This document shows positions 1-64,000 of a DNA stretch of 64,000 nt, one piece after another. The notes below the pieces were generated by a model, which ran no database searches, was not told the DNA's origin, and worked only from the letters and a program-made list of their open reading frames with translations. This stretch comes from Crambe crambe (taxonomy: Eukaryota; Porifera; Demospongiae; Poecilosclerida; Crambeidae), in NCBI GenBank assembly GCA_963924555.1, contig OZ004588.1:4030001-4094000 (forward strand). Reading direction: 5' to 3'. The translations under genes and the position numbers were made by a program. Numbering within the stretch: the stretch's first letter is position 1; each line of letters opens with the position of its first letter.

Positions 1-755
1 GTTATCAGAAGGGCCAAAGCATTACTTGAACGTCAAGACATCAGGGAGAGATTGAAAGGAACATGAAAGTGACACATGAAAGAAAAGGTGCACAAGCTAT
101 GTGTAAATTATACAAGGTCTAGTTATATATTGTGAAAGTACATGGTACTGTGCCTCTGCACAGACCACCTGTGTATATGTGTTCATGACCTCTAGAAAAT
201 AACACTGTAACAAAAATTGCACTATACTTGAACATAAATTTCAAGAGTGGATTTTTTATTCTAATACAGTGGAACTTCAGAATAATGGACGTACTTAGGA
301 CCCAGCCTTTTGTCCTTTGTACAGTAAAGAGGTTATCCTTTTTGGATGTTGTTTGTATAGAATAGAACGCTTAAGATTGTCCTTTGTTGAGAGGTTTATC
401 CTCTTTCGGAGTGTCCTTTATTGGAGGTTCCACTGTACTTCAAATGCATGCATCTACACGGCTACTATTTGATTGCCTTCAAAATATTCACGACTTATCA
501 AGTTGTTTTTTGTTTTATTTTTGTTTTTCATTTTTTCCTTATCTCCCCTCCCCCCCAAAGGGCAACCTCATAGGACCTAACAATATTTTGGTGAGGATCT
601 TCACTGTTGCTGGTACTCAGTAGATACATACATTAGATATGGGTCAAATTGCACTAAGCAATACTGTGCATTTCAGAACCTTATTTCATGATTTGAGACA
701 TATAGTTTTAAATACTATATATTACACAATTTGTACCAGACCACCCATAATGATG
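1..755. other. Downstream flank of the first receptor gene
   Basis: No coding exon is recognisable here. The stretch lies 3' of the first class C receptor gene, which is on the minus strand. Apart from the small inverted-repeat element at 265-437 it is AT-rich sequence with a short poly-C run near 551. The open frames on the plus strand have no family match that I can see and look like chance. Confidence 0.5.
265..437. mobile_element. TA-flanked MITE
   Basis: The sequence begins TACAGTGGAAC and ends GTTCCACTGTA. The ends stay related for about 25 bases inward. About 170 bp long with no coding capacity, it fits a Tc1/mariner- or pogo-type MITE that targets TA. A related end (ttggaggttctactgta) lies near 57,903-57,920, so the family occurs more than once in this window. 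Confidence 0.7.
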
Positions 756-1901
756 TTAAATGTAATCCGGGGACATATCCTTAAGGTGAAAGTCGTCGTG
801 AGGTGCTCGTGTGTTGAAGGGGGTGGTAATAGCATAGCTGAGATTTTCATCCATTTTAGTTTCACTGTATATTGAATAATATATTATAGCAACAGAAATA
901 ATCATTGTAAAGGTGATAGCCCTCACCTTTGCTCTCCTGTGGAGTGTGTTTTGTGGGGGGTGATAGTAGCATAGCTGGGATTTTCATCCACTTTGATGTC
1001 ATCCTTAGTCCTGTAATGTAAAGATCAGGCTTAACTCTTTTTCTAATGTCATTGTACACATGACCTCTCCTTGAGTGAAGATGTCCCTCTCCTCCTGTGG
1101 TATGACCACACCCACACTACAACCACACCCACCAACCCTAAGGCCATGAAAGCTGCCAATGCCCCAAGACCTCCAGCTAATGCTGTGCAGTCCTTTTGTT
1201 GCTGGTTTTTCCCTGTCTCTCGGGCATTCCCAGTAGCTGCAGGTGGTATGGCAGTGCAGGGGGACTGCTGTGTCATGCTAGGTACCACCTCAGTACACTG
1301 CTCCCTCTGTATCACTGTTTGGGTCAGTTCACGTGTGACAGTTTCAGTAAAGGTTTCAATAACAATAGTCCCTGTATGTCAGTATTTTACATGTGTATGG
1401 ACATTATGAATGGCATTTACTTACTGCATGCCACTCCTCCAAAAATACATCCATTGTTATCTAGTTCATATGTGCAATCAAAGAGTTTCGTCTCATTCCC
1501 TGAGCATTTAAAGTTAGTGAGTCCTCCTTCCATATCCCAACCATAGTGAAAGTATTCTTCTCCTGTACACAGTAACAATGTGATGCATGTATATAATATA
1601 TAGAACTATGAACTTACCTCCCTCAGGGAATCCTAACTGCCTGCATACCACCTTGGCATTCATCCTATTCCAATTGGTATTGCATACTGCCCTCCAGTGA
1701 GTGCCATTACATATATTTATGTGACCTGCTGTAAGATTCTGTCCATTTCTCCCTCTCAGTCTAAGGTCACCTTGTTCCTGGCAATCTTCAAGAGCATTTG
1801 ATACTGTGGAGTATAGAGTTAGTATCAACTATGACAAGATAGAGTAGCCTACTTAGTGGATGTAGCAGTAGTAGCCACAGCAGCAAGACCCAGACCTTCA
1901 T
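756..1901 (-). CDS. Class C SRCR receptor with Tyr-motif tail exons
   Basis: Predicted type I membrane receptor, 290 aa in six exons: 1853-1901 (signal peptide MKVWV plus Leu-rich core), 1618-1803 and 1425-1562 (one SRCR domain, split after FPEG), 1065-1371 (stalk, TM), 927-1010 and 756-864 (tail). The SRCR domain keeps eight Cys. The stalk has the family pattern REQCTEVVPSMTQQSPCT. The TM is a long Leu/Val/Gly helix followed by YHRRRG. The first tail exon carries VDENPSYATI, an NPxY-type PTB site with YxxI. The last carries MDENLSYAI and ends SPDYI-stop. Exons 2-3 are phase 1-1 and the tail exons enter in phase 2. The TM exon donor is GTCATG, which is weak, so the tail join is the least certain step. 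All other junctions are GT-AG. An ETS-like ACAGGAAGTG lies 19 bases above the start codon. Confidence 0.8.
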
Positions 1902-1919
1902 AGCTGGCCACAAATTAAC

Positions 1920-1929
1920 ACAGGAAGTG
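1920..1929. promoter_or_regulatory. ETS-type motif ACAGGAAGTG
   Basis: The ten-base word ACAGGAAGTG lies 19 bases upstream of the ATG at 1901. The same word recurs upstream of several other receptor genes in this window. It contains the GGAA core bound by ETS-family factors. The regulatory role is inferred from recurrence and position only. Confidence 0.35.
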
Positions 1930-2420
1930 GAAATGGTGAGATGACAAACTCTTTGCTAGCATACAATCACCTTCCTGAGCAGGTGTAATAGCTTTACTTC
2001 AAAAGAAGCTATAATAGGTAAAGGGTTTCTATAGGTAGCACTACAACTGTATGTGCGTGTATATGTAGTATAGGCCCCACAATTGTATACTAGAATACTT
2101 GCATATCCTCTTGCTGGCAATTAGTCATTCAAAGATAAATTAAATGACTGATAAATTAAATAACTGCTATGGACCACACACAGAATTCTAAATGGTGTAT
2201 GCCATGGAAGTTTGCAGCTAGCGCGTTTCTGTAGAAAAAGAAAAAGCAAAAGGGTTATGAAAAGCTCAAGATATCTAGCTAGCTCCTATAATAACTGTGT
2301 TGCTTACATAGCAGCTGTTCTATATTATGAAGCCCCTAGCTCTAAAGTAGCCAATTTTAAGACGAAAAAAAATGTTCGCTTATTATGTTATGACACAATA
2401 CAGTATATCATATATTATAT
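1930..2420. other. Intergenic spacer between the first two receptor loci
   Basis: AT-rich spacer between the start of the first receptor gene and the end of the rearranged second locus. Sequence around 1908-1935 matches the spacer of the amplified units (about 12,048-12,075), so a shared upstream segment was copied. I see no exon here. Confidence 0.5.
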
Positions 2421-2825
2421 TTATAGTGGAGTCACTGGTGCTGTTTGTACAGAGTCTTCTATGGAGGGGACGTCATAAATATTCCCCTCCCTCTCCTCCT
2501 TCTCTCCCATAAGTGCTTGATAGTTCCCTTCCCTCATCAATTCTGCAGGTGGACGGTCATTCTTGATGATTTCATATGTAGGGGCAGTCCCTTCAACTGT
2601 GTGATTAGTGGATGTGCCTTGGTAGCTATTATTATTGGACAGTGGGGTATAGCTGGGAGGTGGAAATTGATGAATAGGTGGGGCCATCAAGTTGCATCTA
2701 TGAGACAGGACTAGAAGCTTTGATTCTGCATAATGTAGTATTGTGAATGTTGACGTGGTAGATATTGTTTCAACGCTAGCCCATTTTGGATGGAAGACAT
2801 TCCTCTTCTCTTGTAGCATGACCAC

Positions 2826-3447
2826 AACTGGAGGAGTGTGTGTACAGATTACTGGGGTAGGCCAGGTGCCAAGGTAGTGTGCAGGCAGTTAGGATTCCCT
2901 GAAGGAGGTAAACTGCCACAGCAGCTAAGCTCTGGATTTTTTTACAGTCCTGAGAAGAATACTTTGCTTTTGGCTGGGAAAGAAATGGGGGACTCTATAA
3001 CTTTATGTGCTCAGGGAATGAGACGAAACTTGTTGATTGCACATATCAAACATATCTTGACAATAGAGGATGCATTTATGCAGGAGTGGCATGCAGTAAG
3101 TAAATGGCCCATCCTATTGTCACAAATGACATTACAGTCAGTACTCTGTACTAATTCACTAGTGGTTGGTTTCTGCCACTAGTGAATCCCATTACTAAAT
3201 GTGGTCACTGCTATACTGTATGGCAATACAGGGATCATTGTTACACTGAGCATTCCAGTGGCTACCACTATCACCAGTGGCTACCACTATCACCAGTGGC
3301 TACCACTATCACCAGTGAACTGATCCAAACAGTGACAAGTCAAGACCAACAACAAAAGGACTACATAGCATTGGCAGGAGGTCTGGGGACGTCAGCAGTT
3401 CTCATGACCCTAGGGTTAGTGGGTGTGACTTTAGTGTGGGTGTGTTC
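2826..3447 (+). other. Inverted segment inside the second receptor locus
   Basis: This block reads as SRCR 3' half, second SRCR exon and stalk/TM on the plus strand, although the gene around it is minus strand. The left junction joins TM codons (..gcatgaccaca) to SRCR codons (aactggaggag). The right junction joins TM codons (gtgtgggtg) to SRCR codons (tgttccattgc). A shared ACA/TGT at the two ends suggests a microhomology-mediated inversion of about 620 bp. Confidence 0.75.
3251..3308 (+). repeat. 19-bp tandem triplication in a stalk exon
   Basis: The unit cagtggctaccactatcac is repeated three times head to tail inside the inverted stalk exon. With a single copy the frame runs correctly into ELIQTVTSQDQQQK and the TM. 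The extra 38 bases shift it and create an early stop. The locus was therefore hit by both an inversion and a frame-breaking repeat expansion. Confidence 0.75.
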
Positions 3448-3654
3448 CATTGCATATCTCTATGCGACCTGCTGTGAGGTTCTCTCCATATCTCCGTCTC
3501 AGTCTGACATCACCATGTTCCTCGCACATTTCAAAGGCATCTGAAGTGCAAAGTTAGTATCAACTATGACAAGATAGAGTAGAGGTGAAGACAGAGCCAG
3601 TGCCTACTTAGTAGATGTAGCAGCAGCAGCAAGACCCAGACCTTCATGGCACTA

Positions 3655-5633
3655 AGCTATAGATCCTATGGAGGCTCAATCTTCAGCTCTCACTGCATTA
3701 TGTTTTTATGTTCTTTTTTTAAGGATGTAAATATATATCATGGCACTAAGCATGGAGGCTCAATCTTCAGCTATTATGTTTTTATAGCTGATTATCTACT
3801 CTTAAAGTTCCGTGTGTTTTTTTGCTATGAAAGTCATGCCTATAAACCAGCTACTGAGGAAGACTATTACAATAGAGTGATGCATGTGGTATCCTCTTGT
3901 TGGCCATTTTGATGCAATTTATAAAAAATGCAGCTATATCATATGGAACTACTTAATGTTTTATAACAGTTCTAATCATATGGTTAATATTTACTAATAC
4001 ATTTTCCCTCATTAATTTGTGTGCAATTAATCCCTAATTGCATTCGTAGTTTTATAATTGCACTCCTACATCTGCGCATGTGCAGACAAATAATAGCCAT
4101 AGTAATGGTAGACTAGCTTGATTTATTCCTACATTGTTTTTCCAAAGTAAATTGTAGGTGCTAGGCTTATCTAAGTGGATTGTTGGCCACCTGCTAGGCT
4201 TATGTAAGTGTTTTGTGGCAAGCATTACAGGTTCATATTAACAGTTTCCTACATGCAGCTGCCTGGCTGATACAACTACCACATGATTAATAGGCAATCA
4301 CATGCTTTTTCATGCAATTATACCCAAATTGCACTCAAAAGCATGTGATTACCTATACATATTTTGTTACCATCCTAGCTATACTGGAAGTTAATCAGAA
4401 AGTGGATATCAGCTATAATGCTTATCTGGTAAGAATGATAAATTTTGTAGCATGCCTGCATATGCATGTATATATCCATGCAAGATCTGAAAGCATTACT
4501 GTGTACTAGTCTGCCCAGCTTTTCTTCTTTTTTGTGGGGAGGGGGAAGAAAAGTGGTCTGGGAGCTCTAGCATCAACTACTTATGATGCCTGTGCGCTTT
4601 CTCAAAAATAATTTAAATTGCAATAAACATGCGTGTTAAATAATTTTCCAAAGCCAGTCAGTAGAATTGCGAACACATCGCCCTTGAAAATTCCTGATAC
4701 AACTTCCAGCTATTCAGGCTTCAGGCCAGGTATTCCTAGCTCTTTAAACACAACTCTCAGGACTTCTCCATAGCTCTGCCAACGTGGAATGAATTGTGGG
4801 TGTGTCTCACCAACATTATACTACTTCATGTGACTGAATAGAGCAATCTGATTGGCACGCAGCTGGCGGGCATCAAGATGTGACTGTATACTAATGTGAT
4901 TCTTACTATTATGTAGCCTCGTCCCCAGGCCCTCCTTTTTAATTATGATCATGGAGGGCCTGGTAAGCAAAAAATATCGCAAAACCATAGGTGTGTCCAA
5001 GGAATGCATTCCCATCGACCATGATGAATCGGTGCTACGACCACACGAGCACATGGCCAGCAAAGCCTAAGAAAGAAGAGGCGTTGAGCCATTGAGCTGC
5101 ACGCTTTGCTAGCCTAGCAGCAGATAGTATCAGAGCTGCCTATCATTATATAGTAAAGCTATCAAGTAGTCTAGATATTAGGCTTAGTTGGATTATAAAT
5201 AGATCGGCCTCAGAATTCTTCACGAATTTTAGTAAGTCCTTGGTTGTATAGCCATAGTGAATAACTCATTTTGTTGTAGCGAAACAAAGTTCTTCTGAAC
5301 TTTAGGTCGGTAGTCGCTCCAGCCCATAGCCCAAATGCGTGGGCATGGTCATGATGCTCTCGTGCACTGCCCATGCCTAATTAAGACGGTTCTATCCCAG
5401 GCCCTCCACATTCATAACTAAAAAGAGGGCCTGGATGTGGCTAACTGTGTCCTTCTACTGAACTTTAGGCTTTGTGTACTGTGTAAACTGTTAGCTGAAG
5501 AAGAGGCAAATAATTTCAAAGTTAGGAAAGGCTCAAGTTATCTTCTTTAGTACTACATAGCAGCTGATTTTGCATGATTCATGTCCCTTCAAAGCTTCAA
5601 GATTAATTATATCAATATAAGTCAAAATAAACT
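3655..5633. other. Intergenic repeats between second and third loci
   Basis: About 2 kb without recognisable exons. It holds an inverted repeat at 4291-4356 (arms TAGGCAATCACATGCTTTT and its near complement) and two short hairpins built on the pair ccaggccctcc / ggagggcctgg, at 4925-4963 and 5397-5434. These look like MITE remnants. Related 'gcctcgtcc' sequences recur near 7,731, 8,503 and 54,673. Confidence 0.5.
4291..4356. repeat. Short inverted repeat, MITE-like
   Basis: A left arm of about 19 bases (4291-4309) pairs with 4337-4356, separated by a loop containing acccaaattgcact. The loop and arm words recur near 16,770-16,860 and 24,835-24,870, so this is a dispersed small element. Confidence 0.55.
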
Positions 5634-7440
5634 TTATATATTACTGTAGCCTGAGGAGAGGGTTATTGTGGTTTCTGGGGAGCTGGCATCAGAAACTCTT
5701 TCCTCCTCATCCTTGAGTTTTTTAAAGATCCCCTTCCCCTGGCGCTCTGGAAAGTTCCCTGCAGAGAAGTCATCGGAAATCTCCCTCTCCCTTTCATCTT
5801 CTTTCCCTCGTACTTGATAGTTCCTTTCCCCCTCTTGCTTTGTAGAGGGACCATCAATGTCATATGGAGGAGCAGTCTCTTCATCAGTGGGCATGCCTGG
5901 AGTACCAAGGGAGGTATCTTGGACTGTGGGGTGTGACTGAGGGGAGTCATCGGAAGTCTCCCTCTCCCTTTCATCTTCTTTCCCTCGTACTTGATAGTTC
6001 CTTTCCCCCTCTTGCTCTGTAGTGGGACTGTCAATGTCATATGGAGGAGCAGTCTCTTCAATTGCTTGATTTTTAGATATGTCTTCATTGTCAAGGGAGA
6101 TGTTTTGGACAGTGGGGTGTGACTGAGAGGAGATATCAAAAGTCTCTCCCTCCCTTTCCTCTTTTTCTATCACAGTTTGAAAGTTTTCCTCCTGCTGCTG
6201 CTCTGGAGAGATCTGTTCTGCTGGGAGACCGTCATTCTTGATGATATCACATGCGGGGGCAGTCTCATCAACTGTGTGATTAGTGGACATGCCTGGAGTA
6301 CTGAGGCTGGTATCTTGAACAATAAAGTGTGGTTCGGAGAGGGCATCAGAAGTCTCCACCTTTTCCCTGGATCGAAAGTTTCCTTTTGCCCGCCACTCTG
6401 GAGATAGACAATCATTCTTGATGTCACATGTAGGGGCAGTCTTTTGCTTGGCAAGTTTGAGAGGACGGATTCTGTATATGCACGTGCCATAACTATATAT
6501 TTGTTGACATGGTAGGTACTGCAAACCTTTTTTTGAGGGAGGCTCTCCTGTAGCATGACCGCACCCACAATGAAACCATACCCACCAACCCAAAGGCCAT
6601 GGCAGCAGTAACTATGCACAGTCCTCCTGTCAGTGCTGAGCAATTATTAACTCTTTCTAGTATTTTCTTAGCTGCCTGTCCAGTAGCTTCAGTTACATGT
6701 CCAGTAGCTTCAGTTACATGTCCAGTAGTTTCAGTTACATGTCCAGTAGGTGCATGAGTACAGAGGGACTGCTGTGTCAAGCTAGGCACCACTTGAGGAG
6801 TACACTGCTCCCTCTGTGTCACTGTTTTAATCAGGTGATGGGTGGCAGTGGTAGGCGATGTAATCCATCGTGTTTTAGTAACAACAGTCCCTGTAAGTCA
6901 AAATGAATGTATTGTATGTACATATGCATGCGGCACTTGCTTACTGCAAGCCACTCCTCCACGGTTACATCCTCTACCAGTGTTTAGTATATGTTGGCAT
7001 TGCATTAAATTCGTCTCATTCCCTAGACAAGTAAAGTGGTATCCTCCATCCCCTACCCAGCTGCCATAGTGAAAGTATTCTTGTCCTACACACATTAACT
7101 ATGTGATGCATGCATGCTGAATACATAGAATTTACCTCCCTCAGGAAATCCTAACTGCCTGCACATCACCTTGGCAGTTCTTTCATTATAATTGTGATGA
7201 TGGCATACTGCCCTCCAGTAAAACCCATCACATATATCCATGACACCTGCTGTAAGATTTGCATCACTTCTGTCTTTCCCTATCAATCTATAACAACTTG
7301 ATCCATGGCACATATCAGCAGCATTTGATACTGTGGAGTATTGGTATCAACTATGGGATAGAGTAAAGATGAAGACAAAGGCAGTGCTTACCTAGTGGAT
7401 GTAGCAGTAACAGCCACAGCAGCAAGACCCAGACCTTCAT
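5634..7440 (-). CDS. Class B SRCR receptor with long acidic tail
   Basis: Predicted 528-aa type I receptor in five exons: 7392-7440 (signal peptide), 7136-7330 and 6945-7085 (SRCR), 6527-6890 (stalk and TM), 5634-6471 (tail). The SRCR region has nine Cys, one more than most neighbours. The stalk carries three copies of the 7-residue repeat TGHVTE[TA] before KKILERVNNCSAL. The TM is GLCIVTAAMAFGLVGMVSLW, followed by a basic RSCYRR. The 279-codon tail exon is rich in Glu, Arg and Pro. It holds two long internal repeats containing ETAPPYDID and ERNYQVRGKEDERERE, and ends SGYSNI. The terminal YSNI could serve as a YxN or YxxI SH2 site. A 55-base intron separates TM and tail here but is absent from the class B copies further along. 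Confidence 0.8.
6685..6747. repeat. 21-bp stalk minisatellite, 3 copies
   Basis: Three tandem 21-base units (ag[ct]ttcagttacatgtccagt on the plus strand) encode the 7-residue stalk repeat of the class B receptor. Copy number differs among paralogues: three here, three plus a 12-base partial at 13,364-13,438, and eight at 28,857-29,024. Confidence 0.85.
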
Positions 7441-8938
7441 GGCAGCTCCTATTGAATCTCGATCTAAACTGATATTGAAGATAGGAATTTAACTTGGGAC
7501 TGATCCTTGTAACCGTGGTAAATAAACTTGTTTGTCCTTACAGTGCCAGAAGCAACTCAGTCATTATTGTGCCCAGAGGGGAGCTTGGGGCACTTAGAAA
7601 CCTCCTTTTAGGCATTTTGTAAAACCTCTTTGTTGCTATGGTTTCAATGTAGTTATCAAAACATTTTAATTTTAGTGTGTGTTAGTACAGGTAATCAAGT
7701 GCTTTGAGTGCAATTTGGTGCAACAGTTGTAGCCTCGTACCAAGGCTCTAAAATTATGTGGAGGCAGGCAATAGACCACTGTTTATGCACACATCAGGAG
7801 CACCATTGACACTGTGGACTATTGAGTTATATAGTATCAACTAAGAGACAAAGGCAGTGCCTACTTAGTGGATGTAGCAGTAGCAACCACAGTAGCAAGA
7901 CTCAGATCTTCATGGCAGCTCTTATGGAGCCTGCTTCTTATCTTATTGTTACTCCCAGAAAATCTCCTGCTGGGTACAATCAATGAAAATGATGATGAAT
8001 AGACAAGTTGCTCTTGGCACTATAAGATACAAAATTCTATCTTTAAAAAAACATTTGTGGATTGTGGCTATCAAGATTGATGATATGTGATAGATTTGTC
8101 CCTTTACCAACAAGTGTAACACTACAACTTCAGCTGTAGGTGATTGATTCATCGATCATTAGTGTAAATCTATGCAGTGATCATTCTTCTACACTTCTGT
8201 CATGTCTACTATTCAGCGTCAGTGATGAATTTGAACTGCTAGCCACCTGCTAGATCCACAGCTGATAGCTAAATACTAGGGTAATGTGCAACATTAACTT
8301 TTACAGCGAGCGAGCAAGTATTTCTATAGGCATTTAGAGCTGATATTCATTTGTGCTTCAACTCCTTAGATTTTGCTGGCAGCATACATAAAAAGCTGTA
8401 ATGCTTACCACAAAGCACTTAGAGAGCCTTCAATCCACCTAGCCAGAGAGGCTGTAAAACTCAGTTACAATTGGAGCATGCGCATTATGCATGCATGCCA
8501 GGTAGCCTCGTCCTCATGCTCTAAAATTTCGCTGAGGCAGACAAAAGAGCCTGGTGCCGACTGTTTGTGCATGCGCCAAAAATTTCAGGGAATTTGTAAT
8601 CTCTCAGTAATCTTCTGTGACGCGTGATGCAATATTGCTTAATCAGCACTGCAGCAGACAGCTAGCTCTAGTTTATTTCATGTACCAGTTCTTTTTGGCG
8701 GACTGGCACTTTTAAAACTATTCATAGTGGCACTGTGGCACTGTGGATGCTACTGGGGCATTTTGGAGTGTAGACCTAGATATATATATTTTTACATTTT
8801 CTATAAATGTCTATTCCTGCCTTGTTTTAAATTTTGTATGACATAAGATACAATTACAATTACATTTTTAAGGAAGAAATAGAGAGTCATGTCTGACAAA
8901 GCTTTAGCTACAAGAAGAATCACTGTGTAGAAAAATAG
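7441..8938. other. Spacer with repeat remnants
   Basis: Spacer between a class B and a class A gene. It contains the gene relic at about 7,790-7,913 and two related repeats beginning gtagcctcgt (about 7,731 and 8,503). The rest is AT-rich with no exon that I recognise. Confidence 0.45.
7790..7913 (-). pseudogene. Receptor 5' relic (signal exon and start of SRCR exon)
   Basis: The signal exon is recognisable at 7865-7913, but its fourth codon is TGA (ATG AAG ATC TGA) where the family has TGG. A stump of the first SRCR exon follows (VNGAPDVC). Nothing further downstream matches. This is a truncated, dead copy of the same receptor family. Confidence 0.75.
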
Positions 8939-10040
8939 CTATGGTATCCTTCTCCCTCCTCCCCCTTCCAGATTCCCCTCCCTCTCTGCAGGGGGACCAC
9001 CAGTCTTGATGATGTCATAATATGTAGGGATGTTCTCTTCATTCTCTTCAATTTTGTGACTAGTGGGCATGTAATCAGTGGAGCTAGCGATGTCTGACTG
9101 AGATGGGGAAATTGGGGTGTCTGAGACAATTCTGTAAGTACATATAATGTATTATGACTGCTGACACGGCAGGTATTGTTTCAATACTGACCCTTTCTTG
9201 ATAGCGGACATTCTTATTTTTCTGTAATGTAACCACACCCATGCTAAAACCACAATGACCAATCCTAAGGTCATGACAACAGTCAATCCACCCAAACCTC
9301 TAACCAGTGCTGAGCAACCGTCTCTATCTTGTGGGGTGTTTTGTGATATCTTAGCAGCAGCTGCAAGTGGTGTCACAGTGCAGGGAGCCAGAGGCACCAC
9401 CTGAGTACACTGATCTGTCTCTGTCACTGTTTGGGTTATTTCACGGGTGACGGTGGATACAGCCAATGTAGTAGTCTGTGTTTCATTAATAATAATCCCT
9501 GTATGTCAAAGTGAAAGTATTACACGCGTGTGCACATTATGAATGGCATTTACTTACTGCATGCCACTCCTGCTAAAACGCAACCATACTGAGGATCTGT
9601 GGGTGCATGCCAGCAGTCAATGAGTCTCCTCATGTCGTTCTCTTGACACCTAAACCATTCTAATCCTCCTTCCCTTCTCCAGGCGTATCGAAAGAAGTCA
9701 ACTCCTATACACAGTAACTATAATTATGATACATATATATGCTGAACTATGAGTTTACCTCCCTCAGGGAATCCTAACTGCCTGCATGCCACCTGGGCAT
9801 CCCACAAATCCCAACCTTTTTCGCATACGTTCTTCCATTCGGTCCCATTGCATAATTCTAGGCGACCTGCTCTAATATTCCCTCCAGCTCTCCCCTCCAA
9901 TCGAAGAGCACCTTGTTCTGAGCAATCTTGAGCATTTGATACTGAGGAACATGGAATCAGTATTAGAGATGAAGACAAAAGCAGTGCTTACTTAGTGGAT
10001 GTAGCAGTAGCAGCCACAGTAGCAAGACCCAGAACTTCAT
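8939..10040 (-). CDS. Class A SRCR receptor with short tail
   Basis: Predicted 292-aa type I receptor in five exons: 9992-10040 (signal MKFWV), 9759-9941 and 9558-9704 (SRCR, eight Cys), 9192-9498 (stalk, TM), 8939-9131 (tail). The stalk has TETDQCTQVVPLAPCTVTP. The TM is a Leu/Val helix ending VLAWVW, followed by LHYRKIR. The tail exon enters in phase 2 and carries TDYMPTSHK and PTYYDIIK before a Gly-rich end. If the last intron is kept, translation instead ends ..LKQYLPCQQS, a sequence also found at the same place in the three other class A genes, so two tail forms are possible. This is the oldest-looking class A copy and the only one with this long tail exon. Confidence 0.8.
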
Positions 10041-10419
10041 GGCACAATCTTCAGCTTTTGTTTTATAGACATAGAAAAGATATTTCTTTGAAACTGATAG
10101 TGTATTTATTTCTGTAACCATGGTCTATTACAGTGCCAGAAGCAATTTAGATATCTGAAGGCCTGAGGCTATAGCATCCTACTTAGAATTTGAACCACTC
10201 TGCATAAATAAGTTTGTTACAGGATCAAGTGGTGAAGGATGCCCAGTCGGGGACCAATGAGATATATACACAATAACCAATGAGAATTGACCAATTATAG
10301 CTTGGTCTTGTTGTCATAATTATCGATATCTGCGATAATATTACACGGTGAAAAATCTCTAGCTTGTGAGCAGTCACTGATAAGCCTACATACATAGGAA
10401 GCTTAATCAGATAAGTGTC

Positions 10420-10497
10420 TAGATAAGCCTACAATCCACTTATAGATAGGCCTACAATCCAAGATAAGCCTACAATCCACCATAGACTAGATAAGCA
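10420..10497. repeat. Degenerate minisatellite
   Basis: Three to four imperfect copies of a unit containing gataagcctacaatccac. The equivalent arrays at about 18,940-19,015, 26,550-26,600 and 35,910-35,990 differ in copy number and spacing, so the array changes between duplicated units. Confidence 0.6.
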
Positions 10498-11000
10498 TAG
10501 AAGTGAGCTAACTTCACTATATTTCTTTGAGGGAGCTATTAACAATCGTTGCCCTACCTTTTTGTTAACAACCTATGCTTCTGTGAAAGCCAGAAGTTAG
10601 AAAACAGCTACTCAACTCAGACTCAGCACAAATTATTCCAAATAATACACACCCAGGATTTAATAGTAACCATAGCAATGAAGCACAGTGATACCTGTAG
10701 CTATAACATGAGGTTTTCCTAACTGAGGTTTCCAAGCTAAGAGAAAACCTCCAGTTAGAAACTTAAGTTGGTTAGACAATTGTTAACTTCCTATTTGTCC
10801 TGTTGTTTTAAGCACTGTATATGTTATGCCTAAGGAACCAGCAAGAAATTAAGAGAGTATTTACTTGGTGTATGACAGCTATTTCATATCTGTCCTGAAT
10901 ATCAAAGTTTATAGGGGTATGCCTTAAAGGGGGTAGCATTTCAACCGTTACAATTTCACTGTATTGTTTTCATCAATTGAACAAAGAGTGATATAGTATA

Positions 11001-11256
11001 CACAGCGAAACATCTACAACTTGTAACAGGTCTGGACTGCCCCACATACCAGTTATGACCTGTACACAGGTCTGTAACGGGTCAGTAAAATCTACAAGTC
11101 TGTAACAGGTCCATATTTATGGACTGTATCAGACCTGCTGCCCCACCAACTGCCTACAGATCAAAAATTAGTACTTTCGGTGCCTAGGATTTACGGATTT
11201 TCGTTCTGTTACATACCTGTTACAGAATGCTTACAAGTTGTATATTTTTCGCTGTG
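11001..11256. mobile_element. TA-flanked MITE, CACAGCG ends
   Basis: A 256-base element with ends CACAGCGAAA and TTTCGCTGTG, related inward through TACAACTTGTAA, flanked by TA on both sides. The same element is in unit 2 at 19,525-19,780. Unit 3 has the uninterrupted site (tatagtatagactata, about 27,090), which shows one TA before insertion. Internal sequence is non-coding. Confidence 0.85.
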
Positions 11257-12850
11257 TAAACAATAATTGCACCTTTACTTTCCTAAGGGGTGTGTCTCGA
11301 AGGAGGTGGTGTTAGTTTCGCAGTTATAGTGTGAGATGGGGAATTTCGTTCTTTTCCTACAGTATGACCATGTCCCTAAGACCACACCCACTGTCATGAC
11401 AACTACCAGTGCAGATTTCCTTCACTTGGTCTTGTCCCATCTCTTCTGTAGAATTATAATGCCGCTGTATAATGTACTCCCTACATTTAGCCCCCGCCCA
11501 ATTTTACATGTCCTAAAATTTCCAGAAGGGAACTTCTTAGGGACATGATCATAGTGTTATGCAGTAACCAAATGATCTTCAAAAAATAAATAAAAAGGTT
11601 AAGTAGGGATGGCCTAGCTGGGCTGTATAATGAACTGCAATCTCATATGAAATCAACCCCTACATTTACATTCGCATTGCTTGTTTCTGTGACAGCTAAA
11701 CAATGATATTATTATAATGGCAACTTCTCCAGCTTCAGCTACCAATGATACCTGTTTTTCCTCTGACGCTGTCACTTTCCCTTGGAGATGTTGGGCTTGC
11801 CTCATGTGGAGGAGCAGAGCTTGGCCAATCAGGTCTGCCTACGAAGTATTTGTACGTCTTTCGACTGGTTTTGGGAAGAGCCAAGTTCTGCCGTTTGTAG
11901 TGGACTACCAGAACTTCTGAAAAGTCTGGCCACGCAAGACTTCGTAAAGGTGGCTAGCTAGTTGGGAAGAGAAGCAGAGTTCTTGCTCCGGATGGAGGAT
12001 CAGGTCAGAGGGTTGAGTAAGTAGTGTTACTATCACGGTGTTGTGGCCACAAATTAACACAGGAAGTGGAAATGGACTGTTTTAATATTATGAAGATCGA
12101 AGAAGTGAGAGTAAGCAAGGCTGATATACAATTAGCTGCTATGGGTAAAGGGTTTCTCCCCTTACTCCCTGTAATGATGCGAGTCTTAGTATCATTGGCA
12201 AGCAAAGCAAGCCCCCCTATTCATGCATGCAAATTTAGATTTTGATACGCAAGTCATATTTATATGCGTTTGTTTCACCTTTGACCACCACAAATAAAAC
12301 ATGCCCACAACACTTATAGCAACAAACAGCTAGAGCTTATTACTTTCTACAGCATTTTGTCATAGAGGTGCTAAGCTTATCTAAGTGGAGCGCTTGGCTT
12401 TCTAAGTACTTGTGGTAAGCATTATACAGCTCTTTTGAATGTTACACGAACATACCCTAGTGTGTATATACTGTCCTTATACTAAACTTTAGGCTTTGTG
12501 TATGTCACCATGAACTGAAGTTACACTCGTGCAAAATACATTTTGTTCCCAACGGTAAAAAGCGCGCTACACACACTACAATTTCAGCTGTTATCAAGAC
12601 AGCCGGTTGCGGTAGACTAGACATGCGTCTCTACCTTTTTTTGTATGAACATCCACCTATGCTGTGTAGACTGTTAGCAAAAAGAAGCAAATAATTTGAA
12701 GGTTATGAAAGGTTCAAATTCTTATACTTGGCAACTGCGAAAATACTCGCTCTTTGATGTCACTTCAAAGCTTCGTGATTAATTATATCAGTACACTTAA
12801 TAAATAATGAAACTTTTGCTTGAAGTTGGTAGAATCACACTGGTGCTGCA

Positions 12851-15800
12851 CTACAGATTACTATAGCCTGAGGCTCCCTCTCTTTCCACTTTTTCACTGA
12901 CAGTCTCCTCCTTCTGCCACTCCCTTTCATTTTCTTTCCCTCGTACTTGATCGTTCCTTTTCCTCTCTTGCTCTGTAGAGGGACCATCAATGTCATATGG
13001 AGGAGCAGTCTCTTCATCAGCGGGCATGCCTGGAATACCAAAGGAGGTATTTTGGACAGTAGGGTGTGACCGAGGGGAGTCATCGTAAGTTTCCCTCTGC
13101 TCCTGCTGCTCTGGAAAGTCCCCCTCTGCTTCTGCTGGGTGACCAGTCTTCCCTTCAACTCTTTGCTTAGGAAGTTTCTTCTTGGTTGGACTGAGTAGTG
13201 CATAATTATTTAGGAAGGTGGCTCTCCTGTAGCATGACCGCACCCACAATGAAACCATACACACCAACCCAAAGGCCATGGCAACAGTAACTATGCACAG
13301 TCCTCCTGTCAGTGCTGAGCAATTGTCAACTCTTTCTAGTATTTTCTTAGCTGCCTGTCCAGTAGCTTCAGTTACATGTCCAGTAGTTTCTCCAGTAGTT
13401 TCAGTTACCTGTCCAGTAGTTTCAGCTACATGTCCAGTAGGTGCATGAGTACAGGGGGACTGCTGTGTCAAGCTAGGCACCACTTGAGAAGTACACTGCT
13501 CCCTCCGTATCACAGTTTGGATCAGGTCATGGGTAGCAGTGGCAAGCAATGTAATGCTTTGTCTTTCAATAACAACAGTCACTGTAAGTCAAAATGAATG
13601 TACATATGCATGCACTTGTAAATGGCACTTGCTTACTGCAAGCCACTCCTCCACGAACACATCCAGTACTGGTGTTTAGTGTATGTTGGCAATGTAATAA
13701 ATTTGTCTCATTCCCTAAACAAGTAAAGTAGTATCCTCCATCCCTTGCATAGGTACTGGCACTGTGAAAGTATTCTTGTCCTACACACATTAACTATGTG
13801 ATGCATGCATGCTGAATACATACAATTTACCTCCCTCAGGGAATCCTAACTGCCTGCACATCACCTTGGCAGTTCTTTCATCATGATTGTTATGATCGCA
13901 TACTGCCCTCCAATGAAACCCATCACATATATCCAAGGCACCTACTATAGGATTACCTCTGCGATTTACCACTCTAGAACAACCTCGTGTTTGGCACACA
14001 TCAGGAGCAGCATTTGATACTGTGGAGTATTGAGTCATATAGTATCAACTATAGGATCAGGGTTCTGCCCACACTTGCCATTTTCAGGCCCATACCCAGG
14101 TGGGGTTCGTGGGTTTGATCAAACCCCCCTTTCAAATTGAACTTTAAATGCGAGCGCATACATCACGTGCGTCATTAAAAATTGTAGTACATTTAGAATT
14201 ATGTGCCTGAGAGAGGAAGAGAACTAGTCTAGCAAAGCCTATTGTCCAGCTTTTAGCTAGCTATAACCCACTCTTAGGATAGATCTATGGTGCCTCAAGC
14301 TATTAGCTCTGCTAAGTTCAGCTTGTATCTAAGTCTTACTGTAAAACTGTACAGGTAGAAGAAGTGATATCATCTTCATCATCTACTCGTAATCTTAATG
14401 ATTTCCCTGACTGCCTACACATGGAATTTGCGGTCAAAGTCACGTGGAAAATGATGTAATATGACGTAATCAACGTTCCATTTAGATATGGAAACCTTGC
14501 GTCTTTCATCAGACGTATTTTCTCCTTCCCCCTCCCCCTTCTTTTGCAATACGTGTATGTATGTAATTATGTAAGTGTCCAGAATTAGTGCTGCATAATG
14601 CACATGCTCCAATTGTAATCAAGCTAGACTGTTTTCTACTGCCTTTTGCCATAGAGACATTATAAGCTTATCATAGGTGCTTAGCTTATTCAAGTGCTTG
14701 TGGTAAGTATTTATAGTTTTCTATGTACAGAGCTTCCAGTCGGAACAACAACTTACATGACTCTTGTCTCTGACAGCACTATCATACAGAACAAAGATTC
14801 CATCCTTGTTGTTTCCTTACTTTTTTGAGCAGTGGTCATCCCTACATCTTTTTTCATTTCACGAAATGCTTTTTCCCTTATTATTATTATTATTATTCTT
14901 ATTATTCTTCTTAGACAACCATATCTCTCGAACCACTCAAGCTACAGCTATGATTTCTGGATAAATTCACTCCAAATTCTACCAACTACGATCTTTTCTA
15001 CTCGTTGATCCTCGTAAGAGTCGATGAAAAAGGAGACACTACGGAGCACAGCACTCGACTAATTCAATTAGGAAGCCATCTTTTCTATAATATGCATGCG
15101 CATGTATTTGATATCCAATTATTCGAAATTATGATATTACTCAGCTATCTCTAGCTAGCTAACTAGATAGCTAATGGACTACACTATCGACTCGGGGATT
15201 TTAGATTCACCAATCCATCTACCGGTAGACTCTATTTCAGCATCTTCGACCTCCAAGTATAGCTCAACAATAACACAACACCGTTTGACTCATTGATAAT
15301 CATCAGGCTGGTATGCTATTGGAGAACTATTCTTCTTTCATCTGTCCATGCATACACACATACAGAAGAATGAACTCTATACATATAAAAGAGAGGAAAA
15401 AAAGACCAGGAACAAGTAAGGGAAAAAGCATTTTGTGAAATGAAAAAAGATGTAGGGATGACCACTGTTCAAAAAAGTAAGGAAACAAGAAGGATGGAAA
15501 TGTGATCAATCGTTGTTCTGCATATCCAGCCAACAATCCCTACATATACGTCGGGTAGCTTCAGATTATAGTGTAGTAATGTACGTATATGTAGGGATTG
15601 TTGGCTGGATATACAGAACAACGATTGATCCCATTTTCATCCTTCTTGTTTCCTTACTTTTTTGAGCAGTGGTCATCCCTACATCTTTTTTCATTTCACG
15701 AAATGCTTTTTCCCTTGCTTGTTGAATAATATATTTATTTATAAGTCATGACCTGAAAGTCAGCTCGCTTGTTGAATTACTAGCTGCTAGTTACAGCATA

Positions 15801-16139
15801 CATGCTATCCAAAAATGGGCATGGTCGGGAAAAAATGGGCGTGTCAGGCAAAACTTCGTGCAAGTGCGCAGATAGTTGGAACCCCCCTTTCAAAATTTCT
15901 GGGTATGGGGTTGATCTTGGCCACCACTAATATAGTTGTACTACATATCAGTGATGGTTTTAATCATCAAATGGGACCCCTAAATGTTATAAAGTTGGTA
16001 TTGCAAATAAATTTTGGCCACCACTCAAGAATCCTGGGCAGAACCCTGTATACAGGATAGAGTAAAGATGAAGACAAAGGCAGTGCTTACCTAGTGGATG
16101 TAGCAGTAACAGCCACAGCAGCAAGACCCAGACCTTCAT
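12851..16139 (-). CDS. Class B SRCR receptor, unit 1
   Basis: Predicted 370-aa receptor: signal exon 16,091-16,139, SRCR exons 13,831-14,019 and 13,637-13,780, then one long exon 12,851-13,581 holding stalk, TM and tail. Intron 1 is about 2 kb because a hAT-like element sits in it. The stalk has three full and one partial 7-residue repeat, and the TM reads CIVTVAMAFGLVCMVSLW. The tail holds HPTVQNTS, ETAPPYDIDG and a Glu/Lys-rich stretch, ending SGYSNL (YxxL at the C terminus). The TM-tail intron of the 5.6-7.4 kb gene is missing here and the frame runs straight through. This is the only unit copy of class B with no visible lesion. Confidence 0.75.
14786..14879. repeat. Solitary arm of the foldback element
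   Basis: A single copy of the outer part of the right arm of the foldback at 15,418-15,716, adjoining a TTA microsatellite. It probably marks a nested or rearranged insertion within the intron element. Confidence 0.6.
15418..15716. mobile_element. Foldback element with 134-base arms
   Basis: Arms 15,418-15,551 and 15,583-15,716 are nearly perfect inverted copies around a 31-base loop. The left arm begins aagggaaaaagca and the right arm ends tgctttttccctt. A second copy is in unit 3 at about 31,985-32,285; unit 2 lacks it. No coding sequence. It would form a very stable hairpin. Confidence 0.8.
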
Positions 16140-17592
16140 GGCAGCTCCTATTGAATCTCGATCTAAACTGATATTGAAGATAGGAATTTAACTTGGGACT
16201 GATCCTTGTAACCGTGGTAAATAAACTTGTTTGTCCTTACAGTGCCAGAAGCAACTCGATCATCATTGTGCCCAGAGGAGGTTTTCCAGGAGCTTGGGGC
16301 ACTTAGAAAACCTCCTATGGAGCCTCAATCTTGTTACATTGATAATAGTCTGGCATAGTACCGTGGTATGGTGACATACAATATAACGAGTTGTGCCGGT
16401 GGATTCTTCTGCGCACGTGCATTTTCAACAGGAAGTGTCGTAGGTAGCGGTATTATAATTAGCCAGTGACATCACAGTTGTCATTAATTTAATTGGCAGG
16501 TGCGCGTAAGTAATTTTATGTCATTCATTGATTTAGCAGGCTTCCTGCTAAATGGCACAACTCGTTTTATTGTATATCATCAGACCACATACTCAAGTCA
16601 GTGGGCGGTGCTATGCCAGACTACACTGATAGCCACAAATCCACAAATGTTTTTTTTTTTCAATAATAATTATAAGAAATTTTAATTTCATGTAACCATG
16701 ATAAAAATAAACATATTTTTCTCATAATACCATGAGCAACTTTATATCATCATTATTTTCATAATTATATGCTTTTGAGTGTAATTGCACGAGAAACTGG
16801 CTAGGTAATTGCACAAGGCTAAGCCGAGTGCAATTTTAGACAGCAATTACACCCAAATTGCATGGTAAATTACTTGGATCAGCCAGGCAGCTGCATGTAG
16901 GTAGCCGTTTATGTGAACCTGTAATGCTTGCCACAAAACACTTACTTCAGCTTAGGGTGGCCTACTAGGCTGACAATCCATTTAGATAAGCCTAGCGCCT
17001 ACAATTCACCCTGAAAAAATGCTGTAGAAATCAATCTAGCTTGCCTACAATCTTCAGAAATGTCGTTACTAGGTTAGTCTGCACATGTGCAGTAGGTAGG
17101 AGTGAAATTATGAAGTACGAGTGAAATTAAGGATTAATTTCACTCAAACTAATGAGGGTAAATGTACTAGTAAAATTAATATTAACCATATGATTATGCC
17201 TATAATTAATAGCAGGAGATTTTCTGGGAATAATAAAAAGACAAGAAGCATGATAAGTGATAGATTTGTCCCTTTACCATCAAGTGTAACACTACAACTT
17301 CAGCTATATAAAGTGATTGATTCATCGATCATTAGTGTAAAGTTATGCAATAATCATTCTTTTGCACTTCTGTCATGTCTACTATTCAGCATCGGTGATG
17401 AATTTGAACAGCTAGCCACCTACTAGATCCACAGTTGATAGCTATCAACTGAACAGGTTTAACTCCTTCCACAGGTGTCCATTTCTGCCTTGATTTAAAT
17501 TTTTGAGAAAAAAATACAATTATAATTGCATTAAGGAAGAAATAGAGAGTCATGTCTGACAAAGCTTTAGCTACAGGGAAAAGTGGGTGGAA
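16140..17592. other. Spacer between class B and class A genes, unit 1
   Basis: The spacer carries the ETS-type word ACAGGAAGTG at 16,428-16,437, 289 bases upstream of the class B start codon. It also has the inverted 'gtaattgcac' repeat words near 16,780-16,860. Near 17,300 is the insertion site, tatata in its empty state, that is filled in unit 3. I see no exon. Confidence 0.5.
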
Positions 17593-18557
17593 TCACAGGT
17601 GAGAATCTGTAGAGACAATAGATATCCTTTTCTCTTTCCTAATGATGTCTAACTGAGATGCAAGTGCATATATATTCATATATATTATGACTGCTGACAT
17701 GGTAGGTATTGTTTCAATACTGACCCTTTCTTGATGGCCATTTTCCTGTAGCGTAACCACACCCACACTAAAACCACAACGACCAATCCTAAGGTCATGA
17801 CAACAGTCAATCCACCCAAACCTCCAATCAATGCTGAGCAATTGTCAGTATCTTGTGGGGTGTTTTGTGATATCTCAGCAGCAGGTATAAGTGGTGTCAC
17901 AGTGCAGGGAGCCGGAGACACCACCTGAGTACACTGATCCGTCTCTGTCACTGTTTGGGTCAGTTTACGGGTGACGGTGGATACATTCACTGTAATGGTC
18001 TGTGTTTCATTAGCAAAAGTCCCTGTGTGTCAAAGTGAAAGTATTACACATGTGTGCACGTTATGACTGGTCATTTACTTACTGCATGACACTCCTGCTA
18101 AAGTGCAACCTCTCACATAAGGATTTGAATTTAAATGCTTGCAATCAATGAGTCTCCTCATATTCTCTTGACATTCAAACCATTCTATTCCTTGTTCTCA
18201 TATCCAGGCGGAATGAAAGAAGCCAACTCCTATACACAGTAACTATAATATGTGTATGCTGAACTATGAGTTTACCTCCCTCAGGGAATCCTAACTGCCT
18301 GCACGCCACCTTGGCATCCCGCAAATCCCAACCATTATGGCATATGTACTTCCATTTTGTCCCATCGCATAATTGTAGGTGACCTGCTCTAATATTCCCT
18401 CCAGCTCTCCCCGCCAATCGAAGAGCACCTCGTTCTGAGCAATTTCGAGCATTTGATACTGAGGAACATGGAATCAGTATTAGAGATGAAGACAAAAGCA
18501 GTGCTTACTTAGTGGATGTAGCAGTAGCAGCCACAGTAGCAAGACCCAGAACTTCAT
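17593..18557 (-). pseudogene. Class A SRCR receptor with nonsense codon, unit 1
   Basis: Exons as in the other class A genes: 18,509-18,557, 18,276-18,458, 18,083-18,229, 17,725-18,022. In the second SRCR exon, codon 88 is TGA (plus strand 18,198-18,200) where the near-identical unit 3 copy has TGG at 35,210-35,212. The product would stop inside the SRCR domain, before the stalk and TM. The 3' end also lacks the tail acceptor that the unit 2 copy keeps, so even readthrough would end at KKG or at the intron-retained QYLPCQQS. Possibly a sequencing or allelic difference. Confidence 0.8.
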
Positions 18558-21376
18558 GGCACAATCTTCAGCTTTTGTTTTATAGACATAGAAAAGATAT
18601 TTCTTTGAAACTGATAGTGTATTTATTTCTGTAACCATGGTCTATTACAGTGCCAGAAGCAATTTAGATATCTGAAGGCCTGAGGCTATAGCATCCTACT
18701 TAGAATTTGAACCACTCTGCATAAATAAGTTTGTTACAGGATCAAGTGGTGAAGGATGCCCAGTCGGGGACCAATGAGATATATACACAATAACCTATGA
18801 GAATTGACCAATTATAGCTTGGTCTTGTTGTCATAATTATCGATATCTGCGATAATATTACACGGTGAAAAATCTCTAGCTTGTGAGCAGTCACTGATAA
18901 GCCTACATACATAGGAAGCTTAATCAGATAAGTGTCTAGATAAGCCTACAATCCACTTATAGATAGGCCTACAATCCACTTAATAGATAAGCCTACAATC
19001 CACCATAGACTAGATAAGCATAGAAGTGAGCTAACTTCACTATATTTCTTTGAGGGAGCTATCAACAATCGTTGCCCTACCTTTTTGTTAACAACCTATG
19101 CTTCTGTGAAAGCCAGAAGTTAGAAAACAGCTACTCAACTCAGACTCAGCACAAATTATTCCAAATAATACACACCCAAGGTTTAATAGTAACCATACCA
19201 ATGAAGCACAGTGATACCTGTAGCTATAACATGAGGTTTTCCTAACTGAGGTTTTCCAAGCTAAGAGAAAACCTCCAGTTAGAAACTTAAGTTGGTTAGA
19301 CAATTGTTAACTTCCTATTTGTCCTGTTGTTTTAAGCACTGTATATGTTATGCCTAAGGAACCAGCAAGAAATTAAGAGAGTATTTACTCGGTGTATGAC
19401 AGCTATTTCATATCTGTCCTGAATATCAAAGTTTATAGGGGTGTGCCTTAAAGGGGGTAGCATTTCAACCGTTACAATTTCACTGTATTGTTTTCATCAG
19501 TTGAACGAAGAGTGATATAGTATACACAGCGAAACATCTACAACTTGTAACAGGTCTGGACTGCCCCACATACTAGTTATGACCTGTACACAGGTCTGTA
19601 ACGGGTCAGTAAAATCTACAAGTCTGTAACAGGTCCATATTTATGGACTGTATCAGACCTGCTGCCCCACCAACTGCCTACAGATCAAAAATTAGTACTT
19701 TCGGTGCCTAGGATTTACGGATTTTCGTTCTGTTACATACCTGTTACAGAATGCTTACAAGTTGTATATTTTTCGCTGTGTAGACTATAATAATTGCACC
19801 TTTACTTTCCTAAGGGGTATGTCTCGAAGGAGGTGGTGTTAGTTTCACAGTTATAGTGTGAGATGGGGAATTTCGTTCTTTTCCTACAGTATGACCATGT
19901 CCCTAAGACCACACTCACTGTCATGACAACTACCAGTGCAGATTTCCTTCACTTGGTCTTGTCCCATCTCTTCTGTAGAATTATAATGCCGCTGTATAAT
20001 GTACTCCCTACATTTAGCCCCCGCCCAATTTTACATGTCCTAAAATTTCCAGAAGGGAACTTCTTAGGGACATGATCATAGTGTTATGCAGTAACCAAAT
20101 GATCTTCAAAAAATAAATAAAAAGGTTAAGTAGGGATGGCCTAGCTGGGCTGTATAATGAACTGCAATCTCATATGAAATCAACCCCTAAATTTACATTC
20201 GCATTGCTTGTTTCTGTGACAACTAAACAATGATATTATTATAATTGCAACTTCTCCAGCTTCAGCTACCAATGATACCTATTTTTCCTCTGACGCTGTC
20301 ACTTTCCCTAGGAGATGTTGGGCTTGCCTCATGTGGAGGAGCAGAGCTTGGCCAATCAGGTCTGCCTACGAAGTATTTGTACGTCTTTCGACTGGTTTTG
20401 GGAAGAGCCAAGTTCTGCCGTTTGTAGTGGACTACCAGAACTTCTGAAAAGTCTGGCCACGCAAGACTTCGTAAAGGTGGCTAGCTAGTTGGGAAGAGAA
20501 GCAGAGTTCTTGCTCCGGATGGAGGATCAGGTCAGAGGGTTGAGTAAGTAGTGTTACTATCACGGTGTTGTGGCCACAAATTAACACAGGAAGTGGAAAT
20601 GGACTGTTTTAATATTATGAAGATCGAAGAAGTGAGAGTAAGCAAGGCTGATATACAATTAGCTGCTATGGGTAAAGGGTTTCTCCCCTTACTCCCTGTA
20701 ATGATGCGAGTCTTAGTATCATTGGCAAGCAAAGCAAGCCCCCCTATTCATGCATGCAAATTTAGATTTTGATACGCAAGTCATATTTATATGCGTTTGT
20801 TTCACCTTTGACCACCACAAATAAAACATGCCCACAACACTTATAGCAACAAACAGCTAGAGCTTATTACTTTCTACAGCATTTTGTCATAGAGGTGCTA
20901 AGCTTATCTAAGTGGAGCGCTTGGCTTTCTAAGTACTTGTGGTAAGCATTATACAGCTCTTTTGAATGTTACACGAACATACCCTAGTGTGTATATACTG
21001 TCCTTATACTAAACTTTAGGCTTTGTGTATGTCACCATGAACTGAAGTTACACTCGTGCAAAATACATTTTGTTCCCAACGGTAAAAAGCGCGCTACACA
21101 CACTACAATTTCAGCTGTTATCAAGACAGCCGGTTGCGGTAGACTAGACATGCGTCTCTACCTTGTTTGTATGAACATCCACCTATGCTGTGTAGACTGT
21201 TAGCAAAAAGAAGCAAATAATTTGAAGGTTATGAAAGGTTCAAATTCTTATACTTGGCAACTGCGAAAATACTCGCTCTTTGATGTCACTTCAAAGCTTC
21301 GTGATTAATTATATCAGTACACTTAATAAATAATGAAACTTTTGCTTGAAGTTGGTAGAATCACACTGGTGCTGCA
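18558..21376. other. Spacer of unit 2
   Basis: Near-identical to 10,041-12,850: minisatellite, TA-flanked MITE (19,525-19,780), decayed class C TM exon (about 19,857-19,975) and the ETS-type word at 20,586-20,595. No intact exon. Confidence 0.6.
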
Positions 21377-24270
21377 CTACAGATTACTATAGCCTGAGGC
21401 TCCCTCTCTTTCCACTTTTTCACTGACAGTCTCCTCCTTCTGCCACTCCCTTTCATTTTCTTTCCCTCGTACTTGATCGTTCCTTTTCCTCTCTTGCTCT
21501 GTAGAGGGACGATCAATGTCATATGGAGGAGCAGTCTCTTCATCAGCGGGCATGCCTGGAATACCAAAGGAGGTATTTTGGACAGTAGGGTGTGACCGAG
21601 GGGAGTCATCGTAAGTTTCCCTCTGCTCCTGCTGCTCTGGAAAGTCCCCCTCTGCTTCTGCTGGGTGACCAGTCTTCCCTTCAACTCTTTGCTTAGGAAG
21701 TTTCTTCTTGGTTGGACTGAGTAGTGCATAATTATTTAGGAAGGTGGCTCTCCTGTAGCATGACCGCACCCACAATGAAACCATACACACCAACCCAAAG
21801 GCCATGGCAACAGTAACTATGCACAGTCCTCCTGTCAGTGCTGAGCAATTGTCAACTCTTTCTAGTATTTTCTTAGCTGCCTGTCCAGTAGCTTCAGTTA
21901 CATGTCCAGTAGTTTCTCCAGTAGTTTCAGTTACCTGTCCAGTAGTTTCAGCTACATGTCCAGTAGGTGCATGAGTACAGGGGGACTGCTGTGTCAAGCT
22001 AGGCACCACTTGAGGAGTACACTGCTCCCTCCATGTCACAGTTTGGATCAGGTCATGGGTAGCAGTGGCAAGCAATGTAATGCTTTGTCTTTCAATAACA
22101 ACAGTCACTGTAAGTCAAAATGAATGTACATATGCATGCACTTGTAAATGGCACTTGCTTACTGCAAGCCACTCCTCCACGAACACATCCAGTACTGGTG
22201 TTTAGTGTATGTTGGCAATGTAATAAATTTGTCTCATTCCCTAAACAAGTAAAGTAGTATCCTCCATCCCTTGCATAGGTACTGGCACTGTGAAAGTATT
22301 CTTGTCCTACACACATTAACTATGTGATGCATGCATGCTGAATACATACAATTTACCTCCCTCAGGGAATCCTAACTGCCTGCACATCACCTTGGCAGTT
22401 CTTTCATCATGATTGTTATGATCGCATACTGCCCTCCAATAAAACCCATCACATATATCCAAGGCACCTACTATAGGATTACCTCTGCGATTTACCACTC
22501 TAGAACAACCTCGTGTTTGGCACACCTCAGGACCAGTGTAATCTTCATGATTTCCCTGACTGCCTACACATATTTGATTGGAATTTGCGGTCAAAGTCAC
22601 GTGGAAAATGATGTAATATGACGTAATCAACGTTCCATTTAGATATGGAAACCTTGCGTCTTTCATCAGACGTATTTTCTCCTTCCCCCTCCCCCTTCTT
22701 TTGCAATGCGTGTATGTATGTAATTATGTAAGTGTCCAGAATTAGTGCTGCATAATGCACATGCTCCAATTGTAATCAAGCTAGACTGTTTTCTACTGCC
22801 TTTTGCCATAGAGACATTATAGGCTTATCATAGGTGCTTAGCTTATTCAAGTGCTTGTGGTAAGTATTTATAGTTTTCTATGTACAGAGCTTCCAGTCGG
22901 AACAACAACTTACATGACTCTTGTCTCTGACAGCACTATCAAGCACTGGAGCATATCAGCTGCTCACTTGCTCACTGTCAAAGGCTGCACATTGCTATAA
23001 GGCTTATCTAAGTGCTTTGTTACATACAAGCTCAGCAAAATCTTCTAAAGAGTTGTAGCACTAACTTAGCTTGCTCGCTCACTGTCAAATGTTGCACATT
23101 ACTGCGGTAGACTATGTTGGGATTGAAGTTCGCGATTGCCTTCTTCATTTTTTGAATGATGCTTGATAGCCAGTTCTAGGTCTGTCCTCAGATCATAGCG
23201 TTGCGCACTTGCTGTAGATAGTGGTTCATCAACTTTCATATCCAAAGCCATTGCATTATGAAATTATAGTACACGGAACTAATTCTGGCACGATGATATC
23301 ATGCACATGTGACCTAACGCGTGACAATTTGTAAATCAACAATCTGATTGGCTCTGCCAACATTCTGGCAGAGTTCCCAGAAAACCTTGCGTCTTTCACC
23401 AGACGTATTTTCTCCTTCCTCCTCCCCCTACTTCCGCATTACGTCTTGCTCATGAGACTACATGCACGTAATTATGCATTGGGCATTTTGGGCATTTCAG
23501 CTCATGAAAATACGGACACCTTACTCATGAAATAACTTGCCATATTCCACAATGAGTGTGATAAATAATTTATTCTATACTTGATAAACTTACAAATAAG
23601 CATCTGTAAATTGTTATGGTTATTTATAGCAGACAGGCTATTCCATAGATATTGACTTGTAAGTTGCTAGGCAGCTGCACACAAGGAAAGCTGTAATACT
23701 TACCACTAAGCACTTAGATAAGCCTAGCACCTACTGTTCTCTACTGACAAAAGTGTAGAAATCAATCAGTTGCCCTGGAAATTTTACTGTATGCATGCTC
23801 AGTACAGCGTGATCTCACTCCATGAGAATATCTCATGCTTGGCCCATGGGAAAATACTATTGTAACTATATCGAGTATTGAATAATATATTTATTTACAA
23901 GTCATGTTGAATTACTAGCTGCTAGTTACAGCATACATGCTATCCAAAAATGGGCATGGTCAGGAAAAAATGGGCGTGTCAGGCAAAACTTCGTGCAAGT
24001 GCGCAGATTGTTGGAACCCCCCTTTCAAAATTTCTGGGTATGGGGCTGATCTTGGCCACCACTAATATAGTTGTACTACATATCAGTGATAGTTTTAATC
24101 ATCCAATGGGACCCCTAAATGTTATAAAGTTGGTATTGCAAATAAATTTTGGCCACCACTCAAGAATCCTGGGCAGAACCCTGTAGGATAGAGTAAAGAT
24201 GAAGACAAAGGCAGTGCTTACCTAGTGGATGTAGCAGTAACAGCCACAGCAGCAAGACCCAGACCTTCAT
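21377..24270 (-). pseudogene. Class B SRCR receptor with damaged SRCR exon, unit 2
   Basis: Signal exon 24,222-24,270. SRCR exon 1 keeps its donor at 22,357, but its 5' end (about 22,530) runs directly into intron-element sequence. The normal acceptor and the first codons (..SNAAPD) are gone. The second SRCR exon (22,163-22,306) and the stalk/TM/tail exon (21,377-22,107) match unit 1 almost perfectly. One tail difference is DIDR for DIDG. A weak AG at ..CATGAAG/ATTACACTGG would restore the phase and frame, so rescue is possible but unproven. The lesion is a deletion of roughly 380 bases relative to unit 1. Confidence 0.65.
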
Positions 24271-25189
24271 GGCAGCTCCTATTGAATCTCGATCTAAACT
24301 GATATTGAAGATAGGAATTTAACTTGGGACTGATCCTTGTAACCATGGTAAATAAACTTGTTTGTCCTTACAGTGCCAGAAGCAACTCGGTCATTATTGT
24401 GCCCAGAGGAGGTTTTTCAGGAGCTTGGGGCACTTAGAAAACCTCCTATGGAGCCTCAATCTTGTTACACTGCATCACAGTTGTCATAATTATTCTTAAT
24501 ATAATTGGCAGGTGCAATTTTAGCACGCGAACTTATAGGAAAAGGTGCGTAATTTCATGTCATTAAACGTCATTAATTTTAATAACATTCATTGATTTAG
24601 CAGGCTTCCTGCTAAATGGCACAACTCGTTTTATTGTATGTCACCAGACCACATACTCAAGTCAGTGGGCGGTGCTATGCCAGACTACACTGATAGCCAT
24701 AAATCCACAAATGTTTGTTTTTTTTAAAATAATAATTATAAGAAATTTTAATTTCATGCAACCATGGTAAAAATAAACATATTTTTCTCATAGTACCATG
24801 AACAACTTTATATCATTATTTTCAGTATAGGTAATTACATGCTTTTGAGTGTAATTTGGGTATAATTGTCCCTTTACCATCAAGTGTAACACTACAACTT
24901 CAGCTGTAGGTGATTGATTCATCGATTGTTAGTGTAAATTTATGCAATGATCATTCTTCTGCACTTCTGTCATGTCTACTATTCAGCATCGGTGATGAAT
25001 TTGAACAGCTAGCCACCTACTAGATCCACAGTTGATAGCTATCAACTGAACAGGTTTAACTCCTTCCACAGGTGTCCATTTCTGCCTTGATTTAAATTTT
25101 TGAGAAAAAAATACAATTATAATTGCATTAAGGAAGAAATAGAGAGTCATGTCTGACAAAGCTTTAGCTACAGGGAAAAGTGGGTGGAA
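24271..25189. other. Spacer between class B and class A genes, unit 2
   Basis: Homologous to 16,140-17,592 but shorter. It lacks the segment holding the ETS-type word. It contains the dispersed 'gcttttgagtgtaat' words and no exon that I recognise. Confidence 0.45.
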
Positions 25190-26174
25190 TCACAGGTGAG
25201 AATCTGTAGAGACAATAGATATCTTTTTCCCTTTCCTAATGATGTCTAACTGAGATGGGGAAATTGGAACGTTTCTGCAAGTGCATATATATATATATTA
25301 TGACTGCTGACATGGTAGGTATTGTTTCAATACTGACCCTTTCTTGATGGCCATTTTCCTGTAGCGTAACCACACCCACACTAAAACCACAACGACCAAT
25401 CCTAAGGTCATGACAGCAGTCAATCCTCCCAAACCTCCAACCAGTGCTGAGCAATTGTCGGTATCTTGTGGGGTGTTTTGTGATATCTCAGCAGCAGCTA
25501 TAAGTGGTGTCACAGTGCAGGGAGCCGGAGGCACCACCTGAGTACACTGATCCATCTCTGTCACTGTTTGGGTCAGTTTACGGGTGACGGTGGATACATT
25601 CACTGTAATGGTCTGTGTTTCATTAGCAAAAGTCCCTGTGTGTCAAAGTGAAAGTATTACACATGTGTGCACGTTATGACTGGTCATTTACTTACTGCAT
25701 GACACTCCTGCTAAAGTGCAACCTCTCTCACTAAGTTTTGAATACAAATGCCAGCAATCAATGAGTCTCCTCATATTCTGGTGACAAGTAAACCATTCTA
25801 TTCCTTGTTCCCATATCCAGGCGGCTTCATAGAAGCCAACTCCTATACACGGTAACTAACTACAATATGTGTATGCTGAACTATGAGTTTACCTCCCTCA
25901 GGGAATCCTAACTGCCTGCACGCCACTATGGCATCCCGTATATCCCAGCCTTTATCACATATGTACCTCCATCTTGTCCCATCGCATAATTGTAGGTGAC
26001 CTGCTCTAATATTCCCTCCAGCTCTCCCCGCCAATCGAAGAGCACCTCGTTCTGAGCAATTTCGAGCATTTGATACTGAGGAACACAGAATCAGTATTAG
26101 AGATGAAGACAAAAGCAGTGCTTACTTAGTGGATGTAGCAGTAGCAGCCACAGTAGCAAGACCCAGAACTTCAT
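25190..26174 (-). CDS. Class A SRCR receptor, unit 2
   Basis: Predicted 253-aa receptor in five exons: 26,126-26,174, 25,893-26,075, 25,696-25,842, 25,338-25,635 and 25,190-25,274. The frame is open throughout and the SRCR domain has eight Cys. The stalk reads TEMDQCTQVVPPAPCTVTP; the TM is a Leu/Val helix ending VLVWVWLRYRK. The tail exon keeps a proper acceptor (ttgcag) and adds NVPISPSQLDIIRKGKK with no tyrosine before STDSHL-stop. This copy is the best reference for what the unit 1 and unit 3 class A genes lost at their 3' ends. Confidence 0.8.
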
Positions 26175-28397
26175 GGCACAATCTTCAGCTTTTGTTTTAT
26201 AGCCACAAATGAGATATTTCTTTGAAACTGATAGTGTATTTATTTCTGTAACCATGGTCTATTATAGTGCCAGAAGCAATTTAGATATCTGAAGGCCTGA
26301 GGCTATAGCATCCTACTATACTTAGAATTTGAACCACTCTGCATAAATAAATTTGTTACAAGATCAAGTGGTGAAGGATGCCCAGTCGGGGACCAATGAG
26401 ATATATACACAATAACCAATGAGAATTGACCAATTATAGCTTGGTCTTGTTGTCATAATTATCGATATCTGCGATAATATTACACGGTGAAAAATCTCTA
26501 GCTTGTGAACAGTGACTGATAAGCCTACATACATAGGAAGCTTAATTAGATAAGCCTAGTGTCTAGATAAGCCTACAATCCACCATAGACTAGATAAGCC
26601 TGATACCTATAGAAGTGAACTACTTCACTGTATTTCTTTGAGGGAGCTACTGTAAGTATCAACAATCTTTGCCCTACCTTTTTTGTTGAAATTCATAAGC
26701 AACCTATGCTTCTGTGCAAGCCAGCAGTTAGAAAACAGCTACTCAATTCACAAATATTCCAAATAATACACACCCAAGTTTTAATGGTAACCATAGCAAT
26801 GAAGCACAGTGATGCCTGTAGCTTTTTCCTAGCTGAGGTTTTCCTCCTGTTAGAAACTTAAGTTGGTTAGACAATTGTTAACTTCCTATTTGTCCTGTTG
26901 TTTCAAGCACTGTATATGTTATGCCTAAGGAACCAGCAAGAAATTAAGGGAGTATTTACTCAGTGTATGACAGCTATTTCATATTTGTCCTGAATAGCAA
27001 AGATTTCAGGGGTGTGCCTTAAAGGGGGTAGCATTTCAACTGTTACAATTTCACTGTATTATTTTCATCATTATTGAACAAAGAGTGATATAGTATAGAC
27101 TATATTGCACCTTTATTTCCTAAGGGGTGTGTCTCGAAGAAGGTGGTGTTAGTTTCACAGTTTAGTGTTAGGGGCATGTTTGATGGGGAATTTCCTACAG
27201 TATGACCATGTCCCTAAGGCCACACTCACTGTCATGACAACTACCAGTGCAGATTTCCTTCAACTTGGTCTTGTCCCATCTTTTCTTTTAGAATTATAAT
27301 GCCCACTTAACTAGGCTGTATAATGTACTCCCTACATTTACAACTGATAGGCAATGCAAATGTAAATGTAGGGGTTGATTTCATATGAGACTGCAGTTCA
27401 TTATACAGCCCAGCTAGGCCATCCCTACTTAATCTTTTTATTTATTTCCTTGAAGGTCATTTGGTTACTGCATGACACTCCTACAGTATGATCATGTCCC
27501 TAAGAAGTTCCCTTCTGGATACTTTCAGAAATTTTAGGATACGTAAAATTGGGCGGGGGCTTGTCTCTATGACAGCTGAACAATGGCAACTTCTCCAGCT
27601 TCAGCTACCAATGATACCTGTTTTTCCTCTGACGCTGTCACTTTCCCTTGGAGATGTTGGGCTTGCCTCATGTGGAGGAACAGACCTTGGCCAATCAGGT
27701 CTGCCTATGAACGTCTTTTGACTAGTTTTGGGAAGAGCCGAGTTCTGCCGTTTGTAGTGGACCACCAGAACTTCTGAAAGGTCTGGCCACGCGAGACTTC
27801 ATAAGGTGGCTAGCTAGTTGTGAAGAGAAGCAGAGTTCTTGCTCCGGATGGAGGATCAGATCAGAGGGTTGAGTAAGTAGTGTTACTGTGGCCACAAATT
27901 AACACAGGAAGTGGAAATGGACTATTTTAATATTATGAAGATCAAAGAAGTGAGAGATTTTGATACGTAAGTCATATCTAATATGTGTGTGCATATTTTT
28001 TGTTTCACCTTTGACCCCACAAATAAAACATGCCCACAACACTTGGCAACAAACAACTAGAGCTTATTACTTTCTACAGCATTTTGTCATAGAGGTGCTA
28101 AGCTTATCTAAGTGGAGCGCTTGGCTTGCATTATACAGCTTCCACCACCACTTTTGAATGTTACACGAACATACCCTAGTGTGTATATACTGGCTTTGTG
28201 TATGTCACCTATGCTGTGTAGACTGTTAGCAAATAATTTGAAGGTTATGAAAGGTTCAAATTCTTACTGTAACACTATACTTGGCACTGCGAAAATACTC
28301 GCTCTTTGATGTCACTTCAAAGCTTCATGATTAATTATATCAGTACACTTATAATGAAACTTATGCTTGAAGTTGGTAGAATCACACTGATGCTGCA
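26175..28397. other. Spacer of unit 3
   Basis: Homologous to the other unit spacers but with deletions. It has the empty site of the CACAGCG MITE (about 27,090), the decayed class C TM exon (about 27,195-27,290) and the ETS-type word at 27,904-27,913. The block at about 27,345-27,568 lies inverted relative to units 1 and 2, and its orientation agrees with the partial copy at 36,780-36,930. No intact exon. Confidence 0.55.
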
Positions 28398-28856
28398 CTA
28401 CAGATTACTATAGCCTGAGGCTCCCTCTCTTTCCACTTTTTCACTGACAGTCTCCTCCTTCTGCCACTCCCTTTCATCTTCTTTCCCTCGTACTTGATTG
28501 TTCCTTTCCCCCTCTTGGACCGTCAATGTCATATGGAGGAGCAGTCTCTTCATCAGCGGGCATGCCTGGAGTACCAAGGGAGGTATCTTGGACAGTAGGG
28601 CACTCTGGAGATGGACCATCATTCTTGATGTCACATGTAGAGGTAGTCCCTTTAACTCTTTGCTTAGCAAGTTTCTTCTTGGTTGGACTGAGTAGTAACT
28701 ATTTGGGAAGGTGGCTCTCCTGTAGCATGACCGCACCCACAATGAAACCATACACACCAACCCAAAGGCCATGGCAACAGTAACTATGCACAGTCCTCCT
28801 ATCAGTGCTGAGCAATTGTTAACTCTTTCTAGTATTTTCTTAGCTGCCTGTCCAGT

Positions 28857-29024
28857 AGTTTCAGTTACCTGTCCAGTAGTTTCAGTTACCTGTCCAGTAG
28901 TTTCAGTTATATGTCCAGTAGTTTCAGTTATATGTCCAGTAGTTTCAGTTATATGTCCAGTAGTTTCAGTTATATTTCCAGTAGTTTCAGTTATATGTCC
29001 AGTAGTTTCAGCTACATGTCCAGT
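28857..29024. repeat. 21-bp stalk minisatellite, 8 copies
   Basis: Eight tandem 21-base units (agtttcagttayatgtccagt type) encode TGHITET-like stalk repeats. One unit carries atttcc for atgtcc, giving TGNITET, which adds an N-x-T sequon. Paralogues in this window have three or four units. Confidence 0.9.
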
Positions 29025-29594
29025 AGGTGCATGAGTACAGAGGGACTGCTGTGTCAAGCTAGGCACCACTTGAGGAGTACACTGCTCCCTCCGTGTCACT
29101 GTTTGGATCAGGTCATGGGTAGCAGTGGCAAGCAATGTAATCCTTCGTGTTTTAGTAACAACAGTCCCTGTAAGTCAAAATGAATGTATTATGCATGCAC
29201 TTGTAAATGGCACTTGCTTACTGTAAGCCACTCCTCCAGGAATACATCCACTACTGTGTTTAGTGTGTATTTAGTGTATAGTCCTCCATCCCCTACCCAG
29301 TTGCTGGCACTGTGAAAGTATTCTTGTCCTACACACATTAACTATGTGATGCATGCATGCTGAATACATACAATTTACCTCCTTCAGGGAATCCTAACTG
29401 CCTGCACATCACCTTGGCAGTTCTTTCATTATGATTGTTATGATCGCATACTGCTCTCCAATAAAACCCATCATATATCCATGACACCTGCTATAGGATT
29501 ACCTCTCAATCTAGAGCGACCTCGTGCTTGGCACACATCACGAGCAGCATTTGATACTGTGGAGTATTGAGTCATATAGCATCAACTATAGGAT

Positions 29595-32500
29595 CTGGGT
29601 TCTGCCCACACTTGTTGACAGTGGCCATTTTCAGGCCCATACCCAGGTGGAGTTCGTGGGTTTGATCAAACCCCCCTTTCAAATTGAACTTTAAACGCGA
29701 ACGCATACATCACGTGCGTAAATTGTAGTATATGTATAATTATGTGGCTGAGAGAGGGAGAGAACTAGTCTAGCAAAGCCTATTGTCCAGGCTATAACCC
29801 ACTCTTAGGATAGATCTATGGTGCCTGAAGCTATTAGCTCTGCTAAGTTCAGCTTGTATTCAAGAAGTGATACCATGGATCTTCATCATCTACTCGTAAT
29901 CTTCATGATTTCCCTGACTGCCTACACGTATTTGATTGGAATTTGCAGTCGAAGTCACGTGGAAAATGTAATATGATGTAGTCAACGTTCCATTTGGATA
30001 TGAAAACCTTGCGTCTTTCACCAGACGTATTTTCTCCTTCCCCCTCCCCCTTCTTCTTCAATACGTCTGGCTCATGAGAGACTAACGTGTATGTACATAT
30101 GTAAGTGTCCAGAATTAGTGCTGCAAAATGCACATGCTCAAATTGTAATCAAGCTTCTATAGCCTTTTGCCATAGAGGCATTAGGCTTATCATAGGTGCC
30201 TGGCTTATCCAAGTGCTTGTGGTAAGTTTTCTATGTACAGAGCAACAACAACTTACATGACTTTTGTCTCTGACAGCAATATCAAGCACTAGAGCCTATC
30301 AGCTGCTCACTGTCAAAGGCTGCACACTGCTATAGTAGGCTATAAGGTTTATCTAAGTGCTTTGTTACATACAAACTCAGCAAAATCTTCTAAAGAGTTG
30401 TAGCACTAACTTGCTTGCTCGCTCACTGTCAAATGTTGCACATTACTGCGGTAGACCATGTTGGGATTGAAGTTCGCGATTGCCTTCTTCATTTCTTGAA
30501 TGATGCTTGATAGCCAGTTCTAGGTCTGTCCTCAGATCATAGCGTTGCGCACTTGCTGTAGATAGTGGTTCATCAACTTTCATATCCAAAGCCATTGCAT
30601 TATGAAATTATAGTACACGGAACTAATTCTGGCACGATGATGTCATGCACATGTGACCTAACGCATGACAATTTGTAAATCGACAATCTGATTGGCTCTG
30701 CCAACATTCTGGCAGAGTTCCCAGAAAACCTTGCGTCTTTCACCAGACGTATTTTCTCCTTCCTCCTCCCCCTACTTCCGCATTACGTCTGGCTCATGAG
30801 ACTACATGCACATAATTATGCATTGAGCATTTCAGCTCATGAAAATACGGACACCTTACTCATGAAATAACTCGCCATATTCCACAATGAGTGTGATAAA
30901 TAATTTATTCTATACTTGATAAACTTACAAATAAGCATCTGTAAATTGTTATGGTTATTTATAGCAGACAGGCTATTCCATAGATATTGACTTGTAAGTT
31001 GCTAGGCAGCTGCACACAAGGAAAGCTCTAATACTTACCACAAAGCACTTAGATAAGCCTAGTGCCTACTATTCTCTACTGAAATCAATCAGTTGCCCTG
31101 GAAATTTTACTGTATGCATGCTCAGTACAGCGTGATCTCACTCCATGAGAATATCTCATGCTTGGTCTATGGGAAAATACTATTGTAACTATATCAAGTA
31201 TCAGAGAGTGCGGTAGCACTCTCTATGTAGGGATGACTCGGACGGCCGCGCGCGCCGCCTATAGACTAATACAAAAGTGAAATTCTAGTTCCCCCACTTA
31301 GACCTAACAAAAGCTACTATAAATGATTATCCAGCCTACTAGAGCCTACTACAATGTGCAGACCAAGTTTCAGGACCAGGGAGCTTACTGTTTCAGAAAT
31401 ACAGCAAGCAGGTAAATCGCTGGATTCTTCTTCTTCTCTATTATTATTATTATTATACTTATTATTCTTCTTAGACAACCATATCTCTCGAACCACTCAA
31501 GCTACAGCTATGATTTCTGGATAAATTCACTCCAAATTCTACCAACTACAATCTTTTCTACTCGTTGATCCTCGTAAGAGTCGATGAAAAAGGAGATACT
31601 ACAGAGCACAGCACTCGACTAATTCAATTAGGAAGCCATCTTTTCTATAATATGCATGCGCATGTATTTGATATCAATTATTCGAAATTATAATATTACT
31701 CAGCTGCCTCTAGCTAGCTAACTAGATAGCTAATGGACTACACTATCGACTCGGGGATTTTAGATTCACCAATCCATCTACCGGTAGACTCTATTTCAGC
31801 ATCTTCGACCTCCAAGTATAGCTCAACAATAACACAACACCGTTTGACTCATTGATAATCATCGGGCTGGTATGCTATTGGAGAACTATTCTTCTTTCAT
31901 CTGTCCATGCATACACACATACAGAAGAATGAACTCTATACATAGCTAAAACCATAAAAGAGAGGGAAAAAAGACCAGGAACAAGTAAGGGAAAAGGCAT
32001 TTTGTGAAATGAAAAAAAGATGTAGGGACGACCACTGTTCAAAAAAGTAAGGAAACAAGAAGGATGGAAATGGGATCAATCGTTGTTCTGTATATCCAGC
32101 TAACAATCCCTACATATACGTCGGGTAGCTTCAGATTATAGTGTAGTAATGTACGTATATGTAGGGATTGTTGGCTGGATATACAGAACAACGATTGATC
32201 CCATTTTCATCCTTCTTGTTTCCTTACTTTTTTGAGCAGTGGTCATCCCTACATCTTTTTTCATTTCACGAAATGCTTTTTCCCTTGCGTGTTGAATAAT
32301 ATATGTATTTATAAGTCATGACCTGAAAGTCAGCTCGCTTGTTGAATTACTAGCTGCTAGTTACAGCATACATGCTATCCAAAAATGGGCATGGTCAGGA
32401 AAAAATGGGCGTGTCAGGCAAAACTTCGTGCAAGTGCGCAGATTGTTGGAACCCCCCTTTCAAAATTTCTGGGTATGGGGCTGATCTTGGCCACCACTAA

Positions 32501-32618
32501 TATAGTTGTACTACATATCAGTGATGGTTTTAATCATCCAATGGGACCCCTAAATGTTATAAAGTTGGTATTGCAAATAAATTTTGGCCACCACTCAAGA
32601 ATCCTGGGCAGAACCCTG
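29595..32618. mobile_element. hAT-like insertion in class B intron 1, unit 3
   Basis: Begins CTGGGTTCTGCCCA and ends TGGGCAGAACCCTG next to GGAT-containing flanks, matching the unit 1 element. It contains the segment shared with unit 2 (about 30,290-31,200), a GC-rich patch with ggccgcgcgcgcc near 31,243, a 'gagagtgcggtagcactctc' hairpin near 31,203, and the 134-base-arm foldback. No transposase frame. Confidence 0.6.
31985..32285. mobile_element. Foldback element, unit 3 copy
   Basis: Near-identical to the foldback at 15,418-15,716, with the same arm ends (aagggaaaag.., ..ctttttccctt) and the same loop (tcgggtagcttcagatt). Found in units 1 and 3 but not unit 2. Confidence 0.75.
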
Positions 32619-32705
32619 TAGGATAGAGTAAAGATGAAGACAAAGGCAGTGCTTACCTAGTGGATGTAGCAGTAACAACCACAGCAGCAAGACCCAGACC
32701 TTCAT

Positions 32706-34604
32706 GGCAGCTCCTATTGAATCTCGATCTAAACTGATATTGAAGATAGGAATTTAACTTGGGACTGATCCTTGTAACCATGGTAAATAAACTTGTTTGT
32801 CCTTACAGTGCCAGAAGCAACTCGGTCATTATTGTGCCCAGAGGAGGTTTTCCAGGAGCTTGGGGCACTTAGAAAACCTCCTATGGAGCCTCAATCTTGT
32901 TACATTGATAATAGTCTGGCATAGTACCGCCCACTGACTTGAGTACGTGGTATGGTGACATACAATATAACGAGTTGTGCCGGTGGATTCTTCTGCGCAC
33001 GTGCATTTTCAACAGGAAGTGTCGTAGGTAGCGGTATTATAATTAGCCAGTGACATCACAGTTGTCATTAATTTAATTGGCAGGTGCGCGTAAGTAATTT
33101 TATGTCATTCATTGATTTAGCAGGCTTCCTGCTAAATGGCACAACTCGTTTTATTGTATATCATCAGACCACATACTCAAGTCAGTGGGCGGTGCTATGC
33201 CAGACTACACTGATAGCCACAAATCCACAAATGTTGTTTTTTTTTTCAATAATAATTATAAGAAATTTTAATTTCATGTAACCATGATAAAAATAAACAT
33301 ATTTTTCTCATAATACCATGAGCAACTTTATATCATCATTATTTTCATAATTATATGCTTTTGAGTGTAATTGCACGAGAAACTGGCTAGGTAATTACAC
33401 AAGGCTAAGCCGAGTGCAATTTTAGACAGCAATTACACCCAAATTGCATGGTAAATTACTTGGATCAGCCAGGCAGCTGCATGTAGGTAGCCGTTTATGT
33501 GAACCTGTAATGCTTGCCACAAAACACTTACTTCAGCTTAGGGTGGCCTACTAGGCTGACAATCCATTTAGATAAGCCTAGCGCCTACAATTCACCCTGA
33601 AAAAATGCTGTAGAAATCAATCTAGCTTGCCTACAATCTTCAGAAATGTCGTTACTAGGTTAGTCTGCACATGTGCAGTAGGTAGGAGTGAAATTATGAA
33701 GTACGAGTGAAATTAAGGATCACTCAAACTAATGAGGGTAAATGTACTAGTAAAATTAATATTAACCATATGATTATGCCTATAATAGCAGGAGATTTTC
33801 TGGGAATAATAAAAAGACAAGAAGCATGATAAGTGATAGATTTGTCCCTTTACCATCAAGTGTAACACTACAACTTCAGCTATATACCGTAATCGTATAA
33901 ATTTTCGATGGGGTTTTATTTTCGTTTTTTTCGTAGTCGATCAGAATCCTCAAATAATAAACGAAGTCTTAGTACTATGACGTCATATATGACGATGCGC
34001 ATGCGTGTGTGATATCGATAGCAGCTGGAAAACAGATAGTCGAGAGTATCATGCTTCATTACCGCCGTTACCTGTCTCTCTTGCTTCTACAACGAAGCGT
34101 CTCGCCTTCCATAGCAGTCTAGATTTTAGTTTGGCCGTCGCCAGCCCAGCTTTTCTTGCATGTCACCCGGCCCCAGCAGCAGGCAATGATATAGCTATTA
34201 ATATACGCGCATGTGCTTGCTACGTACGTACGAAAATTAGACCTGCGGAAATTTTTTATTATAGGAACAATCCGGAAATCACGAAATTTTAAACCTCCGA
34301 AAATTTATACGATTACGGTAAAGTGATTGATTCATCGATCATTAGTGTAAAGTTATGCAATAATCATTCTTTTGCACTTCTGTCATGTCTACTATTCAGC
34401 ATCGGTGATGAATTTGAACAGCTAGCCACCTACTAGATCCACAGTTGATAGCTATCAACTGAACAGGTTTAACTCCTTCCACAGGTGTCCATTTCTGCCT
34501 TGATTTAAATTTTTGATAAAAAAAAATACAATTATAATTGCATTAAGGAAGAAATAGAGAGTCATGTCTGACAAAGCTTTAGCTACAGGGAAAAGTGGGT
34601 GGAA
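32706..34604. other. Spacer between class B and class A genes, unit 3
   Basis: Matches 16,140-17,592 except for the MITE at 33,887-34,318. The ETS-type word lies at 33,012-33,021, 307 bases above the class B start codon. No exon recognised; an open frame at 34,005-34,292 lies inside the MITE and has no recognisable motif. Confidence 0.5.
33887..34318. mobile_element. TA-inserted MITE with perfect 21-base ends
   Basis: The left end CCGTAATCGTATAAATTTTCG is matched exactly by the reverse complement at the right end. TA flanks both ends. The homologous site in unit 1 (about 17,301-17,312) reads tatataaagtg with no element, which shows the insertion and its TA duplication. The element is 432 bases, GC-richer in the middle, and has no recognisable transposase. 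It entered after the unit 1 / unit 3 duplication. Confidence 0.9.
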
Positions 34605-34660
34605 TCACAGGTGAGAATCTGTAGAGACAATAGATATCCTTTTCTCTTTCCTAATGATGT

Positions 34661-35569
34661 CTAACTGAGATGCAAGTGCATATATATTCATATATATTAT
34701 GACTGCTGACATGGTAGGTATTGTTTCAATACTGACCCTTTCTTGATGGCCATTTTCCTGTAGCGTAACCACACCCACACTAAAACCACAACGACCAATC
34801 CTAAGGTCATGACAACAGTCAATCCACCCAAACCTCCAATCAATGCTGAGCAATTGTCAGTATCTTGTGGGGTGTTTTGTGATATCTCAGCAGCAGGTAT
34901 AAGTGGTGTCACAGTGCAGGGAGCCGGAGACACCACCTGAGTACACTGATCCGTCTCTGTCACTGTTTGGGTCAGTTTACGGGTGACGGTGGATACATTC
35001 ACTGTAATGGTCTGTGTTTCATTAGCAAAAGTCCCTGTGTGTCAAAGTGAAAGTATTACACATGTGTGCACGTTATGACTGGTCATTTACTTACTGCATG
35101 ACACTCCTGCTAAAGTGCAACCTCTCACATAAGGATTTGAATTTAAATGCTTGCAATCAATGAGTCTCCTCATATTCTCTTGACATTCAAACCATTCTAT
35201 TCCTTGTTCCCATATCCAGGCGGAATGAAAGAAGCCAACTCCTATACACAGTAACTATAATATGTGTATGCTGAACTATGAGTTTACCTCCCTCAGGGAA
35301 TCCTAACTGCCTGCACGCCACCTTGGCATCCCGCAAATCCCAACCATTATGGCATATGTACTTCCATTTTGTCCCATCGCATAATTGTAGGTGACCTGCT
35401 CTAATATTCCCTCCAGCTCTCCCCGCCAATCGAAGAGCACCTCGTTCTGAGCAATTTCGAGCATTTGATACTGAGGAACACAGAATCAGTATTAGAGATG
35501 AAGACAAAAGCAGTGCTTACTTAGTGGATGTAGCAGTAGCAGCCACAGTAGCAAGACCCAGAACTTCAT
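34661..35569 (-). CDS. Class A SRCR receptor, unit 3
   Basis: Exons 35,521-35,569, 35,288-35,470, 35,095-35,241 and 34,737-35,034 match the unit 1 copy at a constant offset of 17,012, but codon 88 is TGG, so the SRCR and TM frame is open. The bases that form the last acceptor in the unit 2 copy (around aaacgttcc) are deleted. The only AG left gives GGT followed at once by TAG, so the protein would be about 226 aa ending KKG. If the intron is retained it ends LKQYLPCQQS at 34,697. Either way the gene encodes an SRCR receptor with almost no cytoplasmic tail and no tail motif longer than QYLP. Confidence 0.7.
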
Positions 35570-36589
35570 GGCACAATCTTCAGCTTTTGTTTTGTAGCCA
35601 CAAATGAACATAGGAAAGATGTTTCTTTGAAACTGATAGTGTATTTATTTCTGTAACCATGGTCTATTACAGTGCCAGAAGCAATTTAGATATCTGAAGG
35701 CCCGAGGCTGTAGCATCCTACTTAGAATAAGTTTGTTACAGGATCAAGTAGTGAAGGATGCCCAGTCGGGGACCAATGAGATATATACACAATAACCAAT
35801 GAGAATTGACCAATTATAGCTTGGTCTTGTTATATTACACGGTGAAAAATCTCTAGCTTGTGAACAGTCACTGATAAGCCTACATACATAGGAAGCTTAA
35901 TCAAATAAGTGTCTAGATAAGCCTACAATCCACTTATAGATAACCCTACAATCCACTTATAGATAAGCCTACAGACTAGATAAGCCTGGTACCTATAGAA
36001 GTGAGCTAACTTCACTATATTTCTTTGAGGGAGCTACTGTAAACAATCTTTGCCCTACCTTTTAGTTGAAATTTGTAAACAACCTATGCTTCTGTGCAAG
36101 CCAGCAGTTAGAAAGCAGCTACTCAACTCAAATTATTCCAAATAATACACACCCAAAGTTTAATAGTAACCATAGCAATGAAGCAAACAACTACCACAGT
36201 GATGCCTGTAGCTCTAACAGGAGGTTTTCTATGTACTCCAAGCTAAGAGAAAACCTCCTATTAAAAACTTAAGTTAGACATTAACTTCCTATTTGTCCTG
36301 TTGTTTCAAGCACTGTAGCTATATGATATGCCTAAGGAACCAGCAAGAAATTAAGGGAGTATTTACTCAGTGCATTTTCATGTATGAAAAATCCATAACT
36401 ATAGTGTCGAGGGTTATGTTCATCCACCAGCTAATTCTCCAGCTATTTCATATTAAATTTTGTCCTGAATATCAAAGTTTTAGGGTTGTGCCTTAAAGGG
36501 GGTAGCATTTTCAACCGTTATGATTTCACTGTATTGTTTTCGACAATTGAAGAGTGATATAGTATAGACTGTATTGCACCTTTACTTTC
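35570..36589. other. Partial fourth copy of the unit spacer
   Basis: Homologous to the start of the other spacers (minisatellite near 35,910-35,990, shared words to about 36,560). No exon. The duplication series appears to end here, since the sequence beyond continues into a class C gene relic instead of another B/A pair. Confidence 0.55.
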
Positions 36590-37945
36590 CTAAAGGGTGT
36601 GTCTTGAAGGAGGTGGTGTTCGTTTCACAGTTATAGTGTGAGATGGGGAATTTCCTTCTTTTCCTACCATGTCCCTAAGACCACACCCACTGTCATGACA
36701 ACTACCAGTGCAGATATGGACTTCCTTCACTTGATCTTGTCCCATCTCTTCTTGTTGCCCACTTAGGCTGTATAATGTACTCCCTACATTTACAACTGAT
36801 AGGCAATGCAAATGTTGATTTCATATGAGACTGCAGTTCATTATACAGCCCAGCTAGACCATCTTTTTTATTTATTTATTTATTATTTATTTATTTATTT
36901 TTGAAGGTCATTTGGTTACTGCATGACATTCCTGCATAGCGTTATATTTTATTATCAAGTGTTTGATATCAAGTTTTGTTTCATTCCCAGAGCATTCAGA
37001 GAGTGCGGTAGCACTCTCTATGTAGGGTTAGTACGGAATGGGCGTGGCTTCTCATTAGAACAATACAAGTTGGACTCTCTGTATCTCTTCTATTCTTGCT
37101 ACAGGCTCAACTAAACTTCTTACATCTAGAAAACAATGCAGAAGATGATGATATGTCCGCTCAAACTCCTCCAGAACAGCGTCAACAATCGGCACCAGCC
37201 GCCGTCTAAATCTAAAATTTTTATGATTCGTTCATCAGATTCATCTTCTAACTCCATGATCCTTTCACATACGACAATCAAATTCATATCGACTTGTGCA
37301 GTTTTAATCACACAATGTGCTTTTACCATTGTTATCCACACAGTTTTCCTCCGAAATAATCAGTCATATTGATTCATTACAAACAATACTATATCAGCCA
37401 TTTTGAAATTAATGTCACGCACGAGCGTCAGTCACGATCATATGCATGTACGCGCATGCCAACTAGTACCTAGCTAGCTAGCTATCTCTCTAAATGGTCA
37501 TATAAAAAGAAACAAGTTATATATATATATATGCTGAATAAAAAGGTTAGTCTGTACTTTTACCTATAGCAGTTTCTGTGAACAAATATCAAAATTATGC
37601 TACCTTCAATAATAATCCCTACATCACTGCCTAAACCAAGCAGAACTTTTACACTGACATGAATAATTAAAGCGGCTTGGTGGGAGGCAGTGATATAGGG
37701 ATTGAAGGCAGCATAATTTTGATGTTTGTTCACAGAAACTGCTATAGGTAAAAGTACAGACTAACCCTACATGGCCTTTTTATTTAGCATAATTTTTTTT
37801 CCTTTCATAAAGTTATAGAATTCCTTCTTTCTTTACCAGCCAAAGTAAAAATATTCTTCTCCTATATAATATGTATTGTGTTCTAGATAAGAGCTGACTG
37901 TTAGTTAGTGAATGGGTTACCTCCTTCAGGGAATCTTAACTGCAC
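36590..37945 (-). pseudogene. Class C receptor relic split by repeats
   Basis: Pieces in gene order on the minus strand: end of SRCR exon 1 (about 37,912-37,942, ..FPEGG-like with donor), start of SRCR exon 2 (about 37,830-37,863), its end (about 36,915-36,998), and a decayed TM exon (about 36,640-36,760, EEMGQDQVKE). Between the two parts of SRCR exon 2 lie repeats starting with gagagtgcggtagcactctc and a foldback at 37,531-37,790. The unit spacers near 11.4, 19.9 and 27.2 kb hold shorter remains of the same gene, so the amplified unit once contained a third receptor. Confidence 0.65.
37531..37790. mobile_element. Foldback element, about 100-base arms
   Basis: The left arm (37,531-37,632, atgctgaataaaaaggttag..) and right arm (37,682-37,790) are inverted copies with small indels, around a loop of about 50 bases. 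No coding sequence. It sits inside a receptor relic. Confidence 0.75.
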
Positions 37946-38046
37946 ATGTCATATAAAATCATGTGATTTTCATAACATAATATACATGATAATTAAATGT
38001 CGTCATATCACCAAGTTAGTCTACTATTCCTTTAAAGTGAGTATAT

Positions 38047-38620
38047 GACCTTATTGTGGATGGGGACTTCATACGCCTGTGCCTCCTCCCTCTCTCCCTG
38101 CATGGTGGGTCCTGCTCCAACATGTGGTAAACTCTCTCCTCACCATCCAATAGGGTCACCCCCTATAGATTAGTGGGTGTGTTGTACAGACCAAATGAGC
38201 CATAGTGGACTATGAGGTATGGCTCAGAGAGGAGGATTTGCCTAACTGTTATCTGTGTGGCTACTGTTCATAAACTATCAGTGATAAAATACATAATGCT
38301 ATCTAAGTACTACACTGTAGCTCTCCTTGAACCTTCTTATCCAATATGACCACACCTACACACTAACACCATCCCTAAAGCCATAAGAGCTGTTAAATGT
38401 CCCCAGACCTCCAGTCAGTGCTATCCGATCCTTTGTTGGTTTCATCCTATCCCTTGGATGCTGCAGGTGGTGTGGCATTGCAATGGCAACTGCATGTACT
38501 TAAAATAGCTACACACACTGTTATACAGAATGGCAATGCAGGGAGAGCAGAGTACCAGCAGGGCACAGCAGTCCTCACTTACTATACAGACCACTCCTGC
38601 AATTTTTCTTCCCCTTTGAC
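38047..38620 (-). pseudogene. Relic of a receptor TM exon and Tyr tail
   Basis: At about 38,390-38,480 the minus strand gives fragments of the stalk/TM exon (TPAASKG.., TDWRSGD) with stops. At 38,047-38,230 it gives fragments of the class E tail (VHYGSFGLYNTPTN, GEERVYHMLEQDPP, then a shifted RRHRRMKSP). The tail is of the class E type although it lies in the SRCR half of the cluster. No intact frame. Confidence 0.65.
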
Positions 38621-38928
38621 CATGAATGTATAGTAAGTCGCATATCAATAGTATTCACTGCAGACCCAGCTAAACTTTGCATTACTGAACACCTCCCATA
38701 ACAGTGTCCAGTCCTTCCCTCCTGTCTGATGCTACCACTTTCACATATCAAGCACAAAATTAATACAAATAATAATACAATCAATGAACAATCTAGACAA
38801 TTGTGATAATTCAGCAGCCAAAGTTTACACTAGTCTACCAATATTTAAAATATATATATATGCCAGATTTAATTCCTGCCAATATATTTCTGGTTAAATC
38901 CCTGATTAAATTCTCCTCCGGCTGCTTC

Positions 38929-39892
38929 CTATTTATCCTGAAGGTCAGAGTCATGTTGTCCTGAAGGGTGTGTCTTGAAGGGGCCAATGCTGGTGGTGGC
39001 ATAGCTTTCATTTTCAACCCTTATGATTTCACTATATGTAGTGTTTCAACAATGAAGAATAATATTATACTCATCACCTTTGCTTTCCTGAGGGGTGTGA
39101 TTTGAAGGGTGTGGTGTTAGGATGGCTATATATCATTTCACTGTATGTTGTATATAATCATAGGGAGTGTTAGAGAGTGTTGTACTCACCTTTGCTCTCC
39201 TGAGAGGTGTCTCTCTCTGATGGGTGATTTCCTATGGCATGACCATACCCATCCTAAGACCACACCCACCAACCCTATGGCCATGACAACTACCAGTGGA
39301 CCTAGACCTCTAGCCAGAGCAGTGCAATCTTGTCCCATCTCTTCTTGTATGGTGGCTACTTCAATGGTGTGTAACAATAGTCCATGTGTTAAGAGCAGCA
39401 CTATTTGTAATAATGGCTTACTACATGCCACTCCTGCATAAGTGCGTCCTCTATTGTCAATTATTTGATATGTGCAATCGATGAGTTTCGTCTCATTCCC
39501 TGAGCACCTAAAGTTATTGAATCCCCCATTCATTTCCCAGCCAAAAGCAAAGTATTCTTCTCCTATAATAATACACACATTACTATGTGTTCCAGATAAG
39601 AGCCTTGGTCAGTAAATGAGTTACCTCCTCCATGGAATCCTAACTGCCTGCACACCACCTTGGCATCTGGCCTACCCCAGTAATCTGAGCACACACTCCT
39701 CCAGTTTGTTCCATTGCATATCTCTATGCGACCTGCTGTGAGATTCTCTCCATATCTTCCTCTCAGTCTGACATCACCATGTTCCTCACACATTTCAAAG
39801 CCATCTGAAATGCAAAGTTAGTATCAAGGTAGAAGACAAAGGTAGTGCCTACTTAGTGGATGTAGCAGTAGCAGAAAGACCCAGACCTTCAT
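38929..39892 (-). CDS. Class C SRCR receptor with altered intron 3
   Basis: Exons: 39,853-39,892 (short signal peptide), 39,625-39,804 and 39,422-39,562 (SRCR), stalk/TM to 39,190, tail exons 39,078-39,140 and 38,929-39,031. The seventh SRCR Cys is replaced (NRGRTYAGV instead of NRGCTYAGV). The acceptor before the TM exon reads ACAT instead of ACAG. If the 38-base intron is kept, the frame runs open from SRCR into the TM (VVVMAIGLVGVVLGWVW), whereas the usual join would hit a stop. The stalk is very short. The tail exons carry MIYSHP and ENESYATT and end LQDK-stop. It is either a working gene with a converted intron or an early pseudogene. Confidence 0.6.
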
Positions 39893-40104
39893 GACACTTA
39901 GTTTCTCTATTAATCAATGCAAGTCTATCACATCATACATGTGGTTGTCATAACACACACAATGTGCAAAGGTTCAGTATGCTTTTATATCATGTTGTAT
40001 GTATAACATTTGTCCTAAGTCACAACTATACTGTCAGTCTTAAGGTTTTTTGTGACTCTACATGTTATCCAAACTTTTCGTTGACAACTGTACCCCTTCT
40101 GTTC

Positions 40105-40158
40105 CAGAGAACCACAGCCACTCCCTCCACAGAGGATTACTCTGTACTGCAGCACTAA
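40105..40158 (+). pseudogene. Inverted tail-end relic (EDYSVLQH)
   Basis: The plus strand reads TPSTEDYSVLQH followed by a stop. This is the exact C-terminal motif of the class E tails, but in the orientation opposite to every intact gene here. It is a short inverted fragment with no TM or stalk next to it. Confidence 0.7.
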
Positions 40159-40799
40159 TGACTCTACCCACTTTCTCTGTTGTAGCTTTGACATGGTTTC
40201 TTCCTTTATTATTGCGTGATGATGTTTAATGTGTTTATGAATGTTTAGATTTACTGTCACAGTATTTCATATCCTATACAATACGAAAGGAGCTAAAGAT
40301 CTTCAATTAGATGCTGGCTAGCCAGTTCTACAACTTTAGCTACATCTAGATTATTCTTTGTCAATACTCATAATTATTATTTCAATAAAAGAGCAGTCAG
40401 TCATAGTTTTATTGCATCATCAGCACAATGTGTCATTACTTTCTTCCATTCTGGGGCTAGATAATAAATTGTTCACTTCTGTAGCTAATATTGTTTAAAA
40501 GGGACACAATACACTGGGTGATGTTCTTAATCGTATATTTGATCCACCAATTCAGTTTGTAACCCACCATTAGTTTTTTGCATGCATGCAGTTGTACTCT
40601 AGACTAATAAGGAAATCACTTTCATGAGTCTTCGATCCACCAATGGAGTTTGTAACCCACCATTAGCTTTTGGCATGCATTATTGTTATACCAAAAGTGC
40701 CTATAATTTCTATAATGAAAATTTCTCAGACATTATTACCAGATGTATTGAAATGTACCAGGAATAAGGTGATATCAGATGGATATCAGATTTGACCAA

Positions 40800-41110
40800 C
40801 CAATACGAAAATATTCTCCTATTCACAGTAACTATGTGATGCATCCCTCAGGGAATCTTAACTGTCTGCACACCACCATAGCATTAGATAAATGTCTTAG
40901 CATACTGACACCCATCGAGTCACATCATATACCTCCCTACTGTAGGACTACTCCCACCTCTCAGTCTAACATCACCTTGTTGCTGGCATGCTTCAAGAGC
41001 TATTGAGTATAGAGTTAGTATATTCAACTATGACAGGATAGAAGACAAAGGCAATGTCTACTTAGTGGATGTAGCAGTAGCAGCCACAGCAGCAAGACCC
41101 AGACCTTCAT
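40800..41110 (-). pseudogene. SRCR receptor 5' relic
   Basis: The signal exon (41,062-41,110) is intact. The first SRCR exon (about 40,845-41,015; EACQQQGDVRLRGG) contains in-frame stops, its acceptor is altered and its donor is lost (FPEGCIT instead of FPEGG/gtaa). A short stump of the second SRCR exon follows. No TM or tail. Confidence 0.75.
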
Positions 41111-41563
41111 GGCACTTGTCACAGCCTATGTGGCATAACTATAGCTATTTATGGACATTAGTATTTTAATGCAGCACTCCTGATTATTTACTAAATGCCA
41201 TGGCAATCATATTAACACTTGGATGCATAGGATAATAGAAATTTACAAAACCTCTTGCTCTCATACTGCTGCTATGACTCAAAAAAAAAGGGGGGGGGGG
41301 GTGGTTTGTTTTTTTCAGCCTTTCATTCTTTACCAAAGAATTTACATATGACAGCCAAAGCCACAAATTCATGTCAGGCTATTATTTCAAGCACTGTGTA
41401 TGATATGCCTAAGGAACCAACTCATGGATATTTATAGTTAACTCTAACATGTACAATAATATATGTAATCCATTAATGATTATAGTGTTTCATAAGCTGT
41501 TTAAATCCCAAGGTTAACTCCTCCTCCTCTCCTACTCCTCCAGCTATAAAATTTCTTGTTGTC

Positions 41564-42496
41564 CTATGGAGTGTGTCTTAAAGGAGCAGTGCCAGTGGTA
41601 GCATAGGTGAGGTTTTCAACCATTTCACTGTATATGTAAGGTATGTTGTTTTGACAATTAAAGTGATATAGATTGTGTTGCACTCACCTTTGCTCTCTTT
41701 TCACTTATTTTGTAAATGTGTTATAGTGTGTGTGTACTCACCTTTGCTCTTCTGAGGGGTATGTCTTTTCGATGGGGGATTTCCCTCTTTTCATGTAGCA
41801 TAACCATGCCCACCCTAAGACCACACCCACCATCCCTGTTGCTATAAGTACTATCAGTGTACTTAAACCTCCAGCCAGAGCAGTGTAACTATGGACTTCC
41901 TTCTCTTGATCTTGTCCTACCTCTCCTTGTACCACAACAGTCCCTGAGCAATACATATATGTAGGGCTATACTTTTTTTTTTTTTCATTTTGAAGGTCAT
42001 TTGCTTACTGCATGCCACTCCTGCGTAAATGCATCCTCTATTTTCAAGTGTTTGATATGTGCAATTGATGAGTTTTGTCTCATTCCCCAAGCACGTTAAG
42101 TTATAGAATCCTCCATTTATTTCCCAGCCAAAATAAAAATATTCTTCTCCTGTGAAGATACTAGATATAGCTACAAGAACTTAGCTGTTGTAGCAATTTA
42201 CCTCCTTCAGGAAATCCTAACTGCCTGCACACCACCTTGGCATCTGGCCTACCCCAGTAATCTTTGCACAGACTCCTCCAGTTTGTTCCATTACATATCT
42301 CTATGCGGCCTGCTGTGAGATTCTCTCCATATCTCCCTCTCAGTCTAACGTCACCTTGTTGCTGGCATGCTTCAAAAGCATCTGAGTATAGAGTTAGTAT
42401 CAACTATAATGAGATAGAGTAGAGGTGAAGACAAAGACAGTGCCTACTTAGTGGATGTAGCAGTAATGGCCACAGCAGCAAGACCCAGACCTTCAT
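41564..42496 (-). CDS. Class C SRCR receptor, compact
   Basis: Predicted 211-aa receptor in five exons: 42,448-42,496 (signal), 42,202-42,381 and 42,009-42,149 (SRCR, eight Cys), 41,742-41,943 (stalk, TM), 41,564-41,627 (tail). All frames are open and all junctions are GT-AG. The stalk is only about 22 residues (VVVQGEVGQDQEKEVHSY), against 60 or more in classes A and B. The TM reads VLIATGMVGVVLGWAWLCY, then KRGKSPIEK. The tail exon carries VENLTYATTGTAPLRHTP-stop. This is one of the cleanest genes in the SRCR half. A pogo-like transposon begins 138 bases upstream of its start codon. Confidence 0.8.
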
Positions 42497-42633
42497 GGCA
42501 CTTAGTCCTTTCAAGACTGGCTGTAATTATGTGCTGTACAGTGCTTTCTGGCATCCTGTGCTATGAATTTTTGTTTTGTGTGTTAGTGAATGTGTGGATT
42601 ATACAAACACACTAACCCATGAATATTATGTTA

Positions 42634-45577
42634 GCGTAAACTTGCCTATTATCGCCAGTTTTAGGTCTTTTGCACTCCTACAGACTAACGATGAATATTG
42701 CAGACTCAGCACGAGACTGGGGGGTTCCCCTGTACTGAAAGCTGCAATAACTGAATTTTTGATAGCTAGCTATACTTTACCAATTTTTTGTTATTTTTTT
42801 AATACGCATAATGCAAACCGGCGATAATGAGTTATGATCGACCCATTATCGCCACAATATAAAATGTGTATAAATAAGATGAAATCACAACATTTGCAAG
42901 AAAAAAAGTGTATTAGCAAGAAAAATGAAGAATTTGAGTGAGCAAAATGATGAATTCAAGCACATTTGGAGCACATATACCTCCTGGAAGATGCATTTCT
43001 TCCGAAAGCACAGTGACAGTGGACCCAATCTCCACATTTGTCACAGTCAATCCAAAAAATATTTTCTGCAGCACACGCAGGCCATGGAGGTTCACGGTTG
43101 GAACAAATGCAACACTCCGTACCACTGCTTTCACTGCTGCTCTCTGAGTCTGATTGGGTTTTAAATCGAGCAGGAAGCTGTCGAGTACGTTTGGGTTTCT
43201 GCTGCAGTACTTCTTCATCTTCAGATTCACTGCTAGCACTGTCTGCCTTTGACTTCTTCGAGGTACTCGAACCAGCACCATCAGACTCACTACCGTTGAC
43301 TTCTGGCACTTTTGACCTCTTCTGGCGAGTTGGAGCAGCACACTTCTTGCCTTTGCCTTTTGCTTGCTTTGCCTTCTCCCTCTCTTCCTTTTTTCTCTCT
43401 CGCTCTTTACGTTTTTCTTCCTGCACTTTCTCTCTTTCTTTGCGTTTCTTTTCTCGCTCTTCCTTACGCTTTTGCTTCAACTCTTCTGTTTCCTTTTCTT
43501 TACGATCCTTCTCCTTCATCATTTCTACGTACTCATTCTCGGTCAACACTCGAGCTTTCACTATCCTTCTTTTTTTAGGTTGCATCTCAGTTTCGGGAGT
43601 AGAAAATAAATCAGCTAGGTGAGTTGGTACCAAACCAGCCCTGACTAAGGGGTTGGTTGCCGATGAACGTGTTTGAGGGGTGGAGCTTTCCTGTGGAGGA
43701 GTAATCGTTAGCGATGTTGGAGTATCAGCTACACTAGTGCTATCGGGTACAGGTGCTGTCTGGCTTGAATCTGAAGCTGGGGGGGGGGGGGGGGGGGGGG
43801 TTAGCAAGTTCGTAGTTTCCGGCTGACAATCTGATACTACGGGTGATGGGGTGACAGGTGCTAAAATAAATGATTCTGCTGACTCGTCACCAGCTGTACT
43901 CTCTCCTGCTCCATCACTGGAAGTAGAGGTATCAAGGTATTGATAGCATTCGGATGGTTTCATTTTTGATTTTTCCACGGCATCAGGATTAAATGGAAAA
44001 ATCCCTATTTTAGCAAACCCAGCTTTGATGTTTGACATGGAAAAAGACTTCTCAAATGGACCCTTTACCACAGATGCAAAATCTCGCTTCGAAACTGTAA
44101 AATTTTTCTTTACGAAGCTCAGTGCACGTACGGATTTATAAAAATTATCTTTCAATGATTTGAAGACAGAAACATCAAGTGGTTGCAGTGCATGCGTCGT
44201 ATGAGGTGGCAAACAGAATAAAATCACATCATTAGCACGAGCCACATCTACCAGATCCAATGTCATATGGGATTTATGGCCATCAATGATTAGGAGTAGA
44301 GGACGTTGTGCAGCTGCATGTGGCAAAAAAACTTTATTCATCCAACTCAAAAATAACTCGGAATCAACCCATCCACTCTCGCTTTTAGCATACACTGCAT
44401 CATCAGGACCCTTAAATGTGTAAGATCCACCAGGAAATGCCTTGGGGAATATGATCATCGGTGGCAATGCTAACCCAGCTGCAGACGCTCCGCACAATAA
44501 TGTTATGTGGTCGGTTGTTCCATGAGCCTGAGCATACGAATGTTTTGCTTTAACTGAGGTCACTGCCTTCTCTCTCGTTCCATCCAATGGGAGAAAGGAT
44601 TCATCACAGTTATAAATGCATCTCGGAGAATGCATAAGATTATTTTCAGCAAGGGTTTTCTTCAAAAGTTCAAAATAATCATTAACCACATCCAAATCCA
44701 GACATTCAGCACGTCCTCGATCCAACTTGTCTGTCTTTCTTAAAGTTACTTTTGGATTCCGTTTCCGAAAATTTAGCCACCAATGGTCACCTGGACCAAG
44801 CTCAGGATTGAATATTGATGCTTTACCAGCACGCTCAGCTATAGACCAGGCAAACGACATAACCATGCGGCGGGTTAGGGGAAAGCCTCTTTCTGCCATG
44901 TAGAACAGGTAGTTACACAAATATTCCTCTTCTTCTTTAGTGAGAATTGGATCTCTCCCAGGATTAGTCCCATGTACAACTTTTCCTTTGACCCGATCAT
45001 CAAGCGTTTTTCTTGGGACGTTGTAGGAAGATGCAGCTTGCGTTACAGTAAGAGATTTATCACCTACAGCCTGCAATGCAGCTTTCATATCACTGTCTTT
45101 CCACAGTTTCCTCTTTTTCTTCTCCATTGAAATCCTGGAAAGATAAAACTAGCTAGTTAGCTAGCTAGATAGCTAGCTTTATAAACATGGTTAGCTAGCT
45201 AACCGCAACCAAATTTTTAAAACCCATCTTGAAGTCCCTACAGAGACTTATTCAGAGTTCTAAGCCCACCAAATCATAGGCCTAACACAGCTAGACCCGG
45301 CAAATACCTTTAGAAGCACATATAATTTAGCTACCCAGGCCCTTTAGCCCGTCGCCTTCGCTTACTCACCACTTCAGGGAGCTAACAGAACACAAAATCA
45401 GCACTAACTCGCAACTCCTGCCAGCTATCGTGAAAAAGTGCGAAGTCATCTCGAGCACATGGCCTACCAATCATTTGCACGTGATATGAGGCTTCTAGAA
45501 TCTTCTTGAAGCTCATTACACCCATTTGGCGATAATGGGTAAGCATTCCAACGTGGCGATAATTGGCAAGTTTACGC
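42634..45577. mobile_element. Complete pogo/Tigger-like DNA transposon
   Basis: A 2,944-base element. The left end GCGTAAACTTGCCTATTATC (from 42,634) is repeated in inverse at the right end (to 45,577), with one mismatch over 24 bases. TA flanks both ends (42,632-42,633 and 45,578-45,579). The word ggcgataat recurs in the subterminal regions (42,820; complement at 42,841-42,853; 45,528), suggesting transposase binding sites. It carries one intact transposase gene on the minus strand. The intact frame and near-perfect ends point to recent activity. Confidence 0.92.
42956..45127 (-). CDS. pogo/Tigger-like DDE transposase with C-terminal PHD-type finger
   Basis: A 723-aa protein from a single uninterrupted frame; the ATG at 45,127 is the first in frame. 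Domains in order: psq-type helix-turn-helix (about residues 10-50, LTVTQAASSYNVPRKTL), CENP-B-type DNA-binding region (about 60-135, EEEYLCNYLFYMAERGFPLT), and DDE_1 catalytic core. The core carries D175 in YNCDESFLPLD, D282 in LIIDGHKSH and D318 in HALQPLDVS, a DD35D spacing by my count. A Pro-rich linker and a long Lys/Glu coiled stretch (about 525-590) follow. The last 53 residues form a Cys/His zinc finger of PHD type (CCIC..DCDKCGDWVHCHC..CSKC). The protein would bind the element's ends and move it between TA sites; the finger may bind chromatin. A G/C homopolymer near 43,780-43,800 encodes a polyproline run. Confidence 0.93.
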   Translation of the reverse strand: MEKKKRKLWKDSDMKAALQAVGDKSLTVTQAASSYNVPRKTLDDRVKGKVVHGTNPGRDPILTKEEEEYLCNYLFYMAERGFPLTRRMVMSFAWSIAERAGKASIFNPELGPGDHWWLNFRKRNPKVTLRKTDKLDRGRAECLDLDVVNDYFELLKKTLAENNLMHSPRCIYNCDESFLPLDGTREKAVTSVKAKHSYAQAHGTTDHITLLCGASAAGLALPPMIIFPKAFPGGSYTFKGPDDAVYAKSESGWVDSELFLSWMNKVFLPHAAAQRPLLLIIDGHKSHMTLDLVDVARANDVILFCLPPHTTHALQPLDVSVFKSLKDNFYKSVRALSFVKKNFTVSKRDFASVVKGPFEKSFSMSNIKAGFAKIGIFPFNPDAVEKSKMKPSECYQYLDTSTSSDGAGESTAGDESAESFILAPVTPSPVVSDCQPETTNLLTPPPPPPPASDSSQTAPVPDSTSVADTPTSLTITPPQESSTPQTRSSATNPLVRAGLVPTHLADLFSTPETEMQPKKRRIVKARVLTENEYVEMMKEKDRKEKETEELKQKRKEEREKKRKEREKVQEEKRKERERKKEEREKAKQAKGKGKKCAAPTRQKRSKVPEVNGSESDGAGSSTSKKSKADSASSESEDEEVLQQKPKRTRQLPARFKTQSDSESSSESSGTECCICSNREPPWPACAAENIFWIDCDKCGDWVHCHCAFGRNASSRRYMCSKCA

Positions 45578-45579
45578 TA

Positions 45580-46269
45580 TTAAGACAATGGTAATTGTGT
45601 GCCTGTACTTGATCATGATGTTGTAAACATAATATTCAAGTCATAAATAGCACAATATGCAGCGGCTATATGATATTCGTCTCAACATCATCTATAATTT
45701 CAGTTTTAATTCTGTGCTAGGTTTTTTTATGACTGCATATGTTGTCCAATCTTGCAATCTGTTTTGTTGATGATTATTCCGTTAAAGTAGGTGTGGCCTT
45801 ATTCTGGATTGGGACCTATCACTCCATTGCATTTAGTGTGCAGTGTCTTACTCATGTATGTATGTATGTATGTATGTAGTATAATGATGTGTATTATAGT
45901 CATAGCCATTTATGGGCATTAGAGTATCTTCATGGTATCATAGCAACTGTATTAAATTTAACTACATAAGATAATCATTTTCTACTCTTTCCCTTCTTGC
46001 TGCTATTGAATGAAAAGAAAAACATTATCCTTCTTTCTGATTATACAGCAAGTCACTTGTTACCTAAAGGTACAATAATCAAGAGAGTCCTTATTTACTA
46101 CCATAAATTGGGAAATTTTCTTATTTTCACGATCTGGTTCAACAACGAAAATTAATCACATGAAAATTACAAAATAGTGTAAAAGCTAATTACAAGTAAT
46201 GAGCTGTAGCAATGAAAATAAATTAACTCCATTTATTATAGTGTATCGTGACCTGTTTAAATCTCGTCC
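45580..46269. other. Spacer with decayed tail 3' flank
   Basis: The sequence at about 45,700-45,830 resembles the flank and end of the class E tail at 48,590-48,700 (gtaggtgtggccttattctggat). It is a remnant without an open frame. A tatg microsatellite lies near 45,855-45,880. Nothing else recognised. Confidence 0.5.
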
Positions 46270-48246
46270 TCAAACTATTTGATATTTATTCTGAAGGTCA
46301 AAGGTATGTTGTCCTGAGGGTCGTTTCTTAAGAGGGGCAGTGCCAGTGGTAGAATAGCTAGGATTTTTATCCATTTTGAGTTCACTGCATAATTATGGTA
46401 TTGTTTCAACAATTAAAGAGTGATGTCGATTGTATTATACTCACCTTTGCTCTCCTGAGGGGTGTGTCTTGAAGGGGGTGGTGGTAGCATAGCCAGAATT
46501 GGTTTCACTATATGTTTTAGTAAAAAAGATGGCAGTGTTAGAGGGTGTTGGTGCTTACCTCTGCTCCCCTTTTGAGGTAGTGATAGCATATCTAGAATTT
46601 TCATCTATTTCAGTTTCACTATACAACAGTAAAATAATATGCAGTAGCTAGTGGGAATTTAATGATTTTGAAAAATTAATTGTGAATCTTTTTTCTTTTT
46701 TTTCGAAATCACAATGAAAATTTGGTACTCACCTCTGCTCTCCTGAAGGGTGTGTCTTAGAAGTGCCTGTGGGCAACAGACAACCTCTGGAGTGGGAGGG
46801 GTTGGTTTGGTTGGAATTTTCATCAACTTTTGTAGGCCTACATAGATAGTGTGAGGTCATGGCGGTCATGGGTACACATGCTGACCTCTCTTTGATGGGG
46901 GACTTCCCTCTTTTCCTGTGGCATGACCATACCCATCCTAAGACCACACCCACCAACCCTATGGCCATGACAACTACCAGTGCACCTAGACCTCCAGTCA
47001 GAGGAGTGCAGATATAGACTTCCTTCACTTGATCTGTTCCCATCTCTTCTCGTACAGTTGCTACCTCAAGGAGTGTAACAACAGTTCCTATGTTAAGAGC
47101 AGCACGGGTGACTACCGTAGGGCGGGTTTATTTTGTTAGGAAAAATTTCCTTCATATCTGGAATCGTTATACTAATGAAAAAAATTGAACAGATAAATTT
47201 TCGCACATGCGCATTGAAGACGAAATTTTTCCCCCCACCCAGTTTTTGTTGAAGTGCAAAGGCAGATGAACTAGCTATTTCAAGAGAGACACTTGCATTC
47301 GTGGCTATCACGCTATTTGGGCTGCTGCTGTAGGAGAGGGGCTGGAGTGTAGGCGAGAACCAACTAACCTTGTTAGACATCTTAATGTATGGACCTCTCT
47401 TTTTAATCTGAGACTCTTCCTGCATCTTTTCAACTGCACAGCACTGTTAGCCACTTCTATAGCCTTTATGGTGTCAAAGCGGACAATGGTCCATCAGGAT
47501 TGGAGAGATCCAACTATTTGAGAAGAGCCACGAGCAGCTTTTGGAACATTTCTCTTACAGCAGTCTCTAGCTAGCTCTCACACGAAGCGACGTGATTGAC
47601 GATCTACCACGTATGTTGCGCAAAAAATGCGTGCAAAAATTTATGACAGTAAAAATTAAATTTTCAATTCTTTATACCAACGGTGAAATAGATGAATTTT
47701 TTTCCCTGACGAAATTAACCAGCCCTACGGAACTTGTCATTATAAGGTCATTTACTTACTGCATGCCACTCCTGCATAAGTGCATCCTCTATTGTCAAGT
47801 GTTCGGTATGTGCAGTTGATGAGTTTCGTCTCATTCCCTGAGCACGTAAAGTTATAGAGTCCTCCATTTCCTTCCCAGCCAAAAGCAAAATATTCTTCTC
47901 CTGTAAAATATTCCAGACATAACTACAGCTTAGCTGCTGTGGCAATTTACCTCCTTCAGGGAATCCTAACTGCCTGCACAGCACCTTGGCATCCATCCTA
48001 CCCCAGTAATCTGTACACACACTCCTCCAGTTTGTTCCAATGCATATCTCTATGCGACCTGCTGTGAGGTTCGCTCCATTTCTCCCTCTCAGTCTGACAT
48101 TACCATGTTCCTCACACATTTCAAAAGCATCTGAAGTGCAAAGTTAATATCAACTATGACAGGGTAGAGTAGAGGTGAAGACTAAGCTAGTGCCTACTTA
48201 GTGGATGTAGCAGCAGCAGCCACAGCAGCAAGACCCAGACCTTCAT
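46270..48246 (-). CDS. Class C SRCR receptor with four tail mini-exons
   Basis: Predicted 304-aa receptor in eight exons: 48,198-48,246 (signal), 47,951-48,130 and 47,760-47,900 (SRCR, eight Cys), 46,886-47,087 (stalk, TM), then tail exons 46,733-46,837, 46,559-46,618, 46,445-46,507 and 46,270-46,384. The tail exons enter in phase 2, and the three internal ones end in a codon for R after GEQ. They carry KVDENSNQTNPSHS, IDENSRYAITT, NSGYATTTPFKTHP and MDKNPSYSTTG (NPxY-like). The TM is VVVMAIGLVGVVLGWVW. Intron 3 is enlarged by a MITE (47,115-47,730). Every junction is GT-AG and total length is divisible by three. This is the best example of a tail built from repeated Tyr-motif exons. Confidence 0.82.
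47115..47730. mobile_element. MITE in intron 3, CCGTAGGG ends
   Basis: About 616 bases with ends CCGTAGGGCGGGTTTATTTT and (reverse complement) CCGTAGGGCTGGTTAATTTC. The ends are similar for about 30 bases. It splits an intron that is only about 40 bases in the related gene at 38.9-39.9 kb. No recognisable transposase. Confidence 0.7.
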
Positions 48247-48645
48247 GGCACTTACGTAGTTCCTTCCGAGACTATTCTTCTGCTGTGTGTATGTGCTTTA
48301 CAATGGTGTTTGGCATACTAGTGTTGTTTTAGTTTGTTTATGTTATGTGTGTGATTGATTTGGTTTTTTTGGTGTTTTTTTTTTTTCGAATGTGACCATT
48401 GGGTAAACTGAGCATGCATGCTCATCCCACAATGCTTGTGTGTGCATGTGCTTGTGTGTGTGCTGACATGTGGTACCAAGGAATACAATAATGTGGTTTT
48501 CATAACAATATATTTAAATGCACAAACACAATGGTTTAAATAACACTCTAATTATGACAACTATGTTATCATACCAAGGTTATCTATACTTTCAGTTCTA
48601 ATTACTAGTTTTTGTGTGACTGTACATGTTGTCCGAACTTGATGA
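48247..48645. other. Spacer between SRCR half and class E half
   Basis: About 400 bases between the last SRCR receptor and the first class E gene. T-rich, with a poly-T run near 48,377. No exon recognised. Confidence 0.5.
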
Positions 48646-50755
48646 CTACTTCTTTGGTGCTGTTGAAGTAGGTGTGGCCTTACTCTGGATGGGGACCTCG
48701 TACGCCTGTGCCTCCTCCCTCTCCCTCTCCCCCCCTGCTGGTGGGTCCTGCTCCAACACGTGGTAAATCCTCTCTTCGCCATCCATCTCAACGATATCAT
48801 GTGTATGGGCACCCCTTTGAGTTGCAGGATTAGTGGGTGTATCATGAGGACCAAGTGAGCCATAGTGGACTATGGGGCATGGCTCAGAGAGGGAGGTGGT
48901 GCCATAACTTGGATTAGCTGTCATCTGTGTGGCATTGCTATTGTACAGGAACCATGCACATAAACCAATCAATAATACAATCCATTTATATTACATACAC
49001 ACTACACTGTATTACTGACCTCTCTTTGATGGTGGCTTTTTCTCTCTTTCTCTGACATGAGCACACCCACCCTATGACCACGCCCACTAGCCCTAAGGCC
49101 ATGATAGCCACCAGTGCTCCCAAACCTTGAGCCAGGGCTCTGTGTTTGGCGGCACTATTAAGTGAATTAGTACCAGTAGTCGTGGCTGTCACCACTTGTG
49201 GCATCACTGAAGGACATGTTGGGTTAGATGTCACAGTGGTTGTCACAGTGGTTGTCACAGTGGTTGTCGCCATTTGTGGTATCACTGAAGAACCTGTTGG
49301 GTTAGATGTCACAGTGGTTGTCACCATTTTTGGCACCACTGAAGGACATGTTCGGATAGATGGGAATGTGGATATCACTCTTGTACACTCTGTAAGGGAC
49401 TGAGTACATTCATCTATTGTACCTGCACAAATCAAGTATTAGATTAGCTAGGGAATGACCTACTGAGGAGAGAAAATTATTCACAACATGCAATAAGATG
49501 TGATCATCTCCTGAAGTAACTGATGCTGGTAATGTGCAACTATTAGCTTTTACTCAATACCATAGAGTATACAAGAGTTATGTCCTCTCGCAAAGAAGGT
49601 GCTTATTGTCACTAGATAACATGTTTGGGATAGATATGACAGTACAGTATATATGTGGTTTTCATCATTTGGCGTTGATAGCATTATGAATCTATTGGAG
49701 TAGCTATGACAGTGGTTGTTGCTGTTTGGCTCATTTTAGAACACAGCATGGAACACAGCATGAAATTAGGGGACTGATGAATACATGCATAATATATTAA
49801 GAATGCCCTTGCAGTGGGAGGTGGCTGCTCTATGTATATACAGTAGACAATTCATGGATTTTTCAAAATTGCTGCATTAGAAGTAGCTACATACCAAGGT
49901 CCAAAGTCTCTATGCTATTTGCACACAAGGGCTGTCTGTGTAAATGGGTAAGCATTGAATTTAAACTGACCCATACATGCAGTACCATAGCCACAGGCAT
50001 TTCCTGCACATAAAAATTAGTGGGCAGAGTTTCGAACTAGCTACTACAAAGCACCAGAGAAGAGCAACTAGATCCGAGGGTAGCATAAATAGTTGAGCAT
50101 AAGCTTATAAGCTGGAAAGCTTACTTAATTAGGTTGGAAAACCTACCTTAGTTCTGGCAATATTTATGACTCTCTGCTCTTGGATTCTCTGAAGTGACTA
50201 GTTAGCTTTAGTGCTATAATATTTGAAGCCTTTCTGCTTTAGTCTACTTTAAAAATTTGTTCAATCAAGCATTGGATCGAAATTACACTATCAATCTATG
50301 TAGAGAAAAGACAGTGTCCTGCTAGCCTAACTGTGTTTTCTTAGCAATGGCTTGGAAGAAGATAATTTTTGGCTCTAGTATGTATGATTGTAGTAAGAAG
50401 AATAGAGCTCTAGAGTGCCTGTAAGAGCAGCAGCATTACAATTTTTCTGATTAATGACCTCATTAATTAGCTATGAAAATTACATTGTCTTCCAAAGAAG
50501 GAGCAGACACCTGAAAAAGAGGAGTTTTATTTACATGGCTATACAATTTTAGTATACCAGTAGTTGTACCTTGACATCTTATGGTTATATTTCTCCACTG
50601 CCTACACTGTAGTTCCACTGTGCATCTCGATTCTTCATGTAGATAAGTGTAATCATTTTTACTCACTCAACTACCTGCTTACCTGCTGGACTCATTTGTT
50701 GGCCAATAGGGAGAATTATCAGCAGAATATGAAGCAGTAGTAGTAGTTGATTCAT
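48646..50755 (-). CDS. Class E receptor with ITIM tail (truncated C terminus)
   Basis: Predicted 276-aa type I receptor without SRCR. Exons: 50,683-50,755 (signal, MNQLLLLLHILLIILP), 50,570-50,632 (short Cys exon, ESRCTVELQCRQWRNITIRC), 49,020-49,422 (stalk, TM) and 48,646-48,937 (tail). The stalk has repeated TTTVTSNPT and CPSV units. The TM is ALVAIMALGLVGVVIGWVC. The tail has NPSYGTT, IVHYGSLGP (VxYxxL, a full ITIM), RIYHVLEQDPP and QAYEVP, but stops at APKK before the usual EDYSVLQH. The first two exons lie 1.1 kb from the TM exon. Phases fit (G/GT), but that join is the weakest part of the model. Confidence 0.7.
49423..50569. other. Large intron or spacer in the first class E locus
   Basis: About 1.1 kb between the Cys exon and the stalk/TM exon of the first class E gene. 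AT-rich; I see no exon or clear transposon end. It is much longer than other introns here, so a second gene boundary could lie within it. Confidence 0.4.
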
Positions 50756-51083
50756 GGTCAACTGAATTTGTATTATTAGTGAGCTAGCATTTCCTTCCCA
50801 ACTAAATACTATATAGTGAAAGTGTTTACCCTTCAGTAATGCTAACATTTTGTATTGAAATCAGTTATGTAAACACAAAATATACTGACACTTGCTGGTA
50901 AGGTAGCTGTCACATTGAAGCAGCCTTGATTCGAAACCAATGCCATGTAGTGTACTTTGAAAGTGTATAGCCGTGAATATATTTAACTCTAACAATGCCT
51001 ACCCAAAACCACACCCCATGCAACAGCTGTAAGATTGGCAGTATGAGATTATTATGAATGACTAAAGTTCAGTGTTTCACATA
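50756..51083. other. Spacer between first and second class E genes
   Basis: About 330 bases upstream of the first class E gene and downstream of the next. No exon and no copy of the ETS-type word seen. Confidence 0.45.
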
Positions 51084-52064
51084 TCACTGGTGTTGGAGAA
51101 CTGAGTAGTCCTCTGATCCTGAGAGGGAGCCTGTCCCTCTACTTTGGGTAGCAACTTCATACATCTGTGCCTCTGATGAGTCCTGCTCTAATACATGATA
51201 GATCCTTTCTTCACCTTTGTTCTTGACAATATCGTAGGTGGGGATGGCCTGTGAGTTATTAGTGGGCGTGTCATGAGGGCCAAGGGAACTATATTGAATG
51301 CAGGGTTGTGGCTGGGAATAGGTGGGGTTATCAAGTTGTACTTCAGATGTAGTGCTGGAAGTGTTGGATCTGCATAAAGAAAGCATCAAGCAAGTATATA
51401 GCATCCTGAAATTATACCATACCTTTTCAAAGTTATGGATCTCTTTCTTCTCCTGTGACATAGCCATGCCCACCCTAGTATCATGACAACCATCACTAAG
51501 GCCATGAGAGCAATTAGTGCTCCCAGGGCTCCAATTAGGGCTGTGCACTTATCGACTTTCTGTGTTTTGTCTTGTCCTTCTAGTCGGATGTTCCCATTAG
51601 CTGCAGGTGGTATGGCAGTGCAGGGGGACTGCTGTGTCCTGCTAGGCTTGATACACTGGGTAGCCACTGCCACAGGAGTACATTGTTCAGCGTGTGTGAT
51701 GGTTGAGACTATAATATCTGGAGTGCACTGTTGAGTTGCAGTGACCGTTGTAAGCACTTCTTGAGTGTTAGTGACAGTTCTCTCTACTTGTTGAGTGGTT
51801 GTGCTCACTACTTGTTGAGTGGTTGTACTGACTACTTGTTGAGTGGTTGTAACAGTCTTCATTATGTATCTAGTGGTTGTAACTGTACTCCGGTGTCTAC
51901 ACCGTCGATCTCTCATACACAATCCTGCAGTATAATGCATTATCCCCAGCACCATTATAATTGGTAATATCATGATCTATAGATAGCATACCTGGAACAC
52001 TTGATAACTGTAGTGTTATTCCAGCAATGAAGAGAAATAATGTGAGAACTTGTGACTGACTCAT
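51084..52064 (-). CDS. Class E receptor with full Tyr-motif tail
   Basis: Predicted 286-aa receptor in three exons: 51,992-52,064 (signal), 51,423-51,924 (ectodomain, stalk, TM) and 51,084-51,369 (tail). The ectodomain begins GLCMRDRRCRHRS, then Thr/Val-rich repeats of TTTQQVV type, then EQCTPVAVATQC and TQQSPCTAIPP as in the SRCR receptors. The tail carries LDNPTYS (NPxY), CIQYSSLGP (IxYxxL, full ITIM), IPTYDIV, RIYHVL, MYEVAT and a terminal EDYSVLQHQ. All junctions are clean and the total length is divisible by three. Two copies of ACAGGAAGTG lie 141 and 222 bases upstream. With the 59.5-60.5 kb gene this is the reference for the intact class E tail. Confidence 0.85.
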
Positions 52065-52204
52065 TATTCTACATTGTAGTTACTAAGTTTTATAATAAAA
52101 TGGGGCTTTTATATGTGATGTGTGTGAGTTGTCGTAGCAATTCTGACTTCATTCGATGCATTGTGCCAGAGGTCATGAATCATATACACCACACAGGAAA
52201 CCAG

Positions 52205-52295
52205 ACAGGAAGTGACAGGACATCGTTAAATATGATGGCAGTACGTACAGTGGCAGTTGTATATTGTACAACTACAAGAAACCAGACAGGAAGTG
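52205..52295. promoter_or_regulatory. Two ETS-type motifs in a duplicated upstream block
   Basis: ACAGGAAGTG occurs at 52,205-52,214 and 52,286-52,295, each within a repeated context (aaccagacaggaagtgaca). They lie 141 and 222 bases upstream of the start codon at 52,064. The duplication suggests a small promoter repeat. Function is inferred. Confidence 0.4.
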
Positions 52296-52587
52296 ACATC
52301 ACATTGTTTAATGGTGCATGCACCAGTTTACTTGTACAGCTAGTGATGTACTATGACCTTCCTAGTAGTTGTATTTCAGTATTAGTCTTATGAATTACTT
52401 GCATCTTGTTTTGCTTGCTATAGCTACTTATTAGCTTTATAAACTTAAATAGAGAAAATTTTAATGTGCTGGTATAATCATTGAAACTGAAGCGGACAAG
52501 CACAAACATTGCATTACTGTGTTTATAATTGGACAACTCTATCTGATATTTTGAGAGGATAGTCACTCGTGCTGGAGTACAGAGTAC

Positions 52588-53692
52588 CTACTGCTCTATG
52601 GAGGGAATGGCTGAGTTCTTACTCAGACAGGGGACCTCATATGCCTGTGCCTCCCCTTCTACCCCGATGGGCGGGTCTTGTTCTAATATGTGACTCTCCT
52701 CACCATCCCCGACAATGATGTCATAATCTTGAGTGGCATCTTTATGAGTAGTAAGTGTGTCCTGCAGACTGTGCGAGCTGTACTGGACTGAGAGGCATGG
52801 CTGAGTAGGAGTGATAGTAGTGGAGTAGGCGGGGTTAACATGGATTCCCAATGTAGTATTGACTCTGCAAGCAACATCAAACAAAAATATTCATTTTTCC
52901 ATTTTCGGTACAAGTAGCTATACCTGACCTCTCTTGATCATTGGATTTCTCTCTCCTCCTGTGATATGACCATGCCCACCCTATGGCCATACCCACCAGC
53001 CCTAAAACCATGAGTGCTGCTAATGTCCCAAGACCTCCAGCCAGTGCTGAGCAGTTGTCGACTTCCTTTGCTTGATCTTGTCCTGTCTCTCGGGCGTTCC
53101 CAGTAGGTCCAGGTGGTGTGGCAGTGCATGTCCTACTAGGAGTACACTGTTCTGTGTGTGTGATAGTGGAGACCATTCTTTCGCCATCTGGAGTGCACTT
53201 TTGAATGTGTGTCACCATTAGTTGCTGGGTTGTTGTGATCTTTGTGGTTGGGCTGCACGGTGCAGGAATAACTAGAAATTGAATTATAGATTCCATGATG
53301 CAGGCAGACATTAAACATTTTACATTTTACATACTATAAGAATATTGTTTTCCCATTCTTTTAATAGTGATGTTGCAGGAACCTACATACATTGATAGGG
53401 TATAATAATTTCTTTCAAGTGGTGATATCAATATTTTATGTAGTTACCTGATTGTAGTTTTTCATTTAGATCAGCTCTCTCTTCACTCTTTGGACACATT
53501 TGCTTTACTGGACTTCCACTTTCATTCAGGCATGTTAGTTGCCATGTTAGTTCAGTCATACACAACCCTACACAGTTATAAATAGTTCCTTCATAATTAT
53601 TATACTCTAAGATGGTGTCAATAGCTACCTGGAATACTTGATAGATGTCCAACGGTGAAGAAAAATAGAGAAACAACTAGTGACTGGTTCAT
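52588..53692 (-). CDS. Class E receptor with frameshifted C terminus
   Basis: Predicted 267-aa receptor in four exons: 53,629-53,692 (signal MNQSLVVSLFFF), 53,448-53,567 (Cys exon, GLCMTELTWQLTCLNESG.. with three Cys), 52,929-53,271 (stalk, TM) and 52,588-52,864 (tail). The tail carries HVNPAYSTT (NPxY), SVQYSSHSLQ (the ITIM Leu is His), QDYDIIVG and QAYEVP. In SHILEQDPP the Tyr of the usual YHVL is missing. Four extra bases near the end put a stop after SIEQ, so the final YSVLQH, still readable in another frame, is lost. Compared with its neighbours this tail has lost several signalling tyrosines. Confidence 0.78.
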
Positions 53693-54807
53693 AGCTACAC
53701 CCAAGGACACTCACTGCTGGCACACTGTGGAGTAACTGACTGTGCATGCACACTATTGTCATTGTTATCTTAGCTGATTGCTAATGGCCACTAAGTTTAT
53801 TTTCAGTGCATCGAGTCATCAACTGTTGTCATAATGGGACAGAGTAGCTATCCTTATAGTGGCCTAATATATAGGTAATTAACCTCCCAATAGAGTCGAC
53901 TCATGATTATTTTATACACTCTCATTTTTTGTGATATGTGGGTCACTGTGATGCAGTGTAAAGCAATGGCTTCTCTTTCTCCACCAGAAGCCATCCAACA
54001 AGAAACACATTTCCGTACCCTCTCAGTTTCCAACTAGCAAGTGATGCACCTCCTGTTCACTGGATAGCATCATCCATACATGATCTCTCGTTATGAAGCC
54101 ATTCATAAATCTGACTTCCTCTTGCTATAGGTATTTTACATGCAGGGTAGGTCTGAAGTATTATATATTCCATTTTGATGACCACTTACCAACTATACTC
54201 CATTAAACGAAACTAGCTAAGAGAAAGACTGAAAACAAATAATTAAATGAGCATGATGAAATGAGAGAGTTCGAAAAGGTTATGGTTATGGTTCTCTAAA
54301 TGTAATAGTAAGTAGGATCAGGAGATGTGTCCCGAAGGTCATCATTGTGCTGTTGTAGGGGGTTAGTCTTGATGGAGGTGGTAGCAGCATAGCTAGGATT
54401 GGGGTTCATTTCCTCTTTCCTGCTGCATTTTGGTTTCAAAACATGTTGAATTAGTTCTTTATCAGAGTAATAGATTTGGATTACTTTATAGGAGATATAG
54501 CTTACTTTTGGTATATGTAGAGAGGTTTATTCTTTGGATGGCAGTTCTACCATTTAGCTGTTGGTATTGTACTCACCTTTGTTGCTGCATCTTAAAGAGG
54601 CCATAGCTGGGATTTTTATCTATTTCGGTCACACTGTTGATCCTGCATGGGGTATGAACTATCTCTAGCCTTGTTCTCAGGCTCTCACTGAAGAGGAAAT
54701 ATAAGTGGAAATGTGGGGGTGGCTCATACATTTCCACTTCACTGAGAGCCTAGGAAAGAGGCCTGTGGAGGGAATGACTGGGTCTTCAATCTGACTAACT
54801 GGGTGCC
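53693..54807. other. Spacer with repeat and tail remnants
   Basis: It contains a block at about 54,400-54,480 (tttcctctttcctgctgcattttgg..) that is repeated at about 56,094-56,160 and 57,728-57,790, decayed receptor 3' flanks, and a MITE at about 54,673-54,762. No intact exon. Confidence 0.5.
54673..54762. mobile_element. Short MITE next to a truncated tail
   Basis: Inverted ends agccttgttctcaggctctcact and agtgaagtggaaatg..cactgagagcctagg make a hairpin of about 90 bases. It abuts the decayed tail sequence of the 54.8-56.0 kb gene and may have replaced its end. Words of the same type occur near 7,731 and 8,503. Confidence 0.55.
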
Positions 54808-55982
54808 TCATATGCCTGTGTCTCCTAAGGCTCTACATGTATACATAGCATAGCAGCATTGAGCAAATTGTCAAGTAGTAGACACACTAACCTCTCCTGG
54901 ATAGTGGATTTCCCTCTCCTCTTATAACAAGACCACACCCATCCTAAGACCATGCCCACCAATCCTAGCGCCATGACAGCAGTCAATGCCCCCAGACCTC
55001 CAGCCAATGCTGGGCAGTTGTTGACTTGATCTTGTCCTCTCCTTTGGACGTTTCCATTAGCTGCAGTGCAGGGGGGCTGTTGTGTCCTGTTAGGCACCAC
55101 CCCAGTACACTGTCCCCTCTCTGTCACTGTGGTAACCACTGCCACAGGAGTACACTGGTTTGTGCGTGTGTTGATGGTCCTCACTATTTGTTGAGTCTCA
55201 GTATGGGTTTGAATTTCAGTGACAGTACTGGTTTGAGTCACTGGATTGCAAGTTGAGTTAGATGGTATTGCTATTATGAAGAGAAGTATTCATGTATGAT
55301 ACATCATCCCATTTTTTATTCAAGGCCCAACTGCATATATACCAAGTAGAAAATTAATAAGCACCTTAGAGAAGAAGCTAGCATAGCAACATCAAGAAGT
55401 TCAATGCAGTTGGAATATTAGTAAAGGTAATAATTTTGGTAAGGGATAGTCAAACACGTAAATAGAGTATGTATAGTGCAAATTCTCACTAAACAAAATG
55501 GCAGCTGCTATTTGTTGTTTTTTTTGTTTTTGTTTTTTTTGTTTTTTTTTTACCATAAAACATGTTCCTTTGGAGAACCAGCCTGCAATATCCTATAAGA
55601 AAATAATCAAGGCATAGTAACTGTACTAACACTACACATACTTACCTGAACTTAAGCTTATTTCAAGGTCGTTTGGGCAAGTATTATGACTCTGAAAATT
55701 TCCATTGCTACTGCATTGTATTTCCTTCTCACAATTGCATCCTGCATTGGTACGTACTTTAATCATAATAATCTACAATAGCTGTAAGTAGAACTATTCC
55801 AGTACTATGGAGAGCAGTATGAGATATAGTGTCCTGTAACTGACCAATCAGATTGCTCTATTCAGCAAGAGCTATGTTCTGATATCTATAATGGATATTA
55901 CTATAGACGTTTAAATACTTGATTGCTGTATGACTGCTCCAATGATGAGGACAAGCAGAGTAATAAATTGTGACCAATTCAT
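54808..55982 (-). CDS. Class E receptor lacking a Tyr tail
   Basis: Predicted 187-aa protein in four exons: 55,919-55,982 (signal MNWSQFITLLVLIIG), 55,646-55,741 (Cys exon, CNCEKEIQCSSNG.. with four Cys), 54,892-55,270 (stalk, TM) and 54,808-54,832 (tail stub). The stalk has QCTPVAVVTTVTERGQCT and TQQPPCT. The TM is ALTAVMALGLVGMVLGWVW with CYKRRG. The next in-phase acceptor gives only RALGDTGI-stop; QAYEAPS can still be read in another frame, so a normal tail existed. The signal exon uses a shifted donor (A/gtattt). The product would be a membrane protein with almost no signalling tail, or the gene is decaying. Confidence 0.6.
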
Positions 55983-58000
55983 AGTCCCTTTGTTCTGTAA
56001 CGTACTACTAAGGTGACTGAAGTAGTTAATGTGAACTCGGAAACATTGAGATTGCCATAATTATAGCTAGTTAGAGTAGCTTTAGATCGGGTTCATTTCC
56101 TCTTTCCTACTGCATTTTGGTTTCAAAACATGTTGAATTAGTTCTTTATCAAGGTGGCAAGGCACAACTGTTTTGTAGGAGATATAGTTTACTTTTGGTG
56201 TGTGTAGAGAGGTTAACTCTCACTCTTAAAAAGCATGCTGTTTATGAAGGAAATGATGTATTCATAATGGGTACCCAGGACTCAAGCACATTCTTAGCAC
56301 ATTGGCTTTGTTATATGAACAACATACTGGCCTCTTTGAGAACGAGGCTACAATGGAGGAGACTGGAGTGATTGATTGATTGCATATCAGCAAACTATGA
56401 CCTTATCAGCTCTCTATGTTATTGTATGCAAGTGCAGATATTTTAGTTCGTATAATAATTCTTTATGCACTTGTATAATTATAGTGGTCTAGTATAGGGG
56501 TAACCCCCAATAGTATGGTTAGTATTTGCACACTTTTGTCTCAAAGTGATGTGTGGGTTACTGTGAGCACACTACTATAACAATGGCTTCTCTTTCTCCA
56601 TCAGAAGCCATCCAACATTAAGCTACCCTCTCAGTTTCAAACTAGCATTGATACACCAGTTAATTTACATTCAGGATAGGTCTAAATAATAGTTAGACAC
56701 CGAGGCCATGAATCTACGGGATTTAGAAACCTGAAGGCCCTTGGGCTGTAGAGGCCGAGCGAAGCGAGGCATCTACCCAAGGGCCTGAAGGTTTCTAAAA
56801 CCGTAGATTCTATTGGCCGAGGTGTCTAACTCATTTAGACTATATGCGTGCGCATGTAGTTACCATTAGTTACCTTGAGAGAATATTAATCTTCATGGCT
56901 GAACTAGACGACTTTTTCCCCTCGTTCTTGTCAGCAGCAAGGTCAGAGGTGAAGAGGAACTGGGTGTGGCTGACCTTCTGTTGGCTTCTAATGAATCGTT
57001 TGTCGGCGATGAAAAGCTTCGTAATGCAAGCTAAGTTGAAACTACGCTTGGAAATATGAACTTACTATGAACTTACTATGAACTTACTATGCCGTCTGCA
57101 CTACTTTCAGTACCTTTTTAGTCTTATTTTAGCTTCGTAATGCAAGCTAAGTTGAAACTACGCTTGGAAATATGAACTTATATGAAATATGAACTTACTA
57201 TGCCGTCTGCACTACTTTCGGTACCTTTTTACTCTTCTTTTAGCTTTGGTTGGAGCTTCCTAACACCAGAATACAAGAAACTAGCTTCTCTCCAACTTAA
57301 GTTCGAAACCCCGCCCACTATCTTTACCGTTCAAGTTATCATTGTTGCTATTGTATCCAAGCTAAAAATGCAGTTTGTGGTTTTGCTTTCTAAGTGCCTG
57401 GGGCTATTGTGGTTTTGAGTTCTAAGTGCCTTAGGATTTTGTGGTTTTGTGATCTAAGTACTTATGTAGAAACTTGCAACTGACCAATCAAATTGCTCTA
57501 TTCAGACTAGGTATAGTCTAAGTAGGTTTATTTCATTGCATCGGTGTACTGTAATTTTTAATTTTCATTGTATTATTAACAATAAAACTAGCTAGCAATT
57601 GAAGAGGGAGTACTGGTAGTTCATGGAGGTCATGGTTATGGTGCAGGACTAGGAAATGCGTTCCGAAAATGCTGTGCTGTTGTTTGTCATGATGGACAGG
57701 AGGTGGTAGCATAGCTAGATGTAGGGTTCATTTCCTCTCTCCTATTTTTGGTTTCAAAAACATATTGATCAGAGTAACAAGACAGTAAAGGCACAAATGT
57801 TTTCGGAGATACAACTTTGCTTTTGGCATGTAGGGAGGTGTCATTCTCTATTGTGTCCTTATTTTGGAGGATCCTTTGGAAGGTCCTTTGGAGGGTCCTT
57901 TGTTGGAGGTTCTACTGTATAACTTGGTAGTGTTTATTGTTGTGTCTTGAAGAGGCCATAGTTGGGATTTTTTGGTCACACTGTTGATCCTGCATTATCT
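55983..58000. other. Spacer with hairpin element and local duplications
   Basis: Holds the palindromic element at 56,696-56,831, a direct duplication of about 115 bases (57,017-57,130 and 57,131-57,245, containing gcttcgtaatgcaagctaag) and copies of the 'tttcctctttcct' block at about 56,094 and 57,728. A MITE end (ggaggttctactgta) is near 57,905. No exon recognised. Confidence 0.5.
56696..56831. mobile_element. Near-perfect palindromic hairpin element
   Basis: Begins TTAGACACCGAGGCC and ends GGCCGAGGTGTCTAA. The arms of about 55 bases pair almost completely (..AGAAACCTGAAGGCCCTTGGG) around a loop containing ggccgagcgaagcgaggc. No coding sequence. It is a compact hairpin MITE flanked by the sequence of a local spacer. 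Confidence 0.75.
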
Positions 58001-58058
58001 CTTGAGGTGATGCATGTATAGATACTGACCCTTTCTACCTTCTCTGGCATGACCACAC

Positions 58059-59098
58059 CTATTCTAGAACCATACCCACCAACCCTTGAGCTAACAGTCC
58101 CCCCAAATTTCCACCAAGGGCTGTAAATTCTTCAGCATTTCCTCCAACTTCAAAGTTAACCAGTGAGATGTATGTCACAGTGGTTGTCATGGAGTGTGGT
58201 TCCACTGTGTAAGTGACAGTAATTACCTCTATTTGTGTGGGGTGTGATCTCACCATGTACGTGATGGTTGCCACGGATATGGTGTTGCTGGATGTGTGAC
58301 GGTGGTTCTCACTAGGTGTGATGATTCCACCAAATATTGTGTGATAGTGGTCACTATTTATGTGAAACTGCTTCACTGATGAATAGATATCTGCACAGAA
58401 GAAAGTCATCTCACTGATGAATAGATATTGTACCTGCACAGAAGAAAAGCAAGGAAATTAAGAACAGGAAAAGCCTCATACAGAAACTGGCAATTAGTTT
58501 ATTTGCTTTCAAATAGTGCACACTATGCGATATTGACTGAAAGCAAGCTTGTACTGCAACTCTTTATGTTGGAGCCAATAGCTGCTCTCTGAATAGAGCA
58601 TGTGCATTTCATCCAAAAAAAGAGATCAAAATGGGCCCATGATTACAGAGCAGTATAGACATAGATGTCATGAATTGTGCATGGGCTTGCTCTTGTACTC
58701 CAGAATGGTTTTGATACTGTGCTTGAAGCGGCAATACCCTAAAGAATAGACAAAATAATAGTAAATTGTGCTGTACTTTATTCTTATATTCCAGGAATTT
58801 TGATACTATATTTGAATCTTAAAGGATAGACAAATAATAATGGAGACTAAAGTATTTACAAAGCACAATGTACCCAAGCTTAGTTGATGTAATCATTTTG
58901 GAGCATGTAGTAGTACTGTGATATTTGGACTGCTAGCTACACTGTACTTTAATAGCATCCTGCACATGCAGATACACACGCAGTCATTCATCTGTATCAC
59001 AGATTATCTGAATGAGTATTTTTACCTGCTGAACTTCTTTGCTGTCCATGATTAGAATCATCACCAGTAGAGTGTGGACTAGTATTCATGGCCAACAT
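58059..59098 (-). pseudogene. Class E receptor relic
   Basis: A stalk of TVTYTVEPHSMTTTVTY type leads into a shortened TM (FTALGGNLGGLLAQGLVGMV) and then a stop; the expected GWVWSC follows out of frame. The region upstream holds a local duplication of ttcttctgtgcag. A degraded signal exon is near 59,041-59,098 (LVHTLLVMILI, out of frame with its ATG). No tail exon was found. Confidence 0.65.
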
Positions 59099-59463
59099 CA
59101 ACTGGGACTCTATCTCCAAGACTTTTATGCACAAGCTATGAAAGCAATAGCTCTACTAGCTGCTAACAAAAGTGTACTTTTCTTGTGTATCATGTGCACT
59201 GATTTTGAATTGGCCAGAATCATGTGACCAGTGTTTAGTGAACCTTTTAACTTGAGTTTAGAGCAATAACTCAGTAGAGATATTGAATTCTCATATTATC
59301 AGCATGTTCCAGTCTCACAAAGATCAGGTCCTCTCAGTTCTAGAAGTACAAAAAGGATGCTTGTACAAAAATAATATAAAGGTGACTATGTGCTCTATAT
59401 GACAGATTATACAACTGGTTTACATGGTCCAGGTTGTTTCATATTCTGCTGTGAATGTAACTA

Positions 59464-60451
59464 TCACTGGTGTTGGAGTACTGAGTAGTCCTCAGCTGTT
59501 GGAGGGCCTGTTGGTCTAATTTTGGTGGTGACTTCGTACACCTGTGTCTCCAATGGGTCTTGCTCTAACACGTGGTAGATCCTTTCCTCACCATTCTGAT
59601 TGGCATGGGGAACTCGAGTAAGTGTATCACGAGGGCCAAGTGAACTGTATTGGACCAAGGGGGGTGACTGTGAATCATTGTAGGTGGGGTTATCAAGTTG
59701 TATTCCTGATGAAGTGCTGGAGGTGTCAGATCTGCAAACGATACAATAATAATAATAATTATAGTGAATATCGAATTATATTCACCTTTTCGAAACGGTG
59801 GATTTCACTCGTCTCAATCTCCTACTACATGACCACAACCATCCCAGAACCACACCCACCAGCCCCAAGGCCATTAGAGCTGCCAATGCCCCCAAACTTC
59901 CAGCCAGGGCTGTACATTTGACGGCTTCTTCTTGATCTAGCCCTGTCCTTCTGACATTCCCAGTGGCTGCAGGTGGTGTCACAGTGCACTGTTCCCTATG
60001 TGTCACTGTGGTAACCACTGGCATAGCAATATCTGGAGTACATTGTGGAGTTGCAATGACTGTTTTCACTATCTCTTGAACGTCTGTCACAGTAGTCTTT
60101 ACTTCATGGATGCTTGTGCTCACAACTTGTTCAGTTTGAGTGACAGTGCTAACTACATGCTCAGTTGCAGTGACAGTTCTCTTTACTTCTCGAATGCTGA
60201 TACTTGCCACTTGTTGAGTGTATGTGACTGTACTGACTAGTTCTTGAGTTCTTACAACAGTGCTTACTACTTTTTCAATGCAGTGCCCAGGGCATGGCTT
60301 TGGCCTCATACATAGCCCTGCATAATAATTATATGCATAATTCTGTTATAATGGTAGCAAGTTTTCTTTTAAACATACCTGGAATACTTGATAGCAGTAT
60401 GACTGCTCCAGTAATGTAGAGAAGTCGAGTGAGAACTTGTAACCGGTTCAT
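59464..60451 (-). CDS. Class E receptor with full Tyr-motif tail
   Basis: Predicted 290-aa receptor in three exons: 60,379-60,451 (signal MNRLQVLTRLLYITGAVILL), 59,786-60,317 (ectodomain, stalk, TM) and 59,464-59,731 (tail). The ectodomain starts GLCMRPKPCPGHCIEK and continues into about 100 residues of Val/Thr-rich repeats (VVSTVTQTEQVVSTS type). It then has REQCTVTPPAATGN and a TM of LAALMALGLVGVVLGWLW. The tail carries LDNPTYND (NPxY), LVQYSSLGP (VxYxxL, ITIM), RIYHVL, QVYEVT and a terminal EDYSVLQHQ. All junctions are GT-AG and in phase. ACAGGAAGTG lies 185 bases upstream. Confidence 0.85.
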
Positions 60452-61759
60452 AGTTTGCTTGTAGCTATAAACTCACATTCACTCAACCATAGATAAAACT
60501 GGGCACACAATCTAATCAATTTCCCCGTATCAGTAATACTATTTATACAAACACTACTGACTTTATGACTAAATACCATAATAAAGCTATGTAGCCAGCA
60601 GGTCCATTCATAGAGTCACCACAACAGTAGACCATACAGGAAGTGTGTGTGTGTGTGTGTATTGCATGCAGTTGTTGGTTTGCCTTCAAGTGCATTCATT
60701 TACCACAAGCCTAATAAAGCAGGCGCAAGCATTCCATGTGTGCAGATATTTCCGTGTGCATTCACAGATATTTCATGGCCTTCACAGATATTCCATGTGC
60801 ACTATCATTCACGTTCCATATGTACTATATATAACCTTTGCAGATATTCCATGTGCACTATAATTATAGCCTTCATAGATACTCCATGTGCATTATATGA
60901 CTCAGGGTTTCATACAGAGGTAGGGTCTAAGGGGCTTCCTGGGATTCAAGTTTCCCCACCCCAGAAATTTCTACACCTTTTTCAGTCGCATCTCTAAAGC
61001 GGTCACTTAAAATTTGCTTGAAGTTAATGTACAGTGATTGTGATGTATTGTTGGAGCCTCCGAAGAGAAACTTGCTTTGAAGAGCCCATGCAGCCAGACT
61101 GCTTTGGTATGAGTGGGTGTAGTCATGCAAAATTTCTTGACCTATCAAACTCTCAGTTCTTGTTTGACCATGGGAACTAGATGTTTGTACTTGTATCTTG
61201 TATCTTGGTAAGTGTCTCAAAGTGGCTTTGTTTTCACTGCAAAATGGCTTTGCTTTCTCAACAAAAACTATTGATGGGTTTAGCTGAAGGTGCTTTTTTT
61301 TTTTTTTTTTTTTTTTTGAGTAGAATTCTGGCCCAGATTTTAAAAAAAAAACAAAAAAAAACCAGGCCTGCCTTTTCTTTGAACCTGGGCATGCTGTGCT
61401 GACTCAGAAAAATGTGTTGATGATGTAATCACTGCATTCTTAAGCTGCTGACCATAAGTCACACCATCCGACTCATTTTATCACTGACCCCTCATATGCA
61501 GTATTTTGGGGGGAAACATCTCCATATTTTTTTTCATAATGGATATGGGGGGAGTGGTGGGAGGAGTGGGGGCTGATAATTATTAATGTAAACTTTAGTC
61601 TTGAATAAAAATATTTGATACCAAACATATATACATTATGATCATAACATTGAGAGTGTGAGTAATATAATTCATGTGCTTTGTGTATCTTCACTTCAAA
61701 TGTTTATGAGATGAAATTGAGCTTATCTTTTGACAATTCTTTTATCTTGATGCGTGTAG
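60452..61759. other. Spacer upstream of a class E gene
   Basis: Contains the ETS-type word at 60,636-60,645, a (gt)n tract near 60,645-60,660, several imperfect copies of 'cagatattccatgtgcac' (60,742-60,890) and a poly-T/poly-A stretch near 61,296-61,360. No exon recognised; open frames here are low-complexity. Confidence 0.5.
60742..60890. repeat. Imperfect tandem repeat of cagatattccatgtgcac
   Basis: Five or so diverged copies of a unit built on 'cagatattccatgtgca' and 'cttcacagata', spaced 30-50 bases. It lies in the upstream region of the 59.5-60.5 kb gene. No function assigned. Confidence 0.5.
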
Positions 61760-63862
61760 TCACTTGTGCTGGAGTACAGAGTACTGCTCTGTGGAGGAAA
61801 TGGCCGAGTCTTTAATCTGACTGGGGACCTCATATGCCTGTGGTTCCCCTTCTACCCCAATGGGCGGGTCTCGTTCCAACATGTGATAGATCCTCTCCTC
61901 ACCATCCTTGCTAATGATGCCATGGTTACCAGCAGTATCTTCATGGGTGTGATTAGTAGGTGTGTCTTGAGGACCATGGGAGCTGTATCGGACTGGGGGA
62001 CATGGGGTGCTTGAGGAGTAGGTGGGATTATGAAGCTGTGTCTCATTATCGGCTCTGCATGTTTACATAACAGAATTATTGTAGTCTTTAAGTAGTCAAC
62101 ATACTAACCTTTCTTGGATAGTGGATTTCCCTCTCCTCCTACAAGACCACGCCCATCCTAAGATCACACCCACCAACCCTAGGGCCATGACGACAGTCAA
62201 TGCCCCCAGACCTCCAGCCAGTGCTGGGTAGTTGTTGGCTTGATCTTGTCCTCTTCTTTGGACGTTTCCATTAGCTGCAGGTGATGTGACAGTACAGGGG
62301 GGCTGTTGTGTCCTGTTAGGCACCACCTCAGTACACTGTCCCCTCTCTGTCACTGTGGTAACCACTGCCACAGGAGTACACTGATTTGTGTGTGTGTTGG
62401 TGGTGCACTGCTGACTGATGGTCCTCACTATTTGTAGAGTCTCAGTGGAAGTACTGGTTTGAATCTTAGTGGTGGTATGGGTTTGAGTCACTGGATTGCA
62501 AGTTGAGTTAGATGGTATTGCTATAAAGAGAAGTGTTTATGTATGACACATCATCCCTATAATTTTTTATTCAAGGCCCAACTACATATATACCAAGTAG
62601 AAAATTAATAAACACCTTGTAGAAGAAGCTAGCATAGCAGCATCAAGAAGTTCAATGTAGTTGGAATATTCAGTAAAGGTAATAATTTTGGTAAAGGGTA
62701 AAGTGGCAGCTGCTATTATTTAATTTCCTACTTGGTTTTTATTTATTTATTTATTTACTTATTTTTTCAAGACTCGACCGCATACTAAGTAGAAAAAATA
62801 TAAGTCTTATTCATATTTACAATGTATGATTTGTTTTACATTACAGATATGTACTGAGAGAAGCTGTCCAGGCAATCATTAAAAAAAATTTTTGTAGCAA
62901 GTTAACAGGTGAAAGGTCAAGAAGCACAACTCTACTCTCTCACTACTGTCCCAAGTCACAGATTATTGAAGCTGGAAGGCCATAACCTGATAAAAATAGG
63001 AAACATTTCCATAATACAAGCAGTTGATTATGACCTAGCTGCTTTTTGTCAGCTATTAAGCTGACTCACCTGAACCACATAATGCCTGTACACAAGTCTC
63101 ATCTCTGTCTGCAATCAAGGCTTGCCGCTACAGGAGAAAGCTAAAGAACTCTGCTTGCATGTGTTCTTAGATTGCATGGTAAAGATCGTCAATATGGAGA
63201 CAGTAGTATAATTAGTAAAGCTGACTAGATATACATCTGAACCACATAACGCCTGTACACGCTGCTGCTTAGAGTCTCATCTCTGTCTGCAATCAAGCTT
63301 GCTGCTACTAGTCTACGTACAGGAGAAACTCTGCTTGCACGTGTTCTTAGATCGTATGGTAAAGATCGTCAACATGGAGACAGTAGTACAATTTCCGACC
63401 TGATGCGCAGTCCAAAACAAAGTAGAGTTAGGCGCTCTAAGTTAATAGCATGGAGAAGGACGAAGTTGCTTTAGAGATCTGTGATGGCAGCGAAGCGCTG
63501 AGGTACTCAGGGAAGGATCGCGCTTTGATTATTTACATTACGTATTTCTTTTTCTTTTTTTCTACTTGTATGTGATATGTAATTTTTTCTACTTAGTATG
63601 TTGTTTTTTTTCTACTTAGTATGTAATATCTACTTAGTATGTAATTTTTACCATAATAATAATAATACTCCATGTTCTTTCGGAGTACCAGCCTGCAATA
63701 TCCTATAAGAAAATAATGAAGGCATATAACTGTACTAACACTACACATACTTACCTGAACTTAATCTTGTTTCAAGGTCATTTAGGTTTGGGCACATATC
63801 ATTATAACTTTGAAAATCTCCATTGTTACTGCATTGTATTTCCTTCTTGCACTTCATGCATC
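61760..63862 (-). CDS. Class E receptor, signal exon not found
   Basis: Exons: 63,755-63,862 (Cys exon, CMKCKKEIQCSNNG.. with four Cys), 62,109-62,520 (stalk, TM) and 61,760-62,054 (tail). The first two closely match the gene at 54.8-56.0 kb, so the two are recent duplicates. The tail is full length: LHNPTYSS (NPxY), PVRYSSHGP (the ITIM Leu is His), RIYHML, QAYEVP and a terminal EQYSVLQHK. The intron between the Cys exon and the TM exon is enlarged to 1.2 kb by a local tandem duplication (63,070-63,392). Upstream, only a fragment of a signal exon (LVITGTVL, then a stop) is visible before the window ends, so the 5' end is either broken or incomplete. Confidence 0.7.
63070..63392. repeat. Tandem duplication of about 160 bases in an intron
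   Basis: Copy one (about 63,070-63,212) and copy two (about 63,237-63,392) share tctgaaccacataa..gcctgtacac, gtctcatctctgtctgcaatcaag and ggtaaagatcgtcaa..atggagacagtagta. The second copy has short insertions. No coding sense. Confidence 0.75.
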
Positions 63863-64000
63863 CTGCATTGGTACATACTGTAATCACATACACTCAGTTC
63901 TTGATATATGTAGCTATAATTATAGTGTAGCTATAGGACTGTTCCAGTGATGACAAGTAATAGCTACTATGGAGGGCAACTGACCAATCAGATTACTCTA
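63863..64000. other. Window end with signal-exon fragment
   Basis: Near 63,918-63,952 the minus strand reads LVITGTVL, similar to the core of the class E signal peptides, but without an ATG in frame and followed by a stop. The sequence ends before the 5' end of the gene can be judged. Confidence 0.4.

Follow-up and report, generated by a model that had tools for sequence, protein, structure and literature searches.

A stretch of 64,000 nucleotides on Crambe crambe chromosome 8 (hereafter the window; contig OZ004588.1, C11 in coordinates below) is one of four main clusters of a large receptor family that has few copies elsewhere in the genome. The receptors are predicted single-pass surface proteins, and their genes combine three exon cassettes. 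The front end is phase 1-1 and encodes a signal peptide and, as a rule, one SRCR domain; the stalk/TM exon is phase 1-2; the tail exons are phase 2 and belong to one of two unrelated classes, T1 (NPxY plus several YxxL/I/V sites) or T2 (tandem NPxY mini-exons). The two classes reassort, and in two cases recent recombinants pair near-identical front ends with different tails. A modular family of three cassettes with re-paired front ends and tails, probably acting in uptake or signalling, is to us the best explanation of these data, at a probability of roughly two in three.

Receptor genes of the window

SRCR receptors fill 0.75-48.2 kb of the window (12 genes) and SRCR-less “class E” receptors 48.6-64 kb (seven genes, one of them decayed). 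This is the order that an earlier sequence-only reading had described, and Pfam places an SRCR domain in three S models and in none of four E models. The features are as follows:

756..1901, minus strand: S13, signal peptide-SRCR1-SRCR2-stalk/TM-two T2 tail exons (exons 1853-1901, 1618-1803, 1425-1562, 1065-1371, 927-1010 and 756-864; GT-AG splices, phases 1,1,1,2,2; Pfam SRCR 53.4 bits)
2424..2888, minus: receptor remnant, TM fragment and T1-like tail
2826..3451, plus: S12p, inverted receptor remnant (partial SRCR1, SRCR2, TM)
5634..7440, minus: S11, type X SRCR receptor with a long tail of repeated PPYDID units (spliced model, Pfam)
8939..10040, minus: S10, type Y SRCR receptor (spliced model, Pfam)
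12854..14020, minus: S9, type X SRCR receptor
17688..18459, minus: S8, type Y SRCR receptor
21380..22528, minus: S7, type X SRCR receptor
25301..26076, minus: S6, type Y SRCR receptor
28401..29557, minus: S5, type X, SRCR partly lost (SRCR1 match split in two, SRCR2 match 54 bp only)
34700..35471, minus: S4, type Y SRCR receptor
38050..38402, minus: dead copy, fragments of TM and T1 tail
38935..39811, minus: S3, SRCR receptor with T2 tail exons
41557..42385, minus: S2, SRCR receptor, its tail T2-like by a weak profile match and by a 76% DNA match to the S1 tail exons
42956..45148, minus: DDE transposase ORF (HTH_psq, Tc5 HTH, DDE_1) between S1 and S2, no receptor part
46252..48260, minus: S1, SRCR receptor whose tail is a tandem series of T2 mini-exons (HMM matches 46291-46383, 46444-46503, 46558-46617)
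48649..50760, minus: E7, SRCR-less with T-rich stalk (TM about 49019-49237, T1 tail about 48652-48936)
51084..52064, minus: E6 (spliced model; signal peptide 51992-52064, stalk/TM 51423-51924, T1 tail 51084-51369)
52588..53692, minus: E5 (spliced model; signal peptide 53629-53692, Cys segment 53448-53567 and 53335-53382, stalk/TM 52929-53271, T1 tail 52588-52864, ending early)
54299..56010, minus: E4 (signal peptide near 55.95 kb, Cys exon 55644-55757, TM 54891-55130, tail a T1 remnant at 54763-54820, followed by T2 exons in frame as far as 54299)
57850..58480, minus: E3, decayed class E copy with stops in the TM exon
59464..60451, minus: E2 (spliced model; signal peptide 60379-60451, stalk/TM 59786-60317, T1 tail 59464-59731)
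61760..63877, minus: E1 (Cys exons 63755-63877 and 63652-63702, stalk/TM 62109-62520, T1 tail 61760-62054); its signal-peptide exon lies just beyond the window, at about C11:4094176-4094245

In S3, the TM exon and the end of a T2 mini-exon appear to have fused. We dropped an initial assignment of both tails to S3, as the T1 match belongs to the separate dead copy, which has its own TM fragment.

A large family with a common stalk/TM exon

Genome-wide, the TM exon has 104 matches (E <= 0.01, three being second pieces of one exon), clustered on C11, C16 and at two places on C17, with few on C10 and C3. The sponge genome thus holds about 100 copies of the receptor module, part of them decayed, which bears out both the lineage expansion and the pseudogenes (e.g., E3 and the dead copy at 38050..38402) proposed earlier. 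SRCR-TM-tail is the usual layout, with an SRCR1 exon at most 2.5 kb upstream in 58 of 73 TM matches (fetched pieces). The three S models tested exceed the Pfam SRCR cut-off of 26.1 bits (S13 53.4, S11 36.5, S10 42.5) and are thereby members of the SRCR superfamily; PDB sequence relatives of S13 include CD163/M130, CD5L and CD6. Group A SRCR domains are split over two exons and have six cysteines. The domain likewise occupies two 1-1 exons in each of S10, S11 and S13, and S13 has seven cysteines inside the domain and one just upstream, as read from the spliced model. Among 5.8 billion protein sequences, S13 retrieved one weak SRCR protein, and E6 only a protein encoded in the window itself.

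Seven spliced models (S10, S11, S13, E1, E2, E5 and E6) have open frames and intact splice sites, and in all of them such ectodomain exons as are present are 1-1 and the TM exon leaves in phase 2. In the six spliced models that include a signal-peptide exon, this exon is left in phase 1, and among 73 TM matches all 23 donors above threshold are in phase 2, the other 50 being unscored. The pattern holds in SRCR and class E models alike, in agreement with the exon phases and frame-safe cassettes of the sequence-only reading. The shared stalk and TM motifs on which that reading relied proved to be consensus strings (the strict stalk EQCT..TQQ.PCT occurs at three places, TQQ.PCT at six and ALGLVGVV at three), and what is shared is a homologous exon: 14 TM exons align, at 47-90% identity to the first row of the alignment.

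The two receptor kinds are linked by a 650-bp alignment (67% identity, E = 3.5e-43) of E1 (61750-62356) with an SRCR gene, which runs from the TM exon across the phase-2 intron into the tail exon. It reflects common origin and not chance: the TM/tail block of SRCR and class E genes descends from one ancestor. One homologous module thus stands behind both ectodomain kinds, by descent and not convergence, as had been claimed. The accompanying idea of a single shared tail failed, since T1 and T2 are unrelated and both occur on SRCR genes; E4 suggests that class E carries both as well.

Could such an array be the product of neutral birth and death, recombining and decaying with motifs inherited but without selected function? 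The tandem blocks, spaced 7.6-9.4 kb and up to 99-100% identical, the several dead copies and the shortened E5 tail would fit. We nonetheless regard this as quite unlikely, given the seven models with open frames and intact splice sites, a mean pN that is lower than mean pS in each of the four modules (485 pairs, of which 105 are T1; pairs not independent), and the retention of the tail tyrosine motifs across diverged clusters.

Tails are exchanged between genes

One case is that of S13 and S14 (the latter outside the window), which are identical at 647 of 655 positions through signal peptide (49/49), SRCR1 (182/184), SRCR2 (135/138) and most of the TM exon (281/284). The likeness holds to base 285 of 307 of the TM exon, and the tails beyond are unrelated. 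Similarly, genes 2877 and 2879 on C16 share 98.7% identity across 1,196 bp up to a break 27 bases past the TM donor, and have different tails. From before its TM exon onward, 2877 resembles gene 2868 (92.7% identity across 1,061 bp), while the SRCR part of 2868 reaches only 83.8%; one of these genes is a recombinant.

Tail class carries no signal on the front-half tree. With strong tail calls only (E <= 1e-3; 29 genes, seven of them T2), six changes were counted against a shuffled mean of 6.42, and 900 of 2000 shuffles were at or below the observed value. Looser labels agree (33 genes, eight changes vs. 8.77). Ten genes in this tree are labelled T2, three of them on weak calls (S2 at 0.037, two C17 genes at 0.059 and 0.3), and these three are excluded from the 29. 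A weak TM match (C11:4041335), a dead copy (C11:4068361) and S11 were removed before the 33-gene count, and four further rows with weak tail calls before the 29-gene count.

Alternatively, tail diversity might stem from an ancestral gene with both tails, through repeated loss or alternative splicing and with no exchange between genes. Indeed, C10:5041078 matches both tail classes, T2 then T1, which allows for loss or alternative splicing, and the T1 remnant of E4 sits in front of T2 exons. Such an origin is nevertheless unlikely: these two genes have opposite tail orders, S13 and S14 cease to align ahead of their tails, with no match in S13 to the S14 tail, and 2877 shares its front with 2879 but its TM/tail with a gene whose front is more distant. 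Exchange between genes therefore remains our preferred account of the tails. The earlier view that either part can be exchanged is borne out directly at the TM/tail junction (S13/S14, 2877/2879); it does not carry over to the SRCR/class E difference, as the class E front end has no traced donor.

Tail motifs and possible function

Of the 32 T1 tails, 26 carry NPxY (0.8 on average in shuffles), and the 32 together hold 81 YxxL/I/V sites (28.5 in shuffles), although these tails are homologous and the counts hence not independent. A first description of T1 as an ITAM tail was dropped, with 0/32 tails matching the strict form (YxxL/I-x6-8-YxxL/I) and 11/32 when spacers up to 12 were allowed. Candidate ITIM-like sites ([SIVL]xYxx[LIV]) occur in 23/32 (shuffled mean 6.5, max 15). 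With no strict ITAM and many ITIM-like matches, the tail motifs do not fix the sign of a T1 signal.

We infer that the SRCR domain or stalk touches microbial or self ligands, that kinases phosphorylate the tail tyrosines, and that T1 would then recruit PTB and SH2 readers in a CED-1/Draper/Megf10-like manner, leading to uptake or signalling, while T2 would supply chiefly NPxY sites. Sensors and outputs would be re-paired again and again by recombination close to the phase-2 junction, as in vertebrate paired receptors, and copies would turn over via tandem duplication and decay. An immune or phagocytic role is our inference from sequence.

Vertebrate paired receptors (KIR, SIRP, PIR) combine near-identical ectodomains with different signalling tails in fast-changing clusters; their ectodomains are Ig or lectin, and those that activate rely on charged TM residues and on adaptors. 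S13/S14 and 2877/2879 likewise place near-identical ectodomains on different tails within a fast-changing cluster, but here both tails bear their own tyrosines. Such an arrangement would let one sensor give different responses, and each pair is a natural experiment. If T1 and T2 outputs differ, an animal that lacks adaptive immunity evolved paired-receptor logic on its own. A fuller and more tentative scenario, which as a whole we consider doubtful, is a sponge paired-receptor system of its own: recombination near one phase-2 intron would re-pair SRCR/stalk sensors with either of two cassettes, a tail of NPxY + YxxL/I/V sites or NPxY mini-exons in an array that can expand, both read by lineage-expanded tandem-SH2 proteins, with SRCR dropped in one branch and a tail of 7-12 YxxL repeats in a related one.

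Clusters of fast-duplicating receptors with tyrosine motifs are a locus type known elsewhere. In the Hydractinia Alr complex, an invertebrate cluster with modular exons, Ig-like ectodomains and tail tyrosine motifs, allorecognition has been demonstrated. The Crambe crambe cluster shares the modular exons and tyrosine motifs; its ectodomains are SRCR or none where those of Alr are Ig-like. It might conceivably be an allorecognition locus instead of a microbe or particle receptor family, which on the single assembly sampled we consider improbable.

Among phagocytic receptors, the available part of one account describes NPxY and ITAM in Megf10 and Draper tails, and NPxY and YxxL in CED-1 (PMC8092387). 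On that description, the Crambe crambe receptors resemble these proteins in being putatively single-pass, with NPxY + YxxL in the T1 tail and separable ligand and signalling parts; they differ in ectodomain (EMI and EGF-like or NIM there, SRCR or no domain in the seven models scanned here, with no EMI or EGF-like match) and, from Draper and Megf10, in lacking a strict ITAM; the likeness drawn here is one of motifs.

Sponge SRCR expansions have already been counted, and the sponge SRCR literature considered here ties them to no signalling mechanism. In Amphimedon queenslandica, 158 of 296 SRCR genes lie in tandem arrays, figure legends show signal peptides and TM segments, and an immune role was proposed (PMC10855680). 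Both sponges thus have many SRCR genes in tandem arrays, but an SRCR domain takes three exons in A. queenslandica and two in Crambe crambe, and the available text of that account uses “tyrosine” 0 times and mentions neither shared tails, tail exchange nor SRCR-less members (PMC10855680). Here the tails can be read, are conserved and are shown to be exchanged, which makes it testable how sponge scavenger receptors act after binding.

Class E, a branch without SRCR

Class E is a branch without SRCR, and its front end was earlier taken as a second, unrelated ectodomain. A short cysteine segment is present in three of the seven genes (E1, E4, E5). The four class E models tested have no Pfam match above cut-off and show no SRCR domain that would place them in the SRCR superfamily; comparison of the segment with an SRCR profile gave a probability of 0.1, and 57/60 and 16/60 column shuffles scored at least as high as the real profile for the two exons, in tests that rest on three sequences and have little power. 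The best SRCR remnants in the E region reach 4.2 and 7.2 bits, against up to 13.8 and 11.1 in 40 dinucleotide shuffles, and the only match among PDB sequences is an unconvincing one to a designed protein (E = 0.011). Genome searches for a front-end donor returned only E1, E4 and E5 for the cysteine segment, and only E1, E2 and E4 for the signal-peptide exon.

As the cysteine segment matches nothing, SRCR included, the front end may have been replaced, or its cysteine exons may be SRCR exons eroded beyond recognition, with E2 and E6 having lost even those. E5, and E1 as far as modelled, keep the S-gene layout (signal peptide, two 1-1 exons, TM), and C17 genes at 3.337-3.345 Mb retain TM and tail next to visibly degenerate SRCR exons; together with the presence of the segment in only 3/7 genes, this makes erosion about as possible as replacement. 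S5, with its partly lost SRCR, points the same way. A TM+tail protein tree groups all five class E rows with this C17 cluster (bootstrap 74), and the nucleotide tree only E2 and E6 (bootstrap 75); a TM-only tree is too short to place class E. Given the blank profile comparison, the lack of SRCR remnants above shuffles, and E and S signal-peptide exons that differ in sequence and share no DNA match, we put erosion at a little under even odds. The class E front ends show no detectable relation to SRCR, and the claim of unrelatedness is one of two similarly likely readings, since layout, segment and C17 decay fit erosion too.

The E2 stalk also matches a C17 gene weakly (E = 0.009). A dispersed repeat at query positions 156-256 accounts for 40 of the 43 matches to the DNA upstream of E4.

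Organization of the receptor cluster

The Crambe crambe genome comprises 119 contigs (143,139,886 bases in total), of which C3 is 9,683,886 bases long and C11, which is chromosome 8 and the contig of the window (C11:4030001-4094000), 7,656,483. The genome report lists an N50 of 7,656,483 and a longest scaffold of 9,683,886 for odCraCram1.1 (PMC12166358), and the word "protein-coding" has 0 occurrences in its text. Nearly all receptor genes of the window lie on the minus strand and, as the sequence-only reading had described, the SRCR receptors (S) occupy one end and the SRCR-less, class E receptors the other:

0.75-48.2 kb: SRCR genes S1-S11 and S13
42956-45148: DDE_1 transposase, encoded by a long open frame that lies between S1 and S2 and also carries HTH_psq and Tc5 HTH domains (domain scan of the first 393 residues)
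48.6-64 kb: SRCR-less genes E1-E7, of which E3 is decayed

Within the SRCR part, tandem copies are spaced 7.6-9.4 kb apart with gene types X and Y alternating, and include blocks identical up to 99-100%.

A TM/tail block common to both gene classes

The stalk/TM exon (hereafter TM exon) leaves in phase 2 in all seven spliced models (GT-AG sites, the S10 donor being shifted by one base), as do 23/23 TM donors scoring above threshold among 73 TM matches over the fetched loci, which bears out the earlier claim of an exon ending in phase 2 before the tail. When the E region was aligned to the SRCR region at the DNA level, this exon was matched in 7/7 E genes (E3 partly), and no E-to-S match was found for signal-peptide or ectodomain exons. 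In E1, positions 61750-62356 align with S14, an SRCR gene outside the window (C11:4027596-4028234), over 650 bp at 67% identity (E=3.5e-43). Because this alignment runs through the TM exon, the phase-2 intron and the exon of the T1 tail (one of two tail classes, T1 and T2), the TM/tail block common to S and E genes reflects descent and not convergence, in agreement with the single TM/tail module first described.

Distribution and constraint across the genome

Overall, a TM/stalk query returned 104 genome matches (3 being the second part of an exon already matched) and a T1 tail query 36, clustered at C11:4.02-4.09, C16:2.73-2.91, C17:3.27-3.35 and C17:5.38-5.50 Mb, with a few more on C10 and C3. 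Across the loci read, which include the C17 clusters in part only, 58 of the 73 TM matches have an upstream match to SRCR1 (with SRCR2, one of two exons encoding the SRCR domain), and SRCR-TM-tail is therefore the usual layout and probably the ancestral one. Of the 15 without such a match, six belong to class E, two lie on C16 and seven on C17, and one of the C17 loci is cut by the edge of a fetched piece. At C17:3.337-3.345 Mb, TM and tail are kept and the SRCR is degenerate. Further dense SRCR clusters occur at C18:1.64-1.75, 4.05-4.08 and 6.21-6.24 and C20:5.27-5.78 Mb, on contigs without a match to the TM query.

For genes having both SRCR exons and the TM exon, mean pS/pN was 0.60/0.31 (SRCR1), 0.59/0.37 (SRCR2) and 0.47/0.23 (TM) over 485 non-independent gene pairs, and 0.55/0.31 for T1 over 105 pairs, likewise not independent. 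SRCR1 exceeded TM in pN in 86% of these non-independent pairs, and in only 2/10 pairs from the C17:5.38-5.50 cluster.

The class E front end

By alignment, E1, E4 and E5 share a ~55-60-residue segment with conserved cysteines, encoded in two 1-1 exons; in E2 and E6 the signal peptide is followed directly by a long threonine-rich stalk, and the front end of E7 differs from both forms. The cysteine segment matched E1, E4 and E5 only (E<=10, genome-wide), with no Pfam match, no credible PDB sequence match, and no SRCR likeness detectable by profile comparison or in a search of the E region for SRCR remnants. Class E groups with the C17:3.27-3.35 genes in the TM+tail protein tree (support 74), and only E2 and E6 do so in the nucleotide tree (support 75). 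This front end may have arisen either by replacement of the SRCR or by its erosion. Upstream of E4 (about 55805-55905) lies a dispersed repeat, pieces of which recur on many chromosomes at 80-97% identity.

Tail classes and their motifs

T1 tails follow the pattern ...NPTY...VQYSS.GP...TYDII/V...Y(Q/H)VL...YEVP...DYSxLQHQ-end. A cut-off of E<=1e-3 yielded 32 T1 tails, of which 26 contain NPxY (shuffled mean 0.8, maximum 4 in 1000 shuffles); YxxL/I/V sites totaled 81 over the 32 (shuffled mean 28.5, maximum 47). ITIM-like sites were present in 23/32, Y(E/D)VP in 24/32, a relaxed ITAM in 11/32 and a strict ITAM in 0/32. Since these tails are of common ancestry, the counts describe conservation, not independent gains. 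T2 consists of small phase 2-2 exons that average roughly one (D)ENPSYA-like motif apiece; S13, for example, has two such exons, and S1 has several, including one that has lost its tyrosine. The E5 tail stops a few residues earlier than that of E1 (about 52588), without the final YSVLQH motif. Two C17 receptors (L034) carry the unit EERVYHVLEQEPQEVK 12 and 7 times in their tails, mostly with a 16-residue period (YxxL-x12-YxxL):

C17:3338104-3339006: tail with repeated EERVYHVLEQEPQEVK
C17:3341844-3342404: tail with repeated EERVYHVLEQEPQEVK

Exchange of tails

S13 (T2) and S14 (T1) are nearly identical in the signal-peptide exon (49/49), SRCR1 (182/184), SRCR2 (135/138) and TM exon (281/284, covering the first 285 of 307 bases), and their tails show no alignment beyond base 285 of that exon. 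The alignment of S14 with S15, also outside the window, continues through the T1 tail (85% over 1,652 bp); the S14 front is nonetheless closer to S13 than to S15. On C16, genes 2877 (T2) and 2879 (T1) share 98.7% identity along 1,196 bp, up to a point 27 bases beyond the TM donor. Gene 2877 also matches 2868 at 92.7% across 1,061 bp that start before the TM exon and extend to include the tail, but at only 83.8% in the SRCR part. Because 2877 resembles 2879 in front and 2868 in TM and tail, with the 2868 SRCR more distant, either 2877 or 2879 must be a recombinant whose breakpoint falls in or close to the phase-2 intron.

A front-half tree was built from 36 of the 73 TM matches, namely those that have an SRCR1 match, belong to one tail class only and contain <45% gaps; on it, tail class changed 10 times (shuffled mean 9.6). 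Dropping three doubtful rows (33 genes) gave 8 changes (shuffled mean 8.77; 727/2000 shuffles at or below), and restricting tail calls to E<=1e-3 (29 genes, 7 T2) gave 6 (6.42; 900/2000). In E4, which is closely related to E1, the T1 exon is broken and T2 exons follow in-frame downstream; C10:5041078 matches both tail classes, which counts against simple exchange. Exchangeable tails or SRCR-less members in a sponge SRCR receptor family were not mentioned in the titles and abstract openings that literature searches listed.

Candidate readers of the tails

These receptors are proposed to serve in uptake of, or signaling on, particles or microbes, and tail exchange would re-pair sensor with output. 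For Megf10, Draper and CED-1, PTB adaptors are described as able to bind NPxY, and SH2 kinases ITAM or YxxL (PMC8092387). The genome has eight PTB matches, and SH2 pairs form an unusual array at C5:1.418-1.522 Mb (cluster C5:1417826-1522148). Three SH2 matches at 2.058 Mb on C5 were set aside; among the 32 used there (29 in the cluster, 3 at 1.655 Mb), 18/31 neighbor distances were 380-800 bp. The one pair read is a single 273-aa frame with tandem SH2 (best PDB match SHP-2) and no kinase within the 1 kb read; no kinase lay inside the cluster among the matches listed (121 of 1944 kinase candidates scored). Clustered SH2 domains also occur at C12:1.75-1.84, C9:1.49-1.61 and C9:6.54-6.56 Mb.
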